A DNA stretch of 64,000 nt, taken from Sinohyriopsis cumingii. Its lineage: Eukaryota; Mollusca; Bivalvia; Unionida; Unionidae. Made by a program: the position numbers and the translations under genes. The notes beneath the pieces are model-generated. The model had not been told where the DNA came from. It was given only the letters and a program-made list of their open reading frames with translations, and made no database searches. Shown piece by piece: positions 1 through 64,000 of the stretch; position 1 is the stretch's first letter, and every line of letters starts with the position of its first letter. The DNA is taken from NCBI GenBank assembly GCA_028554795.2, contig CM068827.1:143112251-143176250 (forward strand). The letters run 5' to 3'.

Positions 1-404
1 GGGACTCTAGCCACGTGACAAGAACCTGCACCTGTGAGTTCCATATATCAAATATGAAACATGGCATTTGCAATGTAAACAAGGATGAAACCACAACAGT
101 AATAATCAACAGGTAGCATTGATACACCTTGATGAATACGTAGATGATAAATGCTGTGTGTTCATATTATCCAAACCCTCAATGTTTTACTCACATATTG
201 CCTCTTGGAATAAAGTGCCGATATAACTTATAAATATAATTCAATAAACAAGAATTATCAAAGTGTATTCAAATTAGACTCGGAAAAATAAACTCCGGCT
301 GAAACTGCAATCAAAGCAAGCTTTGCTTGCAGACAAAGTATACTTCCCTAATTCCCATTGTTTAAAACGAATTTCTTATTTTTCTTTTAATCAGAGTTCT
401 AATT
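1..404. other. host AT-rich non-coding DNA
   Basis: No coding potential or recognisable repeat is visible. The sequence is AT-rich and continues into the first copy of a dispersed repeat family. Confidence 0.5.
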
Positions 405-835
405 TCGGAAAGATACATTTGGTATTATTTTATGTCTTTATTGTCCAAATTTGCTACTGCACTCTACATCACTACTTTCGGGGAATGTAATGTCAATATT
501 TGCTGACTCATGTCACATCTCTTTGTTTATAAATACCTACTTTCTCATTGGATGCGAAGTGTTTCCTTTTGTTATGTGAAACCACACTATTTAGTCATCG
601 TCAATGTACCTATCACCATAGCAAAAGAATACAACCGCAACAACACAAAAATAGACTACAATCTTCCTCATCGACTTTTATGGCAGAGAAACTTGTCTAT
701 TAGACTTTATAGCAAGTAAGCTTGTCTCTCGCCGACATTTTACATGTACACAAAGCCTGTCCACATACAATACGGTCAAATGAAGACGACGACAACGACG
801 ACGATGATGATGATGATGATAAAGAAATTTTGTTT
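405..835 (+). repeat. dispersed repeat family R, copy 1
   Basis: This stretch shares ordered blocks with 1715-2515 and 26470-27060. The blocks are a TTTGCTAC..CTGCAC-like segment, a GTGAAACCAC..TCAATGTAC segment, a GAT/GAC trinucleotide-rich core (796-822) and a TGACCGTATTG-like segment, which here appears inverted near 772-782. It has no protein-coding capacity; short ORFs here are incidental. The family is not recognised by name. Confidence 0.5.
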
Positions 836-1714
836 CAGTATAGAATACTTCACAGAAAATTACCTGTACAATGTTATTAAACAATGGTTTCTCTATATAA
901 TGCTTCACTTAATATTACCTGTAAAATGCTATTTAAACAATGATTTCATTATACAATGCTTCACATAATATTAAAGACTAAAAGCTATTTAAACAAGATG
1001 GGTGCAATCTAAAATAATCCTTGTAGTTTTAGTAAAGAAGAAGATGAAACCATTGATGTCTGGTTTGGAAATGTCATATTAAGGAGTTTGGTCGAATCCT
1101 TGCTGAATACATAATGAAAACTACTGGATTACAGATTAAATTATCCCCTCTGCAAATCATTCTAGACACATCCAAAAACTCAGAAGTACTAAATTAGGTA
1201 TTTTCTATTACTACATTCCACATATATACTGCCAGTAAAACAACAAAAATAAACTGAATTGAGAAGGCCTGGTATAAATTTGAAGAAAAAAAGCATTATC
1301 TTTCTGAATTCTAAATCGCAAAGAAAAACATATTTTTAGTTTTAAAATTTTAATAGAAATGGAGTACACTGAGTAGAATCTTTCCCCACACAATAATGAA
1401 ATATTAGAATAAATGCTCCCATCTTTAATGTTACGGACTATACATTTTCCATCTATAACTAAACAATATGTTTGTCTTACATATTTTATACCTTTCTATC
1501 CTTTTCTTTCTTCTTTTATGAAAATTTGATAAAGTGATTTTGTTTTTAAAATTTAAAGTCTAATAATAATAATTGAATCCCAATATACCGAGTCCAATTT
1601 AAAGAAGTCATTACCAAAACTGTGTTGAAAAAAAATTAGACGTGGAAAAGTAAATACATATCGAAACATCAACTCAGGGTAGTATTTTGTCGTGGAAGAT
1701 CCCCTACCATTTAT

Positions 1715-2515
1715 TTTTGCATATTTTTAAAATAGGAAAGTAATTTTCGAGTGGCACTTTTTACATGGTTTTATTTCCTTATTGCACATTTGCTACAAAA
1801 ACCTGCACTACCGCTTCCGAGGGTGGTAAATTCGCTATTTGATTGCACATGTTTCATTTTCTTATTTCTAGACCGACTTACTCAGTAGATAAGAACTGTG
1901 ACGTTTTTTGCTGTGAGACCACTTTATTTACTTACCGTCAATCTACTTTCACGATCACCATAACAAAGCATTGCAATTTTTAGGCCACAAAGATGGACGA
2001 CAATCGCCATGATGATGACCATAATCTCCATTATCATCACCAAAGTCGTCATGATGATTATCATAATCTCCATTATCATCACCAAAGTCGTCATGATGAT
2101 GATCATAATCTCCATTATCATCACCAAAGTCGTCATGATGATGATCATAATCTCCATTATCATCACCAAAGTCGTCATGATGATGATCATAATCTCCATT
2201 ATCATCACCAAAAGTCGTCATGATGATGATCATAATCTCCATTATCATCACCAAAGTCGTTATCATCAACTGACCGTATTATTTATCTGTCGTCGGGTTT
2301 TTGTGTAAGAAAAGTGCTACAGGAGGAAGACAGTCTGTTTATGAAGAAAGAAGGTCGACAGAAGTTTATCTGCCGTAACGTTTTATATGGGTATAACTAT
2401 TATCAACAAAGAATCTAATTATGGAGACTGATACGTGACATAGGCAGTATTTTGTTTGGCAAAACATACATAAAATATAGAAGATGATTGCTAACTCTGT
2501 ACAAAATTTACCATA
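1715..2515 (+). repeat. dispersed repeat family R, copy 2 (contains minisatellite)
   Basis: The ordered blocks shared with 26470-27060 include TTGCACATTTGCTACAA, a GTGAGACCAC..CCGTCAATC-like segment, CTGACCGTATTA followed by a CTGTCGTC segment, an AAAAGTGCTA segment, and a distal TGTACAAA..TTTACC segment. A 42-bp minisatellite has expanded inside it, where the other copies carry only a few GAT-type triplets. This supports one repeat family with an unstable internal core. Confidence 0.6.
2006..2264 (+). repeat. 42-bp minisatellite, about six units
   Basis: The unit is 42 bp and contains GATGATGATCATAATCTCC and CATCACCAAAGTCGTCAT. It repeats about six times with few differences. Because 42 is a multiple of three it keeps several frames open on both strands, giving apparent MIIIMTTLV-type and HHDD-type peptides. 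These are repeat artefacts, not genes. Confidence 0.95.
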
Positions 2516-2619
2516 AAAGTCATTCTTTATATGCCTGTGGCCATAAATGTTCACATGACATATACAGAATGTCAAAGCTTTTTCCGCAGAATCTTACGGC
2601 ATGAATTTCATTTAGCAAC

Positions 2620-2632
2620 GTAGCCGTCTGTT
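2620..2632. repeat. target-site duplication of SINE A (left)
   Basis: GTAGCCGTCTGTT is repeated exactly at 2881-2893. Confidence 0.9.
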
Positions 2633-2880
2633 GTTGTTGTTGTAGGGTTTAACGCCATTTTTCAGCACAAGATAGGCTATACATGGCGGCCAGTATTAGT
2701 GGTGGAGGAAGAACCCAGGAAATCCCCGGAAAGAACCACCGACCCTTGAGAAGCTACTGGCAAGCTTTCTCACATACCCACATTGGCCGAATCCGAGACT
2801 CGAACCTACGCAGACAGAGGTGAGATGGCAGTGATCCGTAACGGAGAGCGCTTTAGACCACTCGGCCACTCGGGGCCCCT
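2633..2880 (-). mobile_element. tRNA-derived SINE (family A), full copy with 13-bp TSD
   Basis: Read on the minus strand, the head (2880 downward) has a pol III A box (TGGCCGAGTGG) and a B box (GGTTCGAGTCT). A conserved body follows (AAAGCTTGCCAGTAGC, CCACCACTAATACTGG, GCGTTAAACCCTAC), and the end is an ACA-type tail. The 13-bp direct repeat GTAGCCGTCTGTT at 2620-2632 and 2881-2893 is the target-site duplication expected of LINE-mediated retroposition. Related copies lie at 52143-52309 and 54434-54675. Confidence 0.9.
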
Positions 2881-2893
2881 GTAGCCGTCTGTT
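2881..2893. repeat. target-site duplication of SINE A (right)
   Basis: Matches 2620-2632 exactly. Confidence 0.9.
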
Positions 2894-4168
2894 ACATCTA
2901 CGATTAGTCACATGACTGAAAAGCTCTCGTGCATACATAATTGTAAAATCTAGCAACTAACAGTGCACAACAATCTATCTTAAATCTAGTCCACTAGCAT
3001 AAACGATGTTAAAACTTCGTTTGAGAATTGTAATGTTGCCACTCAAACTCATAATTGCCATATGGCAAATATGCCTTTATATTATTGCATATATATGTTT
3101 GTAACCTCAAAGACCAGAATGAGCAATTACTAGGCCTACATTTTGGCACAACTGGTGTTTATTGGTTTATAAGTGTATTATTTGTGAAGCACATACGAAT
3201 GAATGCACCCTTTTAACACTGTAATTCGAGTCATAAAAGGCTAAAATATCGAATTTCAGGTCTTTAAGCTTCGCAGAGACAACTTGTAGCTATAAACCAG
3301 AGAAGGCTATAATTCTATGATCCCAGAGGGAACCATATTCAATCAATGACTTCTTGGTGGCAAAGAAACGACGAACAAGGAGAATTTAAAATAATTTCAA
3401 AAGATTGTGACCTGAATATGTATATAAAGACTCAAGCAAAGAGATACAACTCACATCTGCAAGTAAGCTAGTATGTATTTGTACATTTGCCTTTGAAGGT
3501 TACGGTGGTGTACATTTTCGAAAGGACTTAACGAACGCGCATAAATATTTATGGATCAAAGTACTTCGATATACGTATATATCCAATGAGTAGTTAAAAA
3601 TAACTCCTCTTAACAACTACTTAAAATGGAGTCGGATGTTTGAAACAATGTAAATTTTCATGAAAGTGGAAAGTATTGCTTAAAGGTTGCGCCTCGTTTC
3701 ATCTGAAATTTAACTTGAAATTTGGTATAAATGTATATGCTAGAAGCATTTGTGTATATAAAAAATAACTGATGTTGCTAAACCGTTTTTAATTGTCAAG
3801 TGCTTAAAGAAATTAGGTAGTCACTAAAGTTTTTCTTTTGACAATCATGTACGAGATCGTTTTCTCACTTTCCTGTCCGAAATCGACGAGTTTCCTGGTT
3901 CATAGGATGCCGCCATGTCTGTAAGCTCTTCACCTGCGAAAGCAAAAATAGTCCGTGTCATGATGTTCCTTAGACCATTCCGGAAACAGATTGTCCGTTG
4001 GTTTAAAGTGACTCGAAGTTTTGTTAAATTTGAGGCCGATTGGGATAATTTTTATATAATTTGAGTGTGTCACAAGAACACGTCATTGCAGTATCTTTTT
4101 CCATTAACTAAGTATATTCATTAAAGGGTAAAATAAAACTTAGAGTTTTTTAAGGTCCCTTTTATGTT
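2894..4168. other. host non-coding DNA flanking the Maverick
   Basis: No gene, RNA or repeat could be recognised. This AT-rich DNA runs up to the 6-bp target duplication of the Maverick. Confidence 0.5.
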
Positions 4169-4174
4169 TCTAGT
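4169..4174. repeat. 6-bp target-site duplication, left
   Basis: TCTAGT directly abuts the left TIR and is repeated at 20795-20800. Confidence 0.95.
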
Positions 4175-4520
4175 AGTAGTTAAGTGGGATACATTAGGGA
4201 CAATGGGACTTAGCATTAAAAAGACCCCTGGGACACTTTAGGGACAATGGAAATTTAACATGGAGAAAAATCGTGGGTCACTTTAGGGACAATGGGAATT
4301 TAACATAGAGTTTGGGTCTGTCTATGGACAAAGGAAATTAACATGGGAATAGAGTTTGGGTTTGTCTAGGGACAAGGGGAATTGAATATGGGATTTTTTT
4401 TTTTTTTAAAAGTTTTTTTTTAAATTTAAATTTAAATTTAAATTTAGAAAAGGGGTAGGCAATGGAAAGGCTATCTCTTTTCGAGAAATATGGCTGGCCC
4501 TGAAAAGGGCCTTTGGGTTT
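4175..4520 (+). repeat. left terminal inverted repeat of element 1
   Basis: About 346 bp, nearly the reverse complement of 20453-20794. From the outer tip inward it holds AGTAGTTAAGTGGGATAC; several imperfect iterations built on a TAGGGACAATGG..TTTAACAT unit; a poly-T stretch; a (TTTAAA)n stretch; GGGGTAGGCAATGGAAAGG; and the histone-type stem-loop used by the adjacent outward-reading gene. Confidence 0.97.
4496..4511 (-). terminator. histone-type 3' stem-loop in left TIR
   Basis: On the minus strand this reads GGCCCTTTTCAGGGCC, with CCCAAA before it and AGCCA after it. A purine-rich GAAAAGAGA block lies about 15 nt further on. It sits just past the stop codon of the gene at 4536-5132. The sequence fits the metazoan histone mRNA stem-loop (six-bp stem, TTTC loop). 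Confidence 0.85.
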
Positions 4521-4535
4521 TTTCTTCTTCTTCTT

Positions 4536-5132
4536 TTAACTTCTTAACTTTTTCCACCATCCTCTTATTTTGTCCATCATTCCTTTCTTCTTTTTCTTTT
4601 CTGTTTCTGGTATCCAGTCCGGGTGACCCATGGCTCGGAACTTGGCCTGTATTTTCATCCAGTTGTTATTCAGTTGGTCGAATTCTAATTTCTTCTTCTT
4701 ATTCTGTTCTTCCTTTCTTTCTTTAGTCCACCTTTCCTTTATGTTTTCTACTTCTTGGGTCATCACTTGTTTCATTATTTCTTCTCCTTTTTTCAACCTG
4801 TTCAGTCCCCTCTTCATATATGACAACTCCGTCCAATACACTATATGTTCTAGGAAGCACCGGACTTGGATGACATAATCCAGTGCTTCCTTCAAACTCC
4901 CCACTCTTACATAAGGTGGGTCAATAAAACCTCTTGATTTGTTGACTTCATCTTCTATCATTCCTTCTATTATATGTCTGGCGGCCTTTATATGTTCGAC
5001 TTGACTGGTTACCAAGTGTTCTTTATCTTCATACTCCCATTCCTTTTGTATCCTTTCTATAGCATATTCTGCATCTATTATCCAGAAATAGATATGCCTC
5101 AATTGATTAAATAAATCAGTCACTTGCGTCAT
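4536..5132 (-). CDS. small helical accessory protein A (198 aa), element 1
   Basis: A 198-residue protein rich in helix-forming charged residues, with no recognised enzymatic domain. The N-terminal part (about 1-90) has regularly spaced hydrophobics (LFNQLRHIYFWIIDAEYAI), the centre (about 130-165) is a Lys/Glu-rich probable coiled coil, and the tail ends in a basic DKIRGWWKKLRS motif. The equivalent gene in element 2 (62244-62624) shares mainly the architecture and the DKIRxWW-type tail, so the N-terminal part diverges fast. A TATA-like box (about 5185-5191) and the shared 27-bp upstream module lie before the ATG, and a histone-type stem-loop follows the stop. It reads outward, toward the left end of the element. 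Function is unknown; an accessory or host-interaction role is inference from its terminal position and variability. Confidence 0.8.
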   Translation of the reverse strand: MTQVTDLFNQLRHIYFWIIDAEYAIERIQKEWEYEDKEHLVTSQVEHIKAARHIIEGMIEDEVNKSRGFIDPPYVRVGSLKEALDYVIQVRCFLEHIVYWTELSYMKRGLNRLKKGEEIMKQVMTQEVENIKERWTKERKEEQNKKKKLEFDQLNNNWMKIQAKFRAMGHPDWIPETEKKKKKGMMDKIRGWWKKLRS

Positions 5133-5184
5133 CTTGTCTAGATTATTCTTTGTAGAATGGTTTGAACGACGAATACTGTGGCTT

Positions 5185-5223
5185 CTTATACGAAAAGCGC
5201 GGACGTGAAGGAAAACATCCCCC
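5185..5223 (-). promoter_or_regulatory. TATA box plus shared 27-bp upstream module (gene A)
   Basis: TATAAG lies at about 5185-5191. A 27-bp module, on the plus strand beginning GCGCGGACGTGAAGG and ending CATCCCCC, lies at 5197-5223. The same module precedes genes B and C here and the genes of element 2, always just upstream of a TATA-like box. Confidence 0.75.
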
Positions 5224-5261
5224 TACTTTTTCATTTCATATAATAAAACCCAAGCTATACT

Positions 5262-5531
5262 CTCCACATACGCTAAGAAACAATAAACAAATCCATAATC
5301 TACTATCCACACAATCGTACGTGAGCGGGTACAAACACAAACACACAAACACAAACACACAAACACATACGCTAAGAAACAATAAACAAATCCATAATCT
5401 ACTATCCACACAATCGTACGTGAGCGGGTACAAACACAAACACATACGCTAAGAAACAATAAACAAATCCATAATCTACTATCCACACAATCGTACGTGA
5501 GCGGGTACAAACACAAACACACAAACACATA
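5262..5531. repeat. triplicated spacer unit between genes A and B
   Basis: A unit starting CACATACGCTAAGAAACA and ending in a GCGGGTACAAACACAAA stretch occurs three times (starts near 5268, 5366 and 5442), with (ACAAACAC)n filler of variable length. Element 2 carries a single shorter version (62821-62905). The long minus-strand ORFs across it are artefacts of the duplication. Confidence 0.9.
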
Positions 5532-5629
5532 CCCTCACACTATCTTAAAAAAGAGTTAGTGTTTATATTCACACTACTCTACCTACACATTGGCAAATTG
5601 ATGGTTATTTCTTTTCTAGAGTATTGGGT

Positions 5630-5645
5630 AGCCCTGAAAAGGGCT
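5630..5645 (-). terminator. histone-type 3' stem-loop after gene B
   Basis: On the minus strand: AGCCCTTTTCAGGGCT, followed directly by ACCCA and, 8-10 nt on, AGAAAAGAAATAA. The stop codon of gene B is 29 nt upstream. Confidence 0.87.
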
Positions 5646-5673
5646 GTTTTTTTGGAACTTCATGGACACCTGG

Positions 5674-6057
5674 TTAATGGTGGCACCTTCCAGGCCTGGC
5701 GCCACATACACATCTTATCCCCCAGTTACTTTTTACTTTTTTGGGGGAGAGAGCAGAGGCAGGATATGTCGCTTCAGAATCCCAATTTTCGCTCTCTGGG
5801 ATTCTGAAATTTATTCTTCTTCTCTTCTTTTCCTTCTCCTCCTCTTCCTTGTTTCTTCTCTCCTCCTCTTTGTATCTTCTTTCCTCTTCTTCTTCTTCTT
5901 TATATCTTCTCTCCTCCTCTTCTTTTTTTCTTCTTTCCTCCTCCTCTCTTATCCTTCCCTCCTCCACAATGGCTTCCGCGGCCAGTTCATTTAATATGCG
6001 CCTGGCATATTCCAGATGCACATGAAGTTCCAACAGTTTAGACAGTCTCGTGTTCAT
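5674..6057 (-). CDS. small accessory protein B with C-terminal CVCGARPGRC tail (127 aa)
   Basis: The N-terminal helix (about 1-35, RLSKLLELHVHLEYARRI) is followed by a very acidic/basic Glu-Arg-Lys coiled-coil-like tract (about 36-78) and a conserved end, CVCGARPGRCHH. The element 2 homologue (63041-63349) keeps the N-terminal helix and tail almost unchanged while the charged tract differs in length. This pattern argues for real coding and purifying selection on both ends. The Cys/His-rich tail could bind metal, but that is inference. A TATA box lies at 6109-6115 with the 27-bp module just upstream, and a histone-type stem-loop follows the stop. No family was recognised. Confidence 0.82.
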   Translation of the reverse strand: MNTRLSKLLELHVHLEYARRILNELAAEAIVEEGRIREEEERRKKEEEERRYKEEEEEERRYKEEERRNKEEEEKEKKRRRINFRIPESENWDSEATYPASALSPKKVKSNWGIRCVCGARPGRCHH

Positions 6058-6108
6058 TTTTGGTGTTGATCAATCAACAAGGGTAGCTAGACTGCCCAGC
6101 GAGTTTCA

Positions 6109-6148
6109 ATTTATAGTGAAAGCGCGTACGTGAAGGAAAACATCCCCC
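6109..6148 (-). promoter_or_regulatory. TATA box plus shared 27-bp upstream module (gene B)
   Basis: CTATAAATTG (TATA at 6109-6115) and the module at 6122-6148, which differs from the gene A module at one position. The TATA-to-ATG distance is about 50 nt, allowing a short leader. Confidence 0.8.
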
Positions 6149-6170
6149 TAAAAAAACATAAAATTGATGT

Positions 6171-6534
6171 TAGTTAGTTAGTTGGATTATAGTGGTTTTC
6201 GTTCTTTTGAACATGTACCACTTTTTTATTCACGCACTGCGTGATTTTTAATTACTCCTGGGGGAAGGAAAAGGAGCCTCATCCCCCAGGCTTTTATGTA
6301 CTCAAAGAGTACTTTTTAATTTAGCCACTCAGGTGTAGGACTAACTAGTCCTTAACAACCTGACTGAAAGGCTAATAGACATGAGTGGGAATAGTCACAC
6401 CACACACTCGTGTTTCTTAGTTGGATTGAAATGCCCCAGGTGTCAAATCAAGCAGTATGTGACTCCCGCCACGATTGGTCGGCAGCGATGAGGTCACATT
6501 AGGACACCCGGTCTTGTGGCATTGACGAAGTGAT
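6171..6534 (-). mobile_element. retroposed insertion inside element 1, 12-bp TSD
   Basis: The 364-bp segment is flanked by an exact 12-bp duplication, TAAAATTGATGT (6159-6170 and 6535-6546). It is absent from the same place in element 2 (63450-63500). Read on the minus strand it ends in a short (ACTA)n tail, as SINE-like or truncated LINE insertions do. No clear tRNA A/B boxes were found, so the family is unknown. Confidence 0.75.
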
Positions 6535-6640
6535 TAAAATTGATGTAACCTACATCATGACCAAAAACAACAAGATTAAAATTGGTCATAAGATTAAAAT
6601 TGATGTAACCTACATCATGACCAAAAACAACAACGCGCGG
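6532..6640. repeat. 60-bp tandem duplication in spacer
   Basis: The block TAAAATTGATGTAACCTAC through ACCAAAAACAACAA occurs twice (from 6535 and from 6595). Element 2 has one diverged copy near 63459-63490. Just downstream at 6633-6660 is a second conserved spacer motif, GCGCGGACCTAAAAG, also present near 63488. Confidence 0.75.
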
Positions 6641-6941
6641 ACCTAAAAGAAACACTCACTCACTTTTTTATGCTACCCATCACTATTTTAAAATTTTTTA
6701 TAAATCACTTCATTAGACTATCCACATACGCAAAGCAATCCAATCTAACTCCAAATATACACCTCAAACACCAAAAAAACATGATTTTAATCTACTATTC
6801 ATACCAACTTACTTAAGCACTTACTAACACACAAACACATACCCTCACATTTTTTAAAAAAGAGTTAGTGTTTATTTTCACACTACTCTACCTACACACA
6901 TTGGCAAATCGATCGTTATTTCTTTTCTAGAGTATTGGGGT

Positions 6942-6957
6942 AGCCCTGAAAAGGGCT
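6942..6957 (-). terminator. histone-type 3' stem-loop after gene C
   Basis: On the minus strand: AGCCCTTTTCAGGGCT, then A-CCCCA (one extra C relative to the other copies), then TCTAGAAAAGAAATAA. A TTTATT (AATAAA on the minus strand) at 6871-6876 could act as a backup poly(A) signal, as in dual-end histone genes. Confidence 0.85.
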
Positions 6958-6989
6958 GTTTTTTTTTTGTTTGCTATGGCATTCTTTTT

Positions 6990-7376
6990 TTAGTTTCTAA
7001 GAATGCGATGTCCTCTGAGGATAGACTTTCTGGCGATAGGTCTGCTTCTTCGGAAAGAAAAGAAGAACTCTTTGGTGTCGATACGGCAATCGACAAAGCC
7101 TCTGTCAGGTTCAGGTTGCTGCTGCTGTTGTTGTTGTTGTTGCTGCTGTTGCTGCTGTCTCTGAAGTCTGTACTTCTCTGTCCATTCTTCTTTCTCCCTG
7201 TTCATTTCTTTTCTGAAGAGCTCTTCTATCAGGTCTTCAGTGACTTTTAACATTCTCACATTCTCTATTTCTTCTGGCTTCGGTATCAGACTGTCTCTGA
7301 CCCTATGCAAATTCACGTAGGCTTCGTTGAGTTTAGCTAGTTTGGAGCACATCTTCTTAGGAGGATGAGTCGACAA
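6990..7376 (-). CDS. small accessory protein C with polyglutamine tract (128 aa)
   Basis: The N-terminal helical region (about 8-65: LAKLNEAYVNLHRVRDSLI, then TEDLIEELFRKEM) resembles the layout of proteins A and B. A Q tract encoded by mixed CAG/CAA codons spans about residues 72-87, and a basic tail follows (FRRSRPIARKSILRGHR). Element 2 has a nearly identical gene at 63831 onward, cut by the window end. The region around 7405-7412 is a weak TATA substitute (CTTTAAGAA), with the 27-bp module just beyond. A histone-type stem-loop follows the stop. Function is unknown; it is probably a paralogue of A and B by architecture only. Confidence 0.8.
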   Translation of the reverse strand: MSTHPPKKMCSKLAKLNEAYVNLHRVRDSLIPKPEEIENVRMLKVTEDLIEELFRKEMNREKEEWTEKYRLQRQQQQQQQQQQQQQQPEPDRGFVDCRIDTKEFFFSFRRSRPIARKSILRGHRILRN

Positions 7377-7417
7377 TGGATGGTTAGACTGGAAACAACC
7401 CGGTTCTTAAAGTCAAA

Positions 7418-7444
7418 GCGCGGACGTGAAGGAAAACATCCCCC
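7418..7444 (-). promoter_or_regulatory. shared 27-bp upstream module (gene C)
   Basis: Same sequence as at 5197-5223, placed upstream of the gene C start. Confidence 0.75.
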
Positions 7445-7745
7445 ACACGGTTTTTGAGTCGCAACGTTTAGTGAGTGTCATGAGAGGGATAGTAAGAAAT
7501 GAAAGAGCATCAATCCAACATTCTTATAGCTAAACAAAAGACAAAGGCATTTTTTTCAAAACACAACATTTTTTATTCAAAAATCACTTAACACTAAACA
7601 ACAACTCTAACATTTTTAACAATAATCCAACATCATAACATCAAACAATCTTTTTCAAAACACAACATTTTTTCCACAGTCTCATCACATTCCATCTTTA
7701 AAGTTTCTCCACTAGGTAAAGAGGGATAACAGTCTTCCATGGTTT
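7445..7745 (-). other. spacer with poly(A) signal after major capsid gene
   Basis: No gene. TTTATT at 7572-7577 gives AATAAA on the minus strand, about 170 nt past the capsid stop. A CTTTTTCAAAACACAACATTTT-like block is duplicated here. No histone-type stem-loop is present. Confidence 0.6.
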
Positions 7746-9059
7746 CTAGTAATCTAGGATGACTTCTCTCAAACTGTTGATTTCTATGGTATTATCGAAT
7801 TCTGCATACAGGATGACGTTCACCGTTTCATCAGGGTCTCGGTCTTTAAACTGAATTTCCACACGAATCTGGCCGGATTTTATAGGGTGGAAATGTCCCT
7901 CGTCGCTGCCTTGGTCTGGAGTGAAATCGAAAGCCCACAAAGCGTAGCCTCCTGCATAATCCTCGTACGTAATGCCGTGACTGGTATTGGTTCCTAACTG
8001 TCCGGTGGCTTCGTACAGGGACAAGTACGATCTCAAGTAATTCTTCTTGGTAAAGTCAGGTTCGAAAGGTCGGGTACACAAGGTTTTGCCATCGCGACTG
8101 ACTTCGATTTTGGACACGCCAAAGTGTTGAAAGTAGAAAGGATTTTTTTCGGCAGCTCCGTTGAAGGCTGTATTCTCGACGATACCAACGATCAAACGTT
8201 TGGGTAACTGTCCTTGGAACAGATGATCTTCGATCATGGATCGCTGTCCCTTGGGAATGGTGAAGGTTTTCACTTCCACGCGTCGTATGGGATACTTGGC
8301 GGTCGTTCTGCTCAACGTCTGACTGATGTCGTTTCCCACTTTAGGTAACACTTCCACACGGCGTACGTAGAGTCTGGCTTCTAGGATTTTGGTTTTGTAA
8401 CCGTCACTATCAGCCATCAAATGGAAAGCGGCACTGCTACGATTCAGTCTCAGGCGGACATCCACCCCGTTCAGCAAACACTTTTCTTGCAACCACATGT
8501 CCAAATGCAAACGATCCATCAGTTCTAAACTTGTGTCGGATCCTGTGATTCTCTTTCTTCGTTCTACAAATCCATCATTGTTGTCTTTCTTTTCATCAGT
8601 TTCCAATATTTCAAACTTGGTAGGTTCGTCAGCTTCCCATACCACACAGGCATTGAGATGAGTGTTCTTGGCATCTATTCCGTACGTCAAGAGATTTTCC
8701 AGGTAGGCACGATAAGGGTAAGTATCCATGCTGCTACTGACCAGTTTGTTATTCAAGTACAAGTCCACTCCACTGAACAAGGAATGCATGAAATTGTTGA
8801 CGGGAGCTACTGCTTCATCGTCTATAGCACCTCCAGTCTTATCTAGAATTTTGACTTTCAGGTACAAGTAACTGCTATTCAGATCGATGTAATCTTCGGG
8901 CTGTCCTTTGATTTCAAACTCGATGGGAGCGGAATCGGTCAGTGAGGAGACGGGGTGAAATTCCACCCACTGGGATTCTTGCATGGTCATCATGGTGGGG
9001 GGCATGGCAAACAGATCCAGTTCCGTCTTGGAACAAGCGCAAGATTCTCGGTGCATCAT
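7746..9059 (-). CDS. major capsid protein (hexon-like, double jelly-roll), 437 aa
   Basis: Forms the icosahedral shell of Maverick/adintovirus virions. The 437-residue length and layout fit the family. The N-terminal WVEFHPVSSLTDSAPIEFEI is followed by DYIDLNSSYLYLKVKI (about 57-72) and a FMHSLFSGVDLYLNNKLV segment (about 90-107), features typical of adintovirus capsid proteins. The second jelly roll is represented by the RRVEVKTFTIPKGQRSMIEDH to LPKRLIVGIV region (about 260-293). The C-terminus DNTIEINSLREVILDY is complete. It is followed in the same direction by accessory genes and preceded by the pVI/pX-like gene 19 nt away. The reading frame is intact. An alternative start one codon in (MHRES) is equally possible. 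Confidence 0.93.
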   Translation of the reverse strand: MMHRESCACSKTELDLFAMPPTMMTMQESQWVEFHPVSSLTDSAPIEFEIKGQPEDYIDLNSSYLYLKVKILDKTGGAIDDEAVAPVNNFMHSLFSGVDLYLNNKLVSSSMDTYPYRAYLENLLTYGIDAKNTHLNACVVWEADEPTKFEILETDEKKDNNDGFVERRKRITGSDTSLELMDRLHLDMWLQEKCLLNGVDVRLRLNRSSAAFHLMADSDGYKTKILEARLYVRRVEVLPKVGNDISQTLSRTTAKYPIRRVEVKTFTIPKGQRSMIEDHLFQGQLPKRLIVGIVENTAFNGAAEKNPFYFQHFGVSKIEVSRDGKTLCTRPFEPDFTKKNYLRSYLSLYEATGQLGTNTSHGITYEDYAGGYALWAFDFTPDQGSDEGHFHPIKSGQIRVEIQFKDRDPDETVNVILYAEFDNTIEINSLREVILDY

Positions 9060-9078
9060 TTTTTTTTGGTCTCTTTTA

Positions 9079-9495
9079 TCAATAATCGAAAACGTCTAAG
9101 TCTCGAACGGTTCTTCTTTTCTTGACCTTTCTCGCTTGAAGTCTGGTGAAAGGGTGTTTTCTTCGTCGTCTCTTTCTGCCTTGTCCTTGCTGAATGCCTG
9201 ACTCGGTAGCGTGCAGGGCATTTATAGGTGTTTCTCGTTGGCCTAAAATGTCTTTGCCCGTTTGCAGCAAGACATTTTTGCCTGCCCTCATGAAAGCTTC
9301 TTTAGGGTTTTGTTTGTCGATGATGACATTTTGGAGAAATTCTTTGCCTTGCGTCAGTGCCGCATCTTTCAAGGCGTGCAATCCGCGTGTCACCATCGGT
9401 TTCAACACCGGGGCCACCGAACGAAAGGCCGATTTTAACATGTCTCCTAAGCCGTGTCCTCGCTGTCGAGCAACCCCTCGGTACACTGGATACAT
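9079..9495 (-). CDS. pVI/pX-like basic virion protein, 138 aa
   Basis: A small basic protein beginning MYPVYRGVARQRGHGLGDML, with a predicted amphipathic region (about 15-45) and a strongly basic stretch near the end (RKRRRRKHPFTRLQARKVKKRR) that looks like a nuclear or DNA-binding signal. In Maverick/adintovirus genomes a comparable gene sits between penton-like and major capsid genes and is compared with adenovirus minor core or membrane-active proteins. The name rests on position and composition, not on a clear fold. The gap to the penton-like stop is only 3 nt. The decayed element 3 retains a remnant at 36293-36475. Confidence 0.7.
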   Translation of the reverse strand: MYPVYRGVARQRGHGLGDMLKSAFRSVAPVLKPMVTRGLHALKDAALTQGKEFLQNVIIDKQNPKEAFMRAGKNVLLQTGKDILGQRETPINALHATESGIQQGQGRKRRRRKHPFTRLQARKVKKRRTVRDLDVFDY

Positions 9496-9498
9496 GAC

Positions 9499-10086
9499 TT
9501 AAGAGTCGTGAGAGAACCGTTTTCGAAAATGGAGTTTCACCGTGACTTTTCCTTTGGTGAATGGAATATTTTGTCCCAGATCTCCTTTTATAGCAATGTT
9601 GACCGTGTCCAAATACGACTTACTGACAGGCAAATACTGAGGATGGACAAATTCGCGGTGGACGTGGTAAGTGTTTCCACCTTCCTCGTCAGCATCTGTG
9701 GCAGAATCCACTTTGAAAGGAATGACACGCAGTAACGGTACGGAGGTGTGTCCCACCACGTTGTACTCCACCACATCGGAATACACGAACATCAAATTCA
9801 GTCCTTGGTTCAGTTCTACCGGGGCACGAAATAACTTGCTAAAAGACTCGTTGTCGTAAACGATGGGTAATTCGTTTTTCTTGATCATGGTCTTTCTCAT
9901 GTCCATGTCTCCGCCCAACATGTCATACAATTCAGGACAAAATAAAATGGACAGGATTTTACTCCGTTCAAATTTCATCAAGAAGCGACGAGCTGCTTTG
10001 TGGTACTCCATGGTGACATTTTTGTTGACATGCTCCAAAGCTTTCAGAAACACGACATTAAACCTGGAGGTTATGGTGCTGACCAA
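9499..10086 (-). CDS. penton-like minor capsid protein, C-terminal part (frame-broken gene)
   Basis: This is the downstream part of the penton/minor capsid gene that begins at 10421. Conserved features include the LNLMFVYSDVVEYNVVGHTS segment, VPLLRVIPF, and a final GKVTVKLHFRKRF stretch. The first codon of this open frame is TTG, not ATG, and the frame stays open upstream into the region overlapping the N-terminal part (to about 10115). It is therefore not an independent gene. The two parts differ by one base of frame at a run of five G on the plus strand near 10112-10116. The protein would form vertex capsomers. Confidence 0.85.
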   Translation of the reverse strand: MVSTITSRFNVVFLKALEHVNKNVTMEYHKAARRFLMKFERSKILSILFCPELYDMLGGDMDMRKTMIKKNELPIVYDNESFSKLFRAPVELNQGLNLMFVYSDVVEYNVVGHTSVPLLRVIPFKVDSATDADEEGGNTYHVHREFVHPQYLPVSKSYLDTVNIAIKGDLGQNIPFTKGKVTVKLHFRKRFSHDS

Positions 10087-10421
10087 ATGTTGACCACTAA
10101 AATAATAGCCGGGGGAATGAACAAGTGATAGGTGGTGTACTTTTGTGTACGGGTTTTCTTGTCATATTTGACATTGCTATCCATCCACTGTTGCATTTGC
10201 TCGTCATGAACTTCCACATCAAAAAAATTTTGATTGGGAAGGACATTGAGGACTTGGGTCGGGTGAATCATTTCTACTAAAGCCACTTCCCAATGGGCTT
10301 CGTGATCTAACTGGATGGCCTGAGGTAATTTGGCCGTGTAACAGCACAACGTGTTCTTGGGAAACACCTCCATGGAACTGTCACTGGGTAAAGTTAAGTA
10401 AAATTGGTTTTGGTGACTCAT
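10071..10421 (-). CDS. penton-like minor capsid protein, N-terminal part (frame-broken gene)
   Basis: Starts at an ATG that overlaps the stop of the two-TM gene by 4 nt (ATGA). The opening, FYLTLPSDSSMEVFPKNTL and HWEVALVEMIHPTQVLNVLP, is typical of Maverick penton-like proteins. True homologous coding ends around 10115, where the frame slips by one base; the last 15 or so residues here are out of frame. The break lies at a homopolymer, so it may be either recent decay or an assembly indel. As it stands no full-length product is encoded. Confidence 0.85.
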   Translation of the reverse strand: MSHQNQFYLTLPSDSSMEVFPKNTLCCYTAKLPQAIQLDHEAHWEVALVEMIHPTQVLNVLPNQNFFDVEVHDEQMQQWMDSNVKYDKKTRTQKYTTYHLFIPPAIILVVNIWSAP

Positions 10422-10834
10422 AATTCCAGAGTTCTGTGGCTCTCCGAGGGGTTACTGGACGTCAGAGGTGTGTCTCCGTCTAAAATGGGGTTCTGGTTGT
10501 GGTTGAAGTGGTGACTGGCACTGGCACTGGACACAAGGCTCCCGGGGTTCCCGTTCGAGGTGAATTTCAGGGAGGGATTAGGAAGCAGGTAACCGATGCA
10601 ACTGCTCAATAAAATGGTCCACAATTGTTTGTCTCCTTGTTGCAAACTCAAGTTGGCGATGGCTGCCCCGATGACACAATACACCACGAAGATTTGGCAG
10701 AAAAAGACGATTTGCGTTTTAGGCATACGTTCTCCATACCACACCCACAAGGGTTGTTTTTGTAAATCTTGCACAGAAGAACTATGTGAAGGAGGAGTGG
10801 TCGACGTAGCTGCGTCTGGTGTGTGAAAGGGCAT
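10418..10834 (-). CDS. conserved Maverick two-transmembrane protein, about 138 aa
   Basis: The ATG at 10834 is preferred. An in-frame GTG three codons upstream overlaps the preceding stop but is an unlikely eukaryotic start. Two hydrophobic helices are visible: IVFFCQIFVVYCVIGAAI (about 42-60) and LWTILLSSCIGYLLPNP (about 70-87). A Ser/Asn-rich tail follows. Proteins with this two-helix pattern ending in GYLLPNP are common next to penton-like genes in animal Mavericks; the role is unknown, perhaps in an internal membrane or host entry. It overlaps both neighbours by a few bases, suggesting a tightly packed late block. A remnant exists in element 3 (37341-37750). Confidence 0.8.
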   Translation of the reverse strand: MPFHTPDAATSTTPPSHSSSVQDLQKQPLWVWYGERMPKTQIVFFCQIFVVYCVIGAAIANLSLQQGDKQLWTILLSSCIGYLLPNPSLKFTSNGNPGSLVSSASASHHFNHNQNPILDGDTPLTSSNPSESHRTLEL

Positions 10835-10839
10835 GATGG

Positions 10840-11049
10840 TCACTTCTTTTTATAGTCGATGACTTGCGAAGCGTCTATCCAAGAATCGAAACTGGGGGGA
10901 TATTCTTTCCAACGTACTTTGACTTCTTTGACACGTCGTTTGCCCACTTTACGGGTTCTGCGTTCGAGAATGCTTTCGATGTCGTACACGTCGTCTTCTT
11001 TTTTGGTGACACGTTGTAACTCGGGCAAATAAAACGTTCCTTTGAGCAC
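10840..11049 (-). CDS. chromodomain module severed from integrase by a stop codon
   Basis: About 69 codons in the same frame as the integrase, immediately after its TAA. The segment VYDIESILERRT, then VKVRWKEYPPSFDSWID, is a chromodomain with its aromatic residues (Y, W, W). In related Maverick integrases this domain is the C-terminal end and is thought to guide integration to chromatin. The first codon here is GTG, so it has no start of its own. Expression would need readthrough of the TAA, or the domain is lost. Confidence 0.8.
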   Translation of the reverse strand: MLKGTFYLPELQRVTKKEDDVYDIESILERRTRKVGKRRVKEVKVRWKEYPPSFDSWIDASQVIDYKKK

Positions 11050-11949
11050 TTATCCGTTCATGTCTTCCAATTTATAGACGGCAGGATGACGGCCATGCAC
11101 TCGTCCAGTGACGCGAAACAATTCGGTCGTCCAGTTAGGTAAGTAACCTTTGTCGAAAGTGCGTTTGGTTTTGCCAATGCGCACCCAATCTCCTACGGCC
11201 AACATTCCACTTTTCTCGGGGACAGCCCTCGTCGGGGACGTACCAAACAGGCGCTCAAACACCAACACTTCGTTCTCGGGAGTCACGTCTTGCGGGGCAC
11301 GTCCGATGCTTCGATGGTAAGATTGGTTGTACGCTTGCACCAGGTGCGGTAAGATGTCGATGTACTCCAGAGTGTGGTGATGCGTGAAATATTTCCACAT
11401 GCGTTCTTTCAAAGTGCGTTGAAAACGTTCCACGATGCTGGCTTTGGTTTCGGGATTCTCGGTGGTAAAAAAATGAATGTCACGTTTCTTTAATTCTTTT
11501 TGGAAAGCTTGGTTCAGAAATTCGGTGCCTTTGTCCGTTTGCCATCGAAGAGGGTGACGACCGCTTTGTTTCAACACCCGTTGCAGGGCTCGCACTAACT
11601 CGCTGCTCGATTTGGAAGTCAAGGGCACGACCCAGGCAAATTTGGAAAAGACGTCGATGACACAAAACAAATATTTGTAGCCACGATTGTAGCTGGCCAA
11701 ATGAGAGACATCGGCTAAATCGGCTTGCCATTGATGATCGATGCCTTCCACTCTGGTGCGACTTCTGGCAAACTTGCGTCGAATGGGTTTGTGTAAAGTG
11801 TAGGTAGCTTGTTCTTGTAACCATCGTTGCACTTGAGGTAAACGGAGACTTTTCAGTCGCGTTTTGGCAGCACGATACAATTTTTGAACTCCTGCGTAAC
11901 CTGCAGGATGGGAGGGATCGTAGTAAATGCTGGCTAAGACTTTTTCCAT
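11050..11949 (-). CDS. retroviral-type integrase (rve family), C-terminally cut by stop
   Basis: Catalyses insertion of the element with 6-bp target duplication. The ATG at 11949 (MEKVLASIYYDPS) is preferred; 12 codons upstream begin with GTG. From that ATG, the core acidic triad is visible at about D77 (QWQADLADV), D139 (WQTDKGTEF) and E174 (KASIVERFQR), with the DD(35)E spacing of the family. A basic SH3-like region (VGDWVRIGKTKRTF) follows. A TAA at 11050-11052 ends the frame, and the same frame continues into the chromodomain at 10840-11049. The gene starts 20 nt past the stop of the gene at 11970. A decayed homologue lies at 37980-38790. Confidence 0.95.
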   Translation of the reverse strand: MEKVLASIYYDPSHPAGYAGVQKLYRAAKTRLKSLRLPQVQRWLQEQATYTLHKPIRRKFARSRTRVEGIDHQWQADLADVSHLASYNRGYKYLFCVIDVFSKFAWVVPLTSKSSSELVRALQRVLKQSGRHPLRWQTDKGTEFLNQAFQKELKKRDIHFFTTENPETKASIVERFQRTLKERMWKYFTHHHTLEYIDILPHLVQAYNQSYHRSIGRAPQDVTPENEVLVFERLFGTSPTRAVPEKSGMLAVGDWVRIGKTKRTFDKGYLPNWTTELFRVTGRVHGRHPAVYKLEDMNG

Positions 11950-11969
11950 TTTTTGTGTTGGTTGGTGTG

Positions 11970-12602
11970 TTAATAAGACACCCACTCTTGGAGGATGCTA
12001 CTCTTTTTCTCTTGGGGTATTTTCTTGGATTGCAATGCTTTGCGTGTGCGGCCAGCAATAGGTGTCGAAGAGGAGAAGGATGTCTGAGCGGGGGATATCG
12101 GTTCTTGTTTCACTTCTGTCTTCACTTTCTTTTTCTCTTGTGATGAAGAAGGGGTGACCGTCATCTTTTTAATCCATCCAATTCTGGAGGTAGGTGGTGT
12201 TGTTAACTTGCGTACTTTTTCTGGTGGAGTTTGAAACCCTTCCTCTTCTTCTCCTTTTTCTGTCTTGGTCACGGGTACTGGTGGTACTGGTACTGGTGCT
12301 GGTACTGGTGATGGTGCTGGACTTTTCATCAAGGTCTTAAAATCTTTCAGAGTGGGTAGAGCTGTTTCGTCTAAAGCTTTCTGGTGAAAGAGTTGCAGTC
12401 GTTGCAAGAGTTGACCGTACTTTTGCGATTTTTCTATTTCGGACAAATTTTGGCGATCCATTAAGGACTGCAATTCGTGTTGTAACTGGGACATCTCGCT
12501 CAAATGGGGATTGGGAGATAAATGCGCGGTGTGTTGTTCTTGCCACCGATGGTATTCCATCCATCGTTTGTAAGGCACTAAAGCTAGTTTTCGTCCTTCC
12601 AT
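11970..12602 (-). CDS. conserved Maverick protein upstream of integrase, 210 aa, function unknown
   Basis: The N-terminal part (KLALVPYKRWMEYHRWQEQH) is followed by a helical region (about 35-90, rich in Q and L, probably coiled coil), a Pro/Val repeat linker (SPVPAPVPVPPVPVTK, about 115-133) and a Lys/Ser/Thr-rich tail. The tail contains a short GRTRKALQSKKI segment. Proteins opening with an LVPY-type motif recur in animal Mavericks in this position, but no biochemical role is established to my knowledge. The ATG at 12602 is well placed. The tail ends 20 nt before the integrase ATG. A degraded counterpart around 39630-39700 in element 3 keeps the start region. Confidence 0.75.
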   Translation of the reverse strand: MEGRKLALVPYKRWMEYHRWQEQHTAHLSPNPHLSEMSQLQHELQSLMDRQNLSEIEKSQKYGQLLQRLQLFHQKALDETALPTLKDFKTLMKSPAPSPVPAPVPVPPVPVTKTEKGEEEEGFQTPPEKVRKLTTPPTSRIGWIKKMTVTPSSSQEKKKVKTEVKQEPISPAQTSFSSSTPIAGRTRKALQSKKIPQEKKSSILQEWVSY

Positions 12603-12650
12603 GGGGTTGTCAGGGGTCGATTCTGAGATCTTGGAACTTCCGAGGCCTTT

Positions 12651-13037
12651 TTATCTTGCTCCCACCAGTCCTCCCAACATGGTTCCCAAGACTCCTTTCA
12701 GTATGGGGCCTAACAAGAGAGGTAAAATACCTCCACGTTGCACTAACATCTTCTTTTTTTCACGAATGGGAATTTTCTTTTGAACCATTTGGCGAAGAAC
12801 GTGACGATGTTTGCCTAAGCATTGTTTCTGGTGTTTGGACAAAGGGATCGTGCCTTTCAAAACGTTCAAACAACATTCGCACACGGTATCGATGACCTCT
12901 TTGGAGGCTGTTTGAATGAGTTTTTTTCGTAGGGGTGGAGAAGCTTTGGACAGGACAGATAACATGTCCCCATGTTTGGCTAAACGTGGTGGCAGTCCTT
13001 TCCTTTTCTTTCCTTGGGGTTTTCTGGAGGGTGACAT
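12651..13037 (-). CDS. conserved small basic protein with hydrophobic C-terminus, 128 aa (paralogue of the gene at 13989)
   Basis: A basic N-terminus (SRKPQGKKRKG) is followed by a helical region LAKHGDMLSVLSKASPPLRKKL, a Cys-containing segment (VCECCLNVLKGTIPL) and a KKKMLVQRGG motif. The last about 25 residues are a Gly/Leu-rich hydrophobic segment (GILPLLLGPILKGVLGTMLG) that could insert in membranes. This type of protein is common in adintoviruses and is compared loosely with adenovirus core or membrane-lytic proteins; function is unproven. The layout matches that of the neighbouring gene at 13989, including the position of the Gly-Gly motif. A TATA-like TATAAAAAGG lies at 13092-13101, about 55 nt upstream of the ATG. 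Confidence 0.75.
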   Translation of the reverse strand: MSPSRKPQGKKRKGLPPRLAKHGDMLSVLSKASPPLRKKLIQTASKEVIDTVCECCLNVLKGTIPLSKHQKQCLGKHRHVLRQMVQKKIPIREKKKMLVQRGGILPLLLGPILKGVLGTMLGGLVGAR

Positions 13038-13091
13038 CTTTCAGTCTTCAGGAGCACCAAAAAAACACTGATACCCGACTTGGTCACAGGC

Positions 13092-13101
13092 CTTTTTTAT
13101 A
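13092..13101 (-). promoter_or_regulatory. TATA box for the gene at 13037
   Basis: TATAAAAAGG on the minus strand, 55 nt before the ATG. Confidence 0.6.
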
Positions 13102-13685
13102 CTGGAACGCATCGCCACTGATTGTCTTTACGTCGTATCAGTTTGAGGACAGGCATGACACGTCGTGCAGGGGTACGTAACGGATTAAATCGAGCCAGTT
13201 CTTGCTTGGACAAATCCAGTAAACTTTGTAACATGCCCGATCTTTCTTGAACTTTGATTTTGGGAGAAGGTACTTTGTGAGCAGCAGCCACTGCCACTAA
13301 ATTGGAAGGTCCTGCCACTGGGGAAGTTCTTTTGGGGGTCATCAACGGAGAAGTTCTTGGTGTGATCAACGTCTCCAAGTACTCTTCAGTTCTGGGTGTC
13401 ATTAACGGAGAAGTGGACAAACGTGAAGCTGCCGGAGACGCAGTCACCGCCGTGGCAGGTCGTGGTTTGCGAGTGTAAGGTTGCGTCCTGGCCGAAGTGC
13501 CTCTCTTGCGACTAGTTTTCTGTGGACTTTTCTTTTTCTGGGGGCTTCTTTTCTTTTTCCGGGGTGGTGGTGGTGGTGTCTGGTCAGAGGAGGGTCCTGC
13601 CACTGGAGAAGTTCTCCTTGGGGACCTGGTCTTTTTCTTCTTGGGGCTTCGTTGAACTTTTGTCTTGGGGATAGTGAGCGAATGA
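13097..13685 (-). pseudogene. C-terminal part of the basic protein (Pro/Ser/Lys-rich)
   Basis: Continuation of the gene starting at 13989 in a shifted frame. The sequence is low-complexity and basic, with PKKKKTRSPRRTSPVAGPSS and a second RTSPVAGPS occurrence about 100 residues later, plus TP-rich SPLMTPRT repeats. The end is better ordered (SGMLQSLLDLSKQELARFNP to DNQWRCVPV). The many S/T-P sites and Lys runs suggest a nucleic-acid-binding, phosphorylated protein, which is inference. The upstream limit of about 13685 is an estimate of the frame-shift site. Confidence 0.6.
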
Positions 13686-13989
13686 TGACCCCTCCTAGAG
13701 TACCGCTCCCTCCAGGTTTCAAAATGATTTGTTTTTTGGTTTGAGTGTCGATGCGGGGATCGGCCAGTTGGACCAAAGCGACTTTGTTTCGATCGAAAAA
13801 GCGTTTGGTTTGATGAGGAATCTGAATGAATCCTTGGAGTATTTGACGTACCGTCACCGTGAACCATCGTAAGACTTCTTTGAGACTAGCTTCTAAGACA
13901 CGGGCTCGTGTTTGTGGATCTTTTTCTCGACTGATGCCATACAAGGCACGAATCAATTTGACGGGAAGATGCGACTGAAGGGACGTCAT
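13444..13989 (-). pseudogene. conserved basic protein, N-terminal part (frame-broken gene)
   Basis: The ATG at 13989 (MTSLQSHLPVKLIRALYGIS) is preferred over the GTG two codons upstream. The first about 105 residues follow the same pattern as the gene at 13037: a repeated alpha-helical layout, RARVLEASLKEVLRWF, then IDTQTKKQIILKPGG. Near 13680 the coding signal moves to the frame running to 13097, and the rest of this frame is out-of-frame translation. As it stands the gene does not encode a full product. A TATA box (TATAAAAA, 14031-14038) lies about 45 nt upstream. The same frame break was not seen in the paralogue. Confidence 0.7.
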
Positions 13990-14030
13990 GTTCACACTGA
14001 GAGTGAGACAGACGAAAAAGGGTCTGAGGT

Positions 14031-14038
14031 TTTTATAG
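14031..14038 (-). promoter_or_regulatory. TATA box for the gene at 13989
   Basis: TATAAAAA on the minus strand, about 45 nt upstream of the ATG. Confidence 0.6.
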
Positions 14039-14044
14039 ATTTTT

Positions 14045-14788
14045 TTATGGGGAGTGAAATGAAGTTGAGGACGGAGACGTGTACAGGACAGGCCCTCCGT
14101 CTTGGCACCAGTGGTGAAACAAGTGGGTACGAAATCGCAAATCCTCGGGAGTCGTAGGTTTCAAATCGACGAGTAAATAGGCGTGTGGCGTTTGAGTGGC
14201 ATCGTCGTACGCCTGAGTCAGCCAAGGCGTTCCTAACTGTTTGGCTAAGACTTGCACTTGCGATTTATCTCGAGGGCTTTTAAACAAGACCACGTAATGC
14301 GCATTGAGACTGATGGTGCGATGGGCTTTACTTTGTTGAAACAAATTTTGGGTGATGTAAACGACACTGGCATTACGGTGATGCCCTTTGCGCGTGAACC
14401 ACAGTTTAATTTCTTCTTCGTCTTCTCCTAACATGTCGTCGAAAATGACCAAATGGGTTAGACGGGAGTCAGAGACGATGCCATCGTCTTCTTTAGGAAT
14501 GCCTTCCACAAACACGATGGAATCGCCTTGACTTTCTCGCAAGAGGCTGTACGCCGATTGCCACTCTTTGTAACACCACACGATTCGTTGAGGGGGTCGA
14601 TCGATCAAATGATGTTTATGTTCGATCAAACGTTTGACGAATTCGGTTTTGCCTGAACCGCTAGGTCCAGCAATGAGCATGTTAAAGGGATGGCGAAGAT
14701 ACAAAGCCTCCAAACTGGCACGATCTAAGTATTCGTCGATGACTTTGACAGTAGAGGAAGAGGGAGCAGAGACAGCAGAGGTAGCCAT
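14045..14788 (-). CDS. FtsK/HerA-type genome packaging ATPase, 247 aa
   Basis: Drives packaging of viral DNA into capsids. The ATG at 14788, in an excellent ACCATGG context, is preferred. The open frame continues 13 codons upstream to a TTG, but that is only about 6 nt from the TATA box (14833-14842). From the chosen start, Walker A GPSGSGKT is at about 41-48 and Walker B LVIFDD at about 113-118. A further conserved segment, VVYITQNLF, lies at about 142-150. The frame is intact. Length and layout match Maverick A32-like ATPases. It is transcribed in the same direction as the capsid block and ends close to the basic-protein gene. Confidence 0.95.
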   Translation of the reverse strand: MATSAVSAPSSSTVKVIDEYLDRASLEALYLRHPFNMLIAGPSGSGKTEFVKRLIEHKHHLIDRPPQRIVWCYKEWQSAYSLLRESQGDSIVFVEGIPKEDDGIVSDSRLTHLVIFDDMLGEDEEEIKLWFTRKGHHRNASVVYITQNLFQQSKAHRTISLNAHYVVLFKSPRDKSQVQVLAKQLGTPWLTQAYDDATQTPHAYLLVDLKPTTPEDLRFRTHLFHHWCQDGGPVLYTSPSSTSFHSP

Positions 14789-14832
14789 GGTGTGAGAAAT
14801 GTCACTTGTGACACGAAAAACAAACAAGACAA

Positions 14833-14842
14833 GAGTTTATAT
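14833..14842 (-). promoter_or_regulatory. TATA box of packaging ATPase gene
   Basis: GTATATAAAC on the minus strand. It lies about 45 nt before the preferred ATG and decides against the upstream in-frame TTG. Confidence 0.7.
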
Positions 14843-14858
14843 ACTTTTTCAGAACACG

Positions 14859-14864
14859 TTTATT
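14859..14864 (-). terminator. poly(A) signal downstream of polymerase gene
   Basis: TTTATT (AATAAA on the minus strand). It is the first clear signal after the polymerase stop at 15274. No histone-type stem-loop is present here. Confidence 0.55.
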
Positions 14865-14999
14865 GAATGTTTCAAACATGAATACGAAAGACAGAAATGC
14901 ATAAAAGCCAAAGGCTTAAGTACAAGAATAAAAGGCACATGAACGTGGAATAAACACAAGTGTCTGTACAACATGTTTTGGGTAAAGTTCTAACCAGTT

Positions 15000-15248
15000 C
15001 TATAGTAGGGGTAAGGTCACACAAGTGTCCTCCCGAAAGGGTCTTTCAGGCCTGTCCACGACAGTCCTGTCCTGGGTGACGGGTTCTTCTGGCACCGTCA
15101 CTAACACAGGTTGAAAAGTAACTTTTTTCCTTGAATAACTCTCGTGCATACTGGGCCACCTCTTGTGTCCAAGCCTCAAAACCCTGGTCTCGGTGATGTC
15201 CAACATTTGACTCCTAACCAATCTGGTTTATTCTTCGTCAACGACATG
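15000..15248 (-). other. interval between ATPase promoter and polymerase; weak ORF only
   Basis: Two short minus-strand frames are open. One has an ATG at 15206 reading MLDITETRVLRLGHKRWPS to a Thr/Leu-rich end at 15000; the other is a shorter frame with a FEAWTQEVAQYARELF-like segment. Neither has a recognised domain or a homologue elsewhere in the window, and the coding call is uncertain. The remaining bases to 14830 look like 3' non-coding sequence. Confidence 0.3.
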
Positions 15249-15273
15249 GTAAGTTACTTCAATGAACAATGAA

Positions 15274-17313
15274 CTATCGATCTTGCCTAGGGTTCCTTTT
15301 CATATACAGACCAATACCAACGTGACCGTACGGTAAGGTGAAGTGATTGGGAAGTCGCACTCGCTTCTGGTATACAATTTGATAGACTTTTTCCAAGGGT
15401 CGACTGACGATGTGGTGAGTGGGTAAACGTACAATCTTGTTCGGTTGATAGGTGGTCACTTTAAAGTTTCCATCCTCTCCCGATTGCAAGGCTTCTTTCA
15501 ATACCCCAAAGTTGACCACTCGACTGGTACGATGATTCAGAGTCAGTCCTTTCACTTTGCACGTCGTGTGCACTTCTCCTTGTTTGTCCCGGTATTCGTA
15601 GCCGTAATTTTTGGGACCACCACTGACGAAACTTAGAATCTTGTCGTCGGGATGCTCGTCTGTCCAGGCTCCTAAACGGTCTCCTTCGATGTTAGGGTGA
15701 TGTTGAATCGGGTGATGGATGTAAATGCAACTGTCCGTGTCAAAGTACAGGACGCGTTCTTCTAACAGTTCTAAAGCTTCGTACAATTTTAAGCGAGCAT
15801 GAGCTGTCACGTAAGCCGCAATAATGACGTTTCCAAAAGGGTCGTCTTGTACAAAGTCCAGATCTTCTTCGTAATTGACCAAGATCAAATCCTCTCGAAC
15901 GACGTCCACGTGTTTCATGTATTTGGTTTTGTCGTGAATCATCTGGAAGTAGCGGGAAGGTTCTGTCAAATATTCCGTCTTGGGTAAACACGGTCGTTGT
16001 GCCATTTTACCCCACAAGCAATTTAACATCACTTTGGCAAACGATCGCCTGCCTTCGTTTTTTTCGATGTGGTCTAAAGAGATGCCTTCTTGTGCGTAGT
16101 ATTTCTCTTTGAATTGTATTTGGTCTTCGGGAGTGTGACACCAGGAAGGATAGCCGCTGGCTTCTTGTTTCAGTTTCAAAAAGGCATCCACGTAGTCAGC
16201 GAAAATGCCTTTCTGAGTAGGGTCACCCTTGTGGTACTGTTGTGTCTTGGGAAAGTGGCAAATTTCGTACACTTCTAACAGTTGGTATCCCATGTCCAGA
16301 GCTTTGAACAATTCCACGCTGACCCAGGTTTCCGTCAAGGCACGTTCTTCCTGGCTGTGATGGCAAGGTTGGTCCTGGTTGCACGTTTCGGCACAAGTAC
16401 GGCACAAGGGAAACATCAGCTTGCCTTGACAATGGTGAGGTAAGACGGGATGGTATAGGTTCGTGGGAGGCAAAACTTTACACTTGATCAAGCCTTCGTA
16501 TTGTCGAATGTTTTTCAGGTCGATGTGTTCCGTCAACAATTGCGGGTGCCCTACAGGAAAGCGACAATATTTGCACACGTAGGGATACAGCGAACACACG
16601 TCCAAGTATTTGATTTCTTCTCCTTTCTCTTCGTCGGCTTGGTACAGCAAACAGGTGGCATTGGTCCTTCCTCCGTACAAACTATCCCTCGGGTTCAGCG
16701 GGTCCATGAACTGGTAACTTTCCACGAGGCGTTTAAACTCGGGATCGGTTTTCAAACGGTGATCGTACTCGTGTTCCCACATTTCAACCACTTGGTATCC
16801 TTGCTGTTCTAACTTTAGGCGTCGCTGACAAGTGTCCTGGTACAAGTCTTCCATGGTTCGTTGCAAAAACTGATTTTTAGTGCCACGGTCAGGGTAACAG
16901 ACGGGACATCCGTGAAATAAGCAACCGTTAAACTCGTACACGATCTTGGGGTTTTCTAAGTCCCAGTCATCTACCGAATACGTTCCGATGGTCTTTTCGC
17001 CTCCTCCGTTGCGGGCATGCTGAATCCATTTGTCGTCCTTGTCGCACAAGTAATGTAACCAACGTAGGGCTTTGACCGAGTATTGACGCTTGACATAGTG
17101 GGTCGTTTGAGGACTGATGACAGCCACGGTGTTTTCAGGCATGAATCGTTGGCGGTACACTAAGGAACACGCTTTGGCAATGGTGCAAGCTTCTTTCAAA
17201 GGATCGACCCCTCCGTGTTCCATGAACAGTTCTCGAAATTTTCCACAGCAACGCCGTAAAATGTCCACGTCGGAACGACAATACTTTAACATTTCTTCCT
17301 GAAAGTCGAGCAC
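15274..17313 (-). pseudogene. polB: family B DNA polymerase, Exo III to C-terminus (frame-broken gene)
   Basis: The catalytic part of the protein-primed-type polymerase that replicates the element. In this 679-codon frame: Exo III-like YCRSDVDILRRCC (11-23), a YEFNGCLFHGC nuclease-like insert (126-136), polymerase motif A DVCSLYP (238-244), motif B KVMLNCLWGK (427-436) and motif C DTDS (525-528), then KVKGLTL near 590. These motifs are intact. The frame begins with GTG, not ATG, and lacks Exo I and Exo II. The N-terminal part is encoded in another frame upstream (17336-18520). The two frames meet near 17313-17340, where the expected Exo I/II region is absent, so the gene as present cannot make a complete, proofreading-competent enzyme. 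Confidence 0.92.
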
Positions 17314-17335
17314 ATTTCTGCTGTGAACCTTGCGT

Positions 17336-18520
17336 CTTCAGATGTTGCTGGTAACAGGCAGGGCTGACAAACGTACGCAGACAAGTTGAACAAGGCACTG
17401 GTTCTTCGCTCAGACAGGGTGGAGAGGCCAAACATCCTGGGCATTTCAATCCACAATGCTTGTGTTGCTCTCGATTGTTATAACCATAATCACATTTCTC
17501 ACAATAATAACCGTATCCCAGGAATCCAGTGATACTGGTAATGGTATCGAAATGGTCATCGTGATGATAGACATGAATGTATTTTCCGTCATTAAAGTCT
17601 TGGCCTCGAAACAACAGAGACCCGCGCATTTCTTGAGGGTGCACTTTCAAGGTGTAGCGTGGAGCTAGGGCATCTTGCAATTTTTGCATCTCAGGAATGC
17701 CACAGGGTGTGTCTTTGGACAGGCCAGCTTGTTGCAACAGGAGTTCTGCTTCGTTTCGTTGTTTGGTTCGGTTCGATTTTCGAATGTTCTCCCAGGTTCT
17801 TTTCCATTCTACCGTGTCGTTCTTGTTGGCATAGGTTCGTCCCACCACGATGGCACGGGCTAAGCACATCTGGTCTTGAGGGTTCTTAATTCGGACGAGA
17901 CTCTTTTTGGTGTTGCGAAGGTCGTCCACCAATAACATCTTTTTGCGTCCTGTCCCTTGAGGAAGAGAGACGTGAGCCATTTTCAGTGTGGCTTTACCAT
18001 CGGTGATGTCAAACTGGTCATTAGATTGTTGTACGTGTTGAATCTTGTCCATGACTTTGGAAGGGGTTAGTTCTGCGGGTCTGCTAAACTCGATCCAAAC
18101 AGGGGATTTCAAACCGTCGTGATCTATGGATAGTGTCAAGCGATCGTCTTCTTTGGGTTGACATTGTCGCTTGAGTGAGGTGAGCAAAGAATCCCACATC
18201 TCGGTGATAAACTCTTCTGCTTTCTCCAAGGGTACGTCGGCCTTGAAATCTTTAAACTTCACCGTGTAGGTGTAAGCCGTGGTTCTAAATTTTCTAGAGG
18301 AGCGCTTTTCCGTCTCTCGAATGGAATAGTACTTTTCAGGGTTGACTAAGGGTGGTGAACTTGGTTTAGAGGGTTCGGATTCTGGTTCACTCATGTCCTC
18401 TTCAAAATCACTGGCATGAATTTGTGCCAAGATTTCAGCCCTGGTACGAGGCGATAGATCACGTTTCTGCCTCTTACATTCTTCTTCTTCTTTCTTCTCG
18501 AATGAATGAGATCGTTTCAT
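17336..18520 (-). pseudogene. polB: family B DNA polymerase, N-terminal part with zinc-binding region
   Basis: Starts at an ATG (18520) behind a TATA box. The opening is acidic/basic and low-complexity (SHSFEKKEEEECKRQKR), followed by a region with SPVWIEFSRPAEL (about 127-139) and MCLARAIVVGRTYAN (about 222-236). Near the end, paired Cys/His motifs (CEKCDYGYNNREQHKHC, CPGC, CSTCLRTF) resemble the zinc-binding segment found just before Exo I in Maverick polymerases. Past about residue 395 the frame runs into non-homologous sequence, although it stays open to 17135. Where Exo I should begin, the sequence instead enters the Exo III frame. Confidence 0.85.
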
Positions 18521-18540
18521 CTTGAGTGCAAAACGTCAAA

Positions 18541-18655
18541 TGACTCAAGTTTAAACACCACAGACTAATTTATAGTCTTGGCAAACCAGCGTATATAAAA
18601 AGGGTGTGTGTCTTGTCCTTTCACTATTCATTTCACTCTCAAGCCGAGCACAACG
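18541..18655. promoter_or_regulatory. divergent promoter: polymerase (-) and zinc-knuckle gene (+)
   Basis: The minus strand has CTATAAATTAG (TATA 18568-18574) for the polymerase and the plus strand has TATATAAAAAGGG (18592-18604) for the zinc-knuckle gene, only about 20 bp apart. The plus-strand TATA at 18592 puts transcription start near 18622. That makes the ATG at 18656 the likely start and argues against the upstream in-frame ATG at 18608. Confidence 0.75.
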
Positions 18656-19126
18656 ATGGAAGAGACTACCCAGATGGAACGTTTCGTCAGAGCTTTGCGA
18701 GGGGTCATTAGAAAATTCTCTTCAGACCAGCCGACGGACTACTCTCCTTCCTTTCGAGATAAAAGTCAAGATACTTGCTATATCTGTCAGAGGAAAGGGC
18801 ATTGGTCTTCAGGGTGTCCAGTCCGTCAAAAAAGAACAAAAACAGGGACTAAAAGAGACAAAAGTCAAGATACCTGTTATTATTGTGAAGAAAAAGGACA
18901 TTGGTCTCCAGATTGCCCAAAAAAGAAACAAGAGGAGTCAGAAGAAAAGAAGGATTCTTCAGAAGAAGAGAGGGATTCTTCGGAAGAAGAGAGGGATTCT
19001 TCAGAGGAAGAAGAGGAAGAAAGAAGACAATTCTGTTTAAAAGAAGCAAAGAAACAGGAGAAGAAAAGAAGAAGGGAAGAAAATGAGGTAAAAACGGTGA
19101 AGAAATTCAAAAAACAGAGAGACTAA
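18656..19126 (+). CDS. two-CCHC zinc-knuckle protein, 156 aa
   Basis: One of the few plus-strand genes. The start MEETTQMERFVRALRGV is chosen because the upstream ATG at 18608 lies too close to the TATA box. Two CX2CX4HX4C zinc knuckles are visible, CYICQRKGHWSSGC and CYYCEEKGHWSPDC, about 35 residues apart, each preceded by a DKSQDT repeat. They are followed by an acidic/Ser tract with three ERDSSEE-type repeats and a Lys/Arg-rich tail. Zinc knuckles of this form bind single-stranded nucleic acid in Gag and CNBP-like proteins; capture from a retroelement or host gene is a possibility. No histone-type stem-loop follows on the plus strand. ATTAAA near 19158 could be a poly(A) signal. Confidence 0.8.
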   Translation: MEETTQMERFVRALRGVIRKFSSDQPTDYSPSFRDKSQDTCYICQRKGHWSSGCPVRQKRTKTGTKRDKSQDTCYYCEEKGHWSPDCPKKKQEESEEKKDSSEEERDSSEEERDSSEEEEEERRQFCLKEAKKQEKKRRREENEVKTVKKFKKQRD

Positions 19127-19377
19127 ACAAGGAGAAAGAAGAAGTCAATGAACTTTTAATTAAAGTGTTCTGTGGTGAATTGTGAATTGGATTGTAAAAA
19201 AATGGATAAAAGAATACATGAATGATATAAGGTAAGTGTCTTTGAGTTTTGATTTTAAAATAAGAAGCTACACTCACGCACTCATACACAGACACGTACT
19301 ATAAGGGTAAAATGGGTGGGGTTTATTTTTGAGTTATTGGCAAATTGAAATTGTATTTCTTTTCGAGAAATGTGGGT

Positions 19378-19393
19378 GGCCCTGAAAAGGGCC
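19378..19393 (-). terminator. histone-type 3' stem-loop after the Q-rich gene
   Basis: On the minus strand: GGCCCTTTTCAGGGCC followed directly by ACCCA, then TTTCTCGAAAAGAAATAC. This is the closest match in the window to the metazoan histone consensus. It is 26 nt past the stop at 19419. TTTATT near 19321-19326 gives a possible backup AATAAA. Confidence 0.9.
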
Positions 19394-19418
19394 TTTTTAT
19401 TTTGGTGTAGGGGTGAGT

Positions 19419-19981
19419 TTAACCAATCAACTTTAACTGCCTTAAGCCTTTGCCACGGCCAAGGCCTACTTCTGATGATTGGGTTGAAATCACTAAGGGT
19501 GGTACGACAGGCTTAGTCACAGGGTTGGCGTGTTTAGCTCGGGAAGGTCGTATTCTCTTCGGTCGTGATAAAGAAGTCTGATACATTTGTTTCAGACTTC
19601 TTAACTCCGCTAAAATGTCCAACAGTACCGTAGCCGTTTGATTTTCACCCTCTTGTTTCTTTGCTGCTACTTCTTCTTGCTGTTGTTGCTGTTGTTTTTT
19701 TCTTACCTCTTCTTGTTGTTGTTGCTGTTGCTGTAGGAGAAAAAAGCTTGTTCCGCTTCCTTTTGTCGTTGCATAAATTTCTCCAATTCTTCTTTCTGTC
19801 TCTGTCTAAAATTCTCCACTTGCGGTAATGAAGAAGGTAACGAAGGTTCTGGAACAAATTCTTGCGAGGTAAGAAAATCCACAAAATCCCAGTGTACCTC
19901 TTCTGAAAGTAAGTCCGGGTTCCCTTGGGCAGTCTCCCCTGCTGGTGCACCCCAATGGATCGTTTTCTGAGTTTCCGTCAT
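19419..19981 (-). pseudogene. Q-rich accessory gene, frame-broken
   Basis: The N-terminal frame (19703-19981) begins MTETQKTIHWGAPAGETAQG and reads into a Gln/Glu-rich helix (RQRQKEELEKFMQRQKEAEQ), then stops soon after. The C-terminal frame (19419 to about 19745) contains the CAG/CAA glutamine tract, a LDILAELRSLKQMYQT helix and a basic SRPKRIRPSRAKH region. They are one base apart in frame around a six-T run near 19741-19746. On the minus strand a pyrimidine-rich TTTTTTCTCCTACAG and an AGAG/GTAAGA also occur here, so a small intron cannot be excluded. TATA at 20029-20036; stem-loop at 19378-19393. Function unknown. Confidence 0.6.
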
Positions 19982-20200
19982 GTTGAATCACTGTCGCATA
20001 GATTGACTGCACACAAGTGCTAACGAATCTATATAGACCACGTGACGTCACAGACTGCTCTCTTCGGATTGGATGCGAGCTGACTGAATTTTGTAACGCG
20101 TGTTCGGATTGGTGAATGAATTCAATCTGTTTCAATCCTTCCTGTACCTATAAATAAGCACAGTTCACTGCATTGATTCACCTATTCTCGTCGCTTCAAG
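19982..20200. promoter_or_regulatory. bidirectional promoter of the two right-end genes: CRE, CCAAT, TATA
   Basis: For the minus-strand gene a TATATAG box lies at 20029-20036. For the plus-strand gene TATAAATA lies at 20149-20156, 45 nt before the ATG. Between them are a CACGTG E-box overlapping a TGACGTCA CRE (20039-20050) and two ATTGG (CCAAT, reversed) sites in TTCGGATTGG contexts (about 20063-20071 and 20103-20112). CCAAT plus TATA is also the layout of many histone promoters. Confidence 0.7.
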
Positions 20201-20437
20201 ATGTGGACCACAGTTGAGTCATCCACCCTTGTGTCTTCCATGATGTTTAGGACGGACATGCTCATGTATGTCAGGTCAAAGTGGACTGTTGTTGATAGGA
20301 CAGATACTAGTCAATGGATGAGGAGAGTTTACATAGAAAGACAAGGATGTCTCAAGAGGGTACTTGTGTATGGACCGGTAGTTAGAAGGAGTTTAAGAAG
20401 AAGAAGAAGAAGATGTGACAGATGCCATCTATGTTAA
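20201..20437 (+). CDS. Arg-rich small protein at right end, 78 aa
   Basis: The product starts MWTTVESSTLVSSMMFRTDM and ends in an Arg-rich cluster (VVRRSLRRRRRRCDRCHLC) with a CxxCxxC arrangement. It has a TATAAATA box 45 nt upstream, an untranslated leader, and a histone-type stem-loop 25 nt after the stop, inside the right TIR. It reads outward, mirroring gene A at the left end. The basic tail suggests nucleic-acid binding or nuclear targeting; protamine/core-like function is only inference. No homologue could be recognised. Confidence 0.7.
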   Translation: MWTTVESSTLVSSMMFRTDMLMYVRSKWTVVDRTDTSQWMRRVYIERQGCLKRVLVYGPVVRRSLRRRRRRCDRCHLC

Positions 20438-20452
20438 TATTAATATTAACAT

Positions 20453-20794
20453 AAACCCAAAGGCCCTTTTCAGGGCCAGCCATATTTCTCGAAAAGAGAT
20501 AGCCTTTCCATTGCCTACCCCTTTACTAAATTTAAATTTAAATTTAAATTTAAAAAAAAACTTTAAAAAAAAAAATCCCATATTCAATTCCCCTTGTCCC
20601 TAGACAAACCCAAACTCTATTCCCATGTTAATTTCCCTTGTCCCTAGACAGACCCAAACTCTATGTTAAATTCCCATTGTCCCTAAAGTGACCCACGATT
20701 TTTCTCCATGTTAAATTTCCATTGTCCCTAAAGTGTCCCAGGGGTCTTTTTAATGCTAAGTCCCATTGTCCCTAATGTATCCCACTTAACTACT
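20453..20794 (-). repeat. right terminal inverted repeat of element 1
   Basis: About 342 bp, the reverse complement of 4175-4520 with only a few substitutions and one small length difference in the (TTTAAA)n/poly-A part. It carries the histone-type stem-loop serving the plus-strand gene at 20201-20437. The high identity of the two ends suggests relatively recent insertion or repair between the ends. Confidence 0.97.
20462..20477 (+). terminator. histone-type 3' stem-loop in right TIR
   Basis: GGCCCTTTTCAGGGCC on the plus strand, with ACCCAAA upstream and AGCCA downstream, and a GAAAAGAGA block 15 nt further on. It mirrors 4496-4511. Confidence 0.85.
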
Positions 20795-20800
20795 TCTAGT
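20795..20800. repeat. 6-bp target-site duplication, right
   Basis: TCTAGT directly abuts the right TIR and matches 4169-4174. Confidence 0.95.
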
Positions 20801-21460
20801 TTTGGAGCGACAGTTGTGTGTTTTGGATTTAAGGTATACTTCATTATAAAATTCATAACGACTTAGACCCTATCATATGGTATATAATGTTTGTTAATCA
20901 CATTAAATGTAATCTGCATTTGAAAATGTTTATATTTAAATTAAACCAACAACCGAAAGCTGTATAAATGTTACCTGTAACATTTCTTTAATTTTCTTTT
21001 ATTCTATATTGGTATTATACAACGCTTTATAGAATGATATCGATTGGTTTTGTCAATATCTTTACAGGCAACTGCAGTGTTTGAATGCTAACACCTCGAG
21101 TGTGAGCACATATTCGTTTCCACAAAAAATATGTCGATAAACTTTGTGCATTTTCCTCATAAATATTTCAAAAGATGCTTAAGTACAGTCAGTTTGGCAT
21201 TTCATTAATAACATATGCCTGTGAAGTAGGTAAGTTCCAAGAACATACGAAATGCGGGCAATGTACATCTATTTTCTTTTGCTTCTACATTTTTTTCTCC
21301 AAATGAAAATAAGATAAACCTACATAAGTGTTTCCTTCACTTTTCTTTTCTCTTCTGCTTCTTCTTCTTTGTCTAATGTAGAGTAGTTCCGCGCTAGTTT
21401 AAAGATATTTTACTGCAATATTTACAGCACAGGGAATTAGACTGCAATTCTTCACTAAAT
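20801..21460. other. host non-coding DNA right of element 1
   Basis: AT-rich sequence; no gene or repeat recognised. Confidence 0.5.
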
Positions 21461-21610
21461 GATTAAACGATCATGGTTGAGCATTTATCGATGTTTAAAT
21501 TTTACCTAATCACTCACAAAGTAAATAAAGTCCGAAGGACTTTATGTTAACTTTGTGAGTGATTATGTAAAATTTCACATCGATAAATACCCAACCATGA
21601 TTATTTTATC
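21461..21610. repeat. 150-bp foldback (near-perfect inverted repeat)
   Basis: Arms of about 70 bp pair with few mismatches around a central GTCCGAAGGAC. The arms contain ATCATGGTTG, ATTTATCGATGT and ATCACTCACAAAGT in opposite orientation. This is typical of a foldback-type MITE, but target duplications could not be confirmed by eye. Confidence 0.85.
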
Positions 21611-21739
21611 CTTATAATTCCAATTTCATCCTTTCTTTCGTCAAATCAACTTATTCGATCAACAATGCATTCCAATTTAAGTAGTGCGTACTTTCCTTTC
21701 ATTCGCCGCTTCACATCGCCGCACAATACGTAACCTGTA

Positions 21740-23010
21740 CAGAATCACACGAACATATTGACCACTGTCACAGTTACGTTTATTCAGAAACTTCATACTT
21801 TACATCTTAGGCTATGGCTTCCGATGGTTTCAACACATTTCGTTTATTTACAACAGTCTTGTTCAATTTTAGTCAGTCCCATCTGCTACGTCAGATGACC
21901 ATGACTTTACATAATAAGGGGGAAGGGTCCAGTTTTTATGTACAAATTAAATGCCGCAATCAGTGACCTAGTATAAAAAATCATAAAAAATCAAATACAC
22001 AAGTGAGGTCAAAAGGTCTATATTTTTAGATACCTATATTAAAACAAAGCATAAGAATAGTATTCACTTGAACAGAGAAGTCAATGGCAGTTCATAGCAG
22101 AAGAGGTTTATGCACCCCAACCTTATTTTATACCTGCATTTTTCACATCCAAATGCCATTTTTGACAGCATGTAGTGCTCACAGTGCAAACGCAAGCCCT
22201 TTCCCTGGATGAAAATTTTGAAAAACATTGTCTACTAAATAGTTTGATGCAATTCAGACTAGTTGTCATCCAAGCCGTTTTTGAGATACTCGGCTTGCCT
22301 TGAACCCACGTGTCTACTGCTATGGGAGGCTAGCTCTTCTTCCTAGCCAACTATTGGTATTTCACTATCAACATACTGCAGAGCAACTATGGAAGGTGTA
22401 CATGCCTGACATCAATTTCAAGAACAACACAAGCCCAAAACACCTAGTTCACAAATATATCCATATCTATAAATAGTAAACAATAATAGCTGAAAAAGTC
22501 ACACCATAGCCTTAAGTTAAGAAATTTGCTAGGGGCCAATTTACGAAACTGGACCCTGCCACCTAACAGCTGATACGGAAGAACTAGTGTGCTAGATTAA
22601 ATTTCCAATCAAACCTTAAATCATAATGGATTTTATCAATGAACAACATGGCAATATGAACAAGATGATGCTATCCCGTACTAACATAAAGGTAACAATT
22701 CAAAAAATTGTATACAGAAATAACATTTTATATCATTCTCAACAGCGTTAATACTTGTGAAGACCCGTTCAGTGATATAATGTCAAATGAAATTTAACTA
22801 CTGTCACGGTTACATTTATTCGGTAACTGCATGCTTTACATTTTAGGCAATGGATGCCCGTGGTGTCAGAATTTTTTTCACATAAAAAATAACATCCTTT
22901 TTATTTTAGTATGTCCTATACAGGAATAACATTGTATATTTTTTTCATCAGTGTTAATACTTAGCAAGACCCTTTAAGCTATCTAATGTGAAATCAAATG
23001 TGCAGTTGCT
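21740..23010. repeat. degenerate repeated blocks
   Basis: A TTACGTTTATTC..TTTACATCTTAGG segment near 21773-21815 recurs at 22808-22850. A TACAGAAATAACATT..GTTAATACTT..GACCC segment at 22711-22775 recurs at 22918-22975. Divergence is substantial. The repeat family is unknown and no protein is encoded. Confidence 0.5.
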
Positions 23011-24258
23011 AAATGTAGAGTTGCTCGCAAAACCGGCCATATGTTTTGTTAGGGTGCATAGTTGAGTGATGGAGTGCGGGAATGAATTAATGACTACACA
23101 TACAAAATAATTTAAATTAGTAAAACAATCACCCTTATGGATTGTTATATACATTTTTCAATGGTGTTAAGTCAAATTGGCGGAGATGGTAGTTTTACTA
23201 TTTAAAAACATTATTTAATCTTTGAATAATGGTCTCATAAATATTTGTTTTTATTTTTGTTTAAGTGGTCATATCTACCATGCCACCAACACCCACACAT
23301 TTTTTTAAAAATAAGCAAACAAAATTAAAATAACAAAAATAAAACAAATTACCACTGAAAACGCCCAAGCCCCGTTTTGTGTTTCGTTTAGTAACCTCTG
23401 AATCTTGGTTTAATCCCTCAGCGGCCTCAAAATTGACTGGCCCAGTTCCCACGCTGTTATTGTTGTCGTTGTGCATGGCTAGGGTGACTGAGGTCATGGG
23501 GTATTACGTGAGGGAATTTATTAATCTCTGTTATTCTGTTTCGTTTTCAGCGTTTGTAACATCCAAAAAACTCTGCAGAAAATTGGAATGAAAAATCACC
23601 GTATTCGGCCATTTTGTGCGACTATGTAGCAGACGAACGCCAAATTGTAAACTATGCATTTCAATCAAAGAATATTTGAAAAAGTATTTTAAAAAATGTA
23701 TAATTTATATTTATTTGCTGACTAAAAAAATTAAAAGATGAAATAATCGTTTCACGATGAGGTGTCTGGAATGTTTATATTGCAAACAGTACAAAAACCG
23801 AAAGTAGTCCCAGAATTTATCGATATGTAAAAAATTCCAGGTCAGTATCACGTGACCGTTTAGAGCCAATCGTATTGCAGAAAATCCGTTTCATTTATAA
23901 AAATTGGAATGATAACTTAGCAGCAGCCCTTTCCCAAGTACACGTGTAGATAAATGAAAAGTGGTAAAATGAATTATAATACTAGTCATAGTTTCTTTTA
24001 CAATGAATATACAGTACTTAATAGGTTAACCTGACTCAAGATGTAACAAATATCTGGATGTGCATACTTTTGATTTTGTCTGCACTGAAACGTTGGCCTA
24101 AGTCAGAAATAAACTCTTAATTGTGCTTGAGTTTGAATGATCTTTCAACGTCTCTTCATTTGTTTTGTGCCATATTACCAAAAGAACATGATGATTCAGT
24201 TGGAAGATAGAGTATATACTTTGAAAGTTTTATTATAATGCAAGCCCTTGAACAGGTA

Positions 24259-24260
<2 letters not shown>
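23011..24260. other. host non-coding DNA
   Basis: No gene or clear repeat. Confidence 0.4.

Positions 24261-24333
<73 letters not shown>
24261..24333. repeat. (TA)n microsatellite
   Basis: About 36 uninterrupted TA units. Confidence 0.99.
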
Positions 24334-24336
<3 letters not shown>

Positions 24337-24596
24337 ATCAGTGTCGTGTCGCTCTTATGTATGTTAAAAAAAAAAAAACTTTTTAGCCACATTAACCCAA
24401 TAGTATTTGGTGATAAGTAACTGAGGCATCTTCAATTGCTGGATTTGCTGCCAATTTATGATGTCTCCACTGATATATAATAACGTAATCGACTCACCCC
24501 CTTATCATTCTTAACTTCTAATTCAGCTTTTACTGTCAGACTCCAATAAAAGACATAGAATCTAAGATTCAATTTTATTTTATCCTATGGAATTTA

Positions 24597-24956
24597 CAGT
24601 GGCGTCGCTGGGGGGGGGGGGGGTGCGGGGGGTGCGGACCGCACCGGGTGACACCATCTCAGAGGGGTGACACCAAAATGAAAAATTGCAAATTTTACAG
24701 AGCACACACTGCTAGGTCTAGTCGGATTTCATAAGCGGATAACCGATCATAGTTAAATACATGACTAGCAGGCACAGCAGTGGCGTCGCTAGGTGGATGG
24801 GGGGGGGGTGCGGACTGCACCGGGTGACACCATCAGAGGGGGTGACACCAAAATGACATTACTAAGGATTCTGTATGGTCTGTTACGGAAGGAGGACCAT
24901 GGGGGTGACACCATGAGCTACCGCACTGGGTGACACCAACCCGAGTGACGCCACTG
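24597..24956. mobile_element. hAT-type MITE with 8-bp TSD and internal partial repeat
   Basis: The termini are CAGTGGCGTCGCT at the left and GTGACGCCACTG at the right. They are flanked by a perfect 8-bp duplication, GGAATTTA (24589-24596 and 24957-24964), which is diagnostic of hAT transposition. A second copy of the left terminus starts at 24778, and GGTGACACCA-type motifs repeat through the element. It is therefore a composite or internally duplicated MITE. No transposase is encoded. Confidence 0.9.
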
Positions 24957-24964
24957 GGAATTTA

Positions 24965-26297
<1,333 letters not shown>

Positions 26298-26469
26298 CTC
26301 GATGTCTCTTATCAGGCACTGCCTGTTTGATTAAGGTGCAGAGAGAATTCTGAAAACTATTACAAACTGGAAAGTTCAAAGTGTTTTTCAATTCGAAGCT
26401 GAAAAATAAATAAACACAGAATCTACAAATCAAGCAAAGTTCGTTTATTTGCTAACATTACATATGTCG

Positions 26470-27060
26470 TGTTAAATTCCCAACCTATCATTTACATCGG
26501 CATATTCTTTGTGATAGGAAAGAAATTTCGGAAAACCAATGTTGATCTACTTGTATTTCTGTATTGCACATTCTTTGTGATAGGAAAGAAATTTCGGAAA
26601 ACCAATGTTGATCTACTTGTATTTCCGTATTGCACATTTGCTACAACACTACACGAATACTTTCTGGAAAGGTAATTACACTGTTTCATAATATATATTT
26701 AAGGTCCTTATTTCTGGGAAGGTAATTACACTGTTTCATAATATATATTTAAGGTCCTTAAAGCGAGACTGTGAAACCTCTATATCTAGTTAACATCAAT
26801 GTACTTAAACATTAATCATCACAAGCAGTTATCATGATCATCATCGTAAACATCATCTGACCGTATTACCTGTCGTCAGATTTTGAGGACAAAAGTGCTA
26901 TAGGAGAAGTGGACTTAAAACGAAAGGTGGTCACACACAAGTTATCTCCCGTAAAGTATTAAAAGGGTATAAAGGGTGTAACTTAAGTAGGCTGATATAT
27001 GACAAAGTCGGTCTTTTTAGGCAAGAATTGCTTATAATGTTGAAAATGCCTGCCAATTCG
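26470..27060 (+). repeat. dispersed repeat family R, copy 3
   Basis: Shares ordered blocks with 1715-2515 (TTGCACATTTGCTACAA, CATCTGACCGTATTACCTG, AAAAGTGCTATAGGAG, and a distal GTACAAACTTT block). Internal tandem duplications are present: 66 bp twice at 26505-26636 and 50 bp twice at 26661-26760. Confidence 0.6.
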
Positions 27061-27167
27061 GTACAAACTTTTGATATATATGTAATTTTGATATATTTCA
27101 ATTTCAATTTCAGAATAGCATCTTCTTCCATCCCAGCTTAGTTTTCACGTTTTAAAAGCTTGCATGA

Positions 27168-27177
27168 AATAATAATA

Positions 27178-27213
<36 letters not shown>
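27168..27213. repeat. (AAT)n microsatellite
   Basis: AATAATAATAGTAATAATAA-type run. Confidence 0.95.
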
Positions 27214-27925
27214 GTGGTCAAACGAGAAGGAATACAATACCAGCTTGTCTGTTACCAGAGGCTTGCAATGAACCTGTTCCGATTGAAATCATCACCTGTC
27301 TTTTCAGAAAACTTGCATCTGTGAGCACCTCAGACGTCATGCCGATCTTCCGATGAATCAGATAAGATTCTTTTCAAATCTGATTGCATCTGTTTTATCA
27401 AAAGAAGGATGAAGGCAAATGAAACAGAATGAAGTATGGCAAATGCAGAAACTGTGAAGTTTGAATCAGTGAATTTACAATGCTGGTCTACAAGCTGTCA
27501 AGCAGCAAACTATCGAGAGATGAACCCTGTTGCTAATAGTGGATCTACTAAATGATACTTTTATACAAATACGTTAAAACTAAATTAATAACGATACAGA
27601 CAGGGTATGACCTGTCTATGCAATATGATAATAGCATTCGTTTGCTCAATGGGCAGTTTATTTTCCCTTTTCAGAGAATGAACTAAGCCTTGAAGTCGAG
27701 AAGTTCACTTCGGTACCATTACATTAACAAAAGCCTCACTGAAGCGATGCTACTAGTGATGGTATTGTGAGGTTATACCTTCTTACAAGGTGTCCGCTTT
27801 ATTTGGCTGTCGTTATCTAGAGGGTGATCGGCATTAATATTGCTGCCCGGATCGAGTAAATATTAAAATAAAGTGTGAAATTATAGATGTAATAAATAGA
27901 GATCTGAGCAGATATATAGAACAGA

Positions 27926-28507
27926 ATGACACGAGCCCCCGTACATGAAAAAACAGCAACAAACAACAATTTTGAGAGACAAAAATTAAACATTGAAAGG
28001 GAGATGTTGCGAATGGAGCACAGTCTTAAACTTAAAGAGGTGGAGTTAGAGATCGAAAAGGTAAAACATCAGAAAGACTTAGATAAAAAGAATGACAGCC
28101 TCCCATTCAAAGTCAAACTTCAAACTTACAATTATCAAGCGAATGAAGATATTCTTACATTTCTCTCAGAATCTGACGCCGTGGTTGATCGTGCAAAATG
28201 GGGTGAAGAAATGAAAACCCTGCAACTGAGAACGCTGCTAACAGGAGAGGCAAGAGAGGTAGTACAGCACGCAAGCAAGAGCTATGTTGAGCTAAGAAAG
28301 GCCCTGATAAATAGGCTTGGGAAACGACCTCACGAATATTTTAATCGGTCAGTTAGCCTAAGAAGGGATGCTAACAAAACATATAGAGGCCTGATGGCAT
28401 GTATAGAGCAGTATTTAACATGGTTCATTGATAGTCGTGATCCACATAGATGTTTAGCAGATGAGTATTTCTTGAAGGCTCCCCACCAGTGCAGGCCCAG
28501 TGGATAA
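27926..28507 (+). pseudogene. Ty3/Gypsy retroelement gag, matrix/capsid part
   Basis: The 193-codon frame starts MTRAPVHEKTATNNN. A charged helix follows (LNIEREMLRMEHSLKLKEVE), then a Gag capsid-like segment (DRAKWGEEMKTLQLRTLLTG, then EVVQHASKSYVELRKALINR). The continuation in another frame downstream (28489-28935) carries the nucleocapsid zinc knuckle, so the gene is frame-shifted near 28490. The upstream leader (27785-27925) is related to a second remnant at 33140-33420. Confidence 0.8.
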
Positions 28508-28935
28508 GGCGCAATAAGGGTAATGGGTCTGCTGTCGATGCTGCTGAGGACTACGTTTTACCCATCAATTACAGCAAGTTCGACCATAAGCACAGCCGAC
28601 AACAAGCAAATAACCAAGCATCAAGTTCACCTCAGTCTAAGAAAACTGGTTTGATAGAAAGATCCTATGGAGACAAAAAGTGCTATAAATGTCACCAGAA
28701 GGGTCATGTTTTGCGTGACTGTCCCAGCAGAAAACAACAAAATCAATCAACCTACTTTGTCCAGAATACCATTGGTGAACGGTTAGTAAATGTACTGGGA
28801 ACAGTGAACAACAATGTCATGTCTAGGTTGGACTGGTATCAAACTTGGCAGCACAAGCGCTGCTGGGTATGGACATTCTACGTAGGTAAAAAACGGGACA
28901 ATGGTAGTAACAAGGAACCAGGCAAGGTCGCATAA
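28489..28935 (+). pseudogene. retroelement gag, nucleocapsid zinc knuckle part
   Basis: Contains a single CX2CX4HX4C knuckle, CYKCHQKGHVLRDC, preceded by a Q/S-rich linker. Downstream of it, where protease should lie, the frame is not recognisable and ends at 28935. Confidence 0.75.
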
Positions 28936-29004
28936 AGAGGAAGCTGAAGGAAAATAAAAGAATGGGGGTGGGGGAGGGGGGTCCGATCCCATGAACTGGA
29001 CGAC

Positions 29005-29427
29005 GTGCATCTGGATACGCTATTTTCGGACGAAAATAGTGATCATGGTCCTGATGAGGACCAGGATGACATCCATCATGAAGATGAGGCTGATGACAAG
29101 AACCTGTCGCTTGATCAGCTGTACAATGTTAATGTGGAATTGATTTCTCAGTATCAAAAGAATAACAGCTCGTTGGCTGGTGTGATGGAAAAGGCACTGC
29201 CATCTGAAAGTGAGGCAGAAGGAGTGGACAATGCATTTTTCTGGGAGTATGGAATTTTAAAACGGAAGTGGAAGTCGTCGGACGGAGAAAAATATGGAAT
29301 CCAATTAGATTTGCCAAAGCACTTACGTCAAGCAGTGATGGAGTTGGCGCATGAAAGACCGCTTGCTGGCCATTTAGGAAAGGAGAAGGCGAAGGCAAGA
29401 ATAACAACCGCGGTTTATTGGCCATGA
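29005..29427 (+). pseudogene. retroelement pol fragment: linker and integrase zinc-binding start
   Basis: An acidic linker (DHGPDEDQDDIHHEDEADD) is followed by the start of the integrase H2C2 region (LRQAVMELAHERPLAGHLG, then ARITTAVYWP). A TGA at 29425 interrupts the frame, which continues directly at 29428 with the Cys pair. Confidence 0.75.
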
Positions 29428-29835
29428 ATGTTTGGGGATATTCAGAGGCACTGTCAGACCTGTGCTATTTGTCAAAAGACAGCAAGGAGAACAGGGAAGG
29501 AGAAAGATCCAATGGTGTGTCGAACAATTGTGTCTGACCCCGTTGTTAAGATTGCGATGAATATCATTGGTCCACTAAAGCGCACAAAGGCGGGTAACAA
29601 ATATATACTAACCATAGTAGATGAACCTACCAGGTATCAGGAAGCAATTCCTTTGAAGGACATTGATACCAAAACAGGGGCCAACGCTTTAATTGGCATA
29701 TTTGTCAGGTTGGTATACCTAAGATTATCCTTACAGACCAAGGACCAACTGCACAAATACTCTTCTAAACGAACTCTAAAACATGTTGATTATCAAAGAG
29801 ATAACAACCTCTCTTTACAGGCCACAATCCTATAA
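29428..29835 (+). pseudogene. retroelement integrase core, degenerate
   Basis: Begins with the H2C2 cysteines (HCQTCAICQK). The core resembles Gypsy integrase (MNIIGPLKRTKAGNKYILTI, then TRYQEAIPL), but the first catalytic Asp is replaced by Asn in MNIIG. The region of the second Asp (TKDQLHKYSS) is frame-shifted and garbled. It cannot be functional. Confidence 0.8.
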
Positions 29836-29871
29836 AAGGGTTGAAAGATTTAATGCACACTCAAAGCTGTC

Positions 29872-30624
29872 TTGAAGAAACTGTGTTCTACGAACGGTGC
29901 AGAGTGGGATGTGATGCTGGCTTACGCACTGTTTTGCTATAGGGAGGTACCACATGAGGAAACTGGGTTTCCGCCGTTTGAGCTGCTATATGGTTGGCCA
30001 GTAAGAGGGTCGATGGAGATTCTTAAGGATCTATTCACCGGTGAGGGTGAGGTACAGAAGTCAGTTGTAGAACATGTGCTTTCGATTCGCCAGAGATTAG
30101 TTGATGTAATTGAGTTAGTGAAAGAAAATCGGACAGAGTGTCACAAGAAAGTTAAATCATGGTACGACAAAAATGCTACCAAACGGGAATTTAGGTCGGG
30201 AGATGAGGTCCTAGTTTTGTTTCCATCGAAGATGAGGGCTCACTGGAAGGGACCCTATCGTGTCATTTGTAAGGTCAATGACGTTAATTACAAGATTAAC
30301 ATTGGTGGTAGGCGAGAAAAAGTAACCTACCATAGTAACTTATTACGTCAGTACAAGAGAGCTGTACTGTTATCAGCAACTGTGTGTGATGAATTTGATG
30401 GAGGAGGACGGATTGACTTCCCAATGGCCGATAAGGAGGGTTTGAACAAAATCTGTCTGAATGGCAGACTGACGAAAGAACAACGAGAACAGGTGATAAA
30501 ATTGTGCTCTGAGTTTGAAGACGTGCTAACTTCAAAACCAATGTTTTACGAGAGAATTTCTTCCAAATTCAAACTCGGAGTCTCCTATACTTTTACTCTT
30601 GCAGGAAAAATGCAGACTAACTAG
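29872..30624 (+). pseudogene. retroelement integrase C-terminal region followed in frame by RT start
   Basis: The first half is the integrase end (LAYALFCYREVPHEETGFPP, then SGDEVLVLFPSKMRAHWKGP, YRVICKVNDVNYKI, VTYHSNLLRQYK). The same open frame then enters a segment typical of the start of Gypsy reverse transcriptase (RLTKEQREQVIKLCSEFEDV) and stops at 30622-30624. The integrase therefore lies upstream of RT, the unusual order of Gmr1-like Ty3/Gypsy elements. The rest of RT, RNase H and LTRs were not found. A short polypurine run (AAAGGGGAGA) lies at 30772-30781. Confidence 0.8.
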
Positions 30625-30996
30625 ACATTTTTTCGATGAAGGCAATTTAACCCCACGCAATGTATGTTATATTGATGTGCATTTTATTAGAATGTTACAA
30701 ATACGCGAAAGCACGCAAGATTGAGAGTACCCCTATATATAAAACACAATATCCCCTCTATACAGCTGTTTAAAGGGGAGATGGATTTGTAAATCAGTGA
30801 CATGAGTATTATGCTTCGTTAAATTTTAAATTGAATTTCTTTTTAACTTAAGCACTTCAACTGTGAATCATTCCCCTTTTTGACCCAATTAAAGATTTAG
30901 ATAAAAGACTGTTCTTTAGGACTGGGTATGGCGATGAATAAAATCAAAACGATTAAAAACAAAAGAAGAAAACAATTTTCACCTGCTAACTTCTTG

Positions 30997-31027
<31 letters not shown>

Positions 31028-31788
31028 AATATCTTTTTCACGAACAATATTCTTTGCTTTCAAATAATTTTTCAATCAAATATAAATCTTAGAATCGAAG
31101 TTAATGTTATTCAAGTTAGTTTGGCAATATCGGCATTTATTTTCAAAAGCAGTTGATGGACCCTTGGTTATGTTGTTACAATTTAGTCCCGAATATAGAT
31201 CAGTCGATACTTGCTATCAGCTATGAAGCAATAAATCGATATGCATATGTCAGTTGTTTGATATACATCGATATGGCAAACAAATACAAAACAATAACAC
31301 GTTTTCTTTGATTTTTATCGATTCCAAAATAACGTGCATGTTTCAGTGGGACAAACAAAACGCGTAAGATAACAGTTAATGTTCCGACGACCTTATATAT
31401 TACAAATTATTAAGGAAATAAACATGCTAGTAATTTTATGTGAACATTAAATGTCATTGAATTTAAAGTAACGTCATTGAATTTAAAGTGATTTCATTGA
31501 ATTTAAAGTAATTTTATGATATGAGAGAACATCATCAGCAGTTTTGTGACTTGTAGACTTTGCTGCCATGTAGTAGCTTACCTTTGTCCATAGCAATTCT
31601 TTGGTAAGTACAGAAGACTTGCACATGCAAATACAGTTCGAAATACAATATATGAAATTCATGAGGACTACACATTACAAATAAACTAAACAGATCTTCA
31701 AGTAAAAGACCTGAGAATTGTTGAGATTTTTGGGCGGAGGGCTTATCTATGTAGCTAATTGCTTGATTGTCTGAAAATATTTTTAATT

Positions 31789-31841
<53 letters not shown>

Positions 31842-33139
31842 ACACACACAATTGTGCCCCCATCCTATATCTATTTCCCACACAAAATGAAAAAATGGAT
31901 ATGGAATTCAATTGCTTTGAAAAAAAGACAAATTCCACAAGCATGGATTAAATTGAAATATTTAGAAATTTAGAAATATTGACACAAGTTCATATTTCGT
32001 AATTTTCTGCAGGCTGCTTTGTTTTCAAACCGCTTTTTGTCTTACTAGAAAATCAAAGATTCCTGTTTTAGTAACAAATGCTTCATGTAGGTAAGAGGAA
32101 TAGATATAAAAATGAGAAATGTTGTGTTCTTAGGTTTCTGCCACCATATTTAATATTGAGATTCGTAGCACTCTTCACTTAAGTTTCTGAGAACTCTCCT
32201 GCCAGGCAGTTATTCTTCTGATGCGTCTCCCTCTTAACGGTGTGCGATTTTTAAGGGTATACCAGTTTATTGCGATATTCGTTTCTGGTGGTACGTACCA
32301 CTGTGTTTTTTCTTCACGGTACCTGTACGTTGATAGTTTCCGTCAGTAAGGAATGTACCAAATCTTGTTACGACTCTACTCCTGTTAGCAGCGTATTTTC
32401 ATTATTCATGACAAAAGAGTTAAAAAGAAGTATCCATTTTTAAAGAAACAAATTTATATGTCACAAAGAAATGGTGAATATTACAAATATATTATTTTTA
32501 TGATCTTTCAATCACGTTTGTCACGTGGCACCTACGTCAACGCGGTGGCCAATTGGGATGTTGCGAAACATATTCGGGGCAAATCCAACTTTCGGAAAAA
32601 TTTCGGATTAAAGAAAACAAAACAGAAACCCCACATGTCATGTTTTGTTTTTTTTTTTTTTGTTATTTACTAGCCTATGTCAGAGTCTTAAGTATGTATA
32701 TTCGTTTGTAAGACAGTGAATCATCAGTTTTCTGTCTGAACTTTACGTACTTTTTCAAGGCCACTAAATATTTTCTCGTTTGCTGAGCAAGCGTGTTTTG
32801 TTTTCTGACCCTCTCAGGTCTTGCCCATTCCAAGTTTCCAGCTATTGAAAGACGAAAAGTAAACAAAAATGTCTCGGGCTCCGATACCATAACCTTGAAT
32901 TACTGGTCTTTAATATAATTTCGGTATACAGTGGTACATATCCCGGTATGTTCGCAATATGTTCAGAAATACCGCGATATAACGAGGTACAAAATTGTTC
33001 GAAGTACCCAACTCTACTCTTAATGTATGCGCTACACAGACATCGAATACACATCACGCTCTGTTTTTAAATGAAAATGATCACCGTAATTGATTCTTGA
33101 TTTTAATGATGTTATAGGTTATGTGAACCTGTAATGTCG
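30625..33139. other. host non-coding DNA with microsatellites
   Basis: (GT)n at 30995-31022, (CT)n at 31791-31839 and a 22-23 bp triplication (GTCATTGAATTTAAAGTAA type) at 31452-31515. No gene recognised. Confidence 0.6.
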
Positions 33140-33420
33140 CCACTTAGAAAGAAGGGTGGTTAATTGGGCTTGGCTGGCGTTATCCAGAGAATGACGTCCC
33201 TCGATATTATAACCCGGCAGGAGTGAAAGAAGAATGGAATTTCAACAGAGAACTGAAAGAGAATACTGGGAAGAAATAAACAATACGAGCCCCCTTTTGA
33301 CAAGAAAATAACAAATTTAATCAGAACAAATTAAAGCGGCAATTCCACTTCAAGTTAGATTATCTAAGTACAATTTAACTGGTGTGTCCAATTTTGATTT
33401 ATTACATCATCATAACGCGA
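33140..33420 (+). mobile_element. second degenerate retroelement remnant (leader and gag start)
   Basis: Parallels 27785-28140. Shared blocks include TTGGCTGGCGTTATCCAGAG against the corresponding TTTGGCTGTCGTTATCTAGAG, an ACGAGCCCCC segment next to the gag start, and a CTTCAAG..TTA..TACAATT segment. Frames are broken; it is a fragment only. Confidence 0.6.
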
Positions 33421-36292
33421 GGTGAAAAGAGCGCAATGTCCATGATCGATTGCATCACCTTCATTCACTTTGACCGTATATTAACCTCTCCTAGTTCATC
33501 CTTCCTAAACTCTAGACTCTGCACATTCAAGAACTTCCTGATCCTTTTATTCTGACCTCATCCTTCTTTCTTTCTTTTCCCCGCTCTCCTGTCTAAGGAC
33601 TGTCTCATCTTCCTCTCAGATGCTGTTCCTTAAGTGACAAATTTACCCCATAATTCAGTATACCCACTATTTATAGATACATACAGTTCACTTTAAGTTA
33701 TTCCGAGCATGTTGCTATCCACACACCACGTAAATTCTGACTTAGTACGGTAGGACATTTACCTATCTTTCCAGCGGCAAGTCTTAAATTACCACATGAA
33801 CGTCTACCAAATATTACCGTATTAATTTACATATGTTTGTACATGTTAGATTACTATTGCAAAACATTCAAAAGAAATGTAAATCATGGCATTCCTTAAC
33901 TACAAGATTATACAAGCATTACAAAATCAGATATAACTAGGTAGTTATCGTTAACTCACGATGATCTGTAATGTCCTAAGAACAAAGGAAGTTATTTCAT
34001 ATAACCATATGAAATCCTACACATGTGAACATTTGAATCGCATGCAATCAATTCTACCAATGAACTAATGACTGTGTAATTAAAAAGGTACATTGCATAA
34101 CAATTATATCATCGACACTTTCCATGAAAATGAGTAAAATAAATTGCATAACATCTCTAGCATCAACACATTCCCATGAATTGAATAAACGATACATAAT
34201 ATGGAAACCTAGTCATAGCAAATACAGTTGCATAAAACAAGCAATCAATAATAGAATATTACGTGAAACTAAAATTGCGTACTTTGTCGCTGTTTCTTTC
34301 TGGACTTGTGCGTCCTAGCACTAAACATGCCTTTCTTTTTACACAACGACTACTTCTTGTTTCACGAGGAAAGCACTAACCACTTTTATGCTTTCACCGG
34401 AGTCGAGACTAAGTTCCCTCTTCTAGGAAATGTTCAGACTAAAGAATTTCGACTAAGGTCGTCACTTTAAAATCAGATTGCTACAAAGTGTACGCCCTAA
34501 TTTATATTACCCAACTGTAGGCGGTGGTCCCTAATCTTTCCCAAAGAAATAATTCCTTTCGTCAGATTTAGACAGCTCAGAATCTGTGTACGACAGTGCG
34601 TGACAATTTTCCCTTTGAAAATATGATAAGTGGACATAGGTTCCTACCAAGCAGTTAGGGTTGGTAGCTCAAATGTTTATTTTCTAAGGACCGTGTTAAG
34701 ATACCCCGGTAAATTTCACTGGGTCGGAATTCTGTTCCTTTGAAGTTTACACTGACATGGGAGAAATGAACGAAGAAAGGTCGAAGTGACCCCTTCACAT
34801 AGACTTTTCTGGCTTAACTGCGATAAGACTTTAATTGCTCAATGTATTCAACTTTAAATTTTCTGTAATTCAAAATTCGACACTTCACATGCACAGTAAA
34901 GCGTTTCTGATGTCGTTTTGTTTCGCTTTCTTGCTTACGCAACGTAAAATCTGATGCGTGCATCTTTTCACAAGGCAAAATGCAATTTGGCGTCCAAATA
35001 TTCTGACACCAACCAGTTAAGTTCCTTTGTAGATATGGTTTCATTTTCCATTTTATAACGAGTGTATACACATGTAAGTTTTAACGTTAATGAGCTGCAA
35101 TACATGACAGTCATCGATTAATTGTTCCGTTACATTGTAACAAAGAGATTATATTGTTACGTTACATTGTAACAAAGAGATTACATTGTTACGTGATTTC
35201 GCTTTGATCTTATCGCTCATTTGTATTCCTTTGAAACAGTTGAACAAAACAATAATTGATCTGCTCACACGATACTGTCCAACGAAACAAAATCTCATGT
35301 CAATGTATTAATCCTCATTATAAATGAAACGATAAAAGCAGTGATCGACCAGGCAGTAATATCATATCCATTTGTTTACAGCGAACAATGTGTTGCCAAA
35401 CATTTCGCAATGTTTTAGTTACATACATAAAAAAATAGAAAGCTACCAGAGCAACATACGTGCAACATTTGATATTTCACGCCTAAGGTTGTAATTTGTG
35501 CTGAATAGTCTTATCTGATAATCGAAAGTTCGTATCATACTTGGACATTTTAGGATTTTAGTGCCAAATACGGCTTGTTTCTAATTATTTTATTTGCAAA
35601 TTTATGTCTTTCTAAAACTAAAAATGACATTAAATATAGCAAACATCACGAAATTCATAATTTTTTTTATTTCTGCAAGTTTATTACCGCAATATTTTTG
35701 CCTGACAACTTGCTTGATTTTTGAGGGCCTAGAATTAGGTAATGATTATTGAGAGGTTGATGCCGTTTCTACTGCCTCCTGCAGTATTCCTTGAAGTAGG
35801 AAATACATTCTGAAGGCGCGACAAAGCAACCGTGCTAGTAATTTAAAACCAATTAGAAAATAAAGCTGATACAGAATGTCTTCTACTTTCTCCATCAAAC
35901 AACGATTCTACATGCAATCCTGATCTTCCAATTGTTTGATTGTCTGTCAATTTGTTATTTGGATGAAAAATATTTATTCTCCATGCATTGTTTACGCGAT
36001 GATCCAAACAATTTCAAGTGTGTCAAACATAACAAATACATATGTTATTGTTTTGAGGTCTAGAAAAGTCATCTCATAATGAAACAACACACGACAGTTT
36101 TCTGAACCTGTTTATGCAATCTGAAAGGGTTTCATCGTCTTGTTTTGCCTCGTTCTTGTTGTGGCGTAGATCAAGAGGTAATGCCTTAGCCAGAAGTGTG
36201 AAGCAAATTTATGGGTATATCTCGGCGATAAAAACGGCCTTTTCAAGTTTAAAGTAGCACATTTTTGCCTTCTCTTATAAAAGCTTAGTTTG
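33421..36292. other. host non-coding DNA
   Basis: No gene recognised. A 35-bp tandem duplication centred on GTTACATTGTAACAAAGAGA lies at 35127-35195. Confidence 0.5.
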
Positions 36293-36475
36293 GACTTTGT
36301 CGATGATGACATTTTAAGAAACGTTTTCCTTGCATTAAAGTGGCATCTTTTAAAGTATGCAATCCTCGAGTCGTTATCTGTTTAAGAACAGTGCTACCGA
36401 ACAAAACGATGATTTTTCACATATCCCCTACACCTTGTCCCCGTCGTCTCTCGAAGTATACATATGTTATAGTTC
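36293..36475 (-). pseudogene. remnant of pVI/pX-like gene (element 3)
   Basis: Collinear with 9312-9495. The reverse-frame cues (CAATCCTCGAGTCGTTATC near 36360; CCTTGTCCCCGTCGTCTC near 36432) match the start half of the gene. Frames are broken. Confidence 0.75.
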
Positions 36476-36477
36476 AT

Positions 36478-37340
36478 CAAGAATCGTTTTCAAAAATGCA
36501 GTTTCGCCATGACTTTTCCTTTCCCAAAACGTTTTTTTCCAGGATCCATTTTTATACTAATGTTGAAACTGTCAAAATACGATTTACTGACAGAAATGTA
36601 CACAAATGCATGGTAAAAGTGATAGTCTTTCCATCTTCCTTTTAAGCAGCGATTGCAGAATCCATTTTGAAAAGAATGACTCTTAGCAACGAAGTCACTG
36701 CGTTTCCCATCACCTTGTACTCGAACATATCGGAGTACACAAACAACAAATGTAGTCATTGGTTCAATACACATGGTAGCGAAAATAATTGTAGATCGAT
36801 CGTTGTTGTAAACGTCTTTCCTAAACGCGAGAGTAGTGCATCCACCCAGAGTAGAAAACAAACCGAGACAAAAAGTAAAGTGCTTTACACTGCCGTCAGA
36901 CAAATGCATTTTAAGACAAAGAGTAATTTTAGGGTACTCGATCAGTGCACTTTTGAAAGCTTTCTACAGGGTTTTACCAAACTGATCGCCGAACATCACT
37001 GTAATTACTTCGACCAAATGTTGTGCACTAAAATAAAAGCCTATATACATTCTAAAAGTATTGGTGATCAATTAAGGACTGACTGTTGATGGCTTCCTAT
37101 ATTCATAAAGGAGTTTATCATAATTGTCCATCTGTTCTTGAATATGTTCGTTCAGGATACCGACGATGATGTGTTTTGGACTTTTTTGATACTGACGGCT
37201 TTTGGGTAGGGTGAATAATTTCTAAAAAAGCTAAGTCCCAATTAGCCTCGTAATTTGGCTGCGAAACATTAGGTGCATTTGGGAAAGACATCCTCAGAAA
37301 TGTAACTCGGTAAGCTTAAACAAAATTGGTTCTTTATAGT
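36478..37340 (-). pseudogene. remnant of penton-like gene (element 3)
   Basis: Collinear with 9505-10421. The segment matching the SDVVEYNVVGHTS region lies around 36690-36740 and the segment matching the gene start around 37300-37335. Stops and indels occur throughout. It overlaps with spurious plus-strand ORFs. Confidence 0.75.
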
Positions 37341-37750
37341 TCGATGGTTCGGGTTTTCGAGGAGTCTCTTAATGGCAAAAGAGAATTATTTTGGGGGTGT
37401 TGCTTTTGTTCAAATGAGACGAGGTGTTGTTATCAAAAACTGGCTTTGGCCGAAAGGCTACCGTTATTTTTGCTACTGTCAGCTGTATATTTCAAGGAAG
37501 GACTGAGAAGAAGGTAACCAGTACAACTGCTAAAGAAAATTGTCCACAATTATTTGTCTCATTGTCACAAACTCAAATTTGCTATCGCTGCTCTGATGAC
37601 ACAATACACCACAAACATTTGGCAGAAAAAAGAAAATTTGATTTTTAATAACTTGTTCTGTACACCATACACAGCAAGGATGTATTTGTATTTTTTGAAC
37701 AGAGGAACACTGAGAAATGATAGGTGTTATGTTAATGGCATAGTGATCAT
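37341..37750 (-). pseudogene. remnant of two-TM gene (element 3)
   Basis: Collinear with 10430-10834. Traces of the transmembrane helix segments (around 37540-37640) are recognisable on the minus strand. Frames are broken. Confidence 0.7.
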
Positions 37751-37764
37751 TTTTTCATTTTTAT

Positions 37765-38790
37765 TTTCTATGACTTGTGAAGCGGTAATCCAAGAATCGA
37801 AACTAGGTGGATATCCTTTCCAGCGCGCATTCGCTTCTTCAAGTTGGCGGTTACCACTTTTCGTGTTGTTAGATCGATAATGTTTTTCATATCATACACG
37901 TCGTCTTTTTGTTGTTGGTGGGGGGAGGCATTCGTTATAAGCTAGGTAAGTAAAAGTTCCTTTATACACATGTTCATTCGTTAATTCCAATTTATAGACA
38001 GGAGGATCACACCACGCACTTGTCTAGTGACACAAGACTATTCGGTTGTCTATTTAGGTAAATAACTTTAGTTGAAAGTGTGTTTCGTTTTTCCATAGCA
38101 ATCCTAATGTCTGATCTATAACATTTCGTTCGTTTTGATGGTAGGTAACGTTCCAAACAATCGATCACACATCATCACTTCGTTTTTAGGTGTCACTTCG
38201 ATTGTACCACCAATTGTAAACGTTGACGAGACGTGGAGATAGGTAGACGTGCATGAGAGTATGGTGATGTGTAAAATATTTACACATAACGTTCAACGAC
38301 AATCGCATTTGTTTTAGCATTTTCAATGCTGAAGAAAATGAAACTGTCTTTTCTTCAATTAAAAAAATACTAATATTGGTTCATAAATTCCGTGAGTCTT
38401 TCTGTTTGCTATCGTAGAGGGTGAAGCCCACTTTGTTTTAAAACCAGCAAAATTCTATATAATTTTTTTTTAGAAGCCAAAGCAAACACCTACGCTGAAT
38501 GTGGAAACGCCTTAATGACACAAAATGAATATATATGAAAATGATGATGCAGTTACATCTGCTTGCCGTTGATGACCAAGGCCTGTTGCTTTATTTGAAG
38601 TCTGGAATATTTTCGTCGAATGGGTTTGTATATTGTCTTTCTGACCATTTTCGCAATTATCTTGGACACGTGCACTTTTCAACTTGGTTTTAACAGCATG
38701 ATAAATTGCTGGACTGTAGTAAATGCTCGCTAAAATTGTCTCATTGATGTGGTTGAATGTTTTGTTGTTGTTGCTGGTCCTCAAGACGTT
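37765..38790 (-). pseudogene. remnant of integrase and chromodomain (element 3)
   Basis: 37765-37975 parallels the chromodomain (AATCCAAGAATCGAAACT at 37789 matches 10877). 37980-38790 parallels the integrase, including the region of the first catalytic Asp (about 38540-38600). It contains many indels. Confidence 0.75.
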
Positions 38791-38794
38791 ACCC

Positions 38795-39960
38795 AAAGTT
38801 TAATATTGCTCCTAGCTTGATGTTCGTGTGGAATTTTGTAGGATTACGTTGAGCATTTTTTTTTAAATTTCGTTTTCAATTCTGTATTGTCTTATTTCCT
38901 TTTTGTTTTCTTCTGCTGAAGAAGGTATCGAGATTATCTTTTTTGCCCAAGCTTTCATTTCTTTTCGTCTGGGTGTATGATATAATTCAAAATGACATTA
39001 AATGAATTCATACTAATCCCAAAACAGTGATATAGTCTAAGACGTTTTAATGGACACTTCGTAATTCCGTTGAATAATTTAAACTAATTAAATAATCTCA
39101 AACAAAAACTGAAAACAACAATAAAAATGGTTCCTCTTCGGATGTAAAGGTAGGGATGAGTAATTCTAAAGAAAACAACATTTATATGAAAAGCGAAGAC
39201 ACAATAACAGAATCAAGATGAGGGTAATTTTTATATCAATTTTGTAAACAACTGGCTGCAAGAATGTTTGAAATTTCTAATAAATCTAGACTTTGAACCC
39301 AACATATGTACTAATGGTTACCAGCAAGAAATAAAGCTCTCAAAATAGAACATAACAGCATAGACAAGAATTAGCTATGTAATATATTGTTAACCAAATA
39401 AAAAAGACACAAAACGATGTTAGTAATCAGGTAGGCCATAAACTAAATTGCTAAGCAAGGTCAGTCACTCAATACTGATATCCATAGGATATGATCATGG
39501 AGAAAAAATAACACCCAATACAAATTAAATATTCATAACCTGACCAATAAATTCGTACAATCAATGATTCAGTTCTAGTTGTATCTATGACATCCGATTG
39601 ACATTAGAAGTAAGATATAAATGAGGTGTCCTTTTTCGTACCAACGATGGAATTCCATCCGTCGCTTGTTTGGATCTAAAGTGATTATTCGTTCTTCCAT
39701 ATGATCCAAAGGTACAAATGTGATGTCTTTCCAGAAAACGTGTCCTAGTGATCTTTCTTTTCATTATTATAGCATGACTCCTCCTACAAGTGTCCTGGCA
39801 ATAGATCCTAAGAAAGGAACCGTCACGTTTAACAACGGTTATATAAGCAGAGTGAAAATCCACTTCGTTTTACTGGTGGGCAATTAATTTTCTTCATTTG
39901 GCGAAGAAAGTTCAAATTTCTACGTTTGCGTCAATCACTTTGAGAACACAAGAGGAGGAT
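38795..39960 (-). pseudogene. remnants of LVPY-type and small basic genes (element 3)
   Basis: 39640-39700 parallels the start of the 11970-12602 gene (CAACGATGGAATTCCATCC against the equivalent at 12546). 39775-39960 parallels the hydrophobic-tail gene at 12651-12850 (ACTCCTCCTACAAGTG.. and CATTTGGCGAAGAA). The gap is filled by an AT-rich insertion. Confidence 0.6.
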
Positions 39961-44439
<4,479 letters not shown>

Positions 44440-44830
44440 AATCTGTGATATTATAAATAGTTTTGTGAAGCCAGGTTTGTTTCTCAGAAACTTGAATATC
44501 GTCTAATAATCTAGGTGTGATCAATGAAATCATGTTTACCAGAGAAAAGCATGTTTTATCTTCCTGAACCTTTGATATAAAAGATGGTTTTCCTTACTAG
44601 ATCAAGCATCAGTAAAAAAAAAATTAATTCATTTGATGACCCATAATACCAACATAAAAAGTTTTCTAATTGTTACTGATTATGCAATATAAAACTAGTT
44701 TAGATCTTGAAAGACCAGGTTTTGCAATAAAAAATATGCTAGCAAGAGAACATCCGGTATTTGAAGAGGTGTACCATGTTTCCAAGAGTGAAACCATTTT
44801 GCTTTTTTAAAACAACATCCCTATTTTCTT
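44440..44830. repeat. degenerate tandem repeat, AGGTTT type
   Basis: Recurring short blocks such as ATACCAGGTATTTTGG, GTGAAGCCAGGTTTG, GAAATCATGTTTACCAGAG and AGACCAGGTTTTGC at 30-40 bp spacing. The same kind of blocks reappear at 48020-48440, suggesting an old satellite family with high divergence. Confidence 0.5.
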
Positions 44831-47389
44831 TATAATGCAAATGCGCCGGTATCTGAGGTTTAATCAATCATTCAAAAGTTTTACATTATTTTCTTTTCTT
44901 GAGTATTTAGACTGATTAATTATCAAATTAAAGACAGAAAAATACTTTTGCACAACCAGAAATAAAGGAATTATTACTGTATATTTCGTACGTAATGAAT
45001 GTGTAGTAGTAGACTATTATGTTCGTTCCAAATCACCTGTGAGTACATTGAAAGCACGCGTTTCTTTTATGCCAGACCGAGATTTGAAATCCTGTTCTGT
45101 AAAAGGCATCATATCCTCGTCCAAATGTGAGTCGATGTGCTTGAGTCGATGCACATAATTATTCTTCGTAGACACAAAGAATGAAATAGAAGCTTGTCGA
45201 CATAGCTTGAAGGCTTGAATATATGCTATTTTGCCACATTTCTGAACTCATTTCATTTAATATTAATATCAATTTTCTTCTTTGCTTAAATTTGTTTTTT
45301 TGTTGCCGCATTTTATTATACTGTCCTCGACAAAGAAAATGTAAATAGGATGATTTCAAGAACACAAATAATTGAAACACGGTAATATTTTGATCTTTAA
45401 TACAAGTATTCAAGCGGAAATGTAAAAGTACCTCGTTGCAAAGCGGACATATGTTTTCCCAGAATGCAGTAGTTTGCTTGCCATGGTTCTCTTCAAACTG
45501 TGACATTTGTTGCGACATCTGCGTGTCGCCTGATATAATCTAACATATGAAGATTATTTACAAATATAAACTAGGTCTGGAATATGAAAAATCTTCCCAC
45601 AGGAAGCAGGAACGTCCCCGGAGGATACGAATACATCTCTGCACCGTTATCTCCGCCAATAATCAACATCACGTTTAAAGAAATCATTAAAAAATTTCAG
45701 CCTGATATCGAAAGTTAATGAATGGTAAAGCTACGAACAGCGTACACTTAATAAAGTTTATGTTGATACGTCAGCTATTTCCTGTCCAAAGTGTTCGTAA
45801 ACTTGAAGCAAGTTATCGCCACTGCCGTAATTTCTTTGGTAATATAGATCTTTTAAAAAAAAGACCTTAGCCATCACCACTGCCGTCATTTAATGTATAC
45901 TATTGATTGTGAAAATAGACCTATTCCTTCGCCATTTTCGTCCATTGTTATTTACTATGCATCGTAAAATGAGATCCAATCAAGCACCACTGTTGTCATT
46001 TATTGCAGATTCTAACCCAATCAGAGCTTGCTTAACAGATGCAAGAGGTCGTAAAGTATCCCAACGCCAAAAATGTCATCAGAAAGAGAGGTGCCGAAAT
46101 AAAAACGTTCTTTTCGACTTATCGTTTCTATCAATTGTAGACAGCCTTGTCCGTTTAATCTGCTTGGTGCGAGAATACACCTGCCCCCTGTTTTAGTTCC
46201 AGCAACTTTATTTGAGCCTGACAATTAAGTATTTAGTTTTTCGGATTTGATTAGTCACGAGAAGCCGTAACATCATCAACAGCAACAACAACAACAACAA
46301 GACCATCACCACCACCACCAAACATACTACTAATTATATTACTAGTACCACTAATACTACTGGTTTTTCTACTACTACTACTCATACTACTACTACTATT
46401 ACTACTACCACCCTATAATCGCTCCTGCTATGCTACAATAGCTGCTACTACTACAAACTTTATTTGGCGGGAATCAGGCTGCCAAATTGACATTTCTTGT
46501 GATGTTGTGCTCTTCAGCTTCCCCTGCTTCTAATAGCTTCATTGATTTTTATTATGTAGGAATGGAAGTAACGTGAGATAAAACTTGGCACTCTCGAATC
46601 AATTCAGCAGCCCCAGAAAATTATGTCTTAAAATCTTCATCAAAACCATATCAAATACATTGGAAAATATATATGACAAACGACCTTCAGAGGCTAATAG
46701 GCAATGCATAATAATTTGGAAAGAATCCAATATTCAGTCCGCGCCAAAATTTCATACCATAAATTACATTTACAGCTGCAACTGTTACATTTTCGTCTGG
46801 ACATGTTCCAAGTCTCAGTCTAGCACGAGACGAACTCCTGATTAAATGTGCCCTTTGCTTCCCAATCATCAAAGCGTTCAGGAAAACTATATCCTTTCCC
46901 GATTCAAATATTATTTTTATGCTACAAGGTTTGCATTCTTGATAAAATCAGATGCATTTCTTTATGATTTAAATATCAGCTAAAATTATTCCACATGCTT
47001 CACTTTACCGTGTCAATTTAAGTCTAAACTTTCAAACAAAATTGAAGAAAGAAAAAATCATGCTTCCATACTCAGCCGATGCAGGTTATTTTTAGCATAT
47101 GATACACTGGGTGTATTTAAAGTATGCTTATATCTGATTTTATCAAATTCAACAATTATATAGCTGTTTTTGTCGATTAATTTATCAAACATGTCTGCGA
47201 CAGATAAAATCGTGATTTGTTTGTATCTATTTTAATTATACAATCATCATTTGAAGCTACGTACGGTTTGTTTTGCTGCAACGTTTCTTGATGGTATTGT
47301 CTCCTATTTTTGAATCAGCTATTCGTAGTTGGTTCTTCAAACTGAAAGCTTTATAGTAAAAGTTTTGTTTCTCCCTTCTCTAATAACTA
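44831..47389. other. host non-coding DNA with simple repeats
   Basis: Apart from (ACA/ACC/ACT)n trinucleotide tracts at 46265-46460, no gene or repeat could be recognised. Confidence 0.5.
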
Positions 47390-48020
47390 TTCATTTCGTT
47401 CCACATCAAATGGGAGTAAAAACTCAGACGTATGCTTTCTATTTTTCTGACCCAGGATTGACCGATATTTGACTGGTGTGGGACAAAGTCGAAAAATCAG
47501 TAAAAAGATGCGCAAACATGATAATAAAACACAAATGTTAACCAGACCATTGATACTTTGAAAGGAATTATTATTGAAAACAGAATCGTGCAAAGGAAAC
47601 ATTACGCTTACCAAAATGGAAATATATAAACTTGATCATTCTTCTGTAAAGGAAGAAAGAAATGGCTTGTTTATCGATACTGCTTTCAAAATATGATCTT
47701 TTTTACATTTACAAATCATGTCATTCCATTTTGTGGTATGCGTATCTTTTGTTTGTTTTTCTTGTTTCCGTGACAAATAAATGGTAGATTTTTTTGACGG
47801 AAGCCTTTTCAAAGTGCTATTCTACATAAAAGTTTTTACATTCTGATAAAGTTAACAGATAATCTTATTCGAGAAAAGGATGCAGTTACGGAACGAAAAT
47901 ATCCTACACTGCTCACATAGTATGTCATAATGTCACAGTTCTTCCCCCGTAAGAATCATTTAAGTTTCTTAAATATAGAACTTTAGATGCTGTTCTAAGT
48001 GTGTACATCACATAGGCCTT
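47390..48020 (+). repeat. old segmental duplication, copy 1
   Basis: Aligns in order with 49662-50345: CATATTTGACTGG-type start, AATCGTGCAAAGGAAACATT, TTGATCATTCTTCTG, ATAAATGGTAGAT, and a GTGTGTACATC end. Divergence is noticeable, with small indels. The two copies flank the repeat-rich interval 48020-49660. Confidence 0.75.
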
Positions 48021-48440
48021 TGTTATGAAATGTTTTTATTGTATCCATAAGCCAGGATTTTCATGAGAAACATTGAACACCATAAGCTATTTTGTGAAGC
48101 CTTATTATTTCCTAATAAACCCATGATTTTGTTTCATGTCACGTGTTTCATCAGTGAAATCAGGTTTATCAGGGAAAGGACGTGTTTCATCTTATGAAAC
48201 CTCCGACATGAAAAGTAACCCCAGGTTTTTCCACGCTAGACCAAGCGCATCTAATAAGTGTAGGGGTTTGGGTCTTTGATAAACTATCTTTCACATTAAA
48301 AGACCTATGGTAGCAAAGAAAATACCAGGTTTGTCTAATTAGTGTACATTTGATTTGAGGAAACCAACTTCTTGTTTCGAAATACCAGGTTTTGCAGAGA
48401 AAAAAAAGTACGATAACATGAGAAAACATGATATTTCACC
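48020..48440. repeat. degenerate tandem repeat, AGGTTT type (second array)
   Basis: Blocks such as GTGAAATCAGGTTTATCAGG, ATACCAGGTTTTGCAGAG and ATACCAGGTTTGTCTAA recur at irregular 30-40 bp spacing, as at 44440-44830. Confidence 0.5.
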
Positions 48441-48825
48441 GACCGTTCTGTTTTAAAAAGTAAGACCCTTTCTTTATAAATATCATTGTTCATTTTGACA
48501 TTCTGATAGTTTCTACAAAACCTCCTAAATGAGAAAGTATAGTGGATTTTTCGCAAAAAGCTCAGGAATAAGAAAAACTTAGTATATTCAAAATCTGGTG
48601 TATGTTCAGAGAAAATTAGCTTCTGGCACAACTTGTAATTTTTCCTGACAGAATACACCAATATATTATGTCTGATAAATTATTCAAGACTTTCAGCACA
48701 TAATTTTGTTTTCTTCAATAACTGAACTGATTACAATGATAAAACGAACACAAAAAACAGCGAATGAGACCATATGCAACCAGAATTAGAGCTAACCTTA
48801 GTGTCATAGTATATTTCATATTTAA

Positions 48826-49653
48826 CAGACGCACAACTAACTATTCATTTATCAGAAGTATAGCTAACTATTCATTTATCGGACGTACAGTTAACTAGTC
48901 ATTTATAGGACGCAAAGAGGACTTGTCATTTATCGGACGTACAGCTAACAATTTATTTATCGGACGTACATCTAACAATTTATATATCGGGCATAAAGCT
49001 AAATGGTCATTGATAGGACATACAGCTAACTATTCATTTAGAGGACGTACATCTATCTATTCATCTAGAGGACGTACAGTTATATATTCATTTAGAAACG
49101 TACAGCTATCTAGTCATTTAGAGGACGTACAGCTAACTATTCATTTAGAGGACGTACATCTATTTATTCATCTAGAGGACGTACAGCTATATATTCATTT
49201 AGAAACGTACAGCTATCTAGTCATTTAGAGGACGTACAGCTAACTATTCATTTAGAGGACGTACATCTATTTATTCATTCAGAGGACGTACAGCTAACTA
49301 TTCAATTAGAGGACGTACAGCTAACTATTCAATTAGAGGACGTACAGCTAACTATTCAATTAGAGGACGCACAGCTAACTATTCAATTAGAGGACGTACA
49401 GCTAACTATTCATTAAGAAGACGTACAGCTAACTTTTCATTTAGAGGACGTACAGCTAAGTAATAATCTAGAGGACGTACATCTATTTATTCATTTAGAG
49501 GACGTACAGCTATCTAGTCATTTAGAGGACGTACAGCTATTTAGTCATTTAGAGGACGTACAGCTAACTATTCAATTAGAGGACGTACATCTATTTAGTC
49601 ATTTAGAGGACGTACAGCTAACTATTCAATTAGAGGACGTACAGCTAACTATT
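48826..49653 (+). repeat. 27-bp satellite array, about 31 units
   Basis: The unit contains AGAGGACGTACAGCTAACT and ATTCATTT. Early units (48826 to about 49010) are more diverged (TTATCGGACGTACAGC type); the later part is homogenised. 27 being a multiple of three gives an apparent ORF of about 100 codons at 48923-49228, an artefact. Confidence 0.95.
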
Positions 49654-49661
49654 AATATCGT

Positions 49662-50345
49662 TCCACATCATCTGTAAGTTAAGCGTCATAAGCATTTCCT
49701 TAATTTGTAGCTGATCGATATTTGACTGGTTTGGAACAAAGTCGAAAACTCAACAAAAAGATTTGCTGAAAATAAAGTAGATTTATGATATTACAGATGT
49801 CAGAGATACAAACATTATACTAAAACATGACTGTTAACCAGACATTTTATACCTTAAAATGAATTATTATTGGAAACTTAATCGTGCAAAGGAAACATTA
49901 CGCTAACCTAAATGGAAATAAATTAAATTGATCATTCTTCTGAGACAGAAGGAAGAAATAGGAAGAAAGTAGTTGTTCATTGATACAGCTTTTAAACTAG
50001 GATCCTTTTTACATTTAAAATCATGTTATTCCAATTTGTTGTGTATTTTTTTTCGTTTTCAGTTTTGCTCTACTTGCCTTTTTTTATCTCGCCTACCTCG
50101 AGAAATAAATGGTAGATGAAGCCTTTGCAATGTGTATTTTCTGTACTGTGCAAATACTACACAAAAATCATTAGGTTCCGATAAATGGAATAAATATAGG
50201 ATGCTGTTACAGAACGAGACACGGGAGATCCTATATCGCTCGCATAATATTTCGTAAGGCTGCATTTCCTCCCCTATGAGAAAGATTTCTGTTTCATAAA
50301 TATTGAACTCTATATGCTGTTCTAGGTGTGTACATCGCCATAGCA
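49662..50345 (+). repeat. old segmental duplication, copy 2
   Basis: Partner of 47390-48020; see that entry. Shared blocks AATCGTGCAAAGGAAACATT and GTGTGTACATC define both ends. Confidence 0.75.
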
Positions 50346-52142
50346 ACATTGGCTATGTTCGCATTTATACGAATTAAACAGTCTTTCATGTATGTTTGGC
50401 ATATTTGTCCTTTGAGAACGTGTTTACACATTGCCCTTTTTTAGGAGACGTTCAGCGAATATAATTTGAATTTTTCTTTTCCTTTCACTTCATGTGTTTT
50501 AATAAAGAAATACTAAGACAAGAACTATTCAAAAGGATCATTGTTTTAATTGGGTTGGTAGCTTGACGAAATCTCAAACACAGTGGATTTCAATAAGAGC
50601 TTTTCTGAACCCAATACGAGTTTTAAAAATGTTCGTCCTAGTGTCCGTTTGCTTCAGTTTTTTCTTATGTTTGAATGATAAGATTTTCTTCTTTAGGAAA
50701 AGCACTTAATGATAGCTATAAATCAACGTAAATATTCTCTGTTTTAATTGCCAAAGGAGCGACCTAACTAGCTTTTCTTAACTGCATCGAAATGGTGTTT
50801 AAATATATTCATTTCCATCTATTTTCCTTAGATTTTGATTACCTGATTTTTTTTCTTTCTGATGTCTTCTTCTCCGTCTGCATGACTGATTGCAAGCAAG
50901 AACAAGAAGACGCCATAAGAAACAGACGAACCCCAAAGGTAAGGAGAACATGCAAAGATTTAGAATGACAGACTGTGTCAACAGTTACAAACATCGGCAG
51001 ATATGGATTGGGAAAAGTTGCTGGACAAGTAATTTTTATGACTTGTGAAATGAAAACTAACAACAAGAAATGTTTAATTATTTGAGAAGGAAAGGAAAAA
51101 TATGTTTTTGAACTAGGTCGCACTTAGTGCCGCATATATGGAATATTATTTATGGTGTAATATAAAACTCCAGAAAACAAAGAAATAAAGTGACTCAGAC
51201 CGGTGTCACTGATGATTGCGTAGAAGAAAACAAAAAATACTGTTTCAACCAAAGATAAAATATTGCTACTCGACAAATACTTGCAGACAGCATAAACACA
51301 GTGATAAAACTGAAACCCTTCTGTCGGAAGCCCTAATCGCCCTTATCATCTCAGTCGCATTGAGCAAGCAAGGACTTTCTGTCGCTAGTGTTTTCAAGTA
51401 ATGTTTTCGATGCAAACCTCACCTTGATAAAGCTGAATGTATGTTTGGACTTAATAACTAATCATTCTAGCACAGTCATATCAAAAATAAAGACAATAAC
51501 ACAATATTTCAGTCCGCTGAACTTTTTTTTTATGACAAGTCTCTGTGGTCACGACGGAAACTAACAAAGCTGACGCATGTGAAACACGTCGTTACCTGCC
51601 TTAAAACAAACTCAGTACAATATGCGTTAGTGACATACATACGTGTAGTTGTATAGAAGTAATATTGTATAATTCTTTCTACCAATTACGTTAGTAATTA
51701 GAATATTCGATGATCGACTCTCTGTTAGGAATGACTGTTAGGTAAACAGAAAGTATATCCATATATAATATAGAGCTCATCGTACTGTCGTTTGGCTCTG
51801 TTAGTGTCAGTCATATTTGTCAAACGAAGCTCTGTAAATATACATTCGATCTATTATTTCAAATTTACAATAATTTCTAAATTGCCAAAATATATCACAT
51901 TAAATTATTTGCGTGAGACATATCATTCAATAGTTTTGAGTATGCTAATATTTGAAACGTACCTAAATGATATTCACCTTATGACCTATGAGTAAATGCC
52001 TTAGCATAATTATTATACATAAACAAGAACATAACAAACTCATTCTCCTGTAAATGCAATTTCCAACCTTGTATATAAGGACGATGTGTACTTTAGACAA
52101 TCAACACATATTTTTAATAGATTGCAAACCTGTACAGGTTAC
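50346..52142. other. host non-coding DNA
   Basis: No gene or repeat recognised. Confidence 0.4.
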
Positions 52143-52309
52143 TGTCACCTCACCTGTGTACGCGTGAGTATGTGCGAAAGCTTGTCAGTACCTCCTCGCA
52201 GGTCGTTGGTTCTTCCGGGGATTTCCCCGTGTCTTCCGCCACCAGATAAATTGGCCGCCATGTACAGCCTATCATGTACAGAAAAAAACGGCGTTAAACC
52301 CACAACAAC
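52143..52309 (+). mobile_element. SINE A fragment, plus strand, internally deleted
   Basis: Matches the SINE at 2633-2880 in reverse orientation (CACCTCACCTGTGTACGCG, AAAGCTTGTCAGTACCTCC, GGCCGCCATGTACAGCCTAT, GCGTTAAACCCACAACAAC). The B-box portion is missing and the 5' head is truncated. Confidence 0.8.
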
Positions 52310-52894
52310 AAATACAGAGAGGTACTCTGTGTTCAAGTTAATTGTTTGCATAAGTAAATCATTTGATAAATTCTCGACTGGCCAGACATAAAATGTCGAA
52401 TTAGAAAGAAGACAATTAAACGCTATATTTCAAGCCCATGTTGTTTACCATCCTAAACCATACAGTATTTAAGACGTCCTGCGATTACTCCAACGAGGTA
52501 GATTAAGTCTTTAAATGTCGATTACTGGACACGTTTAGGCCATAAATTTAAAATGGTTTTAAACAGAATGATAATAACTATCATTGCTAACGTATTGTGA
52601 ATAACACACTTTCCGACATCTGAGGAAACGATATCACTGTGGACGTATCGTAGGTATGATTTATGTATATCATATATCTGGTAAACAAGGGTGTTGTACA
52701 ATTTTGGACGAGACTTTGATACTGTGAACTATTCAAAGGGTAAAAAAAGTCTGCTGTTTCGGCATAGCTTAGGTTCTGCCCGAACTTTCCATCGTTCGGA
52801 TGCTAATTTTTTTATAAACGTTTTTGCATGCGTGATTTTAAGTTTTCAAGTAACTTGAAAATTAGTTAGTCTTGCTAATACTTAGAATATTTAG
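52310..52894. other. host non-coding DNA
   Basis: No gene recognised. Confidence 0.4.
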
Positions 52895-53249
52895 ACATCC
52901 AATGATACATCGAAACAATAATTTAGGCGTTAAATGACATATCGAAACAATAATTTGGACATTAAATGACACATCGAAAAAATATTTTAGACACGGAATG
53001 ATACATCGAATTAGCAATTTAGACATTGAACGATAGATCGAAATAATAATTTAGATATTAAATGATACATTTAAAAAATAATTTTGACATTAAATGACAC
53101 AGCGAAAAAATAACTTAGACATTAGACGATACATCGGAAAAATAATTTATGCATCAAACGATATATCGGAAAAATAATTTATGCATGATACATCGGAAAA
53201 ATAATGTAGACATTAAATAAAACATGTAAAGAATAATGTTTACATTAAA

Positions 53250-53250
<1 letters not shown>
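52895..53250 (+). repeat. about 31-bp minisatellite, diverged
   Basis: Units of the type ATTAAATGACACATCGAAA followed by AATAATTTAGAC, about 11 copies with substitutions, adjoining a TA microsatellite at 53252-53313. Confidence 0.85.

Positions 53251-53251
<1 letters not shown>

Positions 53252-53313
<62 letters not shown>
53252..53313. repeat. (TA)n microsatellite
   Basis: Uninterrupted AT run of about 62 bp. Confidence 0.98.
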
Positions 53314-53315
<2 letters not shown>

Positions 53316-53981
53316 TTAAGGAAGGTTGTTCCTTATGTTTCGTATCCAGATCTAATTGGCTAATTGGCATTGGTAAGTGCCACACACTGCAATTGACAGG
53401 TGAAGTCTAAAATTAGTCGATCACATGTCACTTATTTGAGTGTAGATTTAGGCTTATTGACCCACATTACGCCACATGATTGACCAATAACTATTTTGTT
53501 ATTAACACCTTGGTTGAAACGGTTAGGCATCTAATGTCCACATACTTGACCAATAATATCCCATAAGTAATATATGCTAGCTACCCCTTTCAAGCGACCG
53601 AACGGTTTTCATTTTGGCCATTTAAATCTGTCTTCTTTGTTTTGCAGACCATCTGCTTGAGACATGTCCTTGACTTATAATATTATATAACACCTTCCGA
53701 CTCTTGAGTGTTGTCATTTTTATACTATATGGCAATTTGTCCATTTAGTGTGCACATTTGTATTATGCTTTTGCTCTCAGGTGACAAGGAGAACAACAAT
53801 ATATCCTTCATATTGACATAACAGATATGTCACTAATGCATGAGAAAAAATGTGAGCAACTTCCTGTCATTTTTCAACTGTGATACGCAAAATATACTAT
53901 GGTAGGAAAAATCTCTATGATTTGAGTTTTGCTGTACTAATACTGGATAGAAATAATTACAACATCAGTTACTCTTAAAGA
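53314..53981. other. host non-coding DNA
   Basis: No gene recognised. Confidence 0.4.
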
Positions 53982-54433
53982 ACCGGTAAGTTAAGTCAAA
54001 TGGTTTTAAGTACCGACAAGGTAATTCAAAAGCATTTAAAGTTGCCATACGGTAATTCAGTAGCAATAAAAATATCCCCATGGTAATTCAGTTACATTTG
54101 AAGTACCCACAAGGTAAGTCAGTATCATTTGAAGTACCCACAAGGTAATTCAGTTACATTTGAAGTACTTACAAGGTAATTCAGTTACATTTGAAGTACC
54201 CACAAGGTAATTCAGTTACATTTGAAGTACCCACAAAGGTAATTCAGTTACATTTGAAGTACCCACAAGGTAAGTCAGTATCATTAAAATTGCCACATGT
54301 TAATTCAGTAGCATTTAAAGTACCCCCAAGGTAATATTGTAATATTTAAAGTTGTCACAAGGTAATTTAGTAGTATTTCCAGTACCCACAAGGTAATCCA
54401 ATAGTATTTAAAGTACTCACAAGGTAATTCATT
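53982..54433 (+). repeat. about 31-bp minisatellite (GGTAATTCAGTTACATTTG type), left part
   Basis: Units of the type CAAGGTAATTCAGTTACAT followed by TTGAAGTACCCA, about 14 copies. The array resumes at about 54672-54760 after an inserted SINE. Confidence 0.9.
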
Positions 54434-54675
54434 AAGGTTTAACGCCAGCACAATATAGGATAAACATGGCGGCCAGTATAAATGGTGGAGGAAGAACCCG
54501 GGAAAACCCCAGAAAACCCAGGAAAGAACCACCGGCCCACTAGAAGCTACCGGCAAGCTTTCTCACATACCCACATTTGCCGAGCCCGAGAATCGAACCA
54601 ACGCAGACAGAGGTGAGATGGCAGTAATCCGTAACAGTGAGCGCTCTAGGCCACTCGACCTCTCGAGTCCCCTCC
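54434..54675 (-). mobile_element. SINE A copy inserted in the minisatellite
   Basis: Same family and orientation as 2633-2880. On the minus strand it has a GGTTCGATTCTCGGG-like B box and an AGGTCGAGTGGCC-like head. It interrupts the 31-bp array, so the insertion is younger than the array. Confidence 0.88.
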
Positions 54676-54760
54676 CACAAGGTTAATTTAGTAGCGTTGA
54701 AAGTATCCACAATGCAAGTCAGTAGCATTTTAAGTACCCACAAGATAAATCAGTAATATT
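54672..54760 (+). repeat. about 31-bp minisatellite, right part
   Basis: Continuation of the array at 53982-54433 on the far side of the SINE (CCACAAGGTTAATTTAGTAG type units). Confidence 0.8.
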
Positions 54761-57700
54761 AAATGTTGCCTGATGGGAAGCATCACGTGATTATTTAGGA
54801 GTCATTGTGTTATGGACATATATTAATGAAATACGTACTCATATAATCATAGCAAGAAAGAGAAGGTCGTTTCTTCTATTAAATTTCACTTGAAAAAATA
54901 TGACTGTCTAATTAGAACATTTTAGTTTCTTTTAAAAGTCTTGTTCATAATGTAAACTATCCGGTGGGGAAAGTGTAAGTGTGTTTCATTTTATAAAGGC
55001 TTGCATCATTTGCATACCCGAGATTAACGCAGAACTACACGAGGTTGGATCAGTGGGGAAAACGTTAAACTGAATACTAGGTTAAACATTGTAAAGCTAT
55101 TTTTGGCACATGATACCGACAGGGCTGTATCCAGTTTGGGCTCTGATCAGTAGGTTCAGTATATACCATTAAGATCTGATCGAGTTCTCAATATTTGCTT
55201 ATAATTTCAGGCACAAATACTAGATGGTGCAGGGATGGGAAAGAAAAGGGTTGTGATGGTGGTGGAATAACCCATGACGTTTGCCCCTAGTAATTGGCTA
55301 ATTATTTCGGTCTGAGGACTATCTCCCCAGCACCGACTTCCCATAATCAAAACGTAATCAAAAAAATTATAAGAAATTATTAAAATGGAGAGCTATAATC
55401 AGATGCGCATACTCCAAGCTTATTACAGTAAGATAACCATATGTATTCACAACGTTCACATAGAAGCTAACATGTATATTTGTGACAAATCTTGAACATA
55501 TATTGAGCTTGCTTAAATTTTAACAATGTTCTTTCTTGTTGTTTAACATCGACTTATGAAGGCAAATTCTATAGTCTCTTTTTGAAAATAAATTCCTATA
55601 TGAAATTTCCAAATCATAGCCTTGTATTCTTATGGAAAATATGGGACACCGCTTTTGCTACTCTTTATAATTGTATCCCCGATCAACATTATTTTCCACC
55701 GTCCTCCTGCCAGTCAACATCGGGCAGATACTCAAGAGTAATCGGATTTCTGGAAGATTTAACTGTGCCTACTTTAATGGATCAGCTGACCTGGACAATC
55801 TCGCGTCTTGATTGGTCGCCAAGATTAATTGAATACAATTGTACGACAGTTTCAAATGGGTTGATACATGTACATCGCCTTGCTCACGGCCACATAATCG
55901 TGCATCTACATGTATAAACTAGGAACAACAGGAAACCAGCTTGGAAAAAAAATCTCAAACGATTGTTTCTAAATCAAAGGATGAATATTCTGGCAGGAAT
56001 AGTTTTGATAAAAGTATATGGATCAGGAGCTAACTGCCCAACTCTTGTTTCAACATTCTGCTAACAATGTAGCGTGTACCGGAGTTCATTTGCATATGCA
56101 GTAACTGCTATAGCATTATATCTGGACACTTGCGTGATTACAGCTTTAGCATTATATCTGGACACTTGCGTGATTACAGCTTTAGCATTATACTGGTACA
56201 GCTGATAGATTATGGTTTTTTATTTCTTCATGTTATTCCTAAGAAGAATTTCTATCGCCAGAAATAACCTTCATTTACTACAGATGTACTTAATGTTAAA
56301 AGGTCGGTTAAAAACCCTTGACTAATTTCTTATAAGTATGAGAGTAAAACTGCAAAATGTCATCTACAGTGTACTCACAAAAGGATGCTATATCTCGAGT
56401 TTTTCAAAAATTGGTCTATTTTCAATAGACAGGCCATTTAAACTTCTGACTTTTTGTAATGATGAGTTGATGTGTGAACGTTTTTATTAAGCCAATTATT
56501 TCCTGTGTTGTTATTTTAACATGTATGCAAATACGAACGTTAAAAACAGTTTTTAGTCAACCGTATCACAGTATTTTTATATGTTTCTTCATTAATGAAT
56601 TATTAAAGAATTTGTCAACATACTATATTGCATTCAGTTGGAAATGCTCTTGAGAAAAGAGCAAAAATATGGACTTTTAATCTCTTATCTCTGACAAAAT
56701 TCTTATTTCCGGCCTTGTAAATGCGCTTAATGTCTTTCGAGTCCGTCTGAAAATAGAAAGTTAACTTGTGTTCAAAGAACAGCTTCCTTTTATGTCAGAT
56801 TTTGCCCGGAAAAACCGCTCTATCGTAATGACCCCGGTTTTCACCCAAATCCGTCGTTTGATTGGTTTTATCTGGAACTAGAACTAGAAAGCAATATACC
56901 TTTCCTTCTCCGCCTCAATAAACATATATGTCGTGGCACCAGATCTTTCAGGTACAATCTATTTTAACATTTTACCTTAGAGTACCAACTATGCACAACG
57001 ACCTGTCTTTTTTTTTTAGCTACAAAAGATTATACACTTATCTTTACATTTGCTAAATATATGAAAATGCATTGATTTAATTTGGCAAATGATTTTTTTA
57101 ATTGAAAGCCAAATCTTGCAATTGATATTTTGTTTTCATAAAGTCGACAGTATACATCAAACGGTATACGTTTCAGTAATATGCATGAGAGGAATCAAAC
57201 TTGTACAGATATATCTATATGAATTAAACTCTAGATCGATCGGTTTATCAATCGAACAAACAAAATCTAATTAATAAATTTATTCAAGCTTTATTTGTAT
57301 CACATGTAAATAGAATATATTTCTTAAAAAATGGAACGGTATTTCATTACCTTATTTGCCATTTAGACACAGGTTTTGTTTTTTCAACACTGTTTAATAT
57401 GACGCAAAAATGTTGCGAGTTTATAATGACACCTTTGGTGTTTTTTTTAATGGATAAGTTTATGCAAATTTCGGTAAATACTTTACACGACCCATTTTAA
57501 AATATGTCAAACGTCTTCAAAGAGTTGTTTCAAAGTGCGGCTTCTAGTCTCCTTCTTATCTTAATTTCCTTTCTGTATAAGGACGGAAACTCATTCTCCC
57601 ATGAGAATGTTCCTGCCAATGTCTTCAGCAGTCCATTGTCAGGAGTGAAAGAGAGTTTCCGAAGGTTCCACGAAAGCCGTTTCGTCTTTTCTACTGATAA

Positions 57701-60571
57701 ATTGTATTGCCGATCACAAGACCGTGATTTAAAAAAAAAAATCATAGGCTGGATTGTTAGAATATTAATGTTTAAGTAAACAAGGGCATGTGACCTGGAT
57801 ACATTGCTCCAAAACATCCCGATCTTTCGAAGAATGATGGCATGGACACTGGGTATGTCTGAAACCTCATATTTCGCAATCGTGTCTGTAATCTTGCATG
57901 ATTTCAATTAAAAGTGTTTCTGATTTCCTCCAACTGACATATTTCTACAATTCACGTCAATACAGAACTAGCAAGCAATGAACCATTAGAGTTTTAGAAG
58001 ATCAAGGACCGGTTTGAGAGATAAGTGCTGATACTACGCCTTGCCGCCCAGTTTTCATCGGCTTTCAGGATGGAATTCAGAGGAAAGTGAAACCACTTGC
58101 TTACGCAAGAAACATTGCATGATGTTCTGCAGGTCGTAATCTAACGTACAGAAAGGTCAGTGGTCGTCTTGTTGAAACATAGAGCAACAGTCTCGCACAC
58201 GATTCCTTATTGATACTAGTATTAGTACCCCTACTTCGTGGACAGTGTACTAACGTGAGCCTGTGTGTATCAACGGAGCAGCCGAGTGTGTTTCATATCG
58301 GCGCTTTTTCAGCCTACTATAAACATTCCAATATAATTTACCTGATATATGTAGGTTTGATAACTTTATTATTAACCAATCTTACTTTTTAAAAAGACTC
58401 TAATTAGGTAGCACATTTTAACCACACTCATCTTTTTGTATTTGGCAATAGTTTTATTTGCTCCGTTGTAATGTTAAGGATCAGGTCAGCATGGTTGAGG
58501 CTAGGATCTGGTCCAATGTTCCATATCTACTCGTCTCTCTTCCTCAGCCGGCATACAAAATAAACGAAAGGGTTTTATTGGTACAGTGTTGCAGGACGCG
58601 CGGTACTAATTAAGTTCCCATAGTAAACCTATATTTATCAGTATATATGCATCCTGGATGACAGCTTCTGTGTAGAGAATAGGATATGAACCACGGCATC
58701 TTCTGGACCTACATGTGTTTGAAACACGCTTCTTTCAATTCCGCACAAAAGGGTAAGGTGCTAATTTCAGTAATGAGTGTTCCAAATACAAGATTGTTAA
58801 TGGGTTGAAATTCCATCAATAAAACAAGGATAAGGTCTCAAAAGATTCTTTTTAACAAAAATCTAAATCAACCAATCCTGGCCAGATAAACCCTTAATAT
58901 TCTATTTTATCTTCACCCATTTCCAGACTGTCCTGTACTCATATTTGAATTCCCAGAGTTTAAATCGACTTTCAACATGCACTTTGAACCAGAACACTTT
59001 TCACCTTTGCGAAAGATGAAACGTGAAGTAGATATCAGACACCGAAAACACTCGTCAACAGGACTTATTTTCATACGAATTTAATCAGCTAAAACTGTTA
59101 CAGACGGGACGAGAAAATTATCAATACTAGTTTTAACTTGTATACTGTTGCAATGTATAAAAGGTTTGACCATGTGACAAATGCACGATAAATGCACGAG
59201 TTTACTACATTAAGATAAGTATGTAATGAACAGTTATATAAACATGATCATAAAGTACGTGTGTTCAATTATTTCATAACACTAACAATGGTGTGGTTTA
59301 TGTTATTTATTACACAACATCAAGGCTTCCATACTATCAACATAATAAATGCAGAAATCCAGATCTCCACAGAGTTGTCTATCCCACCCTAGGGAAAACG
59401 TCTTCTATATCAGCACCCGATAAATCATTCCAAAGACAGGTAGATTCACACGTATTAGTTTGCGCACAAAGTATTGTTGTCCACTGAATACTTCCAGTTC
59501 AAGACTAAATACAGAACATCCAAATCAGAGTGGTTTTAACAATCCTAACCTTCCATCTTTGCTATAAATTTTAGAATGCTAACTCTGACATTGTTAACAC
59601 CATTCCCATGGCTGAAGCTATTTAGAACCCCCAGGACCATATGCTAGCACTAATACAGCACTGAAGATGTGAGAGAAATATCATATAACACAGTTTGGGT
59701 GTATTAGGTAGAAACAAACTACAGGCTTGTGTTTATTATTTTTGTCATACGTACCAAATACTTTGCTATACCCTATGTTTTGATCAGTTAGGCCACAGCT
59801 CTACTGTTTATTAAAACCACCCACATCCTAATTTGACTTAAAAAAAAACAATTGGTCTATTACATAACTATATACATTTATTTGGTTTTCCCACGAGAAC
59901 CTGAGGGTTACTGTTTTACTTTCAATGGTATCGACGTACTATGAGGTCAAATATGTCAGACGTAATGTGGGAATATCCATAAAGTCTCACGGTAACATTT
60001 GTCAACCTAATTTATTTAGATTATCTACACCTGTTAATTACAGTAGAAATATCAGGTGCTGTAAGGCTTTATTTAGAGGTCAACTGTATGTGAACAGCAT
60101 CCCCCTCTTTGCCAAATCTCCACAGCCATGTGTATTCTAGGCAGAACAATTTGCCCCTAACCTAAAGTAATATAATGCAGGTATCTCTCTGCTTTTATGA
60201 GAAGCAAATACCGTCATTGAAACAATGAACCTCGGAAACGCGGTGCCTTAAATATTCAATACCGTTGACGTTAAAATTCTGAAACAACATCTGTAACGCC
60301 AATTTCAAGGATCTATTGGTAAATCAACACAATAAGTCATACCCTTACTTCAGCGTCTGTAATGATAGCACAAATCATAGCCCTGTGACCTCGAATTCGG
60401 ATAGGGAATAGGGCTAACAAACAGGAATATATGGTAGTTCTCATGACAAAATAAACATTTACATTTTTGAGAATCTAAAAAAAGAAACGATAAGCATTCA
60501 CCGATGGCTTCGGCCAAGTTGGTAGTAAGCAGCCTCCCCAGCCCTACCCTCACCCCAGCCTTCCTACGTGT
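54761..60571. other. host non-coding DNA
   Basis: No gene recognised over this long AT-rich stretch. A 37-bp unit (GCATTATATCTGGACACTTG type) is repeated about 2.5 times at 56101-56195. Short ORFs (for example 55582-55917 and 57504-57779) show no domain and are left out. Confidence 0.5.
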
Positions 60572-60866
60572 TGCTTTGATTTGGATATTTAACTTAGCTT
60601 TAAGAATGTCTGCAGCATGATAGTTATAGTGGTATCGTGCACTGGGGCAACATGCCGCAGACATGTAGTATGATGTTCCACATAGTCGCACTATCCGGAT
60701 CCCAGGCTGACCAGTCCTAACATTAACCTCTTAATGCTGAGCGCAATGCGAGGTAGCTGTGTGTACCATTTGTTTAAAAAGTCTTTGGTGCGACTAAGCC
60801 AGGGTTCGAACCCGCGATCTCCCGCATCCGAGGCTGACGTTCTAACCACAAGACCACCTGAGCGGT
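60572..60866 (-). mobile_element. tRNA-derived SINE (family B)
   Basis: On the minus strand the head carries a tRNA-like A-box region (GGTGGTCTTGTGGTTAGAA) and a perfect B box (GGTTCGAACCC). A body follows with GAGGTTAATGTTAGGACTGG and CAGCCTGGGAT, and an end with a CTTAAAGCTAAGTTAAA motif. The body resembles tRNA SINEs widespread in molluscs (recalled, not searched). It has no intact tRNA acceptor stem, so it is not called a tRNA gene. Confidence 0.75.
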
Positions 60867-61350
60867 AAAGACAAAATGCAAGGAATTCTAAAGCAGTAAA
60901 TGATGAATCGATTAAGTGCGAATAAAACTATTGTGGAGAATTTGAGCTGTCAGTGCAGAGAGTTCATTAAGTTAACGGAATGTAAATTAAACAGCTTACC
61001 GATGGGGAAATGATGCATGGTCACAAGGTACGTCGTAATGCAACATCAATAAAGCCTTACACTCGTCTTGTTAGCACGACTTCAGTGACAGACCATCATT
61101 AACCTTGCGCATGGTTCCATAATCAACCCGTCTTTCTCCTTTAACAGGAGTCAAAACAAAAGCAGAATGGAGTGTTTGGTGCCGATAATGCGTGTTTAAA
61201 CTTCATGAAGGGTCTAAATTGAAGTGTATAACGTACTTTTGTGCTAACACATTTTTTCTCCTCTATCTTTGGAAAAGATCTAACGTCGAGTACATATCAG
61301 AATGACGTAAGAGATTTCGAAATGATTTCTTTAGAAATGAATGAAATCAG

Positions 61351-61426
<76 letters not shown>

Positions 61427-61923
61427 CAAACACGATGAAAACGTTCATAAAGACTAATTTATACTTTTTTTACTTTGACACGGTGCGACTCAGCATGACC
61501 GTGTGATGAAGCAAGATAAATGCATGGTCCTGATATTATAACGTAAGAACAATACATAACAGCATTTTGTGACAAAATTTAAAAAAGACCACATGGAAGT
61601 ACGCGTGTGTATTGTTTTATATAATATCCAAACTGTGTCACATTGCAGTTATTACACAGCAGCAAGGCTTCCCTGCTGACAGCATGTAGTCCAACGTGTC
61701 ACAATTGGCGTCATTCTAGGTAACGGTGTTGACAGTGTCAGATTCTATCTTTATAAAATTGTAAACCCGAAATCGAAATGGTTTCTGGGACTAATACAAG
61801 CGATGTAACTTTAATTGTGGTTTGCTGGATATCGAACTGAACTGGAGGTTATTTGTTAATGTATGTACTATAGATAGAGAATGTGTCTGTGCAAACTAAC
61901 ACACATGAATGAAGTCGTGCCTT
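60867..61923. other. host non-coding DNA with (TA)n
   Basis: No gene. (TA)n at 61353-61425. Confidence 0.6.
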
Positions 61924-62237
61924 AGTAGTGAAGGGGGATACCCTACGGACAATGGGAATTAGCATTACAGAACCCCTTGGACAATGGAAATTTAACATGG
62001 CGAAAAATCGTGGGACAATCTACGGACAAGGGGAATTTAACATGGGAATAAATCGTGGGACAATCTACGTACAAGGGGAATTTAACATGGGAATAAATCG
62101 TGGGACAATCTACGTACAAGGGGAATTTAACATGGGATTTTTTTTTTTTTTTAAATTTTAAAAAAAGGGGTAGGCAATGGAAAGGCTATCTCTTTTCGAG
62201 AAATATGGGGCCCTGAAAAGGGCCTTTGGGTTTTCTT
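61924..62237 (+). repeat. left TIR of element 2
   Basis: Related to 4175-4520. The iteron unit here is about 45 bp (CGTGGGACAATCTACG then ACAAGGGGAATTTAACATGG) and occurs three to four times. GGGGTAGGCAATGGAAAGG and the stem-loop are conserved with element 1. The inner boundary is estimated from the GGGTTT motif. Confidence 0.85.
62209..62224 (-). terminator. histone-type 3' stem-loop, element 2 TIR
   Basis: On the minus strand: GGCCCTTTTCAGGGCC after CCCAAA, then CCATATTTCTCGAAAAGAGA. It is 20 nt past the stop of gene A. Confidence 0.85.
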
Positions 62238-62243
62238 CTGCTT

Positions 62244-62624
62244 CTAATTTCTTCTTTTCCTCCACCAACTTCTTATTTTATCTCCAACACTCTTTCTCTT
62301 CTTTTTTTTCTCCTTCTCTTCTTTCTTCTCTTCCTCCTCTTCTTCTTTCTTCCTCTTCTCATTTTCTTCTTCTTTTTCAATTTTTTCGTTCCATGTTCTT
62401 ATTCTTATCTTTTCCTCTTCATCCTCCTTCTCCTCCTTTATTTCCTTCATCACACCACTAATCTTGTCCTTTGCTTTTCTTAAGTTGTTAATTTCCATCT
62501 TTACACGATGGGGACTATAGGAATAATGGTCTTCAACCAGTCTTATTAGCATCTGTTCCATTATTCCTAAGTTGTCTAAAACGTCTTGCAAGGTTTGTAT
62601 TTTGTCCATTTGGTTTGACGCCAT
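62244..62624 (-). CDS. small helical accessory protein A (126 aa), element 2
   Basis: The opening (QMDKIQTLQDVLDNLGIMEQ) is helical but shows little identity with the element 1 protein. The centre is a long Lys/Glu run (about 60-110), and the tail (VGDKIRSWWRKRRN) matches the DKIRGWWKKLRS tail of element 1. At 126 residues it is shorter than its 198-residue counterpart. A TATA-like TATAAGAAC (62672-62680) and two copies of the 27-bp module lie upstream. Function unknown. Confidence 0.75.
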   Translation of the reverse strand: MASNQMDKIQTLQDVLDNLGIMEQMLIRLVEDHYSYSPHRVKMEINNLRKAKDKISGVMKEIKEEKEDEEEKIRIRTWNEKIEKEEENEKRKKEEEEEEKKEEKEKKKKRKSVGDKIRSWWRKRRN

Positions 62625-62671
62625 CTTCTTTTTATTCTTTGCAGAATGGTTTGAACGACGAACACTGTGGG

Positions 62672-62783
62672 TTCTTATAGTGAAAGCGCGAACGTGAAGG
62701 AAAACATCCCCCTAAAAAACATAAAATGGATCTTACCTAGATCATGACCCAACAACGCGCGTACGTGAAGGAAAACATCCCCC
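62672..62783 (-). promoter_or_regulatory. TATA-like box and two 27-bp modules (element 2, gene A)
   Basis: TATAAGAAC at 62672-62680, modules at 62686-62712 and 62757-62783. The second is about 71 nt further upstream. Confidence 0.75.
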
Positions 62784-62998
62784 TACTTTTTTCCTATAAT
62801 AAAACCCTAACTATACTCTTCACATACGCTAAGAAACCCATAATCTACTATTCACACAAACATACCTCAGCTCTTACTAACACAAACACACAAACACATA
62901 CACTTCCACTATTAATAAAGAGTTAGTGTTTATTTTCACACTACTCTACCTATACACATTGGCAAATTAATAGTTATTTCTTTTCTAGAGTATTGGGT

Positions 62999-63014
62999 AG
63001 CCCTGAAAAGGGCT
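62999..63014 (-). terminator. histone-type 3' stem-loop after gene B, element 2
   Basis: On the minus strand: AGCCCTTTTCAGGGCT followed directly by ACCCA and TCTAGAAAAGAAATAA. Confidence 0.87.
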
Positions 63015-63040
63015 GTTTTTTGAACTCCTGATGCACCTAT

Positions 63041-63349
63041 CTAATGGTTGCACCTTCCTGGCCTGGCGCCGCACACGCATCTTCTTCCCCAGTCTTCTTT
63101 CACCTTTCTTTTGGGGAGCGCAGAGGGAGGATGATTCGCTTCAACACCCCAATCCTCTGTTTCGGGAATATTGAACGACATCCTCTCTTCTCTTTTCTTT
63201 TCCTCTTCTCCCCTCTCTCTTCTCTCCTCCTCTTCTTTCTTCATTCTTGCTTCTTCTATGATAGCCTCCGCTGATAGTTCGTTTACTATGCGCCTGGCAT
63301 ATTCCAGGTGCATCTGGAGTTCTAACAGTTTCACTATTCTGCTATTCAT
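63041..63349 (-). CDS. small accessory protein B with C-terminal CVCGARPGRC tail, element 2
   Basis: Homologue of 5674-6057. The helix (MNSRIVKLLELQMHLEYARR) and the tail (CVCGARPGRCNH) are conserved while the charged tract between them is shorter. The ATG at 63349 lines up with the element 1 start; an upstream ATG at 63370 adds seven residues and is less likely. A TATA box (about 63407-63413) with the 27-bp module at 63419-63445 lies upstream, and a histone-type stem-loop lies downstream. Confidence 0.8.
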   Translation of the reverse strand: MNSRIVKLLELQMHLEYARRIVNELSAEAIIEEARMKKEEEERRERGEEEKKREERMSFNIPETEDWGVEANHPPSALPKRKVKEDWGRRCVCGARPGRCNH

Positions 63350-63406
63350 TCTTCTGGCTGTGTTGATCAATCAACAAGGGTAGCTAGACTGCCCAGCGAG
63401 TTTCAA

Positions 63407-63445
63407 TTTATAGTGAAAGCGCGGACGTGATGGAAAACATCCCCC
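63407..63445 (-). promoter_or_regulatory. TATA box plus 27-bp module (element 2, gene B)
   Basis: CTATAAATTG as in element 1, module at 63419-63445 with one change (GTGATGG for GTGAAGG). Confidence 0.75.
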
Positions 63446-63782
63446 TAATAACATAAAATTGATCTTACCTAGATCATGACCCAAAACAACGCGCGGACCT
63501 AAAAGAAACACTCGCTCACTTTTTTATGCTACCCACCACTTCAATGGACTATCCACATACGCAAAGCAATCCAATCTAACCCCAAATCTACACCTCAAAC
63601 AACCCAAAACAGAAAAAACCAGACATCATTTTAATCCACTATCCACACCAACCTACTTTATCACTTACAAACACAAACACATACCCTCACATTTTTTTAA
63701 AAAGAGTTAGTTTTTATTTTCACACTACTCTACCTACTCACATTGGCAAATCGATCGTTATTTCTTTTCTAGAGTATTGGGT

Positions 63783-63798
63783 AGCCCTGAAAAGGGCT
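63783..63798 (-). terminator. histone-type 3' stem-loop after gene C, element 2
   Basis: On the minus strand: AGCCCTTTTCAGGGCT followed by ACCCA and TCTAGAAAAGAAATAA. TTTATT at about 63714-63719 is a possible backup AATAAA. Confidence 0.87.
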
Positions 63799-63830
63799 GT
63801 TTTTTTTTGTTTTGCTATGGCATTCTTTTT

Positions 63831-64000
63831 TTAGTTTCTAAGAATGCGATGTCCTCTGAGGATAGACTTTCTGGCGATAGGTCTGCTTCTTCGGAAAGAG
63901 AAGAAGAACTCTTTAGTGTCGATACGACAATCGACAAAGCCTCTGTCAGCTTCAGGTTGCTGCTGCTGTTGTTGCTGCTGTTGCTGCTGTTGCTGTTGTC
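63831..64000 (-). CDS. small accessory protein C, element 2 (partial, 5' end beyond window)
   Basis: Nearly identical to the C-terminal part of 6990-7376, including the basic tail and the CAG/CAA glutamine tract, whose codon pattern differs from element 1. The frame is open to the window edge. Confidence 0.8.
   Translation of the reverse strand, partial: QQQQQQQQQQQQQQPEADRGFVDCRIDTKEFFFSFRRSRPIARKSILRGHRILRN

Follow-up and report, generated by a model that had tools for sequence, protein, structure and literature searches.

According to the available portions of two sources, the signal that forms the 3′ end of replication-dependent histone mRNAs is known in animals solely from histone mRNAs (PMC10388802; similarly PMC12775136). 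The cleavage site is the ACCCA or CA that lies 5 nt past the histone stem (PMC6303110), and the minimal SLBP site of full affinity is reported, in the accessible part of PMC10388802, to include two flanking adenines on the 5′ side and one on the 3′ side. Outside animals, loop 27 of a plant viroid folds like the loop of the histone stem-loop by prediction and probing, as far as the available text of PMC6827988 goes. No report of histone-type mRNA ends in Mavericks was found in the literature searched; in the main text of a study of vertebrate Mavericks and adintoviruses (PMC8097293) the words stem-loop, histone, polyadenyl and hairpin have 0 occurrences. In the present work, a stretch of 64 kb (the window) was analysed that holds two Maverick elements, most of whose small accessory genes are followed by stem-loops of this kind.

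Two Maverick elements and their stem-loop genes

By its ends and coding content element 1 is a whole Maverick/Polinton insertion; the sequence-only reading had named the elements Mavericks, and the integrase, polB, ATPase, termini and target duplication bear this out.

4175..20794, no strand: element 1, Maverick/Polinton insertion, with AGTAGT...ACTACT termini, target duplication, integrase, polB and ATPase
4169..4174, no strand: left target-site duplication TCTAGT, perfect 6-bp
20795..20800, no strand: right target-site duplication TCTAGT, perfect 6-bp
4175..4520, no strand: left TIR (inverted repeats), inner part with the gene a stem-loop
20453..20794, no strand: right TIR (inverted repeats), inner part with the gene d stem-loop
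7746..9059, minus strand: putative major capsid (hexon) ORF, 437 aa, named by size and position
11050..11949, minus strand: integrase (rve, PF00665, E 2.2e-14)
14045..14788, minus strand: packaging ATPase, A32-like (Pox_A32, PF04665, E 1.2e-7)
15274..18520, minus strand: DNA polymerase B region, two overlapping frames (DNA_pol_B_2)
18656..19126, plus strand: CCHC zinc-knuckle accessory gene without stem-loop (Pfam scan)

The inverted repeats pair 4170-4404 with 20565-20799 (99%) and 4398-4520 with 20453-20575 (98%). The polymerase match (PF03175, E 1.1e-28), of organellar/viral type, falls within 15274-17292; the putative capsid ORF has no Pfam match, and its structure model (pLDDT 32.5) is too poor to use. 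Relatives sought in IMG/VR through the ATPase, a polymerase piece, the capsid ORF and the integrase were in no case confirmed by tblastn. The stem-loop genes of element 1, each with its stem-loop and its HDE-like block, are the following:

4536..5132, minus strand: accessory gene a, 198 aa
4496..4511, minus strand: gene a stem-loop, inside the TIR, RF00032 35.6 bits
4474..4482, minus strand: gene a HDE-like block, GAAAAGAGA
5674..6057, minus strand: accessory gene b, 127 aa
5630..5645, minus strand: gene b stem-loop, RF00032 31.0 bits
5608..5616, minus strand: gene b HDE-like block, GAAAAGAAA
6990..7352, minus strand: accessory gene c, 120 aa
6942..6957, minus strand: gene c stem-loop, RF00032 29.3 bits
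6919..6927, minus strand: gene c HDE-like block, GAAAAGAAA
19419..19981, minus strand: accessory gene e
19378..19393, minus strand: gene e stem-loop, RF00032 41.2 bits
19356..19364, minus strand: gene e HDE-like block, GAAAAGAAA
20201..20437, plus strand: accessory gene d, 78 aa, Arg-rich C terminus, divergent from e
20462..20477, plus strand: gene d stem-loop, inside the TIR, RF00032 35.6 bits
20491..20499, plus strand: gene d HDE-like block, GAAAAGAGA

Element 2 is represented by its left part and runs beyond the window edge:

61924..64000, no strand: element 2, left part only, AGTAGT end at 61924
62244..62624, minus strand: accessory gene a2, 126 aa
62209..62224, minus strand: a2 stem-loop, RF00032 30.6 bits
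62189..62197, minus strand: a2 HDE-like block, GAAAAGAGA
63041..63349, minus strand: accessory gene b2, 102 aa
62999..63014, minus strand: b2 stem-loop, RF00032 31.0 bits
62977..62985, minus strand: b2 HDE-like block, GAAAAGAAA
63831..64000, minus strand: accessory gene c2, 3′ part only, start outside the window
63783..63798, minus strand: c2 stem-loop, RF00032 31.0 bits
63761..63769, minus strand: c2 HDE-like block, GAAAAGAAA

Of the six accessory genes that flank the core of element 1, five bear the signal, and it is absent from the 11 core ORFs checked (0/11). Stem-loop genes apart, 12 ORFs of this element were checked, and no stem-loop lies in the 400 nt past the stop of any of them. Gene a, predicted to be all-helical (single-sequence model, pLDDT 75), has no Pfam family above cut-off, and the frame of gene e is broken at a polyQ tract (19703-19981 and 19419-19805). 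A histone gene cluster was considered and rejected, as Pfam finds no histone family in a, b, c, d, e, a2, b2 or the c2 fragment; the stem-loop genes have sub-cut-off matches only, of which the strongest are to TAF4 in a2 (E 0.0029) and to Flu_PB1 in a (E 0.0049), both taken as chance matches of charged helices.

The stem-loops and their flanking blocks

What the DNA itself shows is the signals, with their spacing, orientation, conservation and genomic context. In particular, RGCCCTTTTCAGGGCY has eight exact matches in the window, all at the positions given by the sequence-only reading; with <=2 mismatches allowed, 100 shuffles average 0.07 matches with a maximum of 1. A generic scan for 6-bp stems returned the same eight and no further ones, against a mean of 0.04 and a maximum of 2 in 50 runs of a Markov control, and 48/48 stem cells are paired, which agrees with the six-bp stem described earlier. 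The second pair is G-C in 8/8 and the first is G-C in four copies and A-U in four; the 16-mer is otherwise invariant save for one compensated pair, and the covariation signal, limited to one pair, is matched by 7/500 shuffles. Five stem-loops belong to element 1 and three to element 2, and since the two elements are closely related they do not represent eight independent events.

The Rfam covariance model RF00032, proposed in the sequence-only reading as a test for gene-strand matches directly after stop codons, recovered 8/8 at 29.3-41.2 bits and all with E<=2.7e-4 (41.2, 35.6, 35.6, 31.0, 31.0, 31.0, 30.6 and 29.3 bits), the best being the stem-loop of gene e (E 9.6e-9); no match with E<1 was found in the 64-kb window beyond these. 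The gathering score (34) is exceeded by 3/8 only, and the remaining five have E 6.4e-5 to 2.7e-4. These five matches under the gathering score are the point in favour of chance or simple composition, a reading that was rejected on the counts (0.04-0.07 expected vs 8) and that retains a negligible probability; among nine of 11 lookalike or chance loci scanned as a control (L009 and L010 left out), RF00032 gave a single match at E 0.01, with 25.1 bits, at locus L001.

Stem-loop pattern searches of IMG/VR gave 0 matches with the strict pattern and 0 with the HDE included, and two looser patterns gave one match each, at L001 and L011. Both were dismissed as coincidence: the former, with its 25.1 bits, sits within an open reading frame, and the latter lies among phage-like ORFs, judged by reading alone. 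A looser combination of stem-loop, ACCNA and AAAGA has four matches in the window, 0 in IMG/VR and nine stretches in a 257 Gb prokaryote set.

The sense of the stem-loop is that of its gene in 8/8, and the gap from stop to stem is 24 nt for a, 28 for b, 32 for c, 25 for e, 24 for d, 19 for a2, 26 for b2 and 32 for c2, so that the measured 19-32 nt fall within the 15-33 nt claimed earlier. Likewise, the HDE-like GAAAAGA[AG]A, placed 8-15 nt downstream in most copies by the sequence-only reading, is present in 8/8 at 11-14 nt past the stem (13 nt in six copies, 14 in c, 11 in a2); elsewhere in the window the motif has 11 copies on both strands together, and the AAAGAG core named in PMC7026596 is found in the blocks of a, d and a2. 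As to the cleavage context and U7-type element of the sequence-only reading, the purine block holds in 8/8 and the CA ends at +5 in 6/8 (+6 in c, +3 in a2), while the ACCCA said to follow directly in most copies is exact in 4/8 only (b, b2, c2 and e, the last reading ACCCACA); a and d have AGCCA, c has ACCCCA, and a2 has CCATA in a region shorter by 2 nt. Beside the stem, the 5′ AA is found in a, d, a2 and e (4/8) and the 3′ A in 7/8, the b- and c-type stem-loops having, unlike the minimal SLBP site of full affinity, C instead of A adjoining the stem. When the HDE is paired with the 5′ end of mammalian U7, which may differ from that of the host, the duplex energy clearly beats shuffles in none of the eight copies (fractions 0.06-0.55), a result that counts as neither support nor refutation.

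In each of the three gene pairs shared by the elements the stem-loop is identical at 16/16 positions and the post-stem block at 27/27, 28/29 and 29/29 (gap columns 2, 0 and 1), with coding identities of 195/380, 226/309 and 163/170; a and a2 are 51% identical in coding sequence, yet their stem-loop and post-stem blocks are near-identical. The block past the HDE is identical at 33/38, 54/58 and 57/60 positions, so that conservation between the elements runs on beyond the HDE and is not limited to the signal. Two of the five stem-loops of element 1 lie within the TIRs, as might be expected if the palindromes served at the DNA level, as sites for replication, packaging or the integrase close to the TIRs, and were not RNA signals; the other three are located about 1.4-2.8 kb from the ends, 8/8 track gene sense and stop codon, and both the loop and the blocks downstream of it are specific to one strand and fit RF00032, all of which makes this reading extremely unlikely.

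Promoters, poly(A) hexamers and predicted processing

The stem-loop genes appear to have each its own promoter and no intron. A shared motif is located as follows:

5198..5224, minus strand: promoter motif AGGGGGATGTTTTCCTTCACGTCCGCG, upstream of gene a

The motif recurs upstream of b (start at 6123), c (7419), a2 (two copies, 62687 and 62758) and b2 (63420), and with <=3 mismatches six matches are found in the window vs 0 in 100 shuffles. No E2F-type site was seen by eye within the motif; a TATA-like box precedes six of the seven stem-loop genes scanned, c being the exception.

In b, c, b2 and c2 an AATAAA or TATAAA lies 106-113 nt past the stop and in e AATAAA lies 17 and 91 nt past it; these hexamers could serve as a back-up. 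They also favour a reading in which the signals are histone-type by descent, from a captured host histone 3′ UTR spread through gene and TIR duplication, and are now bypassed, the mRNAs being polyadenylated at AATAAA; in the available part of PMC1924863, histone genes of C. elegans likewise have a conserved PAS beside the hairpin. Against bypass, the C. elegans mRNAs still end past the hairpin according to the same text, the 400 nt that follow the stops of a, d and a2 (a stretch that extends past the element end) contain no copy of any of the four PAS hexamers tested, and the near-identity of stem-loop and post-stem blocks persists despite the coding divergence of a and a2. Bypass is thus considered unlikely.

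Mavericks are related to virophages, and this favours another reading, in which the hairpins mark transcript ends peculiar to the virus, of mimivirus/virophage type, with cleavage inside the hairpin followed by polyadenylation through viral enzymes. Mimiviridae mRNAs are indeed polyadenylated at hairpin-forming palindromes, whose nucleotide sequence is not conserved as far as the accessible text of PMC4402537 goes, whereas here the 16-mer is fixed save for the compensated pair. In addition, the stem-loop and downstream part fit RF00032, the core ORFs have no stem-loop, and neither a poly(A) polymerase nor an RNase III family is among the Pfam matches of the 19 element-1 frames scanned; such an origin is very unlikely.

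The preferred reading, with a probability of about 0.83, is that these are genuine 3′ end signals of the replication-dependent histone type, which an animal Maverick would use for its small accessory genes; at the sequence level it is supported. Processing is most likely carried out by host SLBP and U7 snRNP and would yield poly(A)-less, replication-coupled mRNAs. The accessory transcript would bear the stem-loop 19-32 nt past its stop, host SLBP would bind it, the purine block would pair with U7 snRNP, and cleavage by the CPSF73 complex would fall at the CA, about 5 nt past the stem; the resulting end would have no poly(A), with stability and translation chiefly in S phase. We infer SLBP/U7 use, absence of poly(A) and S-phase coupling. 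Since the core ORFs are without the signal, and since poly(A) hexamers come after the capsid-like ORF (AATAAA 168 nt past the stop), the CCHC gene (ATTAAA 32 nt past the stop) and also the polymerase gene, the mRNAs of the element would fall into two classes, one replication-coupled and the other polyadenylated.

The signal on most small accessory genes of two elements suggests that a DNA virus lineage may have borrowed the tail-less, S-phase mRNA pathway of the host. A wider proposal, judged somewhat probable, is that the histone 3′ end signal was taken over by a lineage of animal DNA viruses and that the promoter-plus-stem-loop cassette is a class-wide switch of accessory genes, whose mRNAs would be made without poly(A) and in replicating cells alone, with ordinary poly(A) for capsid and replication genes. 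If true, this would be the first non-histone, and the first viral, animal mRNA class with a histone-type end; Maverick non-histone genes with the whole signal would break the histone-only rule and offer a natural SLBP/U7 substrate beyond the histone locus, together with a concrete hypothesis for the coupling of Maverick expression to host S phase. The TIR-borne copies would confer a histone-type mRNA end on any gene adjoining either element end, and poly(A)-selected RNA-seq would under-report the stem-loop genes, so that seemingly silent elements may be active.

Comparison with known systems

In the available portions of the papers concerned, the UUUUCA loop of potato spindle tuber viroid loop 27 is that of animal histones and of the Maverick; it is without the extended stem required for SLBP, and it serves replication and trafficking instead of forming mRNA 3′ ends (PMC6827988). 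Mimivirus also ends viral transcripts by a hairpin, and differs in an unconserved hairpin sequence and in its use of viral enzymes, one RNase III-like and the other a poly(A) polymerase, which leave polyadenylated transcripts (PMC4402537, in the part available). Element 1 resembles the vertebrate Mavericks and adintoviruses in integrase, polB, ATPase and TIRs, and also in the AGT-repeat 6-bp end motif, the length of about 17 kb and the accessory regions that flank the core (PMC8097293, accessible text).

The genes of C. elegans that share a stem-loop, a putative HDE and a nearby PAS, with mRNAs ending past the hairpin, are histone genes, and the putative HDE core there is AATCC in contrast to GAAAAGA[AG]A here (PMC1924863, in the portion available). 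The closest likeness is to the metazoan replication-dependent histone 3′ ends, with a 6-bp stem near the stop, a UUUC loop closed by U-A, a G-C second pair, a CA context about 5 nt on (at +5 in 6/8) and a purine-rich HDE; as in metazoan histone genes, the genes are apparently intronless and apparently TATA-driven, and a, d and a2 are without a PAS hexamer. The differences are the A-U first pair in 4/8, the exact ACCCA in 4/8 and the PAS near some Maverick genes; moreover, unlike those of metazoan histone genes, the Maverick products match no histone family and are encoded by a mobile, virus-like element.

Maverick elements and their stem-loops

The window contains one complete Maverick/Polinton insertion (element 1, 4175-20794); of a second one (element 2), which starts at 61924, only the left part is included. 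The TIRs of element 1 are 98-99% complementary, its termini are AGTAGT/ACTACT, and it is flanked by TCTAGT, a 6-bp target duplication without mismatch (4169-4174 and 20795-20800). Its coding content includes an rve integrase (E 2.2e-14), an A32-type ATPase (E 1.2e-7), and a viral-type DNA polymerase B (E 1.1e-28). Vertebrate Mavericks, whose mean size is 16,862 bp, are described as carrying this AGT-repeat motif at their ends as well (PMC8097293). The polymerase region (15274-18520) is spread over two frames that overlap, 15274-17292 and 17135-18520. The CpG observed/expected ratio of the window is 0.83, a value judged unlike that of a vertebrate. Other features of the window are:

36180-38742, - strand, third, decayed Maverick with integrase, penton-like, and neighbouring ORF relics (tblastn/blastn)
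27926-30624, retroelement remains; 29914-30624 matches the C-terminal domain of an integrase (PF22938, E 3.1e-8)
48739-49715, minisatellite array, spacing 27 nt
52857-53208, minisatellite array, spacing 32 nt
53934-54440, minisatellite array, spacing 31 nt
1997-2297, minisatellite array, spacing 21 nt

The other two ORFs scanned in 27926-30624 gave no family, and the stem-loop scans of the window show none in the decayed Maverick.

The same histone-type stem-loop (SL) is located 3' of five accessory genes of element 1 (a, b, c, e, and d) and of three of element 2 (a2, b2, and c2). A sequence-only reading had proposed that eight such structures end Maverick accessory genes; its coordinates are exact in 8/8 cases, and all eight match RF00032, the Rfam histone 3' UTR stem-loop family, 3' of stop codons and on the gene strand. 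The scores are 41.2 bits for e, 35.6 for a and d, 31.0 for b, b2, and c2, 30.6 for a2, and 29.3 for c, so that the gathering score of 34 is passed by three of them; no further RF00032 match is present in the window at E<1. A generic scan of the window for the histone stem shape returned only those eight, with a mean of 0.04 in 50 Markov controls. Among lookalike or chance-pattern loci (9 of the 11 fetched entered the control scan), one matches RF00032 up to E 0.01, with 25.1 bits and inside a reading frame. A loose pattern of stem, ACCNA, and AAAGA occurs four times in the window, in no stretch of IMG/VR, and in nine stretches of 257 billion bases of prokaryote genomes; for animal sequence, prokaryote and viral DNA can serve only as a coarse control. 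The eight SLs represent one host and two related elements.

Structure and conservation of the signal

In all eight cases the stem starts 19-32 nt downstream of the stop codon. The CA dinucleotide of the cleavage context ends 5 nt past the stem in six copies, 6 nt past it in c, and 3 nt past it in a2. The major cut of histone pre-mRNA falls 5 nt past the stem (ACCCA) and the minor one 7 nt past it (ACCCACA) (PMC6303110); gene e carries exactly ACCCACA. The ACCCA that the sequence-only reading assigned to most copies is present in exact form in four of the eight, not in most. The HDE-like block GAAAAGA[AG]A, a U7-type purine element, starts 13 nt past the stem in 6/8 copies, 14 nt in c, and 11 nt in a2; the 9-mer has 11 further copies over both strands of the window. 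The AAAGAG purine core, known to pair with CUCUUU of U7 (PMC7026596), is found in a, d, and a2. Pairing with the mammalian U7 5' end, which may differ from that of the host, does not clearly exceed the pairing of shuffled 3' UTRs (fractions 0.06-0.55).

The first stem pair is G-C in four copies and A-U in four, with all pairs kept. This covariation amounts to one compensated position among few related lineages, its score is reached by 7 of 500 shuffles, and 68% of the cells still pair when the partner is slid by one column; taken on its own, the compensation is weak evidence.

Identical positions in the three gene pairs of the two elements (gap columns in brackets)
Region; a/a2; b/b2; c/c2
Coding DNA; 195/380 (218); 226/309 (75); 163/170 (0)
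Stop-to-stem spacer; 13/19; 17/26; 30/32
SL; 16/16; 16/16; 16/16
Post-stem block; 27/27 (2); 28/29 (0); 29/29 (1)
Next 40-60 nt; 33/38; 54/58; 57/60

The identity of SL and post-stem block, set against the diverged coding DNA, fits a constraint on the signal; because the 40-60 nt that follow likewise show high identity, the constrained block would be wider than the signal itself. Gene conversion between the elements could also be the source of the near-identical signal blocks, and the pair c/c2, near-identical throughout, tells little about constraint.

Promoters and poly(A) signals

A strongly conserved 27-nt promoter motif, with six matches versus none in 100 shuffles, is common to a, b, c, a2, and b2, 88-96 nt upstream of the ATG:

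5198-5224, promoter motif
6123-6149, promoter motif
7419-7445, promoter motif
62687-62713, promoter motif
62758-62784, promoter motif, extra copy upstream of a2
63420-63446, promoter motif

A TATA-like box lies 33 nt beyond the motif in a, b, a2, and b2, and none was seen for gene c; e and d also have TATA-like boxes, while the motif was not found upstream of e and none of its six matches is upstream of d. In gene e (19419-19981) a polyQ tract marks the split between two reading frames; the N-terminal part of its product, acidic and hydrophobic, gives the impression that it could be an activation domain.

No SL follows any of the 12 other element 1 ORFs checked (11 of the core region and the CCHC zinc-knuckle gene) within 400 nt past the stop. 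The capsid-like ORF and the polymerase are followed by the poly(A) signal (PAS) hexamer AATAAA, at 168 and 41 nt past the stop, and the CCHC gene by ATTAAA at 32 nt; for five of the 12, which lie in the packed core array, the 400-nt span contains no hexamer. For genes a, d, and a2, whose reading direction is outward into the TIR, a scan for four PAS hexamers found none within 400 nt, a span reaching past the element end. TATAAA or AATAAA occurs at 106-113 nt in b, c, b2, and c2, and AATAAA at 17 and 91 nt in e. This dual arrangement of SL and nearby PAS is known from C. elegans histone genes, in which a PAS adjoins the hairpin although the mRNA ends lie past that hairpin (PMC1924863); in fly and human, histone transcripts that are misprocessed resort to signals further downstream (PMC6303110). 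Tandem copies of a ~77-99-nt unit, GT-rich on the gene strand, lie downstream of the gene b SL (5265-5540).

Proposed processing and known systems

The best reading of the signal is that host SLBP and U7 snRNP/CPSF73 process the transcripts of the SL genes. These factors would cut immediately 3' of the stem; the resulting mRNAs would lack poly(A) and live mainly in S phase, and the virus-like element would thereby limit its SL accessory genes to DNA-replicating cells. SLBP protein rises ~20-fold in S phase, at the end of which histone stem-loop mRNAs are degraded (PMC12775136).

A full-text search of papers outside subscription found none linking the histone stem-loop with transposable elements, and for DNA viruses no paper on viral histone-type ends was recognized by title and abstract start. 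Among the matches listed, none of the Maverick/Polinton papers also mentions the histone stem-loop, and none of those pairing stem-loop binding protein with viral genomes concerns viral histone-type mRNA ends by its title. The passages matched by keyword in two Maverick/adintovirus papers (PMC8097293, PMC11071296) contain no report of such ends, "histone" in the latter denoting histone-like viral proteins. Potato spindle tuber viroid has a loop resembling the one in the histone stem-loop; its role is different and the SLBP stem is absent (PMC6827988). The same paper describes the loop of the solved histone stem-loop, and the U-UUUC-A loop of the Maverick genes matches it exactly.
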